Source of the DNA: Tridacna crocea
Lineage: Eukaryota; Mollusca; Bivalvia; Cardiida; Cardiidae
Assembly: GCA_943736015.1 (NCBI GenBank)
Contig: OX031059.1
Span: 54,385,159 to 54,449,158, forward strand
Direction of reading: 5' to 3'
DNA: 64,000 nucleotides
Position numbers and translations under genes: made by a program
The notes under the pieces: model-generated
Told to the model about the DNA's origin: nothing
Seen by the model: the letters and a program-made list of their open reading frames with translations, nothing else
Database searches by the model: none
Shown: positions 1-64,000 of the stretch, piece after piece
Layout of the letters: every line of letters starts with the position of its first letter
How positions within the stretch are numbered: position 1 is the first letter of the stretch

Positions 1-194
1 ATCGCATTTCAGCGGAGACGCGTTTTGTAACACATATGTTCAAATGTCAACACAACGTTATAGATATTAACCGTATAGCACGTAGGAATACACAACTGCC
101 GGATAAAGCTAAGTTTATTAGGTTACCCCTTTATTAGGTCAATGTTAATGACGAAAACGGGATAAAAAACACACACTCGTCAGTTATTTAAGGG
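1..194 (+). repeat. Left arm of ~200-bp inverted repeat pair
   Basis: This block is closely repeated, reverse-complemented, at 12026-12243. Matching stretches include TGTCAACACAACRTTATAG, AACTGCCGGATAAAGC and GACGAAAACGGGATAAA. The window edge cuts close to its outer end, so a target-site duplication cannot be checked. A foldback element has been inserted near its inner end. Confidence 0.85.
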
Positions 195-1672
195 CCGTAA
201 TACCCTTGCAATTCCATGGCATTTTGCAGATAAAAGCTTTGAGAGAAACTAGTTGTTTTGGCGGACTCGGCGATATCGAGTGGACACACCGTTCAGCATT
301 TTGTCTGAAAGTAGTCCGGAAAAGGCAACTTACGATCCCTATAGGCAAGGGAATCCCTTGAGAGGGATTCCCTGGCCTAAAAATTAAGTTTTCCTTCTTT
401 GTTCCTATGTTTCGAACTTGTGACCCCTGGGGCAGGGCCATTTTGGACCACATGGACATCATTAGAACAAACTTGGTAGAGGTCAACTAGCAGATGCTAC
501 ATACCAAATGTCAAAGCTCTACTCCTTCTTGTTTCAGAGAAGAACATTTTCAAGTTTTCCTATTTTATTCCCATGTTCGAACTTGTGACCCCCAGGGTGG
601 GGGGCCAAAATTGACCCAAGGGCCTTGTAAGAAAAAAACTTGGTAGAGGTCCAATAGGGGATGCTACTTAAAAAATATCAAAGCTCTACACCTTCTAGTA
701 TCAGAGAAGAAGAACTTTATAGTTTTACTTCTTTAATCCTATGTTTCTAACTTGTGACCCTTGGGGGTGGGGGTGGGGGTGGGTGGGAGTGGGTGGGAGT
801 GGGTGGGAGGGATGAGCAAGCTTTGACCCCAGGGGCATCGTATGAACAAACTTTGTAGAAGTCTACTAAGAGATGCTAAATACCAAATATCAAAGCTCTA
901 GTTTCAGAGAAGAAGAATTTTAAAGTTTTCCTTCTTTGTTCCTATGTTTCGAACTTGTGACTCATGGGGCGGGGCAAGATTTGACCCAGGGACATCATAT
1001 GAACAATTTATGTAGAAGTCCACTAGGGGTCCTACTTACTAAATACCTAAGCTCCGCATTTTCTAGTTTCTGAGACAAAATTTTTAAAAATTTTCCATCT
1101 TTATTTCTGTTTTTAATAACCAGGACTGGGCCAGTTTTGACCCCAGGGACATCATAATTTATGAACAATCTTGGTAGAGGTCCACTAGGAGATGCTACAT
1201 ACCAAATATCAAAAGTCTGCACCTTCTAGTTTCAGAGAAGAAGAATTTCAAAGTTTTCCTTCTTTGTTCCTATGTTCAAACTTGTGACCCTCAGAGCAGG
1301 GCCAGTTTTGACCCAAGGGACAATCATAAGAACAATCTTGGTAGAGGTTCACTAGGAGATGCTACATACCAAATATCAAAGCCTTCTAGTTTCAGAGAAG
1401 AAGATTTTCAAAGATTTTGCTATTTTTTTAGGCCAGGGAATCCCTCTCAAGGGATTCTTTTGCCCATAGCCATCGTAAGCTGCCTTTTCCACACTACTTT
1501 CAGACAAAATGTTGAACGGTGAGTCCACTCTATATCGCTGTTTCCGCCAAAACAACTAGTTCCCCAAGTATACATATACAGATTGCTTTACACACGGTGT
1601 GAATGCTTTCCTTCCTCAAAGCTTTCATCTGCAAAATGCCATGGATTTGGAAGGGTATTACCAGGGGTAAAA
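195..1672. mobile_element. Foldback element enclosing a tandem-core array
   Basis: Long inverted arms of about 200 bp (195-390 and about 1430-1672) share the termini TAATACCCTT / AAGGGTATTA and an inner GGGAATCCCT palindrome. The middle holds about seven imperfect core repeats. It interrupts the outer repeat: sequence before 195 and after 1668 rejoins to match the uninterrupted copy at 12026-12243. Confidence 0.75.
390..1430 (+). repeat. Tandem core repeats, period about 150-160 bp (family H3)
   Basis: Each unit carries the landmarks CTTCTTTGTTCCTATGTTT, AACTTGTGACCCC, GGGCCAGTTTTGACCC, AACTTGGTAGAGGTCCACTA and GATGCTACATACCAAAT, then TCAGAGAAGAAG. The same core recurs at 16740-18370, 26500-27180, 28520-29550 and 33930-34240. 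A (GGGTGGGA)n stretch near 769-810 is a local expansion. The core array and tail resemble the pearl/CvA-type, Helitron-derived elements of bivalves. Confidence 0.8.
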
Positions 1673-3235
1673 GTTAAAGAAATTGAAAATACTGAAAAAT
1701 GAGCTGGGGGCCAGGGGGCTGAGTTTTAGCTATTTTATAACCCTCAAATTCCTCTAATGAGATCCAGTTTTAGTATTTTAAATCTGAAAAAATCTTGAAT
1801 TTAATGAAAGATATGATATGCTAAAACCTAAGAAAATCTTTAAAAAAAGATTGCCCCCCCCCCCCACACACACACACATTCGATCTATATTTTCATTTCA
1901 TAAAACAACAATTTCCTTCACTCAAGACATAATTTTAGCTTCCACTTATTGTTTTATTAAGTAACTTGTGTAAATTCACTGTCTAATTTCATTATTAAAG
2001 ATGAGAAGATGATTTGAAGACCTTCTGATCGGACGATTCCACGCCGATCATTGTAGTGTCATGGGTTTTCACGTTTTTTTTGACGATCAATTTTTCGTGT
2101 CAATTAATTTTTGAAGAAGTATTACTACATGATTTGACATCAGTTAGTCATTTTGAATTGCAGTTAACTTTAAAATCTGTCACTTTACAGTAGATAAGAT
2201 TAACACCTTTGTTACTTTGTCATAAATGGCTCGCCAGATTCATTAGATTATGCGCGTGTCCTTCGCATTTTTTACTGATCGTGTTTAGTCCATATTTCTG
2301 CCGGATGCATGCAAGTTTGTTTAAATGGAGCTCTAGACGATTATTTCACGCGTCAGACAGACCATTAGGCAGATCTTTTTCAGCGTCAAAGACAAGTCAT
2401 TTCAAATTTCCGAGCATGAAAAACCCGGGCTCATGGATCAAATGAGAAACTTGCCGAGTTGTCAAGTTTGTCAAGAAATCCATGGAAAAAAAAATGTTTA
2501 TGATTTTTCCGGCCAATTTTAGTGTTTGTTATCACTATGTTGGATCCTAGAGTGTGATTTTAATGCAAGTCACAAAACCAAACGCTAAAAAGTAATCAAA
2601 GTACTGAAAGTACTCATGGAAGTCGATTTTAGAATTAGATTGAGTAAATGAAGAAATCGTTCCCCCTGGTCTGAAGGTGCGTTCAATTGGATGTGACCAA
2701 AAGTTTCTCATCATGTGCAGAGTGAAATAGTCAACAAAACTCAATACTATTTAAGGTGAAACAGTTAAAGAAAAAGATGAACAGAAACAAAGCTTCTTTT
2801 TTTTCCAATTTAATTTGAAATAAGTATCATCTTCTAGTAACATGAATCGAGTACCACAACAAAATGAATATTATGTAAAGGTAGTTGGAACAAGTGAACA
2901 GTATATTTGTGAATAAACACCTCAATCTCAAGCAGTACATGTCAATACCCTTTCGCACACAATGACGACTTTTGACTACTCTTGGAGAGCAGCTTGAAAA
3001 TACTGTGGCAAAAGTAGAAAACAATTGAATACTAAGTGTTACATTCTTATCCCAGTGCTTTGTCTCAATTCAGACCTGTCAGAAAGGCTCGCAAAAAGAC
3101 TAGGAAGTTTAACTTTGAACTGCATAAAAAAGAAAATGTGGCTGTTATTGCATAATATTTCAAGTGACCAAAACAAAAATCTCAAATTTTTCTTATATTT
3201 TCGAAACATCAAAATAAGTAATAATAGCTTGTAAA
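1673..3235. other. Intergenic/3' flank, no gene recognised
   Basis: AT-rich DNA downstream of the thioredoxin stop. It has a C9-(CA)n simple repeat at about 1854-1880. Small open frames here lack coding character, and no repeat family was recognised. Confidence 0.5.
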
Positions 3236-3710
3236 GATCTTTCTTGAAGGGTAGATAACATTGTGGGAAAAGGTTACCAGCATTTTCTCCTTTTCCCACA
3301 ATGTTTTCTAAAGTCTTCTTTGTCAGGGATCAGTTAAATGCCTTATCACAACAGTGAAGCCCTGTCCCTCTTTGTACTAGGTCACCAGTAGGTCAACAAA
3401 CCTTTACCAGAACTAATCAAAGTGCAGAGGTTCTCTTGTTTTATATGAAAAGGATTACAGATTATGTAAAGCAACCATCTTTAACTCTTTACCAAACGAC
3501 AAAATTTGGGATGTGACCAAACTGAAAGTATTTGCAGACAACAAATTAAACATTAATGAAATGATGATTTCTCTCTTTGATAGAGTAGAAAACACTGAGG
3601 GAAAAGGAGAAAATGCTGATTACCAGCATTTTCTCCTTTTCCAAGAGTGTTTTCCAAAGACTTCCTCTTTAGGGTCGTTAAAAGTCAGGACTGTATGGTA
3701 AAGACTTACC
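3236..3710 (+). mobile_element. Two piggyBac-type MITE copies (one partial)
   Basis: A partial copy (about 3236-3354) has the central palindrome TTACCAGCATTTTCTCC and flanking TGTGGGAAAAG. A fuller copy starts at TTAACTCTTTACCA (3481) and runs to about 3710. The family is described under the 5604-5821 copy. Confidence 0.75.
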
Positions 3711-3759
3711 AGCATAGGAACTAACCTACAATACAACAATGAAATCAAAATGAATGGTA

Positions 3760-4135
3760 TGAGAGAAGAAATTTTTCAAAGATTTTACTTTATACCATAA
3801 AAGGAAAATGAGTCTCCCATAAAAGCCATATTTTTTGACGGATCTTTTTTTTTTTAAGGAATTCTGTAGACTTCTATCTAAGGAACATTCCTGCAAAAAA
3901 AAATAATGCTACCCAATTAGCGGTTTGGGAGGAGAAGATTTTTAAAGGTTTTTACTTTGGTTGCCATGGCAACCAGAATTATTCATGGAACACGATTATT
4001 TGAATGAATTTGAAAGAGGACCACCTAAGGAACATTCCTGTAAAATTTGGTAGAAATCCAGTCCATAGTTTCTGAGGAGAAATATTTTAAAGAAAAAGTT
4101 TACGGACGCCAAACGTAAACGTCTTCTTTTGTAGA
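3760..4135 (+). mobile_element. Helitron-like 3' tail fragment
   Basis: It contains GGTTGCCATGGCAACCAGA, GAGGACCACC..AAGGAACATT and GTTTCTGAGGAGAA, shared with the tails at 18250, 20240, 22350, 38310 and 55050. It lies within about 40 bp of the thioredoxin stop codon and covers the expected 3' UTR in antisense orientation. Confidence 0.65.
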
Positions 4136-4163
4136 GATAAGTCCGAGTCTGCACTGCTGTAGT

Positions 4164-4262
4164 CTAGTGCTTTACGTAGCGGTTCTTAATGATGGTGTAC
4201 TTGTTTTCTGCAATGTATGCCTGCAACTCCCCTTCTACTTGGGAGGATGGCTCCTGGCAAGT
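4164..4262 (-). CDS. TXN: Probable thioredoxin exon 5 (terminal exon)
   Basis: A strong acceptor (11-T polypyrimidine tract then CAG, ends 4263) opens a 32-codon frame, T-C-Q-E-P-S-S ... V-K-H, then TAG at 4164-4166. Phase 0 fits exon 4. The segment V-E-G-E-L-Q-A-Y-I-A-E-N is amphipathic and can replace the last thioredoxin helix (G-A-N-K-E-K-L-E-A-T-I-N-E-L in human). The tail after it is about 10 residues longer than usual, and the strand normally at the exon start is weakly matched. No better candidate was found downstream of exon 4. It could instead end another gene or be an alternative terminal exon. No AATAAA is seen close to the stop; a Helitron-like fragment occupies the expected 3' UTR. 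Confidence 0.55.
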   Translation of the reverse strand, partial: TCQEPSSQVEGELQAYIAENKYTIIKNRYVKH

Positions 4263-7200
4263 CTGAAAAAAAAAAAGCCATTGAAATTTAAAAAAACAAG
4301 AGCCGTCAGAGACGGGTTATGCTCCCCGAACAAGTGCTTGTCATAAAATATAAGAAACTGATATAAATTCACTTCTTTTATCCTAGAAGAACCTGTTCAT
4401 GCCCCCCAAAATTTGAAGTGAAAAGGCAATTACTATCTTAGAGATAGACAACACAAACTTGTAGAGGACAATAAGCCCAATAAGCCCCCTATAAGCCCCC
4501 TTTTCCCATAAGACAATATTGGATCATTGCAATAAATACGACGGGTGTGTGGTTTGTGGCATTTTTTAATAATAATTCAAAATTCCAAATTTCATAAAAT
4601 TTTGAGCAGTCATGTATTAAATATTACATAAAACAATTTTTTACATGAGGCCCCCTTTTTCCGAGACGCAGCCTGAAAATTCCAACAAGTTCAGATTTGA
4701 AATTTCACAAAGTTTTCAGCACTGATAAAGGAGATCCTAGTGAAAAACAATTTTTTCCATGTGGTCCCCTTTTTCCGTGATGCAGCCTTAATTTCAGAAA
4801 CCAGGAAAGACGTATTTGCGCATTAATAATTCACAGATTGCAAAAACAACGGGCACATGTTGAAACTTGTAAAACAAGATATAACCATGAAATGTTGACA
4901 AAAACTGAACAAGATATTAGTAAAAATTGCAATTTTGCATTAGGGCCCCTTTTTCATTTTACAAGAAACCCCCTTTTTCCATGACAGAGGGTCAAATTGA
5001 AAAACACATAGATAAAGAAACAAGAGCACATGGTGAAACTTTGAAAAAACAATATAACCATGAAGTTTAATGAAATTTTGACCAAAACTGAATGAAATAT
5101 TAGTAAAAATTGGAATTTTGCAAGAAGCCCCCTTTTTCCATGACAGAACATCAACTTAAAAAATGCCCAGATTAAAAATAGCAAGGGCACATGCTAAAAC
5201 TTTCCATAAACAATATAACCATGATGTTTCATGATATTCTGACAAAAACTGAATGAGATATTGGTAAAAATTGCAATTTTGCATTAAACCCCCTTTTTCC
5301 ATGACACGGGGTCAAATTGAAAATCCAGGAAAATCATATCCGCGCCTTACCCTAAGGAGTTCATATATGAAGTTTCATCCAATTTGGCCCAAGGGTTGTG
5401 GAGAAATCGCTTCGGACGGATGGACGGACGGACGGACAGATGGACGGACAGACGAAGCAGCGACTATATGCTCGCCCTTTGGGGAGCATAAAAAAAAGCG
5501 TAAAATGAATTTTCTTTTGAAAATCAAACAAACAAGTTAGTATGAAATTCCCACAAAAATAATATTCTGGGCTTTTTTTCACACATAATTTGTGTTAGTA
5601 GCAGTTAACATTACCAAACAACAATATTTTAGGTTTGCCCAAATCAAAAGCATTTGCAGACCAAAAAATAAAAGTAACTGAAAATTTGAAATTTGTTTTG
5701 TGGAGGGTAGAAAACATTGTGAGAATGCTGGTTACCAGCATTTTCTCCTTTTCCCATACTGTTTTCTAAAAGCTTCTTTCTTAGGGTTGTCAAAAGTAGG
5801 GATTCTGTGGTAATGGGTTGACTATGTTTCCTAATAATCAGCTACAATATGCATTAGCAATGCAAGGATTTTCTGCAGTATCTCTGCACTTTTCTTGATC
5901 TATGCCCATTGAAATTAGAATTTCTGGTGATAATGAAAATATATAATTTGAGTCACAGTTACTTTGAGAATTTTAGAGAATCACAGTGGTTCTATTATTT
6001 TCAATAGCAAATGACTGAGGAAACAAGTGAGTCAAGATAGCCCTATTTCAGTCTCCTGAAAAAGAATGTTGAATTATCATCAATGCTGATACACCAATAA
6101 GAATGTCCCAACATGTTAGTAAACAAACGGCATAAGATCAATCTTTTTCCAGATCTTACGTTGGGCCATATAAGGTCTGAAAGAGATTAACTCATTACCC
6201 AAATGACAATATTTTAGGCTTGTCCAAATTGAAAGCATTTGCAGACCAAAAATAAAAGTGAATGAAAATTTGAACTTTGTTTTGTGAGGGGTAGGAAATA
6301 TTGTGGGAAAAGGAGAAAATGCGACTTACCAGCATTTTCTCCTTTTCCCACAATGTTTTCAAAAGGCTTGTTTCCAAAGGTCGTCAAAAGTAGGGATTGC
6401 GTGGTAATGGGTTAACTTGAGGACAATACTGTCGAAAGTTTAATTATCCTTTTACATCTTAGTGATTCTGTTAAAGATACTGAAAGCCAGTTTGTTACAT
6501 TGCTTTTCTGGGCTTTGTCAAATACATGTAGAACTTCAGGAGCAACATATAAATGTGCTTGTGCTAATGGTGAACAGACACACAATAGTCAAAATACCAA
6601 CCCATCACAACTGTTCACCATGAGCACGAGGGATAACCTGGGAAGACGAGAGTGGATTTAATACCTTAATTTCAGTCTTTGTTTTGGTTGACACTGACAT
6701 CTCGTCTCTATATGTTTTGACAACAACAATTGTTAGCTGTATGTATTGACCTATTAGGTTCTTTAAACTCATCTCCCTCCACTCCCTCCAGAGTGACATC
6801 TTTAAGTCATCTGTGCCATCTTGAGATCTTAACTGTCTTGACCTGGACGTCTGTCCCTCTGACCTGCACAATCTTCACAATCTCTTCCTAAAACAGATAC
6901 AAAGAAATATAACCAAATGATAGCCATACAAAAATCTGAACAGTATTTAACTTAACATTCTTCTTTTATCAAAGATGCATATTGTAGATTGATGCAACAT
7001 CAAGTTATTGTCCAATGAATTGAAGAGGGCCTTGATTGTCTAAAATTACCCACCTTACTGTTGAGCAATTTTTTCTTTAACAAAAATGTTTTTCAAAAAT
7101 CTTTTCAAGGGTCAATTTTACCTCTTATGCTGCTGATTTCCCAGAATAGACTATTCCAGATTTGCTTCCGAATTTTAGTCACTGTAAAATTTGCCAACAG

Positions 7201-10200
7201 TGCAGACCAACATCAGACTGAATGGCTATGCAGGTTGATCATTGGTCTACACTATTAGCAAATATGACCAATGTTGCAATAGGCAGGATAGGGGTTAAGG
7301 CTTCCCGTTAAGCTCAGCCCGCATTTCTTTATCCCACTTGAAAGCATCATGCTATTCCAACACATACAAACCAGGTTTAACCCTTTTACCAGATGACAAC
7401 ATTCTAGCCTTATCCAAATTGATAGCAGTTGCAGACAACAATTTCAATCTCATTATCTGAATCAAATGCTGCAATTGTTCTTTGACATAGTAGAAAATAT
7501 TGTGGGAAAAGGAGGCTTCTTTCCTTGGGGTGTCAAAACTCATCACTGAGTGGTAAAAGGTTAAAGAATGCTTCACATCTTTTGTAGATGATAAAATATT
7601 GGTTTTAATGTTCAATCAAGGATCATAATCATTTGAGACAAATCTCCCTGAATGTGGCAATTGTTAAAAGCTAAAGTAGTCCTAACAGACATATCTAAAA
7701 TGGTTTGCATTCTGCATCAACTCAACAGTGCCACTGGTTACCTTTAACTCTTAAGACTACCAAACAATCCCGACTTTCAACGATCCTGAGAAAGAAGCCT
7801 TTTGAAAATATTGTAGGAAAAGTAGAAAGTGTGGGTAACCATCATTATCTCCTTTTCTCACAATGTTTTCTATTCTTCCCTAAACAAATTTCAATTTTTG
7901 AGCCACATTTATTATGTCATCAGCACGTGCTTTCAATTTGGGCCACTCTAAAATTTTGTTGTTTGGGAAAGAGTTAACTCATTTCCAAATGACAAAATTT
8001 TAAACTTGTTCAAATCGAAAGCATTTGCAGACGACAAAATAAAGGTGACTGAAAAATTGAAATTGTTCTTGGAAGAGTAGAAAACACTGTGGGAAAAGGA
8101 GAAAATGCTGGTTACCAGCATTTTCTCCTTTTCCTACAGTTTTCAATAAACTTCTTTTTCAGGGGCGTCAAAAGTAGGGACTGTGTGGTAATGGGTTAAG
8201 CACACATACTGTACAGCCTTTTTACCTATGCAAACACAATTTTCAAAAAACCTTTTATATATCAGATTTGACTCTTTACCACACAACAAAATTCAGACCG
8301 ATCAAAATTGAAAGAAATTCCAAGACACATAGTAAATGTGGCACAAGTAATAAGATTTGTCAGTAAAGGATAAGAACACATTATGGGAAAAGAAGAAAAC
8401 ATTGGTTACCAGCATTTTCTCCTTTTCCCCCACAATGTTTTCAAAAGCTTTCTTTTGTTCGGTTTTGCATGCAGATGCACATTCATTTAGTTTTTTTTTT
8501 TCTTAATATTAATGTTTAACCCTTTTCTCTACAGAAGCAGGTATCAATTTTGCAAGATACTTGCCAGCTAAATTGAATGAATCTACTAAATATTATGTCA
8601 ATTAACTTCAAAAACCTCAATACCATGACACTTTTTGTATACTTGGGCAACCTGGTTCAAAATCAACCTTCAAGTGAAAGTACAAAAGCTGCAATACTTC
8701 TGACTGAGCCAATTTAAAGATTTAAATGCATATACAGTCAAACTTCGGTAGCTCGAACACCCAGGGGACCAGCCGATTTGTTCGAGTTATCGGAAGTTCG
8801 ACCGAGCCGAAGATAATTCATAGATCGCCAGATTCGATCAAGAAATATATTATATCCGCAGTAGGTTATGTCCGACATTACCTACGCCCAATAGCATTTT
8901 AAATGACCGCACGGAAAAAATTGATATTTTTACCATTTACAAACAAAATAGTTGTTCAGGAAAATAACTTTTATTTACTTAACTTAGCACGTGTCATCTG
9001 ATTTTTAATGAGAATTAAATACACAAGATATAAAACCAATGAAACCTCTTCTTTATTTCGATTTACATGTACATTTATTCTATTTATAGAACAGAAGTTT
9101 AATATACGGTCTCAGTTTGCAAGAAAAATACACAGTTTGATGCAAAAGGCGTGAAAAATTGATTTAAGGCAGAGCAAACTTCCAATCAAGAAAAAAAAAA
9201 TACAATCATTATTAATCAGCGTTAATTAAAGCTAGTTATTTTTCACGGAACGGGTTAATATTACGCACCGTTTCAATCAGTGGACATAAGGTGTCATAAA
9301 CTGATATACAACCTACATGTGTGAAATTCACCAACACTTGTCAACTAATTTATCGGCCAACCTTTTGTTCGACCTTTCCCAGGTAAAACGTATAGTGATT
9401 TTACCTTTGGGACCATGAAATGTGTTCGAGAGTTCGAGTTTCACGGTGTGCAAGTTTTCCGAAGTCGAACTCGCTGAATTAAGAGCATTTTTTGTCGGGA
9501 CCGAGATTCTTGTTCGAATTTTCGGTAGTGTTCGAAGGTTCCCGTGTTCGAGCTACTGAGGTTTGACTGTATATGTTAGATCCAGGTTGACAGCATTAAT
9601 GTCAAAATTAACTATATGAAAGGGGAAGAATAAATCACTATTTTATATTTTTCCAACATGTCAATATACTTTCACCTTAGGGCTGCAAAATCCTAGTGCT
9701 GAAAGGTAAGTTTAAAAGAATATAAAGGTGTAAGATTTATTACACAAATGCAAACCATGTAAACTCACGTTAGGCGAATGGGCCGAAATTGTAATGGGAC
9801 GAAATTGTTATCGGTCGAAATTTCCAGTCACTGTAAGGACTGTTGACATTTGGGATTCGATAAATATTCTTCTTCGACGAAGAGCCATACATTCAACTAG
9901 TTATGGCAGCAAATGAAATACAAATCATTCAGATTTATATACTAATGCAGCCTTTTGAAATGCAGGCGTAAAGCTATCACGAACTTACAATCACAATGGC
10001 GACTGTAATCTTTATAAACAACCACTGACCTACTTTGTTTCTAAACAATACTTAAGGAAGGACGTAATGTCCTTCACGTTTAAAACAAAAACACATTTCA
10101 AAAAAGAAAAAAATACATTGAACTTTACCTTTGCAGCCTTGGGTTTGTTATAGATCAAATTGTGACTTGCTTTCCTTGCGTTTCACTCACCGCCGTTTCA

Positions 10201-13200
10201 AAACTGTGGTGTGGATGAAAAAGTCACGTTGCGCATATGAATAAATTAGGTTATTAGCTATTCAACACTTCAGACATTCAAGCAATTTTTTGTTGAAAAT
10301 GTAAATGCCTTGAAAAATAAACGTGTAACGCACCAATAATTTTTTTGGTAAGAGTATTAATGATGCGTTTTTAACGAAAGCTATTTTTTATGTGAACATG
10401 GGTCCGAGTAACATATCATTCATAAAATAGTGCCCGATTGGTAATCGTAACATCTCGGCCGATTTGATGGCTCTCAACACTTGAGTAATGCCGAATTGCT
10501 AGATTCGTCCGCATTCATATAGAAAAATATAGGATCTGTGTATTAACAAATATTAAGATTTGATAATTATTCATTGAAATGTCATAACAGTTCAAAGAAA
10601 ATATCTGTTTAGTGCAATAGTTTGACTGATTTCATTTTTATCTGAAATTCAATCGTTTTATATGTTTAAATGCTTGAATTTCATAGAACTTTTTTTTCGA
10701 TGTTTGAATATTGGTGTTGTTGGGTGATTTCCCAAATGCCTGAGCGTTGACATAGGAAGACCGATTACCGACGTAATCGACTTCCAAAAACCAGCAGTAT
10801 TCACGTTTGGCGATCGAACGAGCTTCGGTACCGACTACAATCGATTCCGGGATTTCTCAATAGCTTATCTCAATCAGAAGCCAAAACCCAATGACTTTCG
10901 GCTATCATCAATCATTGGCCCACCACTGCAAATCGGATAATGGTGTATGAATGAATTCACGCCCCCTTTTTAGGAGTTTGAGTTGCACTTACTATTAACA
11001 TCGGAAGATAGTTGCCGATCCGCAGCTCTGACATTCATATGTTATTTAAAGAACAAAGATAATTTAAATTGAGCCATCTTTTGCTGGTTAACAATCGAAT
11101 TGCATCCAATATTCCACCGCTAGAACAAACGGCTTTGTTAATGCTTGATTTTCTTTTACTGTCTTAGAGGCAAAAATATTAAAGTAGGCAAACCAATCAA
11201 AACACAGCCGCAACATTTTGGACACAAACAATATAACATCATACGACGACCTTAGAACGTTCCATTTCAATATCATTATCTCCCGCTAGATGGCATTCTA
11301 TAAATACTCATCTATCTGATAGGGGCATCCTGGGTACACAACCGAACCACTTTCCTACGCGTCAACCGTTACTTTGAATTTAAAACTGAAATAAAGGTTT
11401 ACTCAATAAAACGCTACCTTGTGTAATTCACTCAGCTATGACCAGCAGTTAAGAGAAATCTAGAGCTAAAGCAGGTCTCATTTATCCACAAACATATTAA
11501 TCAAAGCTATTTTCTACATTGCTACTTTATAGAGTGTAATTTTACAGTCAGCCCGCTTTCCGGGCTAGTGATGTGTCATATAAGACAGTCGAATCTTCGA
11601 AGAATATGACATGCGCAGACAACGGTTTCAATATCCTTTTTTAGAATCGGCAAACCTAAGCAAGAGTGAATGACTGTGAACATTTCAGTGCCATTTTTAA
11701 AAATAGACCATTCGAAATGCCATTCGGCATGCTTCAGTAACTATTTCGAGTATACTGGGCCACTAAACTCGGCTGATTCCGTATCGGAATCTCTCACCAG
11801 ACATTCGGCGAGAGCCATGCCGAGATCAACCCCAGACAAAGCAAATGCAGTGGGACAGTAATTTTTATTGATACGGCATCTGAAAATCTGTTGACTTGCA
11901 AAAGATACGAGATAAAGGGGTACCCCCCCCCCCCCCCCCCTAAATTTTTCTCCTCGGATTTAGACGATTTGGAAAAATGACCTGGTTGGCCCTTGAAAAT
12001 ACGGAATTCTGTCACAATACGGAAAACTTTTACCCCTGTATTACGACCCTTTAATAACTGACAAGTGTGTGTTTTTTATCCCGTTTTCGTCATTAACACT
12101 GACCTAATAATGGGTAACCTAATAAACTTAGCTTTATCCGGCAGTTGTGTATTCCAAGGCGCTATATATGGTTAATATCTATAATGTTGTGTTGACATTT
12201 GAACGTATGTGTCACAAAACACGTCCCCGCTAAATTACTATTTTAACCCTTTCCGAAACAATCCCTAGTTTTTACGGGTCTGGAATAGTAGCCTTTCGAA
12301 AACATTATGGAAAAAGGAGAAAATGCTAGTAACCAGCATTTTCTCCTTTTCCCACAATGTTTTCTACCCTGTCATCGACAGAAATCATCTTTTCAGCAAG
12401 AGTTGAATTGTCATCTGCAAATGCTTTCAATTTGGTCTAGTCCAAAAGTTTTGTCGTTTGGGAAAGGGTTAAACAAGCAATTTCGTTGAAATGATATCAA
12501 CCCCCCCCCCCCCTCCCCCGAAAAAGACCTTTTTTGATACAATCGTATAAGAGGTATTGTGTTTTGCATGTATATGTGGCCTTTTTGTTATTTGTCCATG
12601 ATGAAATTATACATTAAGCTCCCTTGTTCCATGGCACAGGATTTCATTACATAAAAAAAATAAAAAAGAGGTCCATAACAGGATTATACATTAAGTACCC
12701 ATTTCAGGATTTCATATATGTGGGGGGGGGGGGGGGGGAATGTATCAACGGACTATCCAATTGAAAACATGCATGAAGTTTCATCAATTTTTGTCAAGGA
12801 CTTTAGAAAATATCCCTCTCACAATATAAGCCGACACACTGCTGCCATTTCAAGCAGGTAGCTAGATACTAAAGTGTTGAAATTTGTAGCACCTGCTTGG
12901 GTAGCTGAATGGATATATGGTATTACTTGAGATCTAAAAGGTTTAAGAACAGACTGATGCAAGGAGAGACGAATGCACAATTGACTCATTGGTCACTGGC
13001 TTTGATCAACCAATAAAAATATGAAGTTCTATGGAAATATGTGCAAAAGTTGGAGATACACAGATATCAAATTATATTTGGCATGAAGTCAACCTTTTCT
13101 GTGATACAGTGATAAATTGCAAAGCCCTGACAACATGTGCTAGGTCGCATGATCTGTGAAAATCTCATCCAAATCTATTGAGATATGTCCAGTAATTGAA

Positions 13201-16200
13201 GAGATTTTGGTGAAAAATGAAATTACATGTATAACATGAAGCCTCCTTATTCCATGATACAGCTACAAATCCCAAAACCTTGACAATATGCCGTAGGTCA
13301 CATGATCATGTGAAAATTCCATCCAAATCTGCCAAGAAATGTGGGAAGCGTTGTGTTAGGTCACATGATAATGTGAAAATTCCATTCAAATCTGCAAAGA
13401 AATGTGGGAGGAGTTGCCTTCACAACAAATAGAATGAAATAAAACATGAAGCCCCCTTTTTTCATGACGCAGCTACGAATCACAAAACCTTGAGAATATG
13501 CGATAGGTCAGACGATGCAAAACATTCTGTGAATTTATTTTTTCAATTCTGTCAAGAAATATGGGACGAGTTGCATTCACAAGAAATAAAATGAAATAAA
13601 ACATGAAGCCCCCTCTTTTCATGACGCAGCTACAAATCGCAAAATGATGACAATATGGAATAGGTCACATGACAAGAAATATTGTCGAAATTCTATTCAA
13701 TTCCGTCAAGAAATGTGGAAGGAGTTGCCTTCACAATAAATGGAATGAAATATAACATGAAACCCCCTTTTTCCATGACACCTTATTACAAGAACAAGGG
13801 CAATAACTATGGTGTTGCACGTTCAATGTATATGAAACTTTTTTCCCTGCATTTCCTAATGGAGGTTGACAGATGCGACAAGTTCAATGTAAAAACTTTG
13901 TATAGTTTTGAAGATAAGACCCCAAACATCAAAAGTGTACTTAAGTATAACTTAAGTGAAACTTAAAATCGCTCTCAGTTGGCCATTTTGCACTGAATCA
14001 AAAAAACAAAAAAAGAGTCTCCGGGGAATGGGTCATTGTAAATGTGTATAAAGTTTCACAAAATTCTGCCCAATGGCATTGGAGATATTTGCCGGGACGG
14101 ACACACGGACGGACAGATGGACAGATCGACGGAAGGAAGGACGGACAGACGGACAGACAACGCTAAAACTATATCCCTCTGCCTGTGGCAGGGGATAACA
14201 AGCAATTTCGTTGAAATGATATCCCCCGCCGAAAAAGACCTTTTTTGATACAAACATAATAAGAGGTATTGTGTTCTGCATGTACATGTGGCCTTTTTGT
14301 TATTGGTCCATGATGAAATTATATATTAAGCTCCCTTGTTCCACGGCACAGGATTTCATTACATAAACAAGAGCCGTCAGAGACAGGTTATGCTCCCCGA
14401 ACAAGTGCTTTTCATAAAATATATGAAACTGATATAAATTTACTTCTTTTATTCTAAAAGGACCTGTTCATGCTCCCCAAAAATTGAAGTGAAAGGGCAA
14501 GTACTATCTATGAGATAGCAAACACAAACTTGTAGGGGACAATAAGCCCACTAAGCCCCCTTTAAGCCCTCTTTTCCCATAAGGCAATATTGCATCATTG
14601 AAATAAATACAACTGGTGTGTGATTTGTGGCATTTTTTAATAATAATTCAAAATTCGAAATTTCATAAAATTTTGAGCAGTCATGTAGTAAATATTACAT
14701 AAAAAGACTTTTTACATGAAGCCCCCTTTTTCCGTGACGCAGCCTGTAATTGAGAAACAGGAAGAGAGGTACCTGGGCAATGTTCCAACAAGTTAAGGTT
14801 TGAAATTTCACAAAGTTTTGAGCACCGATGTAGGAGATACTAGAGAAAAACAATTTTTTCCATGAAGTCCCCTTTTTCCTTGATGCAGCCTCAAATTGAG
14901 AAACCAGGAAAGAGCTATTTGCGCATTAATAATCCATAGATTGAAAATAATAAGGGCACATGTTGAAACTTGTAAAACAAGATATAACCATAAGTTTCAT
15001 GAAATTTTGACAAAAACTGAACGAGATATTAGTAAAAATTACAATTTTGCATTAAGGCCCCTTTTTCCTTGGCATTTGACAAGAAACCCCCTTTTTCCAT
15101 GACAGAGGGTCAAATTGAAAAACACATAAAGAAACAAGAGCACATGGTGAAACTTTGGAAAAACAATATAACCATGAAGTTTAATGAAATTTTTACCAAA
15201 ACTGAATGAGACATTAGTAAAAATTGGAATTTTGCAAGAAACCCCTTTTTCCATGCCAGAACGTCAACTTATAAAAACACGTAGATTAAAAATAGTAAGG
15301 GCACATGCTAAAACTTTCCATAAACAATATAACCATGAAGTTTCATTGTATTCTGACAAACACTGAATGAGATATTGGTAAAAATTGCAATTTTGCATTA
15401 AGCCACTTTTTTCCATGTTTCGGGGTCAAATTGAAAAACTGGGAAAGATACGTCGGCGCCTTACCCTAAGGAGTTCATATATGAAGTTTTATACAATTTG
15501 GTCCAGGGGTTGTGGAGAAATGGCTTCGGATGGACGGAAGGAGGCACGGATGGACAGACGGACAGACAGACGATGCGGCGACTATATGCTCGCCCTTCGG
15601 GGAGCATAAAAATAGCACCTACCTGTGCTTCTTTCCCCAGGACACAGGAATGAAGGTCACGTTGGACGTTAATTTTTTCCAAGGAAAACTATATAATAGA
15701 AGCTCAGCAGACATAGTGGGAAAGAAGAAATTGCTCATGCTCATTAAAAGCGATTTCTCCTTTTCCCACATTAATTTTGGATCCTATACTCCTTCAGAAA
15801 ATGAACATAGCCTCTGTGCCTCAAATTCATATCAAACCCTTCATTATCTACATGTTTCTTTTTTTTTAATAAATTTGCATACATGATTACGGCTCATAAA
15901 AATGCAAAAAAAAAGAAAAGTCTCTGGAAAAAATGGGTTAAAAGCTCGGCAGACATGATGGAAAAAGGAAAAATTATTCAGTAGAAGAAATTTCTCCTTT
16001 TCCCACAGTATTTTTCAAAGAGGAAATAGCCATACTTTCAGAAATATGTATACTTCAACAGCTTCAATTTTCTGCCTGTTTCATTGTTTGCTGTGTAACT
16101 GGACTTTTTTTCCAGCTAGTTCTTTACCAGTCATATCATCCTTACACTGGCAGGCCAGTTTTGATGCTATCACCTTCATCCTGAAAGGATAGCATGACAA

Positions 16201-19200
16201 CTGGCCTGCCAGTGTCAGGAAAACGTCAGAAGCTGTATCATTTTCAGCGTTGGATGGCTGACATTGCGTAAAAAATTTTCTTTTTCCATGACAAATAAGC
16301 ATTCGTTTTAATGAAAACTTCCCCTTTTTATTTCGACCATAGGCTAGTGCAACCGTGCTAGTACTATCTGTAGAATGTTCACACAAAAGCGCTGATAGTT
16401 TTACTTTCTGTGAGAAATACACATGCGCAGTATGGATGCGCGTAAACATTTATACCAAACGTCGTTAAGTGAAACTTAAAATCGCTCTCAGTCGGCCATT
16501 TTGCATCGAATAAAAAAAAAACAACAAAAGTGTCTCGGAAAAATGGGTCATTGTACATGCGTATAAAGTTTCACGGAATTCCATCCAATGGTATTTGACA
16601 TATTTGCCGGGACAGACACAGACCACCAGGGGTAAAACATAATACGACCCTTCGGGGGTATAAAAAGGTAACATATTGTTATTGGCAGACTATCATAAGG
16701 AAGACACGTACGAAGTTTCCATCTTCTTTCATAACAGAGGAATTTCAAAGTTTTCCTTCTTTGTTCCCATGTTCAAAATTGTGACCACCAGGGCGGGGCC
16801 AGCTTGGACCCCAAGATCATCGTATCATATTTGGTAGAGGTCCACTAGAAGATGCTACAAATGAAATATCAAAGATCTACAACTTCCAGTTTCAGAGATT
16901 TTTTTTTTTTAAGTTTTCCTTCTTTGTTCCTATGTTTCGAACTTGTGACCCCTGGGGTTGGGCCAGTTTGGACCCCAGGGACATCATTTGAACAAACTTG
17001 GTAGAGGTAAACAAGCAGATGCTACATACCAAATATCGAAGCTCCACTCCTTGTTTCAGAGAAGAAGATTTTTAAAGTTTTCCTTCTTTGTTCCTACTTG
17101 TGTGACCCCCAGGACTGGGCCTGTTTGGACCCCAGGGGCATCGTATCAACAATCTTGGTAGAGGTCTACGAGGAGATGCTACATACCAAATATCAAAGCT
17201 CTGCACCTTCTAGAATCAGAGAATAAGATTTTTGAAGTTTTCCTTCTTTGTTCCTATGTTTCAAACTTGTGACCCCAAGGACCGGGCCAGTTTTGACCCG
17301 AGGGGCATCATATGAACAATCTTGGTAGAGGTCCACTAGGAGATGCTACATACCAAATATCAAAGCTCTGCACCTTCTAGTTTTAGAGAAGAAGATTTTT
17401 AAAGTTTTCCTTCTTTGTTCCTATAATTCAAACTTGTGACCCCCGGGGCAGGGCCAGTTGGGCCCCTAGGGGCATCATATGAAAAATCTTGGTAGAGGTC
17501 CACTTGGAGATGCTACATACCAAATATCAATGCTCTGCACCTTCCAGAATCACAGAAGAAGATTTTTAAAGTTTTCCTTCTTTGTTCCTATGTTTCAAAC
17601 TTGTGACCCCCGGGGCAGGGCCAGTTGGGACCCAAGGGGCATCATATGAACAATCTTCATAGAGGTCCACTAGGAGAGGCTACATACCAAATATCAAAGC
17701 TCTGCACCTTCAAGTTTCAGAGAAGAAGATATTCAAAGTTTTACCTTTTGTTCCTATGTTTCAAACTTGTGACCCCCAGGGTGGGGCCAGTTTTGACCCA
17801 AGGGACATCATATGAACAATCTTGGTAGAGGTCCACTTGGAAATGTCACATACCAAATATCAAAGCTCTGCACCTTCTAGAATCACAGAAAAAGATTTTT
17901 AAAGTTTTCCTTCTTTGTTCCTATGTTTCAAACTTGTGACCCCCGGGGCAAGGCTAGTTGGGACCCAAGGGGCATCATATGGACAGTCTTGGTACAGGTC
18001 CATTAGGAGATGCTACACACCAAATATCAAAGCTCTGCACCTTCTAGTTTCAGAGAAGAAGATATTAAAAGCTTTCCCTTTTGTTCGTATGTTTCAAACT
18101 TGTGACCCCCAGGGTGGGGCCAGTTTTGACCCCAGGGATATCATATGAACAATCTTGGTAGAGGTCCACTAGGAGATGCTACATACCAAATATCAAAGCT
18201 CTACGCCAACTAGTTTCAGAGAAGAATTTTCAAAGATTTTGCTATATTTTTCCTTTTGGTTGCCATGGCAACCAGAGTTTTGGCTGGAATTCAATCTCTT
18301 GAACAACTTTGGTAAAGCTTCACCAAAGGAACATCCTGGCCAAGTTTCATCAAGATTGGCCTAGTGGTTTAGGAGGAGAAGATGTTTAAAGAAATTGTGG
18401 ACTTCGCACGATGCACAACCGAAATTGGGCGATCACAAAAGCTCACCATGAGCACTTTGTGCTCAGGTGAGCTAAAAGTATGATTACCAAACTCCAGTAA
18501 TGAATAAGTGCAGTTTGATAAACAAGAGAGGGAAATAGTAATAAACTTTATCTTGTATAACAGGAGTTATTTCCCTTGATAACTATCTCTTTTAAATTAC
18601 AGTCACTATATAAGTCAATCTTAAACTTGTTATCTCTGGGGCAGAGCCAATTTTCACCCCAGGGCTATAATATGAAGGAATTTGATAGAGGTTCATTAGA
18701 TAAAGTTACATGCCAAATTTGGTAGCCCTGGACCTTATGGTTTCAGACAAGAAGATTTTCAAAGATGTTCAATATTTTTCAGTTTCATTGCTTTGGCAAC
18801 CAGAGTTTTTGAAGGAATCAAATTCTTTCAAGAAATTCAAAAGGGGAACATGGCATGATAATTTCTGTGAATTTTAATCAAATTTGCATTGGTAGTTTTA
18901 GAGAAGAAGTTGGAAAACAAGAGGGCCAAGATGGCCCTGGATCGCTTACCTGAATTTTTGAGATGACCATAGCCTATTTTTTTTTTTTTTGAGGTATTGA
19001 AACATTGGAACCAATTTTATAATTTTGCAAGCAATTTTCAAAAGGTCACCTGTAAAATTCATTTCGAAATCTGACCATCAGTTTCAAAAAGAAGAATTTT
19101 TAAGAATTCTTCATTTCTGTATAAGAGCAAGTATCCCCCATCCACGAGAGCCATGTTTCTTCATGGATCAAAATTTACAAACAAGTTTTGAAAAGGGTCA

Positions 19201-22200
19201 CCCAAGGAACATTTCAGAAAATTTCTTTTAAAATCTGACCAGGGGTTTCAGAGAAAGAGAATTTTCAAGAATTTCATCATGTCCATATAGTGCAAGTAGC
19301 TCCCATTCATAAGAGCAAGGCTCACCCAAGGAACATCTCTGTCAGATTATTTTAAAATCTGACTAGGGGTTTCAGAGAAAAAGAATTTTTAAGAATTTCT
19401 TCATTCCATATAGTGCAAGTAGCCCCCATTCATCAGAGCAAGCTTCTCGAAGAATCAAATTTTTGTGAACAATTTTTGAAAAGGGTCACCTAATGATCAT
19501 CTCTGTGAAATCATTTCAAAATCTGTCCAGCCGTTTCAGAGAAGAATAATTTTTAAGAATTTCTTCATTTCCCTATAGTGCAAGTAGCCCCCATTCACCA
19601 GAGCCGTGTTTCTTGACGGATCAAAATTTTGTGAACAATTTTTGAAGAGGGTCACTAAAGGAACATCTCTGAGAAATTATTTCAAAATCTGACCAGCGGT
19701 TTCAGAGAAGAAAATTTTTTAAGAATTTCCTCATTTCCCTATAGCGCAAGAAGTCCCAATTCACCAGAGCCATGTTTCTCGACGGATCAAAATTTTGCGA
19801 ACATTTTTTGAAAAGGGTCACCCAAGGAACAGCTCTGTGAAATTATTTCAAAATCTGACCAGCAGTTTCAGAGAAGAAGATTTTTAAAGAATTCCTTCAT
19901 TTCTGTATAGTGCAAGTAGCCCCCATTCACCAGAGCCACATTTTTTGACGGATCAAAATTTCGCGACCATTTTTTGAAAAGGGTCACCCAAGGAACATAT
20001 CTGTAAAATTATTTCAAAATCCGACCAGCGGTTTCATCAGAGAAGATTTTTAAAGAATTCCTTCACCTCTGTATAGTGCAAGTAGCCCCCATTCACCAGA
20101 GCCACAATTTTTGACAGATCAAAATTTCACGAACAATTTTTGAAAAGGGTCACCCAAGGAACATATCTGTGAAATTATTTCAAAATCCGACCAGCGGTTT
20201 CAGAGGAGAAGATTTTTAAAGAATTTGCTAAAAAATTCCATTTCGTTGCCATGGCAACCAGAGTTTTTGACGGAATTAAATTCTGTGAACAATTTTTAAA
20301 AAGGACCTCCCAAGGAACATTCCTGCCAAGTTTGGTCCAAATTGGCCCAGCGGTTTAGGAGGAGTTGATGTTTAAAGAATTGTTGACGACGCACGACGCA
20401 CGACGGACACCTTGTGACCCTAAAAGCTCCCCTTGAGCATGTTGTGCTCAGGTGAGCTAAAAAAAAAGAGTAAACACACAGATATAAAGATGGACAGACA
20501 CACGAATAGGTACACTCACGAACAGATGCATGGATGCAAAGTTGCATGACGGACACAGGGCCATGACATAAGCCTGCAGGCCTTTGGCCAGTTGAGCTAA
20601 AAATTAAAAATTTACAAGGGGCAATAACTCTAAATATACTGAAGACAAAGTTATAGTTCTTGTACCCTGCACCTTTCCTTTATGTAACCTATCTGAACAT
20701 GAACTTTGAAGTAACTAGCTTTCATACTTTGAAAGATATGTCCCAGACAAGATTTTCATGACCCATGGATGAATAGTCAGACAGAAGGAAGAACAGAAGG
20801 ACAGATTGACATGATGAAACCAGTATACTCCTTTCTACATATTGGTAGGGGGTATTAAAACATCTGAAATAGAAATTTTGAAACAATAGATTTACAAACT
20901 ATGGAATGTTACAATGACACTTTGGATTCCTCAGGGAATTATTAAAACACTATGAAAAATAACACTCTACTGTTCAATACTTCAGCTATTGCCTTTTTCA
21001 AGAGTTGGAAACAATTTATCCTTCTAGATCATCTTTTCAGTGTCAAAGTATAGTGTGTATAGCATGCAGTCATTCATCCATGTGTCCGTCCATCTCTATG
21101 TCTGTGTGTATAGCATAGCATAGTTGACGTCACCGTTTATTAGTATAACAACATGTCTGCATGTCATAAAAAAATATTCTAGAAGGATAAAGTGTTTCTA
21201 ACTCTTGAACAAGAGGGCCAAGATGGCCCTGGATCGCTCACCTGAATATTTGAGAGGACCATAGCCTTTTTTTTTTAAGGTATTGAAACACTGGAAACAA
21301 AATCATTATTTTGCCAAGCAATTTTTAAAAGGTCACCTGTAAAAGGCCTTTCAAAATCGGGCCAGCAGTGTCAAAAAAGAAGAATTTTTAGGAGTTTCTT
21401 AATTTCTGTTCAGTGCAAGTAGCCCCCATTCACCAGAGCAATGTTTCTTGACGAATCAAACTTTCACGAACAATTTTTGAAAAGGGTCACCCAAGGAATA
21501 TCTCTGTGAAAATTTTCCAAAATCTGACCAGCCGTTTCAGAGAAGAAGAATTTTTAAGAATTTCTTCATTGCCCTATAGTGCAAGTAGCCCCCATTCACA
21601 GAGCCATGTTTCTTGATGAATCAAAATTTCATTAACAATTTTTGAAAAGGATCACCCAAGGAACATCTCTGTGAAATTATTTCAAAATCTGACCAGCCGT
21701 TCGAGAGAAAAAGTATTTTTAAGAATTTCTTCATTTCTGTATAGTGCAAGTAGCCCCCATTCACCAGAGCCATGTTTCTTGACCTATCAAAATTTCATGA
21801 ACATTTTTTGAAAAGGGTCACCCAAGGAACATCTCTGTGAAATTATTTCAAAATCTGACCAGCGGTTTCAGAGAAGAAGAATTTTTAAGAATTTCTTCAT
21901 TGCTGTATAGTGCAAGAAGCCCCCATTCACCAGAGCCATGTTTCTTGATGAATCAAAATTTCGCGAACAATTTTTGAAAAGGGTCATCCAAGGAACATCT
22001 CTGTGAAATTATTTTAAAATCTGACCAGTGGTTTCAGAAAAGAAGAATTTTTAAGAATTTCTTCATTGCTGTATAGTGCAAGAAGAATTTTTGAAAAGGG
22101 TTACCCAAGGAACATCTCTGTGAAATTATTTTAAAATCTGGCCAGCGGTTTCAGAGAAGAAGAAATTTTAAGAATTTCTTCATTTCTGTATAGTGCAAGA

Positions 22201-25200
22201 AGCCCCCATTCACCAGAGCCATGTTTCTTGGCAGATCAAAATTTCGCGACCACTTTTTGAAATGGGTCACCCAAGGAACATCTGTGTGAAATTATTTAAA
22301 AATCTGGCCAGCGGTTTTAGAGAAGAAGATTTTTAAAGAATTTCCTAGAAATTCCATTTCGTTGCCATGGCAACCAGAGTTTTTGACGAAATCAAATTCT
22401 GCGAACAGTTTTTAAAGAGGACCACCCAAGGAACATTTCAGCCAAGTTTGGTCCAAATTAGCCAAGCGGTTTAGGAGTAGTTGATGTTTAAAGAATTGTT
22501 GATGACGCATGACGGACGAAGCACGACGGACACCGGGTGATCCTAAAAGCTCCCCTTGAGCATGTTGTGCTCAGGTGAGCTAAAAAGGCATTAGCCAAAA
22601 TATTGAACATTAGAGTGTTATTTTTCATAGTATGGAATGTTAGTTTACAAAGAAATTACCTTTGTTCCATCTTTGAAAAACCTGAAAGTTGGCATGGCTG
22701 AGATTTCCTGTGCTTCTGCAGTCTCCTATAAAAGAACAAAACAAATAAGTTTTAGCATGATTTTACTCATTTATAATGGAAGATGTTCTACTTATTATCG
22801 TGTCATACAAAACTAGTAACAGGAGGGCCATGATGGCCCTGTATTGCTTCACTGGCTAATAAGTCAAAACATTACGAGACAAACATAGCAGTACTGGCAA
22901 ACTGCTTATAAACTGAAAGATGTACAAAACCTCTTCCATTAAGTCCTATGAGAAAGTTATGACCCCAGGGTACAGCCATTTATGGGCCACAAAGCTACAA
23001 TTACAGGAATCCTAGTAGAGGTCCACAATAAAAAGCCCAATACCAAATAATACGGCTCCAGAATATGTGGATATAAACAACAAGAATATTTTCAAAGTTT
23101 CCTCAATAAAAGGCCCTGTAAAACATAAGACCTCTGACACAAGGCTAAATTTAGTGGCTGAAGTAGTAGAGGTCCACAATATAAAGCCCAATACCAAAAA
23201 AATACAGCTCCAGAATATGTGGATATAAACAACAAGAATACTTCCAAAGTTTCCTCAATAAAAGGCCCTGTAAAACATGAGATCCCTGACACAAGGCTAA
23301 ATTTAGTAGCTGAAGTAGTAGAGGTCCACAATATAAAGTCCAATATCAAATAATACGGCTCCAGAATATGTGGATATAAACAACAAGAATACTTTCAAAG
23401 TTTCCTCAATAAAAGGCCCTGTAAAACATAAGACCCCTGACACAAGGCTAAATTTAGTAGCTGAACTAGTAGAGGTCCACAATATAAAGCCCAATACCAA
23501 ATAATACGGCTCCAGAATATGTGGATATAAACAACAAGAGTATTTTGCAAAGTTTCCTCAATAAAAGGCCCTGTAAAACATGAGATCCCTGAGACAAGGC
23601 TAAATTTAGTAGCCCTTAGTCTCATGGTTCATTAACAAGACGATTTCTGAAGCTTTCACTATAAAGGCCTGTGTAAAACTTGTGACCCCTGGGGTGGGAC
23701 CAAACATGACCCTAAGGTTATAGTTTGGACTCCCTTGGTAGAGGCCCACTTGATAAAGCCAGACGCAAAAATTAGTAGCCTCAGGTATCATGGCTAGATA
23801 AGAAAAGATTTTTAAAGTTTTCTCATTAAAATGAAGATAAATAGCAAATATCAAAGCCAAATAATTCTGACAGTGTATGTAACTGTGCAAAAAGCGTTTT
23901 TTTTCTTTTCCCAAAATGCTTTCACAACCTTTCTTATTCAGGGTCATTGAAAGTCAGGATTGCATGGTAAGGGATTGAATTAACTTGGAAGGCCAGGCAT
24001 TAATTTCCCGGTCAAAATGGTGGTCATTGGCAGGTCAAAAAAAACATCATTCACTCACTGGTAAGACACAAATGAGACTTGTCTCAATAACTTTTTATCA
24101 AATGTCAAAGGATGTTGGCTGAGACAGTTATCAAGCCAGCGCAAACTGGGAACCCTAAACTAACAGCTCACAACATTACTGACTGATCTATCTGGGCTTG
24201 ACAAGTCCAGTATTTGAAAGGTAACCCTTTTTTCCATGACACATCTTACAGAAGGAACTTTTATCAAAGGACTATCCTAAGGAAGACATGTTTGAAGTTT
24301 CATAAATGCCAAGGACTTAAGAAGATATCTGTCAAGGAGGATGGATGGGCAAAATGACTGTAATTGGTCCATAATGAAATTATACATTTAGTCCCCTTTT
24401 TTGATAACATGTCGTTTCATGAAATAAAATCAAATAACTATTGTCTGTGGCTTACCAAGATGAAGTTTAATTATATTTTGTCCTGTAGTGAAAGAGATAT
24501 TCATCCATAGTAGAAATATACACCAAGCCCCCTTTTTCCATGACATGACATTTAATGAAACAAGAGGGCCATGATGGCCCTGAAATCGCTCACCTGAGTC
24601 TATTGACCAAACATGAACCATCTAGTTTCCCAGTGACCTAGTTTTTTATGAGACATTACCCATCATCAAACACTTTTGAGATATCAACAATAAGACAAAC
24701 ATTCTGACCAAGTTTCATGAGTATTGGACTGAAAATGTGGTCTCTACAGCATACAAAAGGTTTTTCTAAGATTTCACCAAGTGACCTAGTTTTGGACCCG
24801 ACAATTACCCTTTATTAAACTCTTTTGAGACATCACCAAAACAAACATTCTGACCAAGTCTGAAGAGTATCAGGCAGAAAATGTAGCCTCTAGAGTGTAC
24901 ACAAGGTTTTTTAATATTTAACCCATTGACCTAGTTTTTGACTCCACATGACCCATTTTCAAACTCATTTAAGGTATCACCTGGACAAATATTATGAACA
25001 AGTTTTAGGAGTATCAGACTGAAAATGTGTCCTCCATAGCATACAATAGGTGTTTATAACACTTGACCTATTGACCCAGTTTTTGACCCAACAAGACCCA
25101 TTTTCAAACTCATCCAAGATATGATAAAGGCAAACATTCTGACTAATTTTCAAGCAAACATTCTGACTAATTTTCAAGAGTGTTGGACTGAAAATGTGGC

Positions 25201-28200
25201 ATCCAGAGCATTTACAAGGTTTTTCTAAGATTTGACCTGGTGACCTAGTTTTTAACCCCCAATGACCCATTTTCAAACTTGTCTAATATATCATCAAGGC
25301 AAACATTCTGACCAACTTACAAGAGTTTTAGACTGATAATATGGCCTCTAGAGCCTACAAAAGGTTTTTCTAACATTTGACCTGGTGACCTAGTTTTTGC
25401 CTCCATATGACCCATTTTCAAACTCGTCCAAGATATCATAAAGGCATATATCCTAACCAACTTTCAAGAGTTTTGGACTGAAAATGTGGTCTCTAGAGCA
25501 TACACAAGGTTTTTCTAAGATTTGACCTAGTGACCTAGTTTTTGACCCCACATGATCCATTTTCAAACTTGTCAGAGATATCATAAAGACAAACATCCTG
25601 ACCAACTTTCAAGAGTTTTGGACTGTAAATGTGGGCTCTAGAGCGTACACAAGGTTTTTCTAAAATTTGACCTAATGACCTAGTTTTTGATCCCACATGA
25701 CCCATTTTCGATCTTGTCTAAGATATTATCCAGGCAAACATCCTGACCAATTTTCATGAGTATCGGACTGAAAATGTGGAGTTTAGAGCTTACACAAGGT
25801 TTTTCTAAGATTTGACTTAGTGACCTAGTTTTTGACCTGGCATGACCCATTTTCAATCTCGTTCTAGATTTCATTGAGGCAAACTTTCATGAGAATTGGA
25901 TTGTAAATGTAGCCTCTAGAGCGTACACAAGGTTTTTTTAAGATTTGACCTAGTGACCTAGTTTTTGACCCGACATGAACCATTTTCGGACGTGTTTGAG
26001 ATATCATCAAGACAAACATTCTGACCAACTTTCAAGAGTTTTCGACTGAAAATGTGGCCTCTAGAGCGTACACAAGGTTTTTCTAAGATTTGACCGAGTG
26101 ACCTAGTTTTCATCCGACATGACCCATTTTCAAACTCATCCAAGATATCATCCAGGCAAACATCCTGACCAACTTGCATGAGTATCAGACTGAAAATGTG
26201 GCCTCTAGAGCGTACACAAGGTTTTTCTAAAATTTGACTTTGTGACCTAGTTTTTGACCCGACTTCACCCATTTTCAAACTCATCTGAGATTTCATCAAG
26301 GCAAACATGCTGACCAACTTTCATGAGTATCGGACTGAAAATGTGGCCTCTAGAACCTACACAAGGTAAAAAGTTGACGACGGAAAACGGACACAGCACG
26401 ATCACAATAGCTCACCATGAACACTCCGTGATCAGGTGCGCTAAAAAGGTAAAATACTACTATTGTTATTGGCAGACTATCATAGGGAACATGCATACGA
26501 AGTTTCCATCTTGATTCAGAGCAGAAGAATTTTAAATTTTTCTTTCTTTGTTCCCATGTTCAATCTTGTGACCAGCGCGGGGCCAGTTTGGACCCCAGGG
26601 GCATTGTATGAACAAACTTAGTAGAGAAGATGCTACAAACGGAATATTAAAGCTCTACAACTTCCACTTTCAGAGAAAATTTTTTGTAAAGTTTTAATTC
26701 TTGTTCTTATATTTCGAAATTGTGAGCCCCGGGGCTGGGCCAGTTTTGACACCAGGGGCATTGTTTGAAGAAACTTGGTAGAGGTCCACTAGCAGATGCT
26801 ACATACCAAATATCAAAGCTCTGCACCTTCCAGTTTCAGAGAAGAAGAATTTTAAAGTTTTCCTTCTTTATTCCTATATCTCAAACTTTTGAACCCCGGG
26901 ATTGGGCCAGTTTTGACCCCAGGGACATCATATGAACAAACTTTGTAAGAGTCAACAAGAAAATGCTACACACCAAATATCAAAGCTCTACACCTACTAG
27001 TTTCAGAGAAGAAGAATTTTAAAGTTTTCCTTCTTTGTTCCTATGTGAGGCCAGATTTCACCTCAGGGACATCATATGAACATTCTTAGTAGAGGTCCAC
27101 TAGGGGTGCTACATACCAAAGCTCTACACCTACTAGTTTTAGAGACAAAGTGTTTTAAAGTTTCCTTCTTTGTTCTACTAACTAGTTTCTTTTATCCCAT
27201 TACCACATAACAAAATTTTAGACTAGTCCAATTTGAAAGCATTTGAAGATGAAAAATGCAGCTCAAATGATAAATTATGTTTTTGATAGGGTAGAAAATG
27301 TTATGGAAAAAGGAGAAAATACTGATTACCAGCATTTTCTCCATTTCCCACGATCTTTTCAAAAGCCCTCTTCTTCAGAGTCATTAAAACTTAGTGTTGT
27401 ATGGTAAAGGGTCAAAACACTACAGAGACGTACATGAATAGAAACAGTAATACTTACAGAATTTTCATCAACATCCACCTTGATAAACTTTACTGATTGA
27501 AACTCCTTCGCCATTTCCTGTGTAGAAAAATAAGAAATAAACAAAACGGTTATGATGGCCCCCGATGCTGCTCACCTGTGCCTTTTGACTAAACATGATC
27601 CCCTTTCAACTTCTTCAAACATATAATGACATTTTTATCAAACATTCATTAAAATGTTGCCTCTATAGGGTAGACAAGCTTTTATATAGACCTCTAAAAA
27701 TAATCTTATTAACGGAATGCGATAAGGAGTGGCCCTTGTTTTCAATAATTCTTCGTATATGGGACGAACAGTTAAATTAAATGATAATTTTAGTTAAAAT
27801 GTTCATTAAAAAGGCTTAAATGATTTACAAGCTATCGATTCTACTAAGCAAGTAGAAGTGAAATGGATAAAATCCCTGCCTCTCAAACCAGTTATCCTGG
27901 TTTAAGCCATTGGACCCATCTTTTTAGGATGAAAGTTCTATATTTTTTGGTTTTCTCCTTTCTTCTCCTTGTTTGATTGTCTTTTGTGTTTCTTTTTCCT
28001 TTCTTTTTTTTTTAGGTGTGAATGTTTTTTTGTCATAGATATTGTTTTTTATTATTACATTTATTACAACTGTAGGGAACAAGAGGACCATGACGGTCCT
28101 ATATCACTCACCTGAGTACTAAGCAGTAAAGGTCTACAATGAAGATAAAATACCAAATATCAAAGTTCAAGGTCAAATAATTCTGACAGGGTATGTAACT

Positions 28201-31200
28201 GTGCAAAAAGCATTCTCTTCTTTTTGGAAAATGCTTTCACAACCTTTTTTATTCAGGGTCATTGAAAGTCAGGATTGTGTGGTAGGGGATTGAATTAACT
28301 TGGAAGGCCAGGCATTAAATTCCTGGTCAAAATGGTGGTCAAATGACAGATTAAAAATCATTCACTCCTTGGTAAGAGACAAATGAGACTTGTCTCAGTA
28401 ACTTTTGATCAATTGTCAAAGGAGGTTTTTTTTTCAATGACATGACATTTAATGAAAAAAGGTAGAATATTGTTATTGGCATATTACTGTAAGGACTACA
28501 CATACAAAGTTTCCAATTTCTTTCTGAACAGAGGAATTTCAAAGTTTTCCTTCTTTGTTCCGATGATCAAACTTGTGACCACCAGGGCAGGGCCAGTTTG
28601 GACTCCAGGACCATTGTATCTGGTAGAGGTTCACTAGAAGATGCTACATATGAATTATCAAAGCTCTACGACTTCCAGTTTCAGAGAATTTTTTTCTTAA
28701 AGTTTTCATTCTTTGTTCCTATGATTTGAACTTGTGACCCCCAGGGCTGGGCCAGTTTGGACCCCAGGGGCATCATTTGAACAAACTTGGTAGAGGCCCA
28801 CTAGGAGATGCTACATACCAAATATCAAAGCTCTGCGCCTTCTAATTTCTGAGAAGAATTTTAAGGTTTTCCTTCCTTGTTCCTAAAATACAAACTTGCA
28901 ACCACCCAGGCCGGGCCAGTTTTGACCCCAGGGGCATCATATGGACAATCTTGGTAGAGGTCCACTAGGAGATGCTACATACCAAAAGTCAAAGCTCTTC
29001 ACTTCTAGTTTCAGAGCAGAGGATTATTGAAGTTTTCCTTCTTTGTTTCTAAGTTTCAAACTTGTGACCCCCAGGGCGGGGCCAGTTTTGACCCCAGGGG
29101 CATCATATGAACAATCTTGGTAGAGGCCCACTAGGAGATGCTACATACCAAATATCAAAGCTCTGCGCCTTCTAATTTCTGAGAAGAAAATTTTTAAAGT
29201 TTTCGTTCTTTGTTCCTAAGTTTCAAACTTGTGACCCCAGGGACGGGGCCAGTTTAGACCCCAGGGGCATCATATGAACACTCTTGGTAGTGGTCTACTA
29301 GGAGATGCTACATACCAAATATCAAAGCTCTGCACTTTCTAGTTTCAGAGAAAAAGATTTTTAAAGTTTTCCTTTTTTGTTCCTGTTTCAAACTTGTAAC
29401 CCCCCGGGGCTGGGCCAGTTTTGACCCCAGTGGCATCATATGAACAATCTTGGTGGAGGTCCACTAGGAGATGCTACATACCAAACATCAAAGCTCTGGT
29501 TTCAGAAGAAGATTGTTAAAGATTTTGCTACTTTTTTTCCTTTTGGTTGCCATGCAAGTTTGGCAAAAAGCCGGTCAATATGAGTATTGACTGGGCCAGC
29601 GGTTTTAACCGGTTAAAACCGGTCAATGCTGGTCAATACTGGTCGATTGATGGTCAATTGAAGTGGTTGATTGGGTGGATTGAATCACTAACTTGGATAC
29701 CTGTCCTGTTACTAAGCTGGTCTTAAAAGCTCTCCTAAATCCTGTACTGAAGACATACATGTATTACATATTATCATCAGTATCATAGTTTTTATCAGTA
29801 AGGTCTTGCTGGTCAACTGAAGAGGTTGTCTGGATTGACCTTCCTCTTTGAACTTACATGCAGGTCAGTTCTTTTCAATCAAAGAACTTTAGAAGTTTTA
29901 TTTTTCATCATTCCTTATAGGTTACATATCTGTTTACAGTACTGCATCTTTTCTCTTTTTCTCTTCCCCACTACCACCACAAATACACTTAGGTTTTAGA
30001 TTATTTAAAAGTTCAGATAGCATAAAAAAGCAGCTAATTTGAAACTTTCATGTAAAATTGAAGAAAAAAGTGTCACCCATGTGTAAACCATTGTGAAATT
30101 TACCTGTCACTAATCTATAGGCACATTGAGTGATTAACAAAACAATAGTTAGGGATTAATGTCTGAAGCATATTCAAGTGTCTACTTACACCTTTACATT
30201 GTTGTCAAACCACATTAAAAGGTGTAAAAGTTGCCCCTTTCTATCCCAAAGGGTGTGGCATAAATTACAAAAAGGACTAATCATGTATCCCTATTTTGGG
30301 TAGGAACACTTGACACTAGGTGTTATTCCTAAAGTGTGAAATACTGACTTAAATGCAATCAAGTTAATATCATATCATCACACAGTTACTTAAGGTGTCA
30401 AAAATGAAACCTAAAGACCTTATTAGGAACTTATATAGAGTTTTGAAAAACTGGCAAAAGCCAGCTGATAAGTAGCCTTGGCAGGGTCAAAACATTCTTT
30501 CCACTTAAGTCAACTCTCATATTGGTGAATTCAACCAACCTTGAAACCAAAATAGGAAGAAAACCCACAATAAATATCAACTAAATAGCATCACTATCCA
30601 CTTAAAATGCGTCTGACCAGTAAAATTTCCAAATGACCACTACAAATATCCAATCGACCAGTATTGACCAGTATTGACCACTTTGGGAGTATTGACTGGG
30701 GCGGTTTTAACCGGTTAAAACCGCCGGTTAAAACCACCCCTGGTTTCGACCGCCCAACCTTGTTGCCATGGCAACCAGAATTATGGCTGGAATTCAATCT
30801 CTTGAACAACTTTGGTAGAGCTTCACCCAAGGAACATACCTGCCAAGTTTCCTAAAGATTGGCCCAGTGGTTTTGGAGGAGAAGATGTTTAAAGAAATTG
30901 TGGACGACGGACGACGGACATTGGGGGATCACAAAAGCTCATCATGAGCACTTTGTGCTCTGGTGAGCTAAAAATGTGTGGACATGTCTTTCCTGTCAAA
31001 GCCATGAAACTGGAAGAAAACTAGTAGCCAGAAATTTGTGTCATCTTAAAGGTCTAAAACAAGACGACCATGATGGTCCTATATTGCTCTCCTGAGTACT
31101 AAACAAAGAGGTCTATGAGGAAGATAAACACCAAATATTGAGGTTTAAGGCCAAATGAAAATGAAACAAGAGCGGCAAATTGTCGCAAGATATGCCCTTA

Positions 31201-34200
31201 CTACCGCCAGTTGCCAAGGAGGTATGATAATTGCAAAGGGCAATGCAAAGGTAATCCTACAATAATGTTTATCAAGTCTCCAATCAATTTGACTTAGACT
31301 TCAAAGCTCCAATCCCGACAAGCAAAAAATACTGTAAAAATGAAGATAAAAGGGGATTACTCATAAATCGCCCAAGGTAGAGTTATTGTTCTTGCGCACA
31401 GTACTGGGTAATATTACAACAAACATGCATACCAAGTTTGAAGTCCTTCTGACTCAAGATGACAAAGTTATATTACGGACAAGCATTAAACACTGCAAAA
31501 CTGACGATCAAAGGGAAATAATTCAAAGACAGCATGAGGTAGAGTTACAATTCTTGAGCATTGTACTTCCAAATATTGCAACAAATAAGCATACCATACA
31601 TTTCAAGTCATTCCTACTTAAGATGACAAAGTTTTGCTCCGAACAAGCAAGAAATGCTGTAACAAGATAAACAAGTTGTGCAAGTTTCACAAAAATCTAA
31701 TTACAAATGCACATTTTATCCCGTAAACAAGAATTCAAAATTTTCAACTTGAAATGGCTACTTTTTCCATAATGTTTGTTGGATTTTTCTCAAAATCAAT
31801 AGGGTTGAAGCTTATTAACTGATAAGATAAACAAAATGTGTGATTTTCATGAAAATCAGGCAACAAATACAGACTTTATCGCATAAACAATGATTTGAAA
31901 TTTTCAATTTGAAATGGCTACTTTTCCCATACTGTTTGTTGGATTTTTTTGAAAATCAATAGGGTTGAAGCTATTGATGAGATAAACAAACTGTGCAAAT
32001 TTCGCGAAAATCAGGCAACAAATGCAGACTTTATCGCGTAAACAAGAATTCAAAATTTTCAACTTGAAATGGCTACTTTTTCCATACTGTTTGTTGGATT
32101 TTTCTCAAAATCAATAGGGTTGAAGCTACTGATAAGATAAACAAACTGTGTGATTTTCATGAAAATCAGGCAACAAATGCAGACTTTATCGCGTAAACAA
32201 TGATTTGAATTTTTCAGCTTGAAATGGCTACTTTTCCCATACTGTTTGTTGGATTTTTTTGAAAATCAATAGGGTTGAAGCTATTGATGAGAGAAACAAA
32301 CTGTGCAAGTTTCACGAAAATCGGGCAACAATTGCAGACTTTATCGCGTAAACAAGAATTAGAAATTTATAACTTGAAATGGCTACTTTTCCCATACTGT
32401 TTGTTGGATTTTTCTCAAAATCAATAGGGATAAAGATATTGATGAGATAAACAAACTGTGCAAGTTTCACGAAAATCGGGCAAGAAATGCGGACTTTATC
32501 GCGTAAACAAGAAAAAGACTAACGGACAGACAGACGGACGGAAGGACGGACAGACAGACTACAGAAACCAAGCCATGACATAAGCTCTGCTGGCTGAAAG
32601 CCAGTAGAGCTAAAAATAAAGGTCGAAGGGCGAATCACTCAAAATTCATGATAGGAAGAGTTATGGTTCTTGTGCACTACACTCTGTAATTCTTAAATCA
32701 TGCATACAAAATTTGAAGATGTTCAGGCTAGAGATGGCAAAGTTATATTCCGGGCAAGCTGAAAATGCTGTAAAATGATGGTCAAAGGAAAATAACTCAC
32801 AGACAGTATGAGGTAGAGTGATGGTTCTTGCACACTGCACCCTATCTTATTGCAACAAACACAAAATGCCAAGTTTTAAGTCAATAGGACTGGAGATGAC
32901 AAAGTTATACTTGGGACAAGAGCTATTCCATAGAACTTTCTCATTCAAGGGCAAATAACTCTTCTCACTTCGGTCTGATTAGACCCATAAACGATCTAAT
33001 CCAAGATCTTATGATCATATATATTTTGACCAGGTTTGGTGCTGACTGGTTGATATTTATAGATACCAGAGTGTAAACAATGTCAAATATAGTAGTTTTT
33101 ATAATTCAAAGAACAATTAACTCCAGTTGCTCCAGTCTGATTATACCCATGATCAAAGTCATCCAAAATCTTATATACTATACATATTCTGACCAAGTCT
33201 GGTGCTGATTGGTTGATACTTGTAGATGCTAGAGTGTAAACAAAGTCAGATATAGCAATTTTTCTCATTCAAGAGCAATATCTCTATGTGAAATCCAAGA
33301 CCAACAATATAGGGCTAATTTTCACACCAGGGCCATAATTTGAAGTATTTTGGTAGAGGGCCACTAGATGCTGCTACATATACCTATAAGTAACTGCTTT
33401 GTCCCTAGCATTCCCTATATGAATGTTTTGAACTGATTATAACAAAGGCCATATCCATTCTGTTAGTACTTTCGATAGAAGTCTGGTTTCAGTCAATGTT
33501 TTGATTTACAATTCTTGTGCTTGTCGATTCAACTTATATGATCCAATGAGTTTAAAGTATTATGGGGGCCTTTATTCATTTCTGCTGTGCATGACATGCG
33601 CATATTAGACTAGGCAAGTTAGAGATTTTGGGTGAGATTTCATGTTTTAGCGCATGATTCACACACGCGAGTGGTGTCCAAGAATTATGTAGACTTTTGC
33701 CGTAACTTTTTTATTTGCATGTGCATTGTAACTAAATTTATATAATACTTATAAACTATTTTGAATATGGCGTTTTAGCCAGCTGTGATAACAAGAGGAC
33801 CATGATGGTCCTATATCACTCACCTGAATTCTAAGCGATAAAGGTCTACAATGAAGATATACCAAATATCAAAGTTCAAGGTCAAATAATTCTGACAGAG
33901 TATGTAACTGAGCAAAAATATCTTCTACTTTTAGAGAAGAAGATTTGTAAAGTTTTCCTTCTTTGTTCCTGTGTTTCAAATTTGTGACCCCCGGGGCTGG
34001 GCCAGTTTTTACTCCAGGGGCATCATATGAACATTTTTGGTAGACATCCTTTAAGAGATGCTACATTCAAAATATCAAAGCTCTGCATCTTCTAGTTTCA
34101 CAGAAGAAGAATTTTAAAGTTTTCCTTCTTTGTTCCTATGTTTCAAACTTGTGACCCCTGGGGCGGGGTCAGTTTTGACCCCAGGGGCATCATATGAACA

Positions 34201-37200
34201 ATCTTTGTAGAGGTCCACTAGGTTCACTTCTAGTTTCAGAGAAGAAGAGGGATTGTGTAGTAATGGGTTAATGCTGTTAATTTTTTTTTTTCAGTTTTGT
34301 TGCCATAGCAACCAGAGTTTTTGGAGGAAACAAATTCTTTCGAAAAATTCTACAGAGGATTAGGGTAGAAACATTTCTGAGAAGTTTCATCAAGTTTGGA
34401 CAGGTAGTTTAAGAGAAGATGTTGAAATAAAAGTTAACGCAAGCATGCATCCATGCATGGACGGACACAAGGATGGACGCATGACCGATGCCGGGCCATG
34501 ACATAAGCCCGCTGGCGTTCGGCCAGTGGAGCTAAAAATGTCTTTCACTTTGTTTTTAAAAACTCGGATAGCTTACTGAACAAAACCTCAGCTGTGACAT
34601 TGCCAGACACTGAGAAAAAATGTATGCTGCTGAAAAGTGTCAGTATCTGCAGTGCTGCCATGAATGACCAGCTTCTTTGTGACTTTAATATCTCTTTGCT
34701 TTCAACAATTAAAACTGAAAATTATCCTTTTTTATTTAATTTGTAGTCTGTTTCTTCATTAACTCTTTACCACACGGTTTTTAGACTGGTTCAAATTGAA
34801 AGCATTTGCAGACGACAAAATAAAGGTGACTGAAAAAATAAAATTTGTTCTGGGAAGGGTAGAAAACACTGTGGGAAAAGGAGAAAATGCTGGTTACCAG
34901 CATTTTCTCCTTTTCCTATATTGTTTTCAAAAGGCTTCTTTCTCAGGGGCGTCAAAAGTAGTGATTGTGTGGTAATGGGTTAATTACCATCTCAATACAA
35001 CTTTGTGTTCCTTCAGCACTTTGCCACGATGTGTATGTAACATTTTTTCTCTGATCTAGCTTGGTCAAGGCTTCACAGTTTTGCATTTTACAAAAGTTGA
35101 TTAAAGAACCAAATTTAATTCCTTCTTTAGCCAGCCAATAAGCACAATGCATGGTACTGATAACTGCATCTGACTTTTGTGAAACTTAGCTGCTAGTTGC
35201 TTTGGATAAATTGCTTCTTATAGAATCCTCCCTAATGGATTCCTGGTGGTCTGATGAATCTGCATACCATGACAAAGTAGAGTCTGAAAATTAGTACAGC
35301 CTGTCACCATGACCTTGTTTTTGTTTGCTTTTTTGCATAAAGTACAAATCATACAGCCTTTATTCACATCATATTCAAGCCATGAGTAAACCCCTTTCCA
35401 AGACTCTTGAAAAGAATGTGCATAGTTTTTTTTTTTTTTTAACGTTGGTACCTTTGATGAATCGCCTGATTGATCAGGCTTTCGATCACCTGAAGTTTGT
35501 GATGGTGTTACTTTTCCTATTTTCCTGTATTTGATGGTCCTGCCTTTTCACTTTCATTTCGGTGTGTGAAAAATTCAGTAATCCTTCTTTTCATTTTTAT
35601 GCCGGTTGTTTCCTAGTTCATCATGAAATGGTTTCTCTGCTGTAGATTACCCGCTCTTTGAAACTTTTTTAAAACTTTATCATTGTTCGATATTAAAGGG
35701 GAGGAGCCAATACAAAAGAATTATGACTGGTTTTGCGCATTTTATACTTCGTGTTACTAAAGGATTAAACAGTCACCATTTCCTTCAATTAATTCTTTTA
35801 TGCAATGCAGTTTCACTCCATACACTTTTGTACATTGCGCTGCCGTACACGAGCAAATTGATTTGCGGGGGGCCAAATATGATTTTTTTGCGCCAGATCT
35901 GGCATGCCATGATTGGAATGTGGGGAATTCTGATTTATTTGCAGGAATCCCAAAAGGGCACATCCTGCCTGTAACACTGTGAACAGAGTGGTTTAATTCT
36001 TTTCATAGTAACCAAGGATCTGTCAGGCAGAGCAGTCCATTTTTTGTTATGTGCTTGTAAAGCCTCTACCTTGTATATCTTTTGTGTTTCTTCTGCAAAG
36101 ACAATGAGATGTGGCATGATTAATGAGTGATGCAAAATCAAAACAAGGACATCATAACTGTAAATTAGTGTTTACTTACAGAAAAGTAACAATTGTTGCT
36201 TATAGAAATAGAACAAAATATGACGTCAATGCACAATACACTAAACATCGCACTATCATCTAGAATTGTGTCAATATCTGAAAGACACCTACCCAAGATC
36301 AAAACAACAACATCATAACTGTAACTATCTGTGTTTACTCACAGAAAAGTAACAACCATTGCTTACAGAAATCGAACAAAATATTACGTCAATGCATTAC
36401 ACTGAACATCCCACTATCATCAAGAATTGTGTGAATATCTGAAAGACACCAACACAGACAAGTGAAATGTTAGAACCAGCCAGAATCAAGCCTCCTAATT
36501 TTCCAGCATTAATTTCTAAGTGGCACAGGTACTTTCCCGATGGCAAGGGTTGAGAGAAAAAATTAACTTTGACTGCAACGTCAATTTGTAACGTCAAAGA
36601 TGTCATTGATCGAGAACTGCGTTGTACCATTCAAGATGTGTGTGATTTCAACAGAACTGTTAGAAGAGCAGTACATTGCCTATCAACTGATAATTTAAAC
36701 TTGACGAAATTTAGTTCACAATGGGTATCTAGGCCACTTACACATTTCAGATTATTTCTAGTTATCAAATCTGCACTGTAAGGAAGGAAATCAAATTCAT
36801 TTCAGGAACTGTCTATAGTGATGCAGTGGTTTAGTAGGCGATGTTTAAAGAAATTGTTGATGACCGACAACGCACGACACAAGATGGACACACCGTGATC
36901 CTAAATGCTCCATTTGAGCATGTTGTGCTAAGGTGAGCTATACAGGAGGGCCAAAATTGCCCTGGATCGCTCACCTGAATTTTTGAGATGACCATAGCCA
37001 TTTTATTTTTTTCTTTTTGAGGTATTGAAACACTGGAAACAAAATTATTATTTTGCCAAGCAATTTTCAAAAGGTCACTTGTAAAAGTCATTTCAAAGTC
37101 TGACCAGCCATTTCAGAAAAGAAGAATTTTTAAGAATTTCTTAATTTCCGTATAGTGCATGAAGCCCCCATTCACCAGAGGCATATTTCTTGACCTATCA

Positions 37201-40200
37201 AAATTTCACGTACAACTTTTGAAAAGGGTCATTCAAGAAACACTTCTGTGAAATTATTATAAAATCTGACCTGCCGTTTCAGAGAAGAAGAACTTTCAAT
37301 AATTTCTTCATGTCCATATAGTGCAAGTAGCCCTCATTTCACCAGAGCCGTGTTTCTTGAAATTTCACAAACACTTTTTTGAAAAGGCTCACCCAAAGAA
37401 CATCCCTGTAAAATTATTCTAAAATCTGACCAACTGTTTAAGAGAAGGAAGAATTTTCAAGAATTTCTTCATTTCCATATAGTGCAAGTAGCACCAAGTC
37501 ACCAGAGCCATGCTTCATGACGAATCAAATTTCCCAAACAATTTTTAAAAAGGGTCAGTCGAGGAACATCTCTGTGAAATTCTTTCAAAATCTGACCAAC
37601 CGTTCGAGAGAAGAAGAATCTTTAAGAATTTCTTCATTTCCCTATTGTGCAAGTAGCCCCCATTCACCAGAGCCATGTTTCTTGACAAATCAGCATTTGG
37701 TGAACAAATTTTGAAAAGGCTTATCAAAGGAACATTTCGGTGATATTATTTCAAAATCGGATCAGCCATTTCAGAGAAGAAGAATTTCAAAGACTTTCTT
37801 CATGGCCATAATTATAGTGCAAGAAGCCCCCATTCATCAGAGCCATGTTTCTTGAGGTATCAAAATTTTGCAAACAGTTTTTGGAAAGGCTCATCCAAGG
37901 AAAATTTCTATGAAATTATTTCAGAATCTGACTAGCGGTTTCAGAGAAGCAGAATTTTTAAGAATTTCTTCACTTCCATGAAAGTGCAAGTAGCCCCCAT
38001 TCACTAAAGCCATGTCTCTTGACGGATCAAAACTTCGCGAATATGTTTTGAAAAGGGTTACAAAAGAACATGTCTGTGGAATTATTTCAAAATCTGACCA
38101 GCAGTATCAGAGAAGAAGAATTTCTAAGAATTCCTTCATTTCTGTATAGTGCAAGTAGCCCCCATTCACCAGAGCCACATTTCTTGATGGATCAAAATTT
38201 TACAAACAGTTTTTGAAAAGGGTCACCAAAGGAACTTTTCAGTGAAATTATTTCAAAATCTGACCTGCAGTTTCAGAGAAGATTTTAAAAGAATTTCCAA
38301 TAAAATTCCATTTGGTTGCCATGGCAACCAGAGTTTCTGATAGAATCAAATTCTGTACACAATTTTTAAAGAGGACCTCCCAAGGAACATTTCAGCCAAG
38401 TTTGGTCCAAATTGGCTCAGCAGTTTAGGAGGAGTTAATGTTTAAAGAATTGTTGACGATACACTGACACATGACGGACACCAGGTGATCCTAAAAGCTC
38501 CCCTTGAGCATGTTGTGCTCAGGTGAGCTAAAAACAAGAGGACCATGATGGTCCTTTATCACTTACCTGAATACTAAGTAGTAAAGATCTACAATTAAGA
38601 TAAATACAAACAAGAGATGTTTGTATAACATGTATGCCCCCCTAATGGCATCCAATTCTAAATATAACAAAAAACAAGCGCTCACCTGAATTTTTGAGAT
38701 GACCATAGTCTATTTTTTTTCTTTTGAGGTATTGAATCATTGGAACCAAATTTATAATTTTGCCAAGCAATTTTCGAAAGGTCACCTGTAAAAGTCATTT
38801 CGAAATCTGACCATCAGTTTCAAAAAGAAGAATTTTCAAGAATTCTTCATTTCTGTATTAGAGCAAGACCTCCCAAGGAACATTCCTGCCAAGTTTGGTC
38901 CAAATCCACCCAGCGGTTTAGGGGGAGTTGATGTTTAAAGAATTGTTGACAACGCACGACAGACGACGGACACCGGGTGATCCTAAAAGCTCCCCTTGAG
39001 CACAACGTGCTCAGGTGAGCTAAAAATTAAGTACGAAAATCAACAAATGGCAATAACTACAAAAAAGTAATAGGCAGAGTTATTGTTCTTGTGCAATGCA
39101 CTTCTCCTGAATAAGATCTATCCACATATAAAGTTTCAAGATGACACCTGAAAAACCTTTGAGTTATGCTCCGGACAAAAATTAAGTATGAAAATCAACA
39201 AAGGGCAATAACTCAAAAAATATGATGGGCAGAGTTATTGTTCTTGTGCACTGCACTTCTCCTTAATAAGATTAATCCACCTATGAAGTTTCAAGGTGAT
39301 ACCTGAAATACTTTTTGAGTTATGCTCCGGACAAAAATTAAGTATGAAAATCAACAAAGGGCAATAACTCCATAAATACGATGGGCAGAGTTATGGTACT
39401 TGGGCACTGCACTTCACCTTAATGATATCTAATCACCTACGAGGTTTCAAGATGATACCTGAAATACTTTTAGAGTTATGCTCCGGACAAAAATTAAGTA
39501 TGAAAATCAACAAAGGGCAATAACTCCATAAATATGATGGGCAGAGTTATGATTCTTGTGCACTGCACTTCTCCTTAATGAGATCTATCCACCTATGTAG
39601 CTTCAAGATGATACATGAAATACTTTTTGAGTTATGCTCCGGACAAAAATGTGGTCTTCGGACAGACCAACGGACTGACCGACTGATCGACCGACAAGTG
39701 CAAAGCAATATACCCCCACTTCTTCAAAGGGGGGTATAAATATCAAGGTTCAAGGCCAAATGGTATGAAAGCCATAGCCTTTACAGTTTGGGACAAAGAT
39801 TTTTAAACAAGAGGACAATGATGGTCCTACATCGCTAACCCGAGTACTAAGCAGTAAAGGTCTACAATGAAGATAAATACTACATATTGAGGTTCAAGGC
39901 AATGAAACGAGAGCAGCAAATTTTTGCAAGAAATGCCCATCCCAACGGCTGTTGTCGAGGAGGTATAATATTTGCAAAGGGCAGGCAATACAACAAACAT
40001 GTTTACCAAGTCTCAGGTCAAGTTGACTTGAGACTTGTAAGTTCCATTCTGGACAAGCAAGAAATACTATACTAGAAGGCCCTGATGGGCCTGAATATGC
40101 TCTAATGGGAGATTTTGCTTTTAAAGAAAGCATACATTAGGAATTCATTATGCAAAAAGACAAACTAGAAGGCCCTGAAGGGCCTGAATATGTTCTACTG

Positions 40201-43200
40201 GCAGAGTTTGCTTTGATAATAGCATACATTATGAATTCATGGTGAAAAAAGACAAGCTAGATATTCAATCCCTTGAAGAATCTTCAAAAGAATTGGATCA
40301 ACACTGTGAACTTCATTGCCTAAACAAGAATTGGAAATTTTCAACATTGAATGGTTACATTTCCAAAACTAACTTTCAGATTTTATTTTTAAATCAATAG
40401 GGTTCAAGCTGTTTAAAATACAAAGCAACTGTGCAAGTTTCGTGAAAATTCAACCAAAACTGCTGACCTAATCACATATACAAGAATTTGAAATTTTGAA
40501 CTTAAATTAGCTACTATTCTGATATTGTTCATTGAATTTTTTCAAAATCAATAGGGTTGAAGCTATTGGTCAGATAAACAAACTGTGTGATTTTCAAGAA
40601 AATCTGACAAGAAATGCAGACTTTATCGTGTAAACAAGAATTTGAAATTTTCAAATTGAAATGGCTTCTTTTCCCATACTGTTTATTGGATTTTTTTCAA
40701 AATTGATAGGGTTGAATTTATTGATGAGATAAACAAACTGAGCAAGTTTCACAAAAATCTGATAACAAATGCACATTTTATCGCCTAAACAAGAATTTGA
40801 AATTTTCAACTTGAAATGGCTACTTTTCCCATATTGTTTGATGGATTATTCTCAAAATCCATTGGGTTGAAGCTATTGATGAGATGAACAAACTGTGCAA
40901 ATTTCATGAAAATCTGCCAACAAATGAAGACTATTGCATAAACAAGAATTTGAAAGTTTCAAATTAAAATGGCTACTTTTCCCATACTGTTTGTCAGATT
41001 TTTCTCAAAATTAAAAGAGTTGAAGCTATTGATTAGATAAACAAACTGTGCAAGTTTCACGAAAAACCGACAACAAATGCAGACGCGTAAACAAGAATTG
41101 AAATGGCTACTTTTCCCATACTGTTTGTTGGATTTTTCTCAAAATCGGTAGGGTTGAAACTACTGATGAGATAAACAAACTGTGCAAGATTCACGACAAT
41201 TTGACCACAAATGAAGACTTTATCAAGTAAACAAGAATTGGAAATTTTCAACTTGAAATGGCTGCTTTTCCAATACTATTTGTTGGATTTTTTCTTAAAA
41301 TCAATAGAGTTGAAGCCATCCTCGGACACCCTATTTGCTACGCTACATCGACCCCTGGGACGATTAATTGAATTTCCCTCGCTTTACCACTGGCCAAATG
41401 CTGGCTTTTCATTGGTTCCATCATCATTTTGTGATGGGCGAGTGGACTGTACTCTATGACGTTTCGTATCAATTTTTGACGGCTGATTCAAAGTGTTATT
41501 AGTCAATTGTCCCAGGGGTCCATGTAGTGTAGCAAATAGGGAGATCCCTGGGTATCCGAGAATGGGGTTGAAGCTATTGATGATATAAACAAACTGTGAA
41601 AGTTTCACAAAAATCTGACCACAAATGAAGACTTTGTCACACAAACAAGAATTTGAAATTTTCAACTTGAAATGCTTACTTTTCCCATACTGTTTCTTGG
41701 ATTTTTTTTCAAAATCAATAGGGTTGAAGCTATTGATGAGATAAAAAAACTGTGCAAGTTTCACAAAAATCGGACAAAAATAGAGATTTTATCAAGTAAA
41801 CATGAAAAAGACTAACAGACGGACCGATGGACAGACGGACGGCGGAAACCCCGCCATGACATAAGCTCTGCTGGCTTTCAGCAAGTAGAGCTAAAAGATT
41901 GACATTTTCAACTTAAAATGGCTTGAATTTTTTCAAACTCAACAAGGTTAATGAGCTATCGATGGGATAAACAAGCTGAAAAATTCACAAAAATCTGATC
42001 ACAAATAAATACTTTATCATGTAAACAAGTAATGAAATTGTTCAATTTGAAATGGCTACTTTTCCGATACTTTGTGTTGGATTTTTTTCAAAATCGATAG
42101 GGTTTAAGCTATTGATAAGGTAAACAAACTGTATAAGTTTCACAGAAATCTGACCAAAAATGAAGACTTTATCTCTTGAACAAGAAATGAAAGTTTTCAA
42201 CTTGAAATGGCAATTTTTCGCAGTTACTGTTCTTTGGATTTTTTTCGAAATCAATAGGGTTAATGCTATTGATAAGATAAACAAACTCTGCAGTTTTCAT
42301 GGAAATCTGACCTCAAATACAGACTTGATCACATAAACAAGAAATGGAAATTTTAAACCTGAAATGGCTACTTTTCTCATACTGTTTGTCGAATTTTTTT
42401 AAAAATCAATAGGGTTAAAGCTATGTCAATAGGGTTAAAACTCTGTAAGTTTCACAGCAATGTGACCAAAAGTGACTTTATCGTGTAAACAAGAAATGAA
42501 AGTTTTCAACTTGAAATGGCTACTTTTCCCATACTGTTAGTTGGACTTTTTTTAAAAATCAATAGGGTTGGAGCTATTGATAAGCAGACCTGGGGTCATT
42601 GTAATCTGTAATCGTGATTACATGTAATCGATTACAAAATCTGAGTAATCGCAATGTAATCTGTAATCGTGAGTTTTCATGATTACATGTAATCGTAATG
42701 TAATTGATTACATTGTAAAAATGCCTGTAATCATGAATACATTTCAATTACTTTATGATTACAATGGGAAAATATTCTTTGCCACTTGTCAATTAATGTT
42801 AAGGAAAATACTAAATGGGAAAAGGCAGTAATAAATTTGTTATTGTAAGGGCCACTGGTTGTTTAAACCCTTTTTCACACAATCTGGATTTTTGAGGACC
42901 TAACAGTTTCTTCTTGTCCCACAGTGTTTTCTACCCTTCCCATTCTGCAAGTTTTAATTTTTGATTCACATTTAAATGGTCGCTTGCAAATGCTTTCATT
43001 TTTTTGGACTAGTCCAAAACTTTGTCACTTGTCACAGAGTTACAGTATTAACTAACTGTAGCTTTGTTTTTCTTACTTTGTTGCAATTATCTGAATTATT
43101 AGTCTGGAAAACAAAAAGAATATCTCCACTCTTGCAGAATCTAAATCAATCAAAGGCAATTAAAGGTAAAGAGATACAAATGTCTTTATCACACAATCCC

Positions 43201-46200
43201 AACTTTCAACAACCCTTAAGAAGAAAGCTGTGGAAAAAACTTTTGGAAAAGGAGAAAATGCCCGTAACCAGCATTTTGTCCTTCTCCCACAGTGTTTTCT
43301 AATCCTTCAAAGAGAGAAATCATCATTTTAGCTGCTTTTAATTTGTCATCTGCATATGCTTTCAATTTGGTAACATAAAAAATTTTGTCATTTGGTAAAG
43401 GAATTTATAATGTCTTAAAAGTCAGTCATGTGGTCAACAGTGATAAAGGGTGGAAGAGGTGTCAAACTGAGATAACAGTATACAGCAAGTTTCATGGAAA
43501 TCTGACCTCAAATACAGACTTTATCATGTAAATAAGAAATGTAAATTTTAAACTTGAAACGGCTACCTTTCCCATACTGTTTGTCGGATCTTTTTTAAAA
43601 TCAATAGGCTTAAAGCTATTGATAATATAAACAAACTGTGTAAGTTTCACCGCAATGTGACCAAAAATGAAGACTTAATCGTGTAAACAAGAAAAAGACT
43701 GACTGACAGACGGACAAACAACCGAAACCACACCATGACATAAGCTCTGCTGGCTTTCAGCCATTAGAGCTAAAAAAGGAATATCAAAGTGGAATTACTC
43801 AAAATCTGTGCTAAGTAGAGTTATTGTTCTTGCACACAGAACTCCCTAATATTGCAACAAACATGCATAGCAAGTTTGAAGTCGTTCTAAAATGAGATGA
43901 CAAATTTATACTCCGGACAAGCACTATGTGAGATTTTATGAAAATTTGAAAATTGTTTTGTGAAGGGTAGAAAACATTGTGGGAAAAAGAGAAAATGCTG
44001 GTTACCAGCATTTTCTCCTTTTCCCACGATGTTTTCTAAAGGCTTCTTTTTCAGGGGCATCAAGAGTAGGGATTGTGTGGTAATGGGATAACCGTTTACC
44101 ACACCACAAAAGTTTGGAGTGGTCCAAATTAAAAGCACTTGCAGACGACAACATAAACATAAGTCAAAAATTGAAATTTGTTTCCAGCAGGATAGAAATC
44201 ATTGTGGGAAAAGGAGAAAATGATGGTTAACAAGATTTTCTCCTTTTCCGACAATGTTTTCAAAAGGCTACTATCTCAGGGTTATAAAAACCAGGGATTG
44301 TTTGGTAAAGGTAAAAGAACAAGAGGGCCAAGAGGGCCCTGGATTGCTCACCTGAATTTTTGAGAGGGCCATAGCTTTTGTTTTTTGAAGGTATTGAAAC
44401 ACTGGAAACAAAATCTTATTGTGCCAAGCAATTTTTAAAAGGTCACCTGTAGGTGTCCTTTCAAAATCTGACCAGCTGTTTCAGAAAAGAAGAATTTTTA
44501 GGAGCTCCTTAATTTCCATACAGTGCAAGTAACCCCCATTCACCAGAGCAATGTTTCTTGACCTATCAAAATTTTGAGAATATATTTTGAAAAGGGTCAT
44601 TCAAGGAATATTTCCGTGACATAATTTTCAAATCTGACCAGCAGTTTCAGAGAAGAAGAATTTTCAAGAAATTCTTCATTTCCATATAGTGCAAGTAGCC
44701 CCCATTCACCAGAGCAATGTTTCTTGATGAATCAAACTTTCACGAACACTTTTTGAAAAGGGTCACCCAAGGAATATCTCTGTGAAAATTTTCCAAAATC
44801 TGACCAGCCGTTTCAGAGAAGAAGAATTTTTAAGAATTTTTTCATTGCCCTTTGGTGCAAGTAGCCCCCATTCACCAGAGCCATGTTTCTTGACGAATCA
44901 AAATTTCAGAAACAATTTTTGAAAAGGGTCACCCAAGGAACACCTCTGTGAAATTATTTCAAAATCTGACCAGTGGTTTCAGAGAAGAAGAATTTTTAAG
45001 AATTTCTTCTTTTCCCTATAGCACAAGTAGCCCCCATTCCCCAGAGCCATGTTTCTTGACGGATCAAAATTTCACAAACACTTTATAAAAGGGGTCATCC
45101 AAAGAACATCTCTGTGAAATTATTTCAAAATCTGACCAGCTGTTTCAGAGAAGAAGATTTTTAAAGAATTTCCTAAAAAATTCCATTTCGTAGCCGTGGC
45201 AACCAAAATTTTTGACAGAATCAAATTCTGTGAACACTTTTTAAAGAGGACCACCCAAGGAACATTCCAGCCAAGTTTGGTCCAAATTGGCCCAGCGGTC
45301 TAGGAGGAGTTGATGTTTAAAGAATTTTTGACGACGGACACCGGGTGATCCTAAAAGCTCCCCTTGAGCATGTGTGCTCAGGTGAGCTAATAAAAGAGTG
45401 AATTAAGATTGATACCATGGTACATTCGAGGTAACTATAAGGCTACTTGATTTCAGTTTTAGTATAATGCCTTTTGGACATGAAAATTCGATTCCACAAT
45501 TATGTTAGAGAAGACATTAAAAATTTCACTTATCTTTTTCATGTACACACGTCTTAACTATTGTCTTAAATTTTTCAACAATTTTCAGTTTTTTAGCAAT
45601 GTCAACCATTTTTGCTGGAAACAAGTTCTTTGCCAAAGAATCTTTGTAGAAACTCTGTAGAGGGCTATGAGTCAATAATTTCTGTGAAGCTTTGTTCAGG
45701 GAAGACATTTCAAAGAAAAGTCAATGCATGAATGGACATTGGACAGTCACACACAATCAAAGACCTGCACAAAGGCCACTGCGCCATGATATATATACGC
45801 TGGCTGGCCTTTGGCCAGTGGAGCTTAAAGTAGAGATATACCTCAAATTTTGGTCCAATCATCCCGCAGGGGCCACACCAGGTTGCAGTAAAATCAACTG
45901 CTACTTTTGCATTTTCCTTCAAAATGTTCAGGAATTCATCCTGAAATTGTAGAAATAAAAAATAATGATTGGCCCTTACAGGTGGCCCTTCTGATTTTAG
46001 GACAAAAAGTTTACAAAAATGCAAAAAAATCATCCTTATACTCCCAAAGCCTTTTAATTTGCTTTCATAAAATCCCAGTAGTCGAAAACCATCCGACAAC
46101 AAGAGAAATTACTGATTTACTATGGCCCAGGTCGCCACCAACTGGAGACATTCTATTTTTACATTTGTAATTTGCTCATTTACATACAGGAAATACAAAG

Positions 46201-49200
46201 ACGCAGCTTCAAACAAAGCTTCCAAAGAAGACATTATGAAAACTAATCATTATATGTTTGTTATGTAATGGAATTTAAGCCTTATTAGTCACATGCAAGT
46301 CAGTTGACATTCCGAAAATGCTTTTTTAATTTTTGGCGCAAAAATCTAGAAATACCTTAAGAGGTTACGTAGCCTTTTACCACATAATCTTGACTTCTAG
46401 TGACCCAGAGAAAGAAGCCTTCTGAAAACATTGTGGGAAAAGGAGAAAATCCTGGTAACCAGCATTTTCTCCTTTTACCACAATGTTTTCTTCCCTACCT
46501 AAAACAAATTTCAAGTCATTTTTATTTTGTCATCTGCAAATGCTATCAGTTTGGACCAGTAGAAAATTTTGTTGTCTGAGAAAGAGTTCAGGGAATACCA
46601 TAAAAAGAAGGGTTTTTTTTTTTCTTTGTAATTTTATGGGTATTGATTATTGATGATTTGTATTGTTTTTTCATATAAATTTCAGTGATATATGTATTTT
46701 TTAATTTTAGTGAAATGTTAAAAACCTCAATACCCACCTTTAAGAGATTGCTGTCATTAGTAATTCCAAATAGTTTTTACAAGCTAACATACAGAGTTAT
46801 CCTGATGCAAACTAGAGCTATCACTAAACGTGATGTGTATTTCCGGTACATATAAAGTTGCTCATGTAAAAATAGATCATGTGTGCTGTCGGTGTCGACC
46901 TGGGCTGTAGTGAATCTCTAATTTCTCTTGTTGTTGGATGGTTTTCGACTACTGGGGTTTTATGAAGGAAAATCATAAGGCTTTGGGAGTATGAGGATGA
47001 TTATTTTGTACTTTTGTAAAATTTTCGTCCCAGACTCTGAGGCCAGGGGCCACCTTTAAAAGACCCTAAGAAATAAGCCTTTTCCAACAATGTTTTCTAC
47101 CCTTCCTGAAACAACTTCCACGTTGGTGGTGTTGTTAGTACAGATAACTGTCTCCAAAGGCAATGTTACTTTTTGTCTGGTCTCCTCTGGATACGGAGAC
47201 GATCAAGTTGCGCAAGTTTGAACTCTCATAATTTCACAAATAGAGCACAAAACAAAGATTTAAACATACCTGCTGCTTGTGTATTTCATAATCCTTCAAT
47301 TGAAATACAAATATTTCCAATTTAAACGCTAAACACAAGAGAAAATCATGCAATTTATCTGTTACTTGAGTTATTCACATCCCCGAAAACACTCAAAATG
47401 GCCACATGCGATAAATTTGGTCAGTATTTTTTCCGATATTTACATGTAATAAACGACTTCTAGAAGATAAAATCACCATAATGTCTCATTATTGGGACTA
47501 GTGGTGTTGTCAGCAAATGCTCGATATATGTCTTTTTTTTTTAAACTGGTTCGGAAATTAAAATCGAAAGACTGAAATAAATGATATTGAATAAATAAAA
47601 AAAATTAATGGTATTGGGTTTCCATTGATTTTTACAGAACAAAACACAACATCTTTATAAAATTAATATCAAGTAGAAAAAATGGTCACAGTATTTAAAG
47701 CAAAAAGGCATTCTCAGTTAAATGGAGAAAACCTGATTGCCCAACACTATCGATTTGGTAGATTTTGCACAGGAATTGGACCAGTTTCATAGTATTTCAC
47801 TAACCTGCTTGATCCATATTGAATCTTGTTTCTTTTGTTTTGATAGGCTGCCATTAAAATTTGATATCTAAATTTATAAAAGTATGTAGTTTAGATCCGA
47901 GCCCCCATCCTTGTTTGTGTACCCCCAACTCCAGTTACCAAAGGGTACAAGAACTTCAAGCTAGAAAAAGCACAGCACACTTTATGTAATGAAATCCTAT
48001 ATATTGTCGATAGACACTTGTCCCATGGCTGTAACCCGACTTTAGATTAAAGATACAAGTAACGCTTTGTATCAGTATTTTTTTTCTCCAATGGTTGCAG
48101 ATACAAAATTTTGACTTGTGCAAATCTTGCAATTTTTTACATTAGCACCAAATACGGGTCCTACTAAAACACGCCATACCAGTAAAATATATTGTACCAT
48201 ACGCCATACAGATTAAAACACGCCATACCAAAATGTGCAATATATTGCATGCTTTCTTTTGTATTTTTATATTGAAAAACATATAATCTATCCTATCTAG
48301 CAATATTACTGGCCAATTTTCATGTTTGTCAATTTATTTGCCAATTAGACATTCTTGTACGGGACCAACTGGTGCCCATTACATCGTACATATTACATGA
48401 GCGCCATACAAATTTTGAGGCAAAAAACAACCAAATTAATAAGAATGTATGGTACAATATGCAATTATCTACTTAATTACGCGGTGAAAATTGCCCTTTT
48501 CTCAAGATATTTTCTAAAGCCTTATTTTTCAGGATCAGAAAAGAAATGGTCATAAGCAATTTCTTCTTGTTTTTTCACAAGATTTCATTAAAGTGATGAA
48601 ACATAACTGTATAAACTTCAGTAGTACAATGGAGTTATAGTTATTTACCTTCTGTAAATATCTGCTGTATGCTTGACATGCAGCCACGTAGGAAACGCCA
48701 TGTAGGAAACATTTCAAGGGGGGTGGGGGGGGGCTAACTTCAAAATACTGAGATTTTTTGCATGGTAGTTGCCTTGCACTAAAAACTTGTATTTTAGTTA
48801 CTATGATTTCAAAATTATTGGGGGGGAGGGGGCCTAGCCCCCCCCCCCTCTGTTCCTACGGGCCTGTCACGTACAGGTCTGCAACCTCTGTAAGACATGA
48901 AATAGAACAACATAAACTTGTAAATAAGTACCGTATATGCTCGACCATGAGACGCCTTCGCTTATAAGATACTCCCCTGACTTTGTGATTCAAAATCAAG
49001 GATTTCATTGATGACCTCCTATAAGACGCATGTAGACTTCACATGAACCATAACAATGCTAAAATTTTGATTATTCATCTGAATATATACCACACAGATA
49101 TTACGATCTATCGTCAGGTGTCAAAGTTGCATCATTCCAAAAATGAATAGCCTATATCTTAGCTGATCATACAATGATTCAGCTTTAATGCTATTCTTTT

Positions 49201-52200
49201 AAAAATTGGGGTGAAAAAGCATGATAAAAGTGTAAGGCATAGACCAAAACCACACACATTTTCTGTTGAAATAATCCTTTCAGGGAGATAAGGCCTTCGA
49301 CGGTTTGCTTTAAATGTTAATTGCCAATTGGTGTACAGACTTCTTATCTGGCCGACAGGAAGAGTTAAATCAAGGAACTAAAGTGCTCAAGTGTATTACG
49401 CTCAGTATGATGTAATTTAACTCTCTACCAAACGAAAGAAATTTGGACCGGTCCAGATTCAAAGGATTTGGAAATTATAAAAGTACCGGACTCAAAAACA
49501 GAATTTCATTTCATCAGCACTTCCACAGTTCAACACATTATGTTGTATATAAGTCTTTTTCTTCCAGGTTGTAAATACCACAAATTATATGGTAAGGGGT
49601 TAAATACCTATATGACGAGGATACTTTCTGGCCATAAATGATGAGTTATCACAATAGAGAATTGGAGTGTAGTGCTTACTAATTCAAACCTAAATTATAT
49701 AATCAGCAAACCTCTTCGTAAATTTAGGATGTGTTAACTCTTTACCAAATAATCTCAAGTTTTCATGACTGTGAGAAAAAACCCTTCTGAAAACATTGTG
49801 AAAAAAAGGAGAAATTATGGTAACCAGTATTTCCTCTTTTCCTACAATGTTTTCTACCAGCCCATAGCAAGTTTTAATCTTAGAATCATTTTAATTTTTT
49901 GTCTGCAAATCCTTGAGTTTGGACCAGTCTAAGATTATGTCTTTTGGTACAAATTTAACTAAAGTCTGATGTAATTTACTGCACTAAATTTATTGATTTC
50001 TGCCTGGGTAGTTTAACCCTTTACTCCATAGATACTCATTCCTATGCATCGCTTGTAGGAGCCTTTGGAAAACATTCTGGCAAAAGGTGAAATTGCTCGT
50101 GACGAGCAAATTTCACCTTTTGTCACAATGTTTTCTTTGCTATGAAATGGTGTCATATACACATAAGAAACAGCTTCATCCTTGCTGTTATTTAGGGTCA
50201 ATTAGAGATACCATAGAAATGCCTTATGGGGTAAAGGGTTAACCTATAAAAGTTTGACATCTTGCTGTAAGTATAAAATATTGATTTCATTTGGATGAAA
50301 TTAAATCGGAGGGAGGCGAAGCCGACCGACGATTTAGTTTCATACAAATGAAATACCGGTATGCTGGTATACTGAAATACCGGTATACTGATCAATAACT
50401 AACTTACAGTTTGCCCTACTTTCTAATTGACTGACAGCTACAGATGGGTGGAAAGAGCCATCACAAGAACAACAGAAAGCTCATTTCGCCACGCCTCTAT
50501 TGATTGAAGGTTGTACGAACGTGCGTTTTGAGTCATATGGCGTTAACCATTACTTATTCTTTCCTTGAACTAGTATCAGGACAATTATTTGCAGTCATGC
50601 TTATTTGGCATACCACGGGTGATGGTAGCCATCATATCCCTCATCTGTCACTGTGTCTGGTGGATTGATATGCGTGCAGCAGATCGGTACATTCATCGCC
50701 CAGAAATACGCCGGTTTACCATTCTGAAAATTGCCAAGCTCCTCTTACAAAAGAAAACTTAAGTTTCGATTTTCTATCGAAATCTTTCTAAACATATTTC
50801 AGACAACAAACAGTTCTTACATTAATTTATTAACATAGTTTATCAATTCTGATTGAAGTTTTAACCGACAAATAGATAGATGTGAATAACTTCATCGAGG
50901 TCGTTCATGTCGTTGATAAACGAATCACATTTGCCCGCAATGTATAAGATCACGTGACTCGCAGTTCAAATGGAAACGATTGTTATACGGACAAGGTTAG
51001 AAGTAGGTACGGAATCGGCCCAGTTTCATGCTCTTTGAAGTGATAGATTCAGCAATGGATACATGCTTTGAGCTGGTTGAGGATGAGAAATTTTATAGAG
51101 AATTTATTTTCCCTGACACATTTGACGTCTCTGTAACACAACAGTTACTGCGTACAATAAACACTCAAGACCTAGATCCATGTCCCTCTACAGTTGCAGG
51201 CTCACTGTCCAGGATCAGTTTCATTTTTAACCCATATGATAAGCATTATTTTTTACTACCATAAAACGATGTGTATAACACGCAGGCATGTATAACACGC
51301 AGGCCTTTTTCAGCATCATATCCGAGTAAAAAAGGTTGTTCGGATGTACAACACGCATCAAAAATTGACCATAATATCGTAACATGTGAAGCTCAGGTCG
51401 CTATCTTGAAAAAATGTAAATGGCGGTACTTTATCAAAGGGAAGTAACCATTTTTCAATCAAAGTGGAAATGGTAATGATTCGTGGTGTACTCGAGGGAT
51501 TATAAAAACATGCCAGCCTATGGCATGTTGCAAATTCACACATTGAACTGACGACCATATCGTAGTTAATCTCCTATTTTCTCACCTCGATCGACAAATG
51601 TGACAGGTGTGAAATAAACACAGATCTATATGATGTGAATCACGGTTTTCGTGAAAAGTAGCGATGAATTTTTTAAATCATTCATTTCTTTATCATTATT
51701 ATACTTTTTTTATAACTGTTCAATTTTAGCCATTAACAAAGAATAAAAAAAAATATGAGACGAATCAGACAATAACAGTAACTCAGTATTTATCATTCCG
51801 GGGTACGTTCGCCATTGCCAAAATGGCTGATAGAATCGGGAAATTACGAATCCTAATCCATAAATTAAGAATGTACAAGACTTAGTACTTTTTAACAAAA
51901 TTAAATCACATTTTTTTTTCTTTAAAGGGTTAAAATTGAAATAGAATGATGAAGAAAGTTAAAGCTGTGGCGAGAGAAGTTTGGCCATTTTTTACCCCCC
52001 ACCCACTTTTAACAGGTATCCTATATGAGATTACAACCGATTTTCAAGGAGGAGAAAAACATGGTTTTGCCTATTGTTGTCCCTAGTTTGAAATTATTCA
52101 GAGCTGAAAAAATGTGCGTGTTATACACACCAAAACACGGTACCCTGAGGCAGAAAGGCACATGAAAACATTGCGGGTAAAGGAGACATTGCTTGTAAGG

Positions 52201-55200
52201 AGCATTTTCTCCTTTCCTGCTATGTTCTTTTTTTTTTCTGTCTGCAAATGGTTTCAGATAGGACCCAAGCCAAATTTCCTAGCATGGTAAAGACTTCCTT
52301 ATCAGGGTCGTTAAAACCAGAGGTTGTTTGGAAAAGGGTTAAATATCACGCAGTCAAGTACAAGTTGTTTAGTCCAGATATTCATGTGGCAATTACGTCA
52401 CTTTCTTAGCGATGATGCAATTAGTTGGAATTAGTCCCCGCCCCTTTTCTACTACCGTATATGCATGGTATTTACAAAGACGAGCTAAAATACTGTTGGC
52501 CGAGCTTCACGTAAACTGGGATATAGGTGTATATAGGTCAAACATTTAATGATTAACGCTATGGTCATAATGTGAAACTGCCGCCTGCCGATTTTTAGAC
52601 ATCGGTGGATTCTTAAAATTACCTGCCGCCGGCCGATTTTTTACAAATCGGTGAGAGTGGTCATAAATAACTGCCAGTAAAAGGCCGCCTGGCGGATTCC
52701 AGGCGGCGGCAGGCAGTTTCTTAAGTTCGAGGGGTGTGGTATGTCATCAGGGTGTCGGCCGGTGGCAGTTAGGCGACAATCCGGCAGCCGTCAGATTTTA
52801 CCTGCCACCGCCCGGCGACCTGGCGGACACCGACCATTTACAACTGACACCGGCCGGCGATCGGGCGTTCGAACTGCCACCGACAGGTGCCCGCCCGATA
52901 ATCTGACGGCGGCAGGCTGGTTTACGGGGAATATATATAGCTAGATTGCTCTCGTATCACTACAAAGTGTTCTTCATTATTATCAACCACAAGATAAATA
53001 GTCTAATTTTTAAGAATTTTTTCCTTCCAACAAGTTGCCCCCTAAAGACAAGGGGCAAGACAAAGCGCCAGTACCGAAGCGCAAGAGACCAGAGCTCAAC
53101 CCAGCAATATGCAAGTCTCTGAGTCGCCCTGGTGCTGTTAGAATCGCCATGACGACAATTTCTTATTGTGAATAGCCTCGGATTTATATTCAGGGGCCGG
53201 GAGTCTGCACTCGGCAGATCGCTATCCTGCCACCTACCAACACCGACAGCCGCCTTCCATCTGCTTTTCAATCTCCGCCCTGCCGCCGGCAGGTATTTTG
53301 AAATCGCATGGTGGCATGTCGGTAGCATAACGGTAGCAGGCCGGATGCTGGAGAGTGGCAATTAGTTCCTACCGATCGCCGGCCGAAGATTAAAGGCCCT
53401 CGAACCCCTTGACGACCGAGTAAAAATCGCTCTGCCGCCCGTCTGCCGCTTGATTGCCACCGCGTGACCACGAAATGCGCCCGGCCTGCGCCCTGACAAC
53501 AGCCACAATTGGAAACAAGAGGGCCAAGATGGCCCTGGATCGCTCACCTGAATTTTTGAGATGACCATAGTCTATTTTTTTTTTTGAGGTACTGAAACAT
53601 TGGAACCAAATTTATAATTTTGCCAAGCAATTTTCAAAAGGTCACCTGTAAAAGTCATTTCGAAATCTGACCATCAGTTTCAAAAAGAAGAATTTTTAAG
53701 AATTCTTCATTTCTGTATAAGAGCAAGTAGCCCCCATCCACGAGAGCCATGTTTCTTGATGGATCAAAATTTACAAACAAGTTTTGAAAAGGGTCACCCA
53801 AGGAACATCTCTCTGAAATTATTTCAAAATCTGACCAGGGGTTTCAGAGAAGAGAGAATTTTAAAGAATTTCATCATGTCCGTATAGTGCAAGTAGCCCC
53901 CATTCACAAGAGCCATGTTTCTTGATGGATCAAAATTTACAAACAAGTTTTGAAAAGGGTCACCCAAAGAACATCTCTGTCAGATTATTTTAAAATCTGA
54001 CCACGGGTTTCAGAGAAGAAGAATTTTCAAGAATTTCTTCATTTCCATATAGTGCAAGTAGCCCCCATTCACTAGAGCTATGTTTCTTGGCCAATCAAAA
54101 TTTCGCGAACAATTTTAAAAAAGGGTCACCCAAGGAACATCTCTCTGAAATTATTTCAAAATCTGTCCAGCCATTTCAGAGAAGAAGAATTTTCAAGAAT
54201 TTCTTCATTTCTGTATAGTGCAAGTAGCCCCCATTCACCAGAGCCATGTTTCTTGATCAATCAAAATTTAACAAACACTTTTTGAAAAGGGTAACCCAAG
54301 GAACAAGTCTGTGATATTAATTTAAAATCTAACCAGCTGTTTCAGAGAAGAAGATTTTTTAAGAATTCCTTCATTTCTGTATAGTGCAAGAAGCCCCCAT
54401 TCACCAGAGCCACATTTTTTGACGGATCAAAATTTCACGAACAATTTTTGAAAATGGTCACCCAAGGAACAAGTCTGTGAAATTATTTCAAAATCTAACC
54501 AGCTGTTTCAGAGAAGAAGAATTTTTAAGAATTTCTTCATTTCTGTATAGTGCAAGAAGCCCCCATTCATCAGAGCCATGTTTCTTGACCAATCAAAATT
54601 TCGCGAACAATTTTTTAAAAGGGTCACCCATGGAACAACTCTGTGAAATTATTTCAAAATCTGACCAGCGGTTTCAGAGAAGAAGATTTTTTACGAATTC
54701 CTTCATTTCTGTATAGTGCAAGAAGCCCCCATTCACCAGAGCCACATTTTTTGACGGATCAAAATTTCACGAACAATTTTTGAAGAGGGTCACCCAAGGA
54801 ACATATCTGTGAAATCATTTCAAAATCCGACCAGCGGTTTCAGAGGAGAAGATTTTTAATGAATTCCTTCATTTCTGTATAGTGCAAGAAGCCCCCATTC
54901 ACCAGAGCCACAATTTTTGACGAATCAAAATTTCACGAACAATTTTTGAAAAGGGTCACCCAAGGAACATATCTGTGAAATTATTTCAAAATCCGACCAG
55001 CGGTTTCAGAGGAGAAGATTTTTAAAGAATTTGCTAAAAAATTCCATTTTGTTGCCATGGCAACCAGAGTTTTTGATGGAATCAAATTCTGTGAACAATT
55101 TTTAAAGAGGACCTCCCAAGGAACATTCCTGCCAAGTTTGGTCCAAATCTGCCCAGCGGTTTAGGAGGAGTTGATGTTTAAAGAATTGTTGACGACGCAC

Positions 55201-57693
55201 GACGGAAGACGGACACCGGGTGATCCTAAAAGCTCCCCTTGAGCACGTTGTGCTCAGGTGAGCTAAAAATCGGCCAGTGGCAGTCAGAATTTTAACTTTT
55301 TCTTAAAATTTCAGCGGCGTCCTAGCGGCATCTAAAATGCCGCCTGCCGATTGTGCCTGCCACCGAGCTGCCACAGGTCGAATTTGAGTGAAAACTGGCA
55401 GTTACCACGCTGGCAGGCGGCATTTACTGATTTGTGACCGTAGTATAAGTGGCCACATATTGCAACATACTGAGTCTGTATGGAATTAAATCAAGCAGTT
55501 TTGAACGAAATTCAGCTTTTTCATTGGTTTAGAAAGTAGGGCAAACTGTAAATCTTCTACAAATAGGTGTGTACTGTCTTGTAAAACAGAGACTGCAGTC
55601 ACAACCCTTTACCTAATTACCTCTACCATCAATTCATAAATGCTTCATAATTTTCATTTAGATCTGAACTGCACTGTGGAAATCTTTACTTCAGTTAGGT
55701 TACTTGTCAAATTACATCATAATTCATCACAATGCCAAAACGTATCAATTAGAACGCATGTGATTTTGAAAAAAGTAATGATTCATCTTTGAATTTTAGA
55801 ATCGTCGAAAGGGTCATTCAGTAGACCATACTTTTATCCGTACTACAGGGAACTAGTGGGCCATATATGAACTGACTGAAACTGTGAGAGGAATAACTGC
55901 TCGGTTGAATAAATTTTAATCTAAACTAACTAGTACAACACGAAAACTCTGTGTTATAAACTTTTATTTCTTCACACAATGGGTGATAATAACAACTATT
56001 ACTTAGTCACTTATAGCTTTAGATTAGAGCGACTCGATTGTGAGGTGTCTTTTCCTTCGTGCTGATCAGCAGGTAAGTTCGTTCTTCAGATGAAATTTCA
56101 CAAGGTCCTTTGATTATGCGCTTATAAGACGCTCCCGCAACTTCAAGCTCAAAATTCTAGGGGAAAAATGTGTCTTATAGTCGAGCATATACGGTAGATA
56201 ATTGCATACTGTACCATACATTCTTATTGATTTTTTTTATGCCACAAAATTCGTATGGACCTCACGTAATTGGTACAGCGTAACGGGCACCTACTGGTCC
56301 CATGCAAGAATGTCTGAAATTGGCAAATAAGTTGACAAATATGAAAAATTGGACATTAATATCGCTAGGCAAGTTAAATAATATGTTTTTCAATATAAAA
56401 AAAAAAATACAACATATTGCACATTTTGGTATGGCATGTTTTATCTGTATGGCCTATGGTATGGCCTATTTTTCTGGTATGGCGTGTTTAACCCATTACC
56501 AAACAACAATATTTTAGACTGGTTCAAATTGAAAGCATTTGCAGACGACAAAATAAAAGTGACTGCAAATTTGAAATTTGTTTTGTGAAGGGTAGAAAAC
56601 ATTGTGGGAAAAGGAGAAAATGCTGGTTACCAGCATTTTCTTCTTTTCCCACAATGTTTTCTAAAGGCTTCCTTTTCAGGGGCGTCAAAAGTAGGGATTG
56701 TGTGGTAATGGGTTAAGTAGAGCCTCAAAATACTGTAAAAATGACCCATAGTTGTCAAATTATGGAAAATCTTATCGAAAAATCTTTATTTAGCCTAATA
56801 GTTAAGCAAAGGAAAACAAAAAGTGTATATTGGGTGCAGTGTAGCAAAGAATGAGGTCGCTTACACAAACTAGTAGATCAAAATAAGAAATAAGAAGGGC
56901 ATCAAAACTGATGAGCGTCAAAACATGATCGGATAATACTATATATGGCCTTTTCTCATTTCTCCGTTCATTCTAGCTTCTCCATTCATGTACTAAAACG
57001 GTAGGAATAAGCGCTTGTGACATTTTGTTCCACACTGGTTCTATTCTACTTGGTCAGATATTATGCATAACATCCTATCCTACATCGAAAGTATTTTTCT
57101 ATCAAATAAGATGCAAAAAGTGCAATAAAAGTGAGTAATTTTCACAGTTTGAAAGAAAATATTTCATTAGATACAATAAAAAGCAAATTTTCGATGTTTT
57201 TCAAAAGTAAATACGGCTAAATGGGTTGCGTTTACCCTTTACTCTGAATAAGCTTGTCCGTCTGATCTAGAGTTTAGAATATTCATCAGTCTTTAGCGAC
57301 CAGCTTTGACTTTCAATCAAATGAATTGAAAAATGAGAAAGTGGCCATACAACCCAGGTTGGTGAGGTGGGTTTGAAAAAATCCCCGGATCGAACCTTTT
57401 GATGCAAGTTATGTGACAATTTTTCAGTTACAAGTTTAATTCAGGTTTTATATTTGATCATTGCACAAAAAAATTTGATTCCTTGTCCAAATATGTGAAT
57501 TTTGTGAGCTTATTTACGCTTAGGTGAACGGAGAAAGGAGAACACAATATACATGTAGGCTACGACTTTTCCTGAGGCCGATAGTGTTATCATCACCAAC
57601 ACGAGGAAAAACGAAGCCTGATAAAATTGAAATTCGAAAGAAAAAAAGATTAAAAAAATATATACTTACCTTAGTGTCAACCTTTAGTACCAT
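4164..57693 (-). CDS. TXN: Thioredoxin gene, five exons spanning 53.5 kb
   Basis: Joined minus-strand exons 57693-57670, 45940-45842, 27517-27458, 22725-22660 and 4262-4164 give a protein of about 115 residues. It is a thioredoxin: a protein-disulfide reductase that passes electrons from thioredoxin reductase to target proteins, with no signal peptide or membrane segment visible, so probably cytosolic/nuclear. Seen in sequence: buried Asp about residue 24, the WCGPC redox motif at about 29-33, the VDVDEN strand, and the MPTF segment holding the cis-proline. All introns are phase 0 with GT-AG borders, and the cut points match the vertebrate TXN exon pattern as I remember it. Vertebrate TXN has about 105 residues. 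Exons 1-4 are secure; exon 5 is less certain. Introns of 11.7, 18.3, 4.7 and 18.4 kb are filled mainly by mobile elements. The structural Cys just before MPTF in vertebrates (Cys73) is Ala here. Confidence 0.88.
4295..5496 (+). mobile_element. Helitron-like tandem-core element, family H6 (copy 1)
   Basis: It starts AACAAGAGCCGTCAGAGAC and ends CTTTGGGGAGCATAAAA. It has 140-150 bp core units with CCCCCTTTTTCCATGACA and a GACGGACGGACGGACAGA tetranucleotide run before the tail. A second near-full-length copy lies at 14366-15612. It begins about 30 bp upstream of the exon 5 acceptor. Confidence 0.85.
5604..5821 (+). mobile_element. piggyBac-type stem-loop MITE
   Basis: Family description: about 225 bp, termini CCCATTACCA...TGGTAATGGG flanked by TTAA, internal GAAAGCATTTGCAGAC, and a long central palindrome (GGGAAAAGGAGAAAATGC, TGGTTACCA, GCATTTTCTCCTTTTCCC). 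TTAA duplications with CCC/GGG ends are the piggyBac signature. This copy has somewhat degraded ends. Confidence 0.8.
6187..6415 (+). mobile_element. piggyBac-type stem-loop MITE
   Basis: TTAACTCATTACC at the left, GGTAATGGGTTAA at the right, central palindrome intact. Confidence 0.85.
6665..6887 (-). pseudogene. OB-fold-like exon with a frameshift
   Basis: An exon-like block on the minus strand has an acceptor (GTTTTAG ending 6888) and a donor-like GTATTA after 6665. The first frame reads E-E-I-V-K-I-V-Q-V-R-G-T-D-V and continues to about residue 21. A neighbouring frame then carries Q-D-G-T-D-D-L-K-M-S-L-W-R-E-W, followed by I-G-Q-Y-I-Q-L-T-I-V-V-V-K-T-Y-R-D-E-M-S-V-S. The two halves join only with a one-base net shift near 6820-6826. 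Alternating beta strands with DG..LK and LWREW resemble an OB fold of the RPA single-strand DNA-binding type; this is recognition by pattern, not a search. The length of 223 nt is not a multiple of three. It may be a decayed captured exon or a remnant of an RPA-like protein encoded by a Helitron/Helentron. Confidence 0.5.
7377..7564 (+). mobile_element. piggyBac-type MITE, half of the palindrome deleted
   Basis: TTAACCCTTTTACCA and GGTAAAAGGTTAA ends are present, but only one arm of the central hairpin (GTGGGAAAAGGAGG) remains. Confidence 0.75.
7744..7977 (-). mobile_element. piggyBac-type stem-loop MITE, reverse orientation
   Basis: TTAACTCTTAAGACTACC at the left and GGGAAAGAGTTAA at the right, with the internal landmarks in reverse orientation. 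It shares its right TTAA with the next copy. Confidence 0.8.
7974..8199 (+). mobile_element. piggyBac-type stem-loop MITE abutting its neighbour
   Basis: It starts with the same TTAA that ends the preceding copy and ends GGTAATGGGTTAA. The opposing orientation and shared TTAA make an abutting pair. Confidence 0.85.
8268..8462 (+). mobile_element. piggyBac-type MITE, 3' truncated
   Basis: GACTCTTTACCACACAAC start, central palindrome present, right end lost near 8462. Confidence 0.75.
8735..9569. mobile_element. pogo/Tigger-type non-autonomous DNA transposon
   Basis: Inverted ends CAGTCAAACTTCGGTAGCTC and the complement of GAGCTACTGAGGTTTGACTG. TA target duplications lie at 8733-8734 and 9570-9571. 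It is 835 bp with no transposase frame. CAGTCAAACCTC-type ends and TA insertion are typical of Tigger/pogo relatives. Further inner inverted GTTCGA-rich motifs lie at both ends. Confidence 0.88.
9572..11275. other. Intron 4 sequence without recognised genes
   Basis: AT-rich; contains a short GGCCGAAATTG/GGACGAAATTG repeat run near 9778-9825. No coding or RNA gene recognised. Confidence 0.5.
11280..11634 (+). repeat. Dispersed 355-bp repeat, copy 1
   Basis: Reverse-complement copy at 60445-60800. Shared landmarks are CCCGCTAGATGGCATTCTAT, ACTTTCCTACGCGTCAACCG, CAGCCCGCTTTCCGGGCTAG and TCTTCGAAGAATATGACATG. There is no coding frame; it is probably a short transposon family. Confidence 0.85.
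11920..11941 (+). repeat. Poly-C tract
   Basis: About 20 consecutive C. Long C or G runs recur at 12499-12513, 12721-12738, 48718-48731, 48840-48848 and 63426-63434. Confidence 0.9.
12026..12243 (-). repeat. Right arm of ~200-bp inverted repeat pair
   Basis: Reverse complement of 1-194 plus the short segment resumed after 1668. It ends near the TTAA of the following MITE. Confidence 0.85.
12243..12472 (-). mobile_element. piggyBac-type stem-loop MITE, reverse orientation
   Basis: TTAACCCTTTCC left, GGGAAAGGGTTAA right, intact central palindrome. Confidence 0.85.
12474..14197 (+). mobile_element. Helitron-like tandem-core element, family H7
   Basis: It begins AAGCAATTTCGTTGAAATG. Core units (about 13080-13770) carry CATGAAGCCCCCTTTTTTC, GTCACATGAT and AAGAAATGTGGGAGGAGTTG. 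An ACGGACAGATGGACAGA-type run and CTGCCTGTGGCAGGGGATAA tail hairpin close it. Confidence 0.75.
14198..14365 (+). mobile_element. Second H7 5' end, truncated
   Basis: It repeats 12474-12650 with few differences (AAGCAATTTCGTTGAAATG, GACCTTTTTTGATAC, GAGGTATTGTGTT). It starts exactly where the first H7 ends and is cut by the H6 copy beginning at 14366. Confidence 0.75.
14366..15612 (+). mobile_element. Helitron-like tandem-core element, family H6 (copy 2)
   Basis: It starts AACAAGAGCCGTCAGAGAC and ends CTTCGGGGAGCATAAAAA, collinear with 4295-5496. The tetranucleotide run GACAGACGGACAGACAGACG lies just before the tail. Open frames across it come from the core repeats. Confidence 0.85.
15690..16015 (+). 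repeat. Two diverged hairpin repeats
   Basis: Blocks near 15697-15770 and 15948-16008 share AGCTCRGCAGACAT and end TTTCTCCTTTTCCCACA. They look like decayed relatives of the piggyBac-type MITE centre. Confidence 0.5.
16144..16215. other. Near-perfect 28-bp stem-loop
   Basis: Arms 16144-16171 and 16188-16215 pair over 28 positions with two mismatches, around a 16-nt loop. The arms contain ACACTGGCAGGCCAGTT and its complement. Size fits a pre-miRNA-like hairpin or a tiny foldback element; expression is unknown. Confidence 0.8.
16446..16672 (+). mobile_element. Helitron-like tail related to H7
   Basis: Shares AAGTGAAACTTAAAATCGCT and TTGTACATGCGTATAAAGTT-type motifs with 13950-14060, and ends CTTCGGGGGTATAAAAA. 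Confidence 0.65.
16735..18476 (+). mobile_element. Helitron-like element, family H3, with about ten cores
   Basis: Long array of the H3 core (see 390-1430). It is followed by the tail GGTTGCCATGGCAACCAGAG, CACCAAAGGAACATCC, then CACCATGAGCACTTTGTGCT and CAGGTGAGCTAAAA. Open frames in all units are repeats, not genes. Confidence 0.85.
18600..18920 (+). mobile_element. Decayed H3-related fragment
   Basis: Single degenerate core (GGGGCAGAGCCAATTTTCAC, GATAGAGGTTCATTAG) and partial tail, ending where the next element begins. Confidence 0.6.
18921..20462 (+). mobile_element. Helitron-like element, family H1
   Basis: Starts AACAAGAGGGCCAAGATGGC, a palindromic 5' end. Core units of about 165 bp carry TTCATTTCTGTATAGTGCAA, GTAGCCCCCATTCACCAGAG, GGGTCACCCAAGGAACAT and AAATCTGACCAGCGGTTTC. 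The tail ends GTTGTGCTCAGGTGAGCTAA. Full copies of the family also lie at 21207, 36942, 44322 and 53515. Confidence 0.88.
20463..20862 (+). mobile_element. Two short Helitron-like tails
   Basis: The first ends GGCCTTTGGCCAGTTGAGCT. The second (about 20600-20862) has the GGGGCAATAACTC / GTTATAGTTCTTGT landmarks of family H5 and ends GGTAGGGGGTATTAAAA. Confidence 0.65.
20950..22637. mobile_element. Foldback MITE split by an H1 element
   Basis: The left arm (about 20950-21035) pairs with a right arm split into 21178-21208 and 22587-22637. Matching pieces are ATGAAAAATAACACTCTA and CTTTATCCTTCTAGA. Between the two right-arm pieces sits the H1 copy. The left arm supplies the empty insertion site. 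The outer end is about 20 bp from the exon 4 donor. Confidence 0.82.
21207..22587 (+). mobile_element. Helitron-like element H1 nested in the foldback
   Basis: Starts AACAAGAGGGCCAAGATGGC and ends GTGCTCAGGTGAGCTAAAA. The empty site reads CTCTTGAAAAAGGC, so insertion was within an A/T run, as expected for Helentron-type elements (T-T target). One core unit is shortened near 22080. Confidence 0.88.
22660..22725 (-). CDS. TXN: Thioredoxin exon 4 (cis-Pro segment)
   Basis: Twenty-two codons, E-T-A-E-A-Q-E-I-S-A-M-P-T-F through F-F-K-D-G-T-K. The MPTF motif carries the cis-proline that faces the active-site disulfide. The acceptor is TATAG (ends 22726) and the donor GTAATT (starts 22659). Length and phase match vertebrate TXN exon 4. 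The position of vertebrate Cys73 is Ala. The donor lies about 20 bp from the end of an inverted-repeat arm (about 22587-22637). Confidence 0.96.
22822..23640 (+). mobile_element. Helitron-like element, family H8
   Basis: Palindromic start AGGGCCATGATGGCCCT. About four core units of about 155 bp carry AGTAGAGGTCCACAATATAA, TACGGCTCCAGAATATGTGG and AAAGGCCCTGTAAAACAT. The repeated reverse-strand frames here are core-repeat artefacts. Confidence 0.8.
23641..24555 (+). repeat. Mixed Helitron-like fragments
   Basis: A segment at about 23830-24110 is duplicated at 28140-28440 (GGAAGGCCAGGCATTAA, GACTTGTCTCARTAAC). Remaining parts resemble H6/H7 cores (CCCCCTTTTTCCATGACAT). Confidence 0.6.
24556..26442 (+). 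mobile_element. Helitron-like element, family H2, about 12 cores
   Basis: Starts AACAAGAGGGCCATGATGGC. Units of about 145 bp carry TGACCTAGTTTTTGACCC, CATGACCCATTTTCAAACT, GGCAAACATTCTGACCAA and GTACACAAGGTTTTTCTA. It ends with GCTCACCATGAACACTCCGT and AGGTGCGCTAAAAA. Confidence 0.88.
26443..27185 (+). mobile_element. Helitron-like H3 core array
   Basis: About four H3 cores, introduced by ATTGTTATTGGCAGACTATC as at 16680. The tail is missing; a piggyBac-type MITE follows. Confidence 0.75.
27192..27414 (+). mobile_element. piggyBac-type stem-loop MITE
   Basis: CCCATTACCACATAAC start, GGTAAAGGGT end, central palindrome with few mismatches. Lies 43 bp from the exon 3 donor. Confidence 0.8.
27458..27517 (-). 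CDS. TXN: Thioredoxin exon 3
   Basis: Twenty codons, E-M-A-K-E-F through V-D-V-D-E-N-S, covering the second helix and the third strand of the thioredoxin fold. The VDVDEN motif is typical of thioredoxins. The acceptor is ACACAG (ends 27518) and the donor GTAAGT (starts 27457). Phase 0 on both sides and the 20-codon length match vertebrate TXN exon 3. A piggyBac-type MITE ends about 43 bp downstream of the donor, and a truncated Helitron-like element begins about 25 bp upstream of the acceptor. Confidence 0.95.
27541..27700 (+). mobile_element. Truncated H2-like 5' end
   Basis: Degraded palindromic start (GGTTATGATGGCCCC) and CTCACCTGTG, TTTTGACTAAACATGA, then CCTCTATAGGGTAGACAAG as in H2 units. 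Starts about 25 bp from the exon 3 acceptor. Confidence 0.55.
27701..28078. other. Intron 2 sequence, nothing recognised
   Basis: AT-rich with a T-rich run near 27945-28060; no gene or repeat family recognised. Confidence 0.5.
28079..28450 (+). mobile_element. Helitron-like 5' end with duplicated 23.8-kb segment
   Basis: Starts AACAAGAGGACCATGACGGT. Then it matches 23830-24110 closely. Confidence 0.65.
28455..30972 (+). mobile_element. H3 element split by an hAT-like insertion
   Basis: H3 cores at 28520-29530 lead into TTTTGGTTGCCATG, are interrupted, and resume at 30763 with TTGCCATGGCAACCAGA and the normal tail ending GGTGAGCTAAAAATG. The copy at 16735-18476 shows the uninterrupted order. 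Confidence 0.88.
29555..30762. mobile_element. hAT-like non-autonomous transposon, 1.2 kb
   Basis: It is flanked by an 8-bp duplication TTGCCATG (29547-29554 and 30763-30770). Ends are CAAGTTTGGC and, complemented, CAAGGTTGGG. Subterminal arms are rich in GGTTTTAACCGGTTAAAACC and TATTGACCAG. There is no transposase frame. An 8-bp duplication with C-A..G ends fits the hAT superfamily. Confidence 0.88.
31059..32616 (+). mobile_element. Helitron-like element, family H4, preceded by a short 5' end
   Basis: After a stub (AACAAGACGACCATGATGGT), H4 starts near 31168 (ACAAGAGCGGCAAATTGTCG). Units of about 155 bp carry AACTTGAAATGGCTACTTTT, CCCATACTGTTTGTTGGATT and GACTTTATCGCGTAAACAAG. It ends with GACAGACAGACGGACGGAAG, CATGACATAAGCTCTGCTGG and CCAGTAGAGCTAAAAA. 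Confidence 0.85.
32617..33290 (+). repeat. H5-like fragment and two units of another core
   Basis: 32617-32930 has H5 landmarks (GAGTTATGGTTCTTGTGCAC). 32935-33285 holds two 170-bp units with CCAGTCTGATTATACCCAT and CAAGTCTGGTGCTGATTGG. Confidence 0.65.
33291..33790. other. Intron 2 sequence, little recognised
   Basis: The first 80 bp resemble a worn H3 core (TTTTGGTAGAGGGCCACTAG). The rest is AT-rich with no gene or repeat recognised. Confidence 0.5.
33791..34540 (+). mobile_element. Helitron-like element, short H3 copy
   Basis: Starts AACAAGAGGACCATGATGGT, has about two H3 cores, and ends with CATGCATCCATGCATGGACG, GGGCCATGACATAAGCCC and CCAGTGGAGCTAAAAA. Confidence 0.8.
34759..34983 (+). 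mobile_element. piggyBac-type stem-loop MITE
   Basis: TTAACTCTTTACCACACGG and GGTAATGGGTTAA ends; intact palindrome. Confidence 0.85.
34984..36132. other. Intron 2 single-copy-like DNA
   Basis: No repeat family recognised. Several overlapping open frames on both strands (35325-35980) lack splice context or a recognised domain. Confidence 0.45.
36133..36455 (+). repeat. Tandem duplication of a ~160-bp unit
   Basis: Two units (about 36133-36294 and 36295-36455) share CATCATAACTGTAA, ACAGAAAAGTAACAA, TACGTCAATGCA and ATATCTGAAAGACACC. The unit does not match the Helitron-like cores. Confidence 0.8.
36456..36829. other. Intron 2, possible short open frame
   Basis: A plus-strand frame at about 36569-36781 (N-V-K-D-V-I-D-R-E-L-R-C) has fairly protein-like composition but no recognised family or splice sites. 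Otherwise nothing seen. Confidence 0.3.
36830..38532 (+). mobile_element. Helitron-like tail followed by full H1 element
   Basis: A tail (36830-36940) ends GTTGTGCTAAGGTGAGCTAT. H1 then starts with CAGGAGGGCCAAAATTGCCC, a palindrome with changed bases, and runs through about eight cores to GTGCTCAGGTGAGCTAAAAA. Confidence 0.85.
38533..39026 (+). mobile_element. Short Helitron-like copies, one with an internal H1 deletion
   Basis: A stub starts AACAAGAGGACCATGATGGT. Then an H1 copy (about 38670-39026) jumps from the first core directly to the tail (TTAGAGCAAGACCTCCCAAG), so most cores are deleted. Confidence 0.75.
39027..39738 (+). mobile_element. Helitron-like element, family H5, four cores
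   Basis: Units of about 155 bp carry AAAATTAAGTATGAAAATCA, GGGCAATAACTC, GAGTTATGCTCCGGAC and TTCTTGTGCACTGCACTTCT. Ends with GACTGACCGACTGATCGACC and AAAGGGGGGTATAAA. Confidence 0.82.
39807..41895 (+). mobile_element. Helitron-like H4 element with short 5' stubs
   Basis: Stub at 39807 (AACAAGAGGACAATGATGGT) and GAAGGCCCTGATGGGCCTGA repeats at 40076 and 40165 lead into about nine H4 cores. Tail CATGACATAAGCTCTGCTGG, then GTAGAGCTAAAAG. Confidence 0.8.
41317..41566. mobile_element. 250-bp MITE inserted in an H4 core
   Basis: Flanked by the 8-bp duplication GTTGAAGC (41309-41316 and 41567-41574). Inverted ends have CTCGGACACC / complement CTCGGATACC, and inner arms have TATTTGCTACGCTACATCG and GACCCCTGGGAC. 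The neighbouring H4 cores give the empty site. Confidence 0.85.
41896..42593 (+). mobile_element. Further H4 cores
   Basis: About four H4 units without a clear start or tail; ends where the GTAATC-rich element begins. Confidence 0.75.
42594..42860. mobile_element. GTAATC-rich repeat, MITE-like
   Basis: Dense GTAATC/GATTAC words (GTAATCTGTAATCGTGATTA) starting CAGACCTGGGGTCATTG. It interrupts an H4 core after TTGATAAG. The right boundary is unclear. Confidence 0.55.
42864..43405 (-). mobile_element. Two piggyBac-type MITEs, reverse orientation
   Basis: About 42864-43034 (central part deleted) and 43183-43405 (intact hairpin, GGAGAAAATGCCCGTAACC). Confidence 0.7.
43470..43775 (+). mobile_element. 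H4 3' portion
   Basis: Two cores plus the tail with CTGACTGACAGACGGACAAA and CATGACATAAGCTCTGCTGG, ending TTAGAGCTAAAAAAGG. Confidence 0.75.
43931..44313 (+). mobile_element. Two adjacent piggyBac-type MITEs
   Basis: The first (43931-44092) is 5' truncated. The second (44088-44313) starts at the first one's right end (GGGATAACCGTTTACCACAC). Both have the central palindrome. Confidence 0.78.
44322..45392 (+). mobile_element. Helitron-like H1 element
   Basis: Starts AACAAGAGGGCCAAGAGGGC, has about five cores and ends GTGCTCAGGTGAGCTAATAA. Confidence 0.85.
45585..45828 (+). mobile_element. Helitron-like tail next to exon 2
   Basis: Contains GGAAACAAGTTCTTTGCC, ACAAAGGCCACTGCGCCATG and ends GGCCTTTGGCCAGTGGAGCT, 13 bp from the exon 2 donor. 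Confidence 0.7.
45842..45940 (-). CDS. TXN: Thioredoxin exon 2 (WCGPC active site)
   Basis: Thirty-three codons, beginning D-E-F-L and ending G-P-K-F-E, with the redox-active WCGPC at exon residues 21-25. The acceptor ...ATTTCAG ends at 45941 and the donor GTATAT starts at 45841. The fold elements are the first helix, the central strand V-A-V-D-F-T-A-T and the active-site helix; the reactive N-terminal Cys and resolving Cys are both present. The open frame runs on into both introns, which is fortuitous. A plus-strand Helitron-like element ends about 13 bp beyond the donor, and a foldback repeat begins about 30 bp before the acceptor. Confidence 0.96.
45970..47068. mobile_element. Intronic foldback element with 165-bp arms
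   Basis: Arms 45970-46140 and 46880-47068 are inverted copies sharing CTCCCAAAGCCTT, CCAGTAGTCGAAAACCATCC and AACAACAAGAGAAATTA. A reverse-oriented piggyBac-type MITE (46371-46589) sits in the spacer. The left arm starts about 30 bp from the exon 2 acceptor. Confidence 0.85.
46371..46589 (-). mobile_element. piggyBac-type MITE nested in the foldback
   Basis: Reverse orientation; ends slightly worn (CCTTTTACCACATAATC, GAGAAAGAGTT). Confidence 0.75.
47069..48165. other. Intron 1 sequence, little recognised
   Basis: A MITE scrap lies at 47070-47120 (TTTCTACCCTTCC). The rest is AT-rich without recognised genes or repeats. Confidence 0.5.
49417..49603 (+). mobile_element. piggyBac-type MITE
   Basis: TTAACTCTCTACCAAACG and GGTAAGGGGTTAA; the central palindrome is mostly lost. 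Confidence 0.7.
49734..49958 (-). mobile_element. piggyBac-type MITE, reverse orientation
   Basis: TTAACTCTTTACCAAATAATC start and TTTGGTACAAATTTAA end; hairpin present with changes. Confidence 0.75.
50013..50242. mobile_element. TTAA-flanked stem-loop MITE, divergent subfamily
   Basis: Exact TTAACCCTTTAC and GTAAAGGGTTAA ends at 50013 and 50242. The central palindrome reads GGTGAAATTGCTCGTGACGA, different from the main family but organised the same way. Confidence 0.82.
50619..50751 (-). CDS. Unrecognised terminal-exon-like segment
   Basis: The minus strand is open for about 47 codons, with E-L-G-N-F-Q-N-G-K-P-A-Y-F-W-A-M in the first part and D-E-G-Y-D-G-Y-H-H-P-W-Y-A-K before TAA at about 50619. 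Two acceptor candidates exist: TTTTGTAAG near 50745 or ATTTTCAG near 50726. The composition (Trp, His, Tyr, Pro, Gly, paired Cys) looks like real protein rather than AT-rich noise. I do not recognise the family. It lies inside a nested transposon block in thioredoxin intron 1, so it may be a captured or relic exon. No partner exon upstream was identified. Confidence 0.3.
50970..51264 (+). pseudogene. Frameshifted ORF of unknown function
   Basis: ATG at 50970 (context CAAATGG) opens M-E-T-I-V-I-R-T-R-L-E-V and stops at 51036-51038. A frame overlapping it continues with protein-like sequence (S-A-M-D-T-C-F-E-L-V-E-D-E-K-F-Y-R-E-F-I) to about 51264. A single small indel near 51030-51040 would make one frame of about 98 codons. 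An E-box-like TCACGTGA lies about 20 bp upstream of the ATG. The 3' end runs into a pogo-type MITE starting at 51259, which may have truncated it. I cannot assign a family. Confidence 0.3.
51259..52140. mobile_element. pogo/Tigger-type MITE, 882 bp
   Basis: Ends CCATAAAACGATGTGTATAA and, complemented, CCGTGTTTTGGTGTGTATAA, both leading into CACGCA. TA on both sides (51257-51258, 52141-52142). Confidence 0.85.
52150..52344 (+). mobile_element. Worn piggyBac-type MITE
   Basis: Residual hairpin (GGAGCATTTTCTCCTTTCC) and a right end GGAAAAGGGTTAA. Confidence 0.6.
52559..55443. mobile_element. GC-rich terminal-inverted-repeat transposon split by H1
   Basis: Ends CTATGGTCATAA and, complemented, CTACGGTCACAA, both leading to GCCGCCTGCC. 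The body is packed with GCCGCC / GGCGGCAGGC / CCGGCCG words and is much richer in GC than its surroundings. H1 (53515-55268) interrupts it. Open frames reflect GC content; no transposase seen. Confidence 0.8.
53515..55268 (+). mobile_element. Helitron-like H1 element nested in the GC-rich element
   Basis: Starts ACAAGAGGGCCAAGATGGCC, has about nine cores and ends GTGCTCAGGTGAGCTAAAAA. No target duplication is seen around it, as expected for Helitrons. Confidence 0.88.
55552..56193. other. Interior of the TA-flanked element, nothing recognised
   Basis: AT-rich with the TIR-adjacent CTTATAAGACGCTCC motif near 56130; no coding exon assigned. Confidence 0.45.
56488..56716 (+). mobile_element. 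piggyBac-type stem-loop MITE
   Basis: TTAACCCATTACCAAACAAC and GGTAATGGGTTAA, near-consensus copy. Confidence 0.88.
56717..57669. other. Intron 1 5' part, nothing recognised
   Basis: AT-rich, apparently free of the repeat families seen elsewhere. The plus-strand frame at 57524-57721 overlaps exon 1 in antisense and is not a gene. Confidence 0.5.
57670..57693 (-). CDS. TXN: Thioredoxin exon 1 (start codon)
   Basis: Eight codons, M-V-L-K-V-D-T-K, followed directly by a consensus donor GTAAGT on the minus strand (57669-57664). Length, phase 0 and character match the first coding exon of vertebrate TXN (M-V-K-Q-I-E-S-K). It lies 11.7 kb upstream of exon 2. The start is chosen because it is the only ATG in frame with the short exon and it joins in phase to exon 2. 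The exon is too short to show as an ORF. A GC-rich promoter-like sequence lies directly upstream. Confidence 0.82.
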
Positions 57694-57699
57694 TTTATT

Positions 57700-57926
57700 C
57701 GAAGTACAACTAAGAAACTAAGTCGACAAGCCAACTTTCTATCTATTTCTAAGACAAGTTATTAGCGATCGTTTCGCACTGTCAGAGGGCAGACTGTTTC
57801 CCGGTCTTGTCGCAAGTATTCGCTGCGTGGGGGAGGGGCGGATATTCATTCGCATAGCTAGTCGCGCCGCCCTTTCTTAAAAATCAAAGTGCTGTAAGCA
57901 CTGTAATCGGTTGTCACTGAATATTT
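57700..57926 (-). promoter_or_regulatory. Putative thioredoxin promoter / 5' UTR
   Basis: The stretch just upstream of the start codon is richer in G+C and CpG than its surroundings. It has a GC box (GGGGCGG at 57835-57841, plus strand) about 145 bp before the ATG and a GGGCGGCGCG run near 57875 (minus). No clear TATA box is seen, consistent with a housekeeping CpG-type promoter. It contains no recognised mobile element, unlike most of the window. Transcription start and any non-coding 5' exon cannot be fixed from sequence alone. Confidence 0.45.
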
Positions 57927-58202
57927 ATTGGTTGGTTGGTTGTATTGGGGTTTAACGCCACTTTAACAGCTAAGGTCATATCATGGCGATCGATGACGCA
58001 AATGTGTTTCCTGACTTTTTCACACCAGTAATAACACAACTTTTCTTTCTTAAGCCACCGACTACTTTTCTCACATATGCTTCTGCAGGGGTGAGAGGCG
58101 AAAATACGCCGGAAAGAAAGTTCGCCTCAACCAAGGGTAGAATTCACAACCACCGGGTCATGAGTCCGACACGTTCACCACTGAGTCACCTGGGCGGAGC
58201 CA
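57927..58202 (-). mobile_element. tRNA-derived SINE
   Basis: On the minus strand the head at about 58202 has a polymerase III A-box-like segment (GACTCAGTGGTGAAC) and a B-box-like segment (GGTTGTGAATTC), as in a tRNA-derived SINE. The body ends in a conserved GTTAAACCCCAATACAACC tail with AACC repeats near 57927-57945. This tail is common in mollusc SINEs. The copy reads in the same direction as the thioredoxin gene and ends about 235 bp before its start codon. Confidence 0.65.
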
Positions 58203-58913
58203 TTGAATGATAAAGCAATGTGAATATTTTCAAGGGTATAATTGTTGGCAATCAGAGTTTTTAATGAAAATCACTTAAGTTAGTTTAAAATTTGACTCGA
58301 GAAAAGCATTTCACCAATTACTTGTGGACATAATATAACACTTGCTGTGAGTACGACAGCTTGGAGGAGAGTTAGAGTTCGTTCAAAATTTTCAAGTCAT
58401 TTTTGCAAATAGATCTACTGCTGACATAGGCAATGTCAATAAGTGTCTGAGATAGTCAAATAGTAAGCTTAAAAGGATATTTGAAGCTTTTTGTCCTTAT
58501 TTTTAAGCTTAAATTAGCATCACATTGTATGATTGAAAAAAATTCCCAAAACCTTATACTTCCCTGCACCTCCTTTTTTAATTTGACCAATGAAAACTGT
58601 AAAAACTATGAAATGTCATTTTGAGAGCTCTAAACCAAAAACTGCTTTCTTCGCAAAATGATCTGTGAAACTGAAAATATTAAATTTCTATTTTTTGGGG
58701 TTGTATTTTGTTAAATCTATTGAATGCACATAAAAGTTTTTTTTTTTTTAGATTTTGAACAGCTGAGCATTTGATTCTCAGTGAGTGGGAATAAATATTT
58801 TTATCCCGTCGAAAATATATAAGAACCCGTGCTAAATCTAAATTATCAAATGACCGGTTACGACTTCTTACTAGTTAAAAAAGTAAACAAGGAGTACTAA
58901 CTCTAACCAAACA
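58203..58913. other. Upstream flank, nothing recognised
   Basis: AT-rich, with a T run near 58738-58750. No gene or repeat recognised. Confidence 0.5.
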
Positions 58914-59142
58914 TTAACCCATTACCACACAAGAAAAATTTAGACTGGTCCAAATTGAAAGCATTTGCAGACGACAAAATAAATGTGCCTGAAAAATTGA
59001 AATTTGTTCTGGGAAGGGTAGAAAACACTGTGGGAAAAGTAGAAAATGCTGGTTTCCAGCATTTTCTCCTTTTCCCACAGGGTTTTCAAAAGGCCTCTTT
59101 CTCAGGGGCGTCAAAAGTAGGGATTGTGTGGTAATGGGTTAA
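58914..59142 (+). mobile_element. piggyBac-type stem-loop MITE
   Basis: TTAACCCATTACCACACAAG and GTGTGGTAATGGGTTAA; about 1.2 kb upstream of the thioredoxin start. Confidence 0.88.
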
Positions 59143-60444
59143 AATCGTACAGATAGATATTAAATAGAGTACTCGTATACAAACTTCTCAAAAGTCAGCT
59201 CTATATACATGAAGTTAAATAATTGATAAGTTTCTTAGATGACTAGTTCTAAATGGCAGTCCCCAATATCCCCATTTCCAGACAGACTGGTTCTCTTTTC
59301 AACAAATCTACAAACTTAAACGTTTGTGGGTTTGAACACATTGCCGGTTGATGCACAACTTATATCCGAGCAACGAAGATGCTTCCTTGATCATACACAT
59401 CAAACCTTGCCGTCTAATTAACTTTAAAAATAGTAGAGGAGGGATACAGCATAAACGAAAACGATCCACGGGTATGCGAACCTAGCCCAAAGTGTACAAG
59501 TTCTGTCTCTTAAAAATTCAAAGGAATCAATCCAGAGAAAGAACTTGCATACAAAAATTACGTGAAAACTTAAATTCAGTTGTCGTTGCTTCTTATTTAG
59601 ACTTTATCTCGTTCTCTCTGAGACTCTCTCCCTCTCTCTCTCTCTGCATCCTTCTTCAAAATGACGACTGTAGTGGACTTCAAAGCCTCGGTAATCGATC
59701 AGGTGATACACAAAGAAGAATTTGATTCGTTCTCCGTTCAGTTCTCACTTGTATCATGTGACTTCTATTTCGCCAGAAACCTCCACCTAAATGTATCACG
59801 TGACTAATTCTTCCCTTTACGTAGGAAATTTTCAATTTGTTGACCAGTATCTAGAATCTGTGCAATAACGTGCCGGTATTTATAAGACGAGTGTCATAAT
59901 TCATTATTGTACGTATTGATAATTATATGCCATATTCACCATTCAAAGAAAACAAAAACAAGGTAAATTTGATGTTCCTTGAACAGTAGCTAATCTAATG
60001 TTACAGTCTTTATACAAATTATGTATAGTTTGTATGCGTCTATTCCAGTAAAGGGCCTTTTCGGGAATTGGGTCAGTTTGGATTGTGGAAAACGCCGTCT
60101 CTAATTGGTCCAACGACCGATTAACAACGCCTTACATTACAGGGAGACACTTTATACATGTATACTCGTGATGGTGTTGGGCAGGGACTTTGAAGACACT
60201 ACACGATATACCCAGTGCTTCCGGCATTTTGCTGAAATCGTGCCCACAAGTGACATTCACAGTAGGCCTATCTACAAAAGTTTCAAGCTTCCTTTCTTTA
60301 AAATAGAAGCCGAGAGAGATTATCATCAATGTTTACAAATACTTTACTGGCTATTAATTTAAATATATTTGGTATATGTAATCAAACAAGTATCTAACGT
60401 TCAATGAATGAAAAAAACAAACGCAGCGCAGAAACCTCTCATGT
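59143..60444. other. Upstream flank with CT microsatellite
   Basis: (CT)n run at about 59618-59646. Just after it a plus-strand ATG (59661) opens M-T-T-V-V-D-F-K-A-S before a GGTAATC donor-like site. E-box-like CACGTGA and CATGTGA occur at about 59750-59805. Otherwise nothing recognised. Confidence 0.35.
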
Positions 60445-60800
60445 CGTTGTCTGCGCATGTCATATTCTTCGAAGATTCGACTGTCTTATATGATGCATCA
60501 CTACTAGCCCCGAAAGCGGGCTGACTGTACGTTCTATAAAGTAGCAATGTTGAAAATAGCCTTTACGTATCAATACGTTTGAGGAGAAATGAGACCTGTT
60601 TTAGCAACAGATTTCTCTAAACTGGTGATAGATGAGTGAATTGCACGAGGTAGCGTTTTATTGGGTAAACCTTTTTTTTTTTGTTTGTTTTAAATTTAAA
60701 GTAACGGTTGTCGCGTAGGAAAGTGGTTCGATTCTGTACCCAGGATGCCCATATCAGATAGATGAGTATTTATAGAATGCCATCTAGCGGGAGATAATGC
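60445..60800 (-). repeat. Dispersed 355-bp repeat, copy 2
   Basis: Reverse complement of 11280-11634; differs by scattered substitutions and a T-run near 60670. Confidence 0.85.
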
Positions 60801-60833
60801 CTCTCATGTAGCACATGGCAGCCAGGGTCCTGT

Positions 60834-61031
60834 ATAAGCCCTACTCACCGACCATTCCTAAGAACATTCTTAAATTGTTCTTATTCTTCAAGATTTCCTG
60901 ACCATGAAAGTAACAGGACTTCTGATTGGCTAAACCATTTGGTTTAGCCAGTAAGAAGTCCTGTTACTTTCACATTGACAAAATACTGAAGAATAAGACT
61001 ATTCTCAAGAATGGTTGGTGAATACGGGCCC
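60834..61031. mobile_element. Foldback MITE with GGGCCCGTATTCACC-type end
   Basis: Almost the whole element is an inverted repeat: CACCGACCATTCCTAAGAAC pairs with the right arm ATTCTCAAGAATGGTTGGTG, and GAAAGTAACAGGACTTCT pairs with AGAAGTCCTGTTACTTTC around CCATTTGG. Confidence 0.85.
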
Positions 61032-61351
61032 ACGTGACCTTATTCCCTAGTTTCCGGCCAAGTCGCATGATCTTTCCCGCGGTGTTCTTTCTTTTTTTGA
61101 ACGAAATAATTTTTTTCCTGCATAGATTATTCAGCTAAGTTAAAAAACATCATCTGCAATAAAATCATTAGATTAAGAAAATATTAATGCGTAGCGGAAC
61201 CCATATATAGCGGTCGTCAATGGCGCCGCAAAGTTGTTTCTGAAATAAGGTACATTGCAATATTTCAAAATGACCAAAGTAAGTTTTGCAGAGCTCGGTG
61301 AGAAATGAACTAAGAAATCCTAAAACAATCTTTGGGATTCAATATAAAACT

Positions 61352-61699
61352 TTAAAAAAAAAAAAAAAAAAAAACGACAACTAGAGTTATCGTTAAACGT
61401 GATTACATCCCCACCAGCTCGATCCCTCATTGTCACAAAACAGGCCACAGAATGCAGAATGGTTTAGTACAAAAGTAAGGGTAGAAAAAAAAGTTCAAGG
61501 GGAGATAATGCCATAACAAATCGCAGTAGGATCATGGAAATTGCTCATATTTATAGGGACTCTGTGTGTAAATTTGAGTACAATACGTGAAAAACTGTAG
61601 GAGTATTGCTGCGGACAAATTTGCGACTAAGGACAGACGGATGGATAGACAGCCATGGCGATTCCAGTATACCCCCCTCCACTACGTTGTGGGGGTATA
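61352..61699 (+). mobile_element. Short Helitron-like element
   Basis: After an A run (61352-61374), starts ACTAGAGTTATCGTTAAACG. GGACAGACGGATGGATAGAC and the tail hairpin CCTCCACTACGTTGTGGGGG followed by TATAATAA close it. Plus orientation. Confidence 0.7.
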
Positions 61700-62260
61700 A
61701 TAATAGTTAGACACAATCATAGCTTTTCCTCGGCGAAAATTTACATAGTTTCAATGGGAGCTATGTACAAAAGCAGTTGTCATTCGAGAAACAACACAGG
61801 AAAATAGTACTAAAACCTAGGTTCCAATTTAACAAATTGATATAAAAACTGGGTATGAAATGACCAAAGAGGTTACGAAATGATCAAAGTAAGTACAAAA
61901 TACTAAAGAGGAATAAGTGGGTACGAAATGGGGTAGGTCCGAGATGACCTAATTACGAAATGACTTGAACCGAGTTAACAATGTGGCTGCCTCCGTAGAC
62001 CTGTACTTTTCAAAAGCGAACAAAAATATAGTGCCGCCGCTCTGGCGTCGCCACGACAAATCTCTTTTGAAATCCTCATACAGAAACAAACCACATCTAT
62101 TTCCTATTTCAGTTTATTGATTTCGTTTTTTATTTTGAAAGATTGTGCATTGATCAGAACTGATTTCGCAAAGAAAACAAATTTAAACGTCAATTTCTGA
62201 GACAGTCTGCCTGAAAGTCACCACTGTTGGAAAGGTCTGACGATCAACCTCTCCAATATA
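61700..62260. other. Flank with ACGAAATG short repeats
   Basis: Loose repeats of TACGAAATGA / TATGAAATGACCAAAG at 61850-61975; no gene recognised. Confidence 0.45.
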
Positions 62261-62530
62261 ATATGGAGTGCAACACGCGAAAAGGGTCATTCGGACATTT
62301 GCGTAAAGTGTCGTCTCGGATCAGCGTATGCAGTCCGCACAGGATAATCCGAAACGAAACTTTCCGATTTTATGTGATTTTCTGTTTTTACGCATGTCTA
62401 CTGTAGCACAAAATCTAATGTAGTCGTAAAGTGCCGTCTAGGATTAGCCTGTGCGGACTGCGCAGGCTAATCCGGGACGACACTTTACGCAAATGTCCGA
62501 ATGCACCTTTTCGCGTGTTGCACTCCATAT
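62261..62530. mobile_element. Palindromic MITE
   Basis: Ends ATATGGAGTGCAACACGCGA and exact complement. Inner arms carry ACATTTGCGTAAAGTGTCGT and the GATTAGCCTGTGCGGACTGC palindromic motif common in bivalve genomes. Confidence 0.88.
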
Positions 62531-63875
62531 ATGGTTTCGGAATATCTTCTTCTACAACCTTAAGAATTCTCATTTTCCCAGAATGATTTTGAATTTGTTA
62601 GTAGGAGGTATTTTCTTTTCATTTCGAGTCTTTTCAAAATCTACCAGTTAAGCTTCAATTGTTAATAATTCGAATTTTTACTTACTTCAATCGTCTGCAG
62701 TCAAAAACTACGGAGTTCATCCGAATGGTGAATTTTCTATGTATAGGTATAGAGAATCAGATGGAACTCCCACGATAATTTTATTTCGAATGTCAGAATG
62801 TCAGCCTCATGCACTATTAAGAAACTTTGTGTAAAATATTAAATTCACCGTGATAACTTTTTCATGAAACTTTTTACTATCTCGATAAAATTTCCAGGAA
62901 ACTTGTCTTGATAGTTTTCAACAATCGCCACGATAGATGTCTCGTGTCTATAGTGTTTTTTTTTTCACTGTCACGAGATAGGTATCTAGTATCTATAGTG
63001 GCATATTTCCGTCGTCAGATAGGAGATAGCTTTTGCGATAATTTAAGAGAAGTATCTTGATAAAACAAAACAAAAATCTCGATGAAACTATCGCAATAAT
63101 TCTAACTGTTATCATTTTTTGTTTTGATTTCGTGCCTACAACTGACATTCATGTACCTATAATTAGATCCATTTCGGAACATCTTCATCTAACTTACAAC
63201 CTTATGAATTCTCCTTTTTCTTGAGTGGTTTTAAAGTTTCGTAGGAGGCATTTCGAGTTGTCTTTGTGATTTTACAGGCCTCTGTTTGTTTAGAGTCTTG
63301 TCTAAATTTACTAATTAAGCTACAAATGTTAACGATTCAAATTTTTATTTACTGCAGTCTAATGAAGTTAAAAACTTCCGAGTTCATCCAAATGATGAAT
63401 TTTCTATTCATTGTAACAGGACAATTGCCCCCCCCCGGACAATTGCCGAGCGGACAATTGCCCCCAGAGGCCAACCCCCCCGGACCATTGCCCCCCGAGG
63501 ACAATTCTCCCGGACTATTGCCCCCTCCGAGGACGGTCCCCCCCCCCCCGGATTATTTCCTCGAGGACAATTCATTGTCCTGGGGCGGGGAATGGTCCGG
63601 GGTCCGGGGGAATTGTCCTGGGGGCAATAGTCCGGGGAGCAAGTGCCGGAGGAGGGGGCAATTGTCCTATCTATTCATAGATATCGAGAAACGGACAGCT
63701 CTATCACGATAATGTTATCTCGAATAGATCTATCCGCTTCTTGCACGATTGAGAAATTTTGGGCTAATATATAAAGTCTGTCGTAACATTTTTGTAGGAA
63801 GCTTTCCACTATCTCGTTGAAACTTTAATTTATTGCGATAATTTTCAAAAGAAACTCCTGATATAGCTATCTTGT
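62531..63875 (+). repeat. Diverged ~650-bp tandem duplication
   Basis: Unit 1 (about 62525-63165) and unit 2 (from about 63170) share AGTTCATCC, ATGGTGAATTTTCTAT / ATGATGAATTTTCTAT, ACGATAAT and TATCTCG-rich ends in the same order. Unit 2 contains an extra block at 63412-63669. Confidence 0.75.
63412..63669. mobile_element. C/G-run foldback insertion
   Basis: AGGACAATTGCCCCC at the left and GGGGGCAATTGTCCT at the right, with CGGACAATTGCC / GGACNNTTGCCCC words between. It is absent from duplication unit 1 and is flanked by the 9-bp repeat TCTATTCAT (63403-63411, 63670-63678). The proline-rich open frame here is a by-product. Confidence 0.75.
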
Positions 63876-64000
63876 ATCTCGTGGTAGAAATATGCCCCCA
63901 TACGTATCTCGTCGCAGAAATATGCCACCATACGTATCTCGTAGTAGAAATATGCCCCCATACGCATCTCGTGGTAGAAATATGCCCCCATACGCATCTC
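63876..64000 (+). repeat. 30-bp tandem repeat, four units, continuing past the edge
   Basis: Unit contains TATCTCGTAGTAGAAATATG then CCCCCATACG; four copies with one to three differences. The array is cut by the window end. Confidence 0.92.

Follow-up and report, generated by a model that had tools for sequence, protein, structure and literature searches.

The window analysed here, a 64-kb stretch of the genome of the bivalve Tridacna crocea, contains a minus-strand thioredoxin-type gene and many repeats with tandem cores that all point the same way. These repeats are of the HINE type, non-autonomous Helentrons mobilised by a rolling-circle (HUH/RepHel) transposase. By the HINE convention their true 5'→3' direction lies on the minus strand and is co-directional with the gene. 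The initial annotation had described them as antisense to the gene, but what it called 5' ends are 3' ends by this convention, so the elements run with the gene and the antisense reading was an artefact of naming. The gene is marked on the minus strand by thioredoxin-type exons at 22660..22725 (EISAMPTFRFFKDGTK) and 27458..27517 (VKFIKVDVDENS), by a thioredoxin-type exon with a WCGPC motif at 45842..45943 (PF00085, E=1.1e-7), and by a putative last coding exon at 4167..4262, which has a stop at its end and probably belongs to the thioredoxin gene.

All of the elements lie on the minus strand in the HINE sense. Family H1 is represented by E1 (4295..5491; seen as plus in the initial annotation), identified by its 161-bp core, 3' end and structure tests, and by E2 (14366..15609; 3' end and structure tests). 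Family H2 includes E3 (18916..20462; 166-bp core, ends and structure tests), E4 (21208..22585) and E6 (44318..45392), both identified by ends and structure tests, E7 (53514..55268), positioned upstream of the mapped exons, and E8 (36941..38532), where element fragments are joined end-to-end at both sides. E5 (24559..26443) has a 145-bp core and was identified by core, ends and structure tests. E9 (31165..32615) is a composite of an H3-type 3' end, a 155-bp core and a 5' end from a different family, and E10 (39806..41896) is a composite of a HINE 3' end, a 155-bp core and a 5' end. Additional pieces include a 3' end with a 151-bp core (22818..23700; core and end); an H2-variant 3' end with a 167-bp core, possibly composite (28078..29600; core and end); a partial H2-variant 3' end (33790..34539; end and BLAST); two 3' ends (38533 and 38609) with a 156-bp core and a 5' end at ~39725 (38533..39760); a 157-bp core with (GGAC)n and a 5' end (13000..14200); pieces with a 167-bp core and 5' ends (16440..18500); and a tail with a 5' end only (~61590..61710).

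Structural features of the ten numbered elements are typical of HINEs. SubTIRs of 10–14 bp are found near both ends in six of the ten (at most 1 of 200 shuffles), those of E3 and E5 are degraded (6–7 bp, not significant), and none were detected by this test in E9 and E10, both of which look composite. A palindrome is positioned 6–8 nt before the 3' end in eight of the ten, with E2 and E9 failing the strict palindrome test. T adjoins the 5' end in nine elements and the 3' end in eight, and tandem cores and microsatellites lie between the flanks of the window elements. Canonical Helitron identity was considered and rejected: none of the ten starts with TC, and nine end in CTTGTT (CTTG then TT), while E8 ends in CCTGTA. 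No transposase frame was found within the window, where the longest listed stop-to-stop frame is 155 aa; the RepHel-type domain PF14214 is present, as a domain match, at 32 places in the genome, in open frames of up to 2728 aa.

Structural scanning and inspection identified 16 HINE 3' ends in the window, all in one orientation. Fifteen were picked by eye from the 28 plus-strand matches of a loose structural scan for an ACAAG-type end with a palindrome, which gave a single minus-strand match, and the end at 14366, absent from the scan because its stem is mutated, was added; the same scan of the shuffled window gave 1–5 matches on both strands combined in 10 shuffles. BLAST with a library of 27 window pieces, which misses unrelated HINE families, placed 27,411 bp of element DNA on the plus strand and 0 bp on the minus strand (window-strand sense), and no tandem cores were found among the inverted self-BLAST matches of the window. 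The piggyBac-like MITEs are present in both orientations by self-BLAST. The initial annotation was right about the one-way elements and the two-way MITEs, and the pattern extends beyond the window. Nine of the ten coordinates that it gave fall within 5 bases of element ends (4295, 14366, 18916, 21208, 24559, 33790, 36941, 44318 and 53514), while for the tenth, 61378, no end was confirmed. The rule is weaker in the left 100-kb flank, where BLAST with the window library gave 8,289 bp on the plus strand and 3,624 bp on the minus strand. A HINE at −40996..−39206, relative to the window, lies in the wrong orientation between two exons of a neighbouring thioredoxin-type gene and counts against the rule, and more minus-strand pieces (window-strand sense) are found at −47593..−46249 and −25803..−25091. 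The loose structural scan of the two window flanks gave 11 plus and 7 minus matches, the majority of them not HINE-like.

Across the genome the two orientations are roughly balanced (H2 4485/4744, H3 1066/1231, H1 506/573), and on the sampled contig, C1, HINE orientation is locally uniform over ~50 kb. Neighbour agreement was evaluated among the matches listed on C1: 100 each for H2, H3 and the MITE, and 89 of 100 for H1, the 11 on contig C2 being dropped. Among these listed matches, pooled HINE pairs share orientation in 59 of 69 cases within 20 kb, 129 of 156 within 50 kb and 74 of 114 at 50–100 kb. Within 50 kb, agreement is 69/83 for H2 pairs (0 of 20,000 shuffles as high) and 20/21 for H3 pairs (3 of 20,000), and pairs of different families agree in 15 of 16 cases within 20 kb and 33 of 41 within 50 kb. 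The MITE control pairs agree in 101 of 201 listed cases, and MITEs agree with HINEs within 50 kb in 24 of 51. For listed H1–H1 pairs agreement is 7/11, which is not significant, for H1–H3 pairs at 50–100 kb it is 3/9, and for H2 pairs at 100–200 kb it is 45/127, below the 62.9 expected from shuffles. A second repeat control, with 81 matches listed on C1, gave 8 pairs within 50 kb, 5 in the same orientation, and 8/15 against HINEs, too few to weigh.

Exons encoding PDZ domains provided anchors to gene strand, and HINEs were assigned to the gene of an exon lying no more than 1.5 kb away. HINEs were present at 14 of 30 such loci, and at these their 5'→3' direction matches host-gene transcription, with 19/19 clusters on the gene strand. 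For strong clusters (E<=1.4e-13) with four tandem-copy loci collapsed, 10/10 follow the gene strand, representing about seven genes, since L021 and L046 appear to belong to a single gene, and L025 and L028 to another. Clusters left out of these ten, either as look-alike copies of L036 (L037, L039 and L040) or as weak (L024, L040:1381 and L047; E 1.6e-5 to 5.5e-5), all agreed with the rule. MITEs in the same loci divide 34:30 relative to gene strand. On C1, the three PDZ exons with a listed H3 end within 50 kb follow the rule, and a single exon, separated from an H3 end by 86 kb, breaks it (n=1). When the PDZ loci were put through the loose structural scan, 11 matches followed the rule and 6 opposed it; all six true (A)ACAAGAG ends among these 17 follow it. 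A search for fn3 exons found 143 places, those on C1 having no listed HINE end within 100 kb. The gene-strand result covers one domain family in about seven genes, plus the window. Neighbour, cross-family and PDZ-locus counts all support a link between orientation and gene strand, and the pattern suggests either that transcription has a part in determining the strand entered or that very few wrong-way copies escape removal.

We propose, with a probability of about 0.5, that the orientation arises because HINEs insert into the non-template strand of transcribed genes while it is single-stranded. The transposase would act on single-stranded targets, cutting and joining them at a TT step, and the single strand on offer in a transcribed gene would be mainly the displaced non-template (coding) strand, exposed in R-loops, in the transcription bubble or where the DNA trailing the polymerase is negatively supercoiled. 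The moved strand has a fixed polarity, and writing it into the coding strand would therefore leave the element co-directional with the gene. Every family is predicted to obey the rule regardless of internal sequence, and cut-and-paste MITEs, which would need double-stranded targets, to be exempt. For the ssDNA-dependent Helraiser, promoters and gene bodies receive an excess of insertions, and the excess is larger in genes with high expression (excerpt of PMC4778049). The broader proposal, that in an animal transcription guides the strand choice of Helentron-type transposition and that element orientation thereby preserves the direction of germline transcription genome-wide like a fossil, is more tentative, at slightly under even odds. 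A skew in target bases was also considered and set aside, T-runs and A-runs (>=4) being nearly equal in unmasked window DNA (457 and 481).

Orientation-specific selection is a serious rival to the insertion model. Insertion would be unbiased, and genic copies lying the wrong way would be purged as harmful RNA signals in gene sense, the proposed signals being poly-U tracts, purine-rich enhancers, (GGAC)n arrays and cryptic exons; we regard this as less likely than the insertion model. Such motifs are indeed unequal between the disfavoured and favoured readings of the ten elements (T-runs 56:11, GAAGAA 44:20, GGAC 50:21), and retroelements in introns show orientation bias elsewhere. The purge through splice or poly-A signals suggested in the initial annotation found no support in simple scans with PWMs, although the motif asymmetries above still allow selection: AATAAA/ATTAAA is found 12 times in each reading, acceptors at 0.72 per kb in each, and donors at 0.46 per kb in the disfavoured reading and 0.85 in the favoured. 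Selection would also have to account for a rule common to families with different cores and for MITEs lacking orientation bias. Roughly nine in ten wrong-way copies would need to be removed, judging from the pair counts on C1, from genes of which this HINE-rich one (27.4 of 64 kb) appears unpurged.

Two further explanations are far less probable. Orientation might be set by the direction of the replication fork, as happens with bacterial IS200/IS605 elements, which enter the lagging-strand template, and both the regional uniformity of HINE orientation and this precedent among prokaryotic HUH elements (excerpt of PMC5371812) fit such a model. However, pair agreement among the matches listed on C1 decays within 50–100 kb, a correlation length of ~50 kb, and the 19/19 gene-strand clusters at scattered loci would need tight co-orientation of genes and forks, which together make replication direction an unlikely cause. 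Local duplication or end-to-end re-insertion could have multiplied one orientation, as the initial annotation had cautioned, and the window does contain two end-to-end junctions (36941 and 38533). This is the least probable reading, contradicted by flanks that are not shared (the 600-bp flanks of the ten elements have only short repeat-like matches of <=216 bp in common, bar the physical overlap of two adjacent flanks) and by the many core types with their cross-family agreement among listed C1 matches within 20 kb.

HINEs themselves are known, and in the portions of the literature searched we found no report of a rule for Helitron or HINE orientation relative to host genes; the excerpts of a wheat Helitron paper (PMC13286980) and of PMC1431729 and PMC4426361 gave no gene-orientation result. 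In rice introns strong TE orientation bias is absent (excerpt of PMC7145194). A near one-way rule that several families follow and MITEs do not would implicate transcription in exposing the single strand, and it bears on the means by which Helitrons reach single-stranded targets in eukaryotes. Should the insertion reading be true, the direction of ancestral germline transcription could be read from sequence alone through element orientation; should selection be responsible instead, its strength on orientation would in our judgement be unusual for a DNA transposon.

A close comparison is Cg_HINE of Crassostrea gigas (excerpt of PMC7492417), which has a left flank of subTIR, IR and GTCY-type microsatellite, a right flank of subTIR and palindrome, and a core whose orientation is fixed relative to the flanks. 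Like the T. crocea elements it carries a tandem core between the two flanks; Cg_HINE inserts at TT or T-rich sites without a TSD, as the T. crocea elements probably do. Both orientations are reported for Cg_HINE, with no gene-strand relation given in that excerpt, whereas in T. crocea gene strand predicts orientation. DINE-1/INE-1 of Drosophila, likewise non-autonomous and related to Helentrons, are often located in introns and carry subTIRs and a 3' palindrome (excerpts of PMC4067079 and PMC5624886); unlike T. crocea HINEs, intronic INE-1 copies are found in both orientations (PMC5624886), which counts against the rule. Helraiser and the bat Helitrons share the ssDNA-dependent rolling-circle transposase and insertion in promoters and expressed gene bodies, but Helraiser is a canonical AT-inserting Helitron, and the excerpt of PMC4778049 reports no gene-relative orientation bias. 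IS608 and the IS200/IS605 elements also transpose as HUH ssDNA systems in which orientation records the single-stranded state of the target; in these bacterial elements it records replication, not transcription (excerpt of PMC5371812).

The repeated elements of the window are HINEs (non-autonomous Helentrons) by their terminal sequence plan, with core periods of ~145, 151, 155–157, 161–163 and 166–167 bp by Tandem Repeats Finder. Their typical minus-strand reading starts with TTTTAGCTCACCTGA or TTATGCTCCCC and ends with an inverted copy of the start sequence, a palindrome and then CTCTTGTT. Among ten examined as elements, six carry a subTIR of 10–14 bp (matched by ≤1/200 shuffles), eight have a 3′ palindrome positioned 6–8 nt before the end, and nine terminate in CTTGTT; two of them (E9 and E10) combine ends from different families and look composite. 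The elements fit the plan described for HINEs of mites, flies and oysters in the available portions of PMC4067079 and PMC7492417, including a GTCC-type microsatellite near the left end. Because this plan reads on the minus strand, the plus-strand "5′ ends" of the initial annotation are actually 3′ ends read backwards. End-to-end joins are found at 36930–36945 and 38500–38540, where one element's 5′ end directly adjoins its neighbour's 3′ end and both point the same way. At 193–1660, long inverted repeats (197–243/1615–1661 and 247–383/1425–1561) enclose a 167-bp HINE-type core, which gives the impression of a TIR element that has taken in a tandem core. CCCC/GGGG-rich tandem repeats, 30-bp and related, occupy the right window edge (63418–64000) and apparently extend into the right flank.

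The uniform orientation reported for the window, C4:54385159–54449158, was upheld. A loose structural scan for an ACAAG-type end plus palindrome gave 28 plus and 1 minus matches, of which 15 were recognised by eye as true HINE ends, all plus; an end at 14366 with a mutated stem brings the number to 16. BLAST with 27 library pieces, all taken from the window, matched 27,411 bp of the window on the plus strand and 0 bp on the minus strand. With the same library, the right 100 kb held 2,371 bp plus and 0 bp minus, and the left 100 kb, where orientation is less uniform, 8,289 bp plus and 3,624 bp minus. HINEs make up 42.8% of the window, against 11.9% of the left 100 kb and 2.4% of the right, though the window-derived library favours the window.

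Exons of the minus-strand thioredoxin-type host gene lie at 45842–45943 (PF00085, E = 1.1e-7), 27458–27517 and 22660–22725, and a putative exon with a stop at 4167–4262 probably terminates the gene; the outermost of these exons bracket 15 of the 16 plus-strand HINE ends. A second minus-strand thioredoxin-type gene lies 35.7–42.3 kb left of the window (L006–L007, −42345 to −35662), and a weaker thioredoxin-like match on minus at 81830–82000 in the right flank; together the three are perhaps a gene cluster. The one clear exception to co-direction with the host gene is a wrong-way HINE between two exons of the left gene, and the left flank holds additional minus-strand HINE pieces. A plus-strand ORF in flank piece L001 (2455–2727) appears to resemble a DMRT/doublesex-type protein.

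Agreement with gene strand extends to other genes. A PDZ search gave 82 exon matches, 30 with DNA of ~3.2 kb apiece (genome orientation verified for 11 loci), and HINEs were present in 14 of the 30. In 19/19 clusters the element runs 5′ to 3′ in gene sense, as in the window, where the earlier description of the elements as antisense to the gene arose from the naming of their ends. Four look-alike loci on one strand (L036, L037, L039 and L040; C13:31.10–31.45 Mb), with HINE pieces at matching positions, are probably a recent tandem gene amplification; with these collapsed and three weak hits removed, 10/10 clusters keep the rule, in about seven genes since L021/L046 and L025/L028 probably share genes. 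Across the PDZ loci the loose scan gave 11 matches for the rule and 6 contrary, and the 6 of 17 that are true (A)ACAAGAG ends all obey it. On contig C1, PDZ exons with an end of family H3 within 50 kb obey it in 3/3 cases, and one pair 86 kb apart breaks it. HINE density in the PDZ loci was 7.0% with the window-derived library.

Strand counts across the 1.049-Gb assembly are roughly even (H2 4485/4744, H3 1066/1231, H1 506/573, MITEs 28119/27919); nevertheless, HINE orientation is locally uniform among the matches listed, all on C1. There, H2 formed 32 orientation runs versus 51 expected (7/100000 shuffles), and pairs within 50 kb agreed in 69/83 (H2) and 20/21 (H3) cases; H1-only pairs, at 7/11, were not significant. 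Cross-family pairs agreed in 15/16 (≤20 kb) and 33/41 (≤50 kb), and pooled HINEs in 59/69 (≤20 kb), 129/156 (≤50 kb) and 74/114 (50–100 kb). At 100–200 kb, H3 was at chance (13/22) and H2 agreed in 45/127, below the 62.9 from shuffles, perhaps through alternating gene strands or chance. Assuming every near pair shares one gene, the pooled pairs give a rule-obeying share of ~0.90–0.92, a low estimate because some pairs straddle genes. The MITE control lies both ways (101/201 listed C1 pairs in the same orientation; 34 sense and 30 antisense in the PDZ loci).

Local duplication, suspected of inflating the initial count, is unlikely because element flanks are not shared and different families agree, and target composition is ruled out by nearly equal T-run and A-run counts. 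Transcription-linked insertion and orientation selection remain. For insertion, a rolling-circle enzyme would attach the element to DNA in single-stranded form; where a gene is transcribed, that strand would be the coding one, and the element would come to lie co-directional with the gene. This model fits the observed orientation without any family-specific signal. Such a mobilising enzyme is plausibly encoded in the genome, given 32 Helitron_like_N matches, the longest of whose open frames reaches 2728 aa. The initial annotation had offered transcription or replication direction as the guide; replication misfits both the gene-strand agreement and the ~50-kb scale. Under selection, wrong-way copies would be removed. 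The splice and poly-A signals proposed for such a purge found no support in simple scans for poly-A hexamers and with splice PWMs, but the disfavoured reading is richer in T-runs, GAAGAA and GGAC motifs, so selection stays a serious option.

In the available portion of PMC5624886, intronic INE-1 of Drosophila occurs both ways, and the rule is therefore not universal among Helentrons. Helraiser, as described in the available portion of PMC4778049, depends on ssDNA and prefers promoters and expressed gene bodies, in agreement with transcription-linked insertion.
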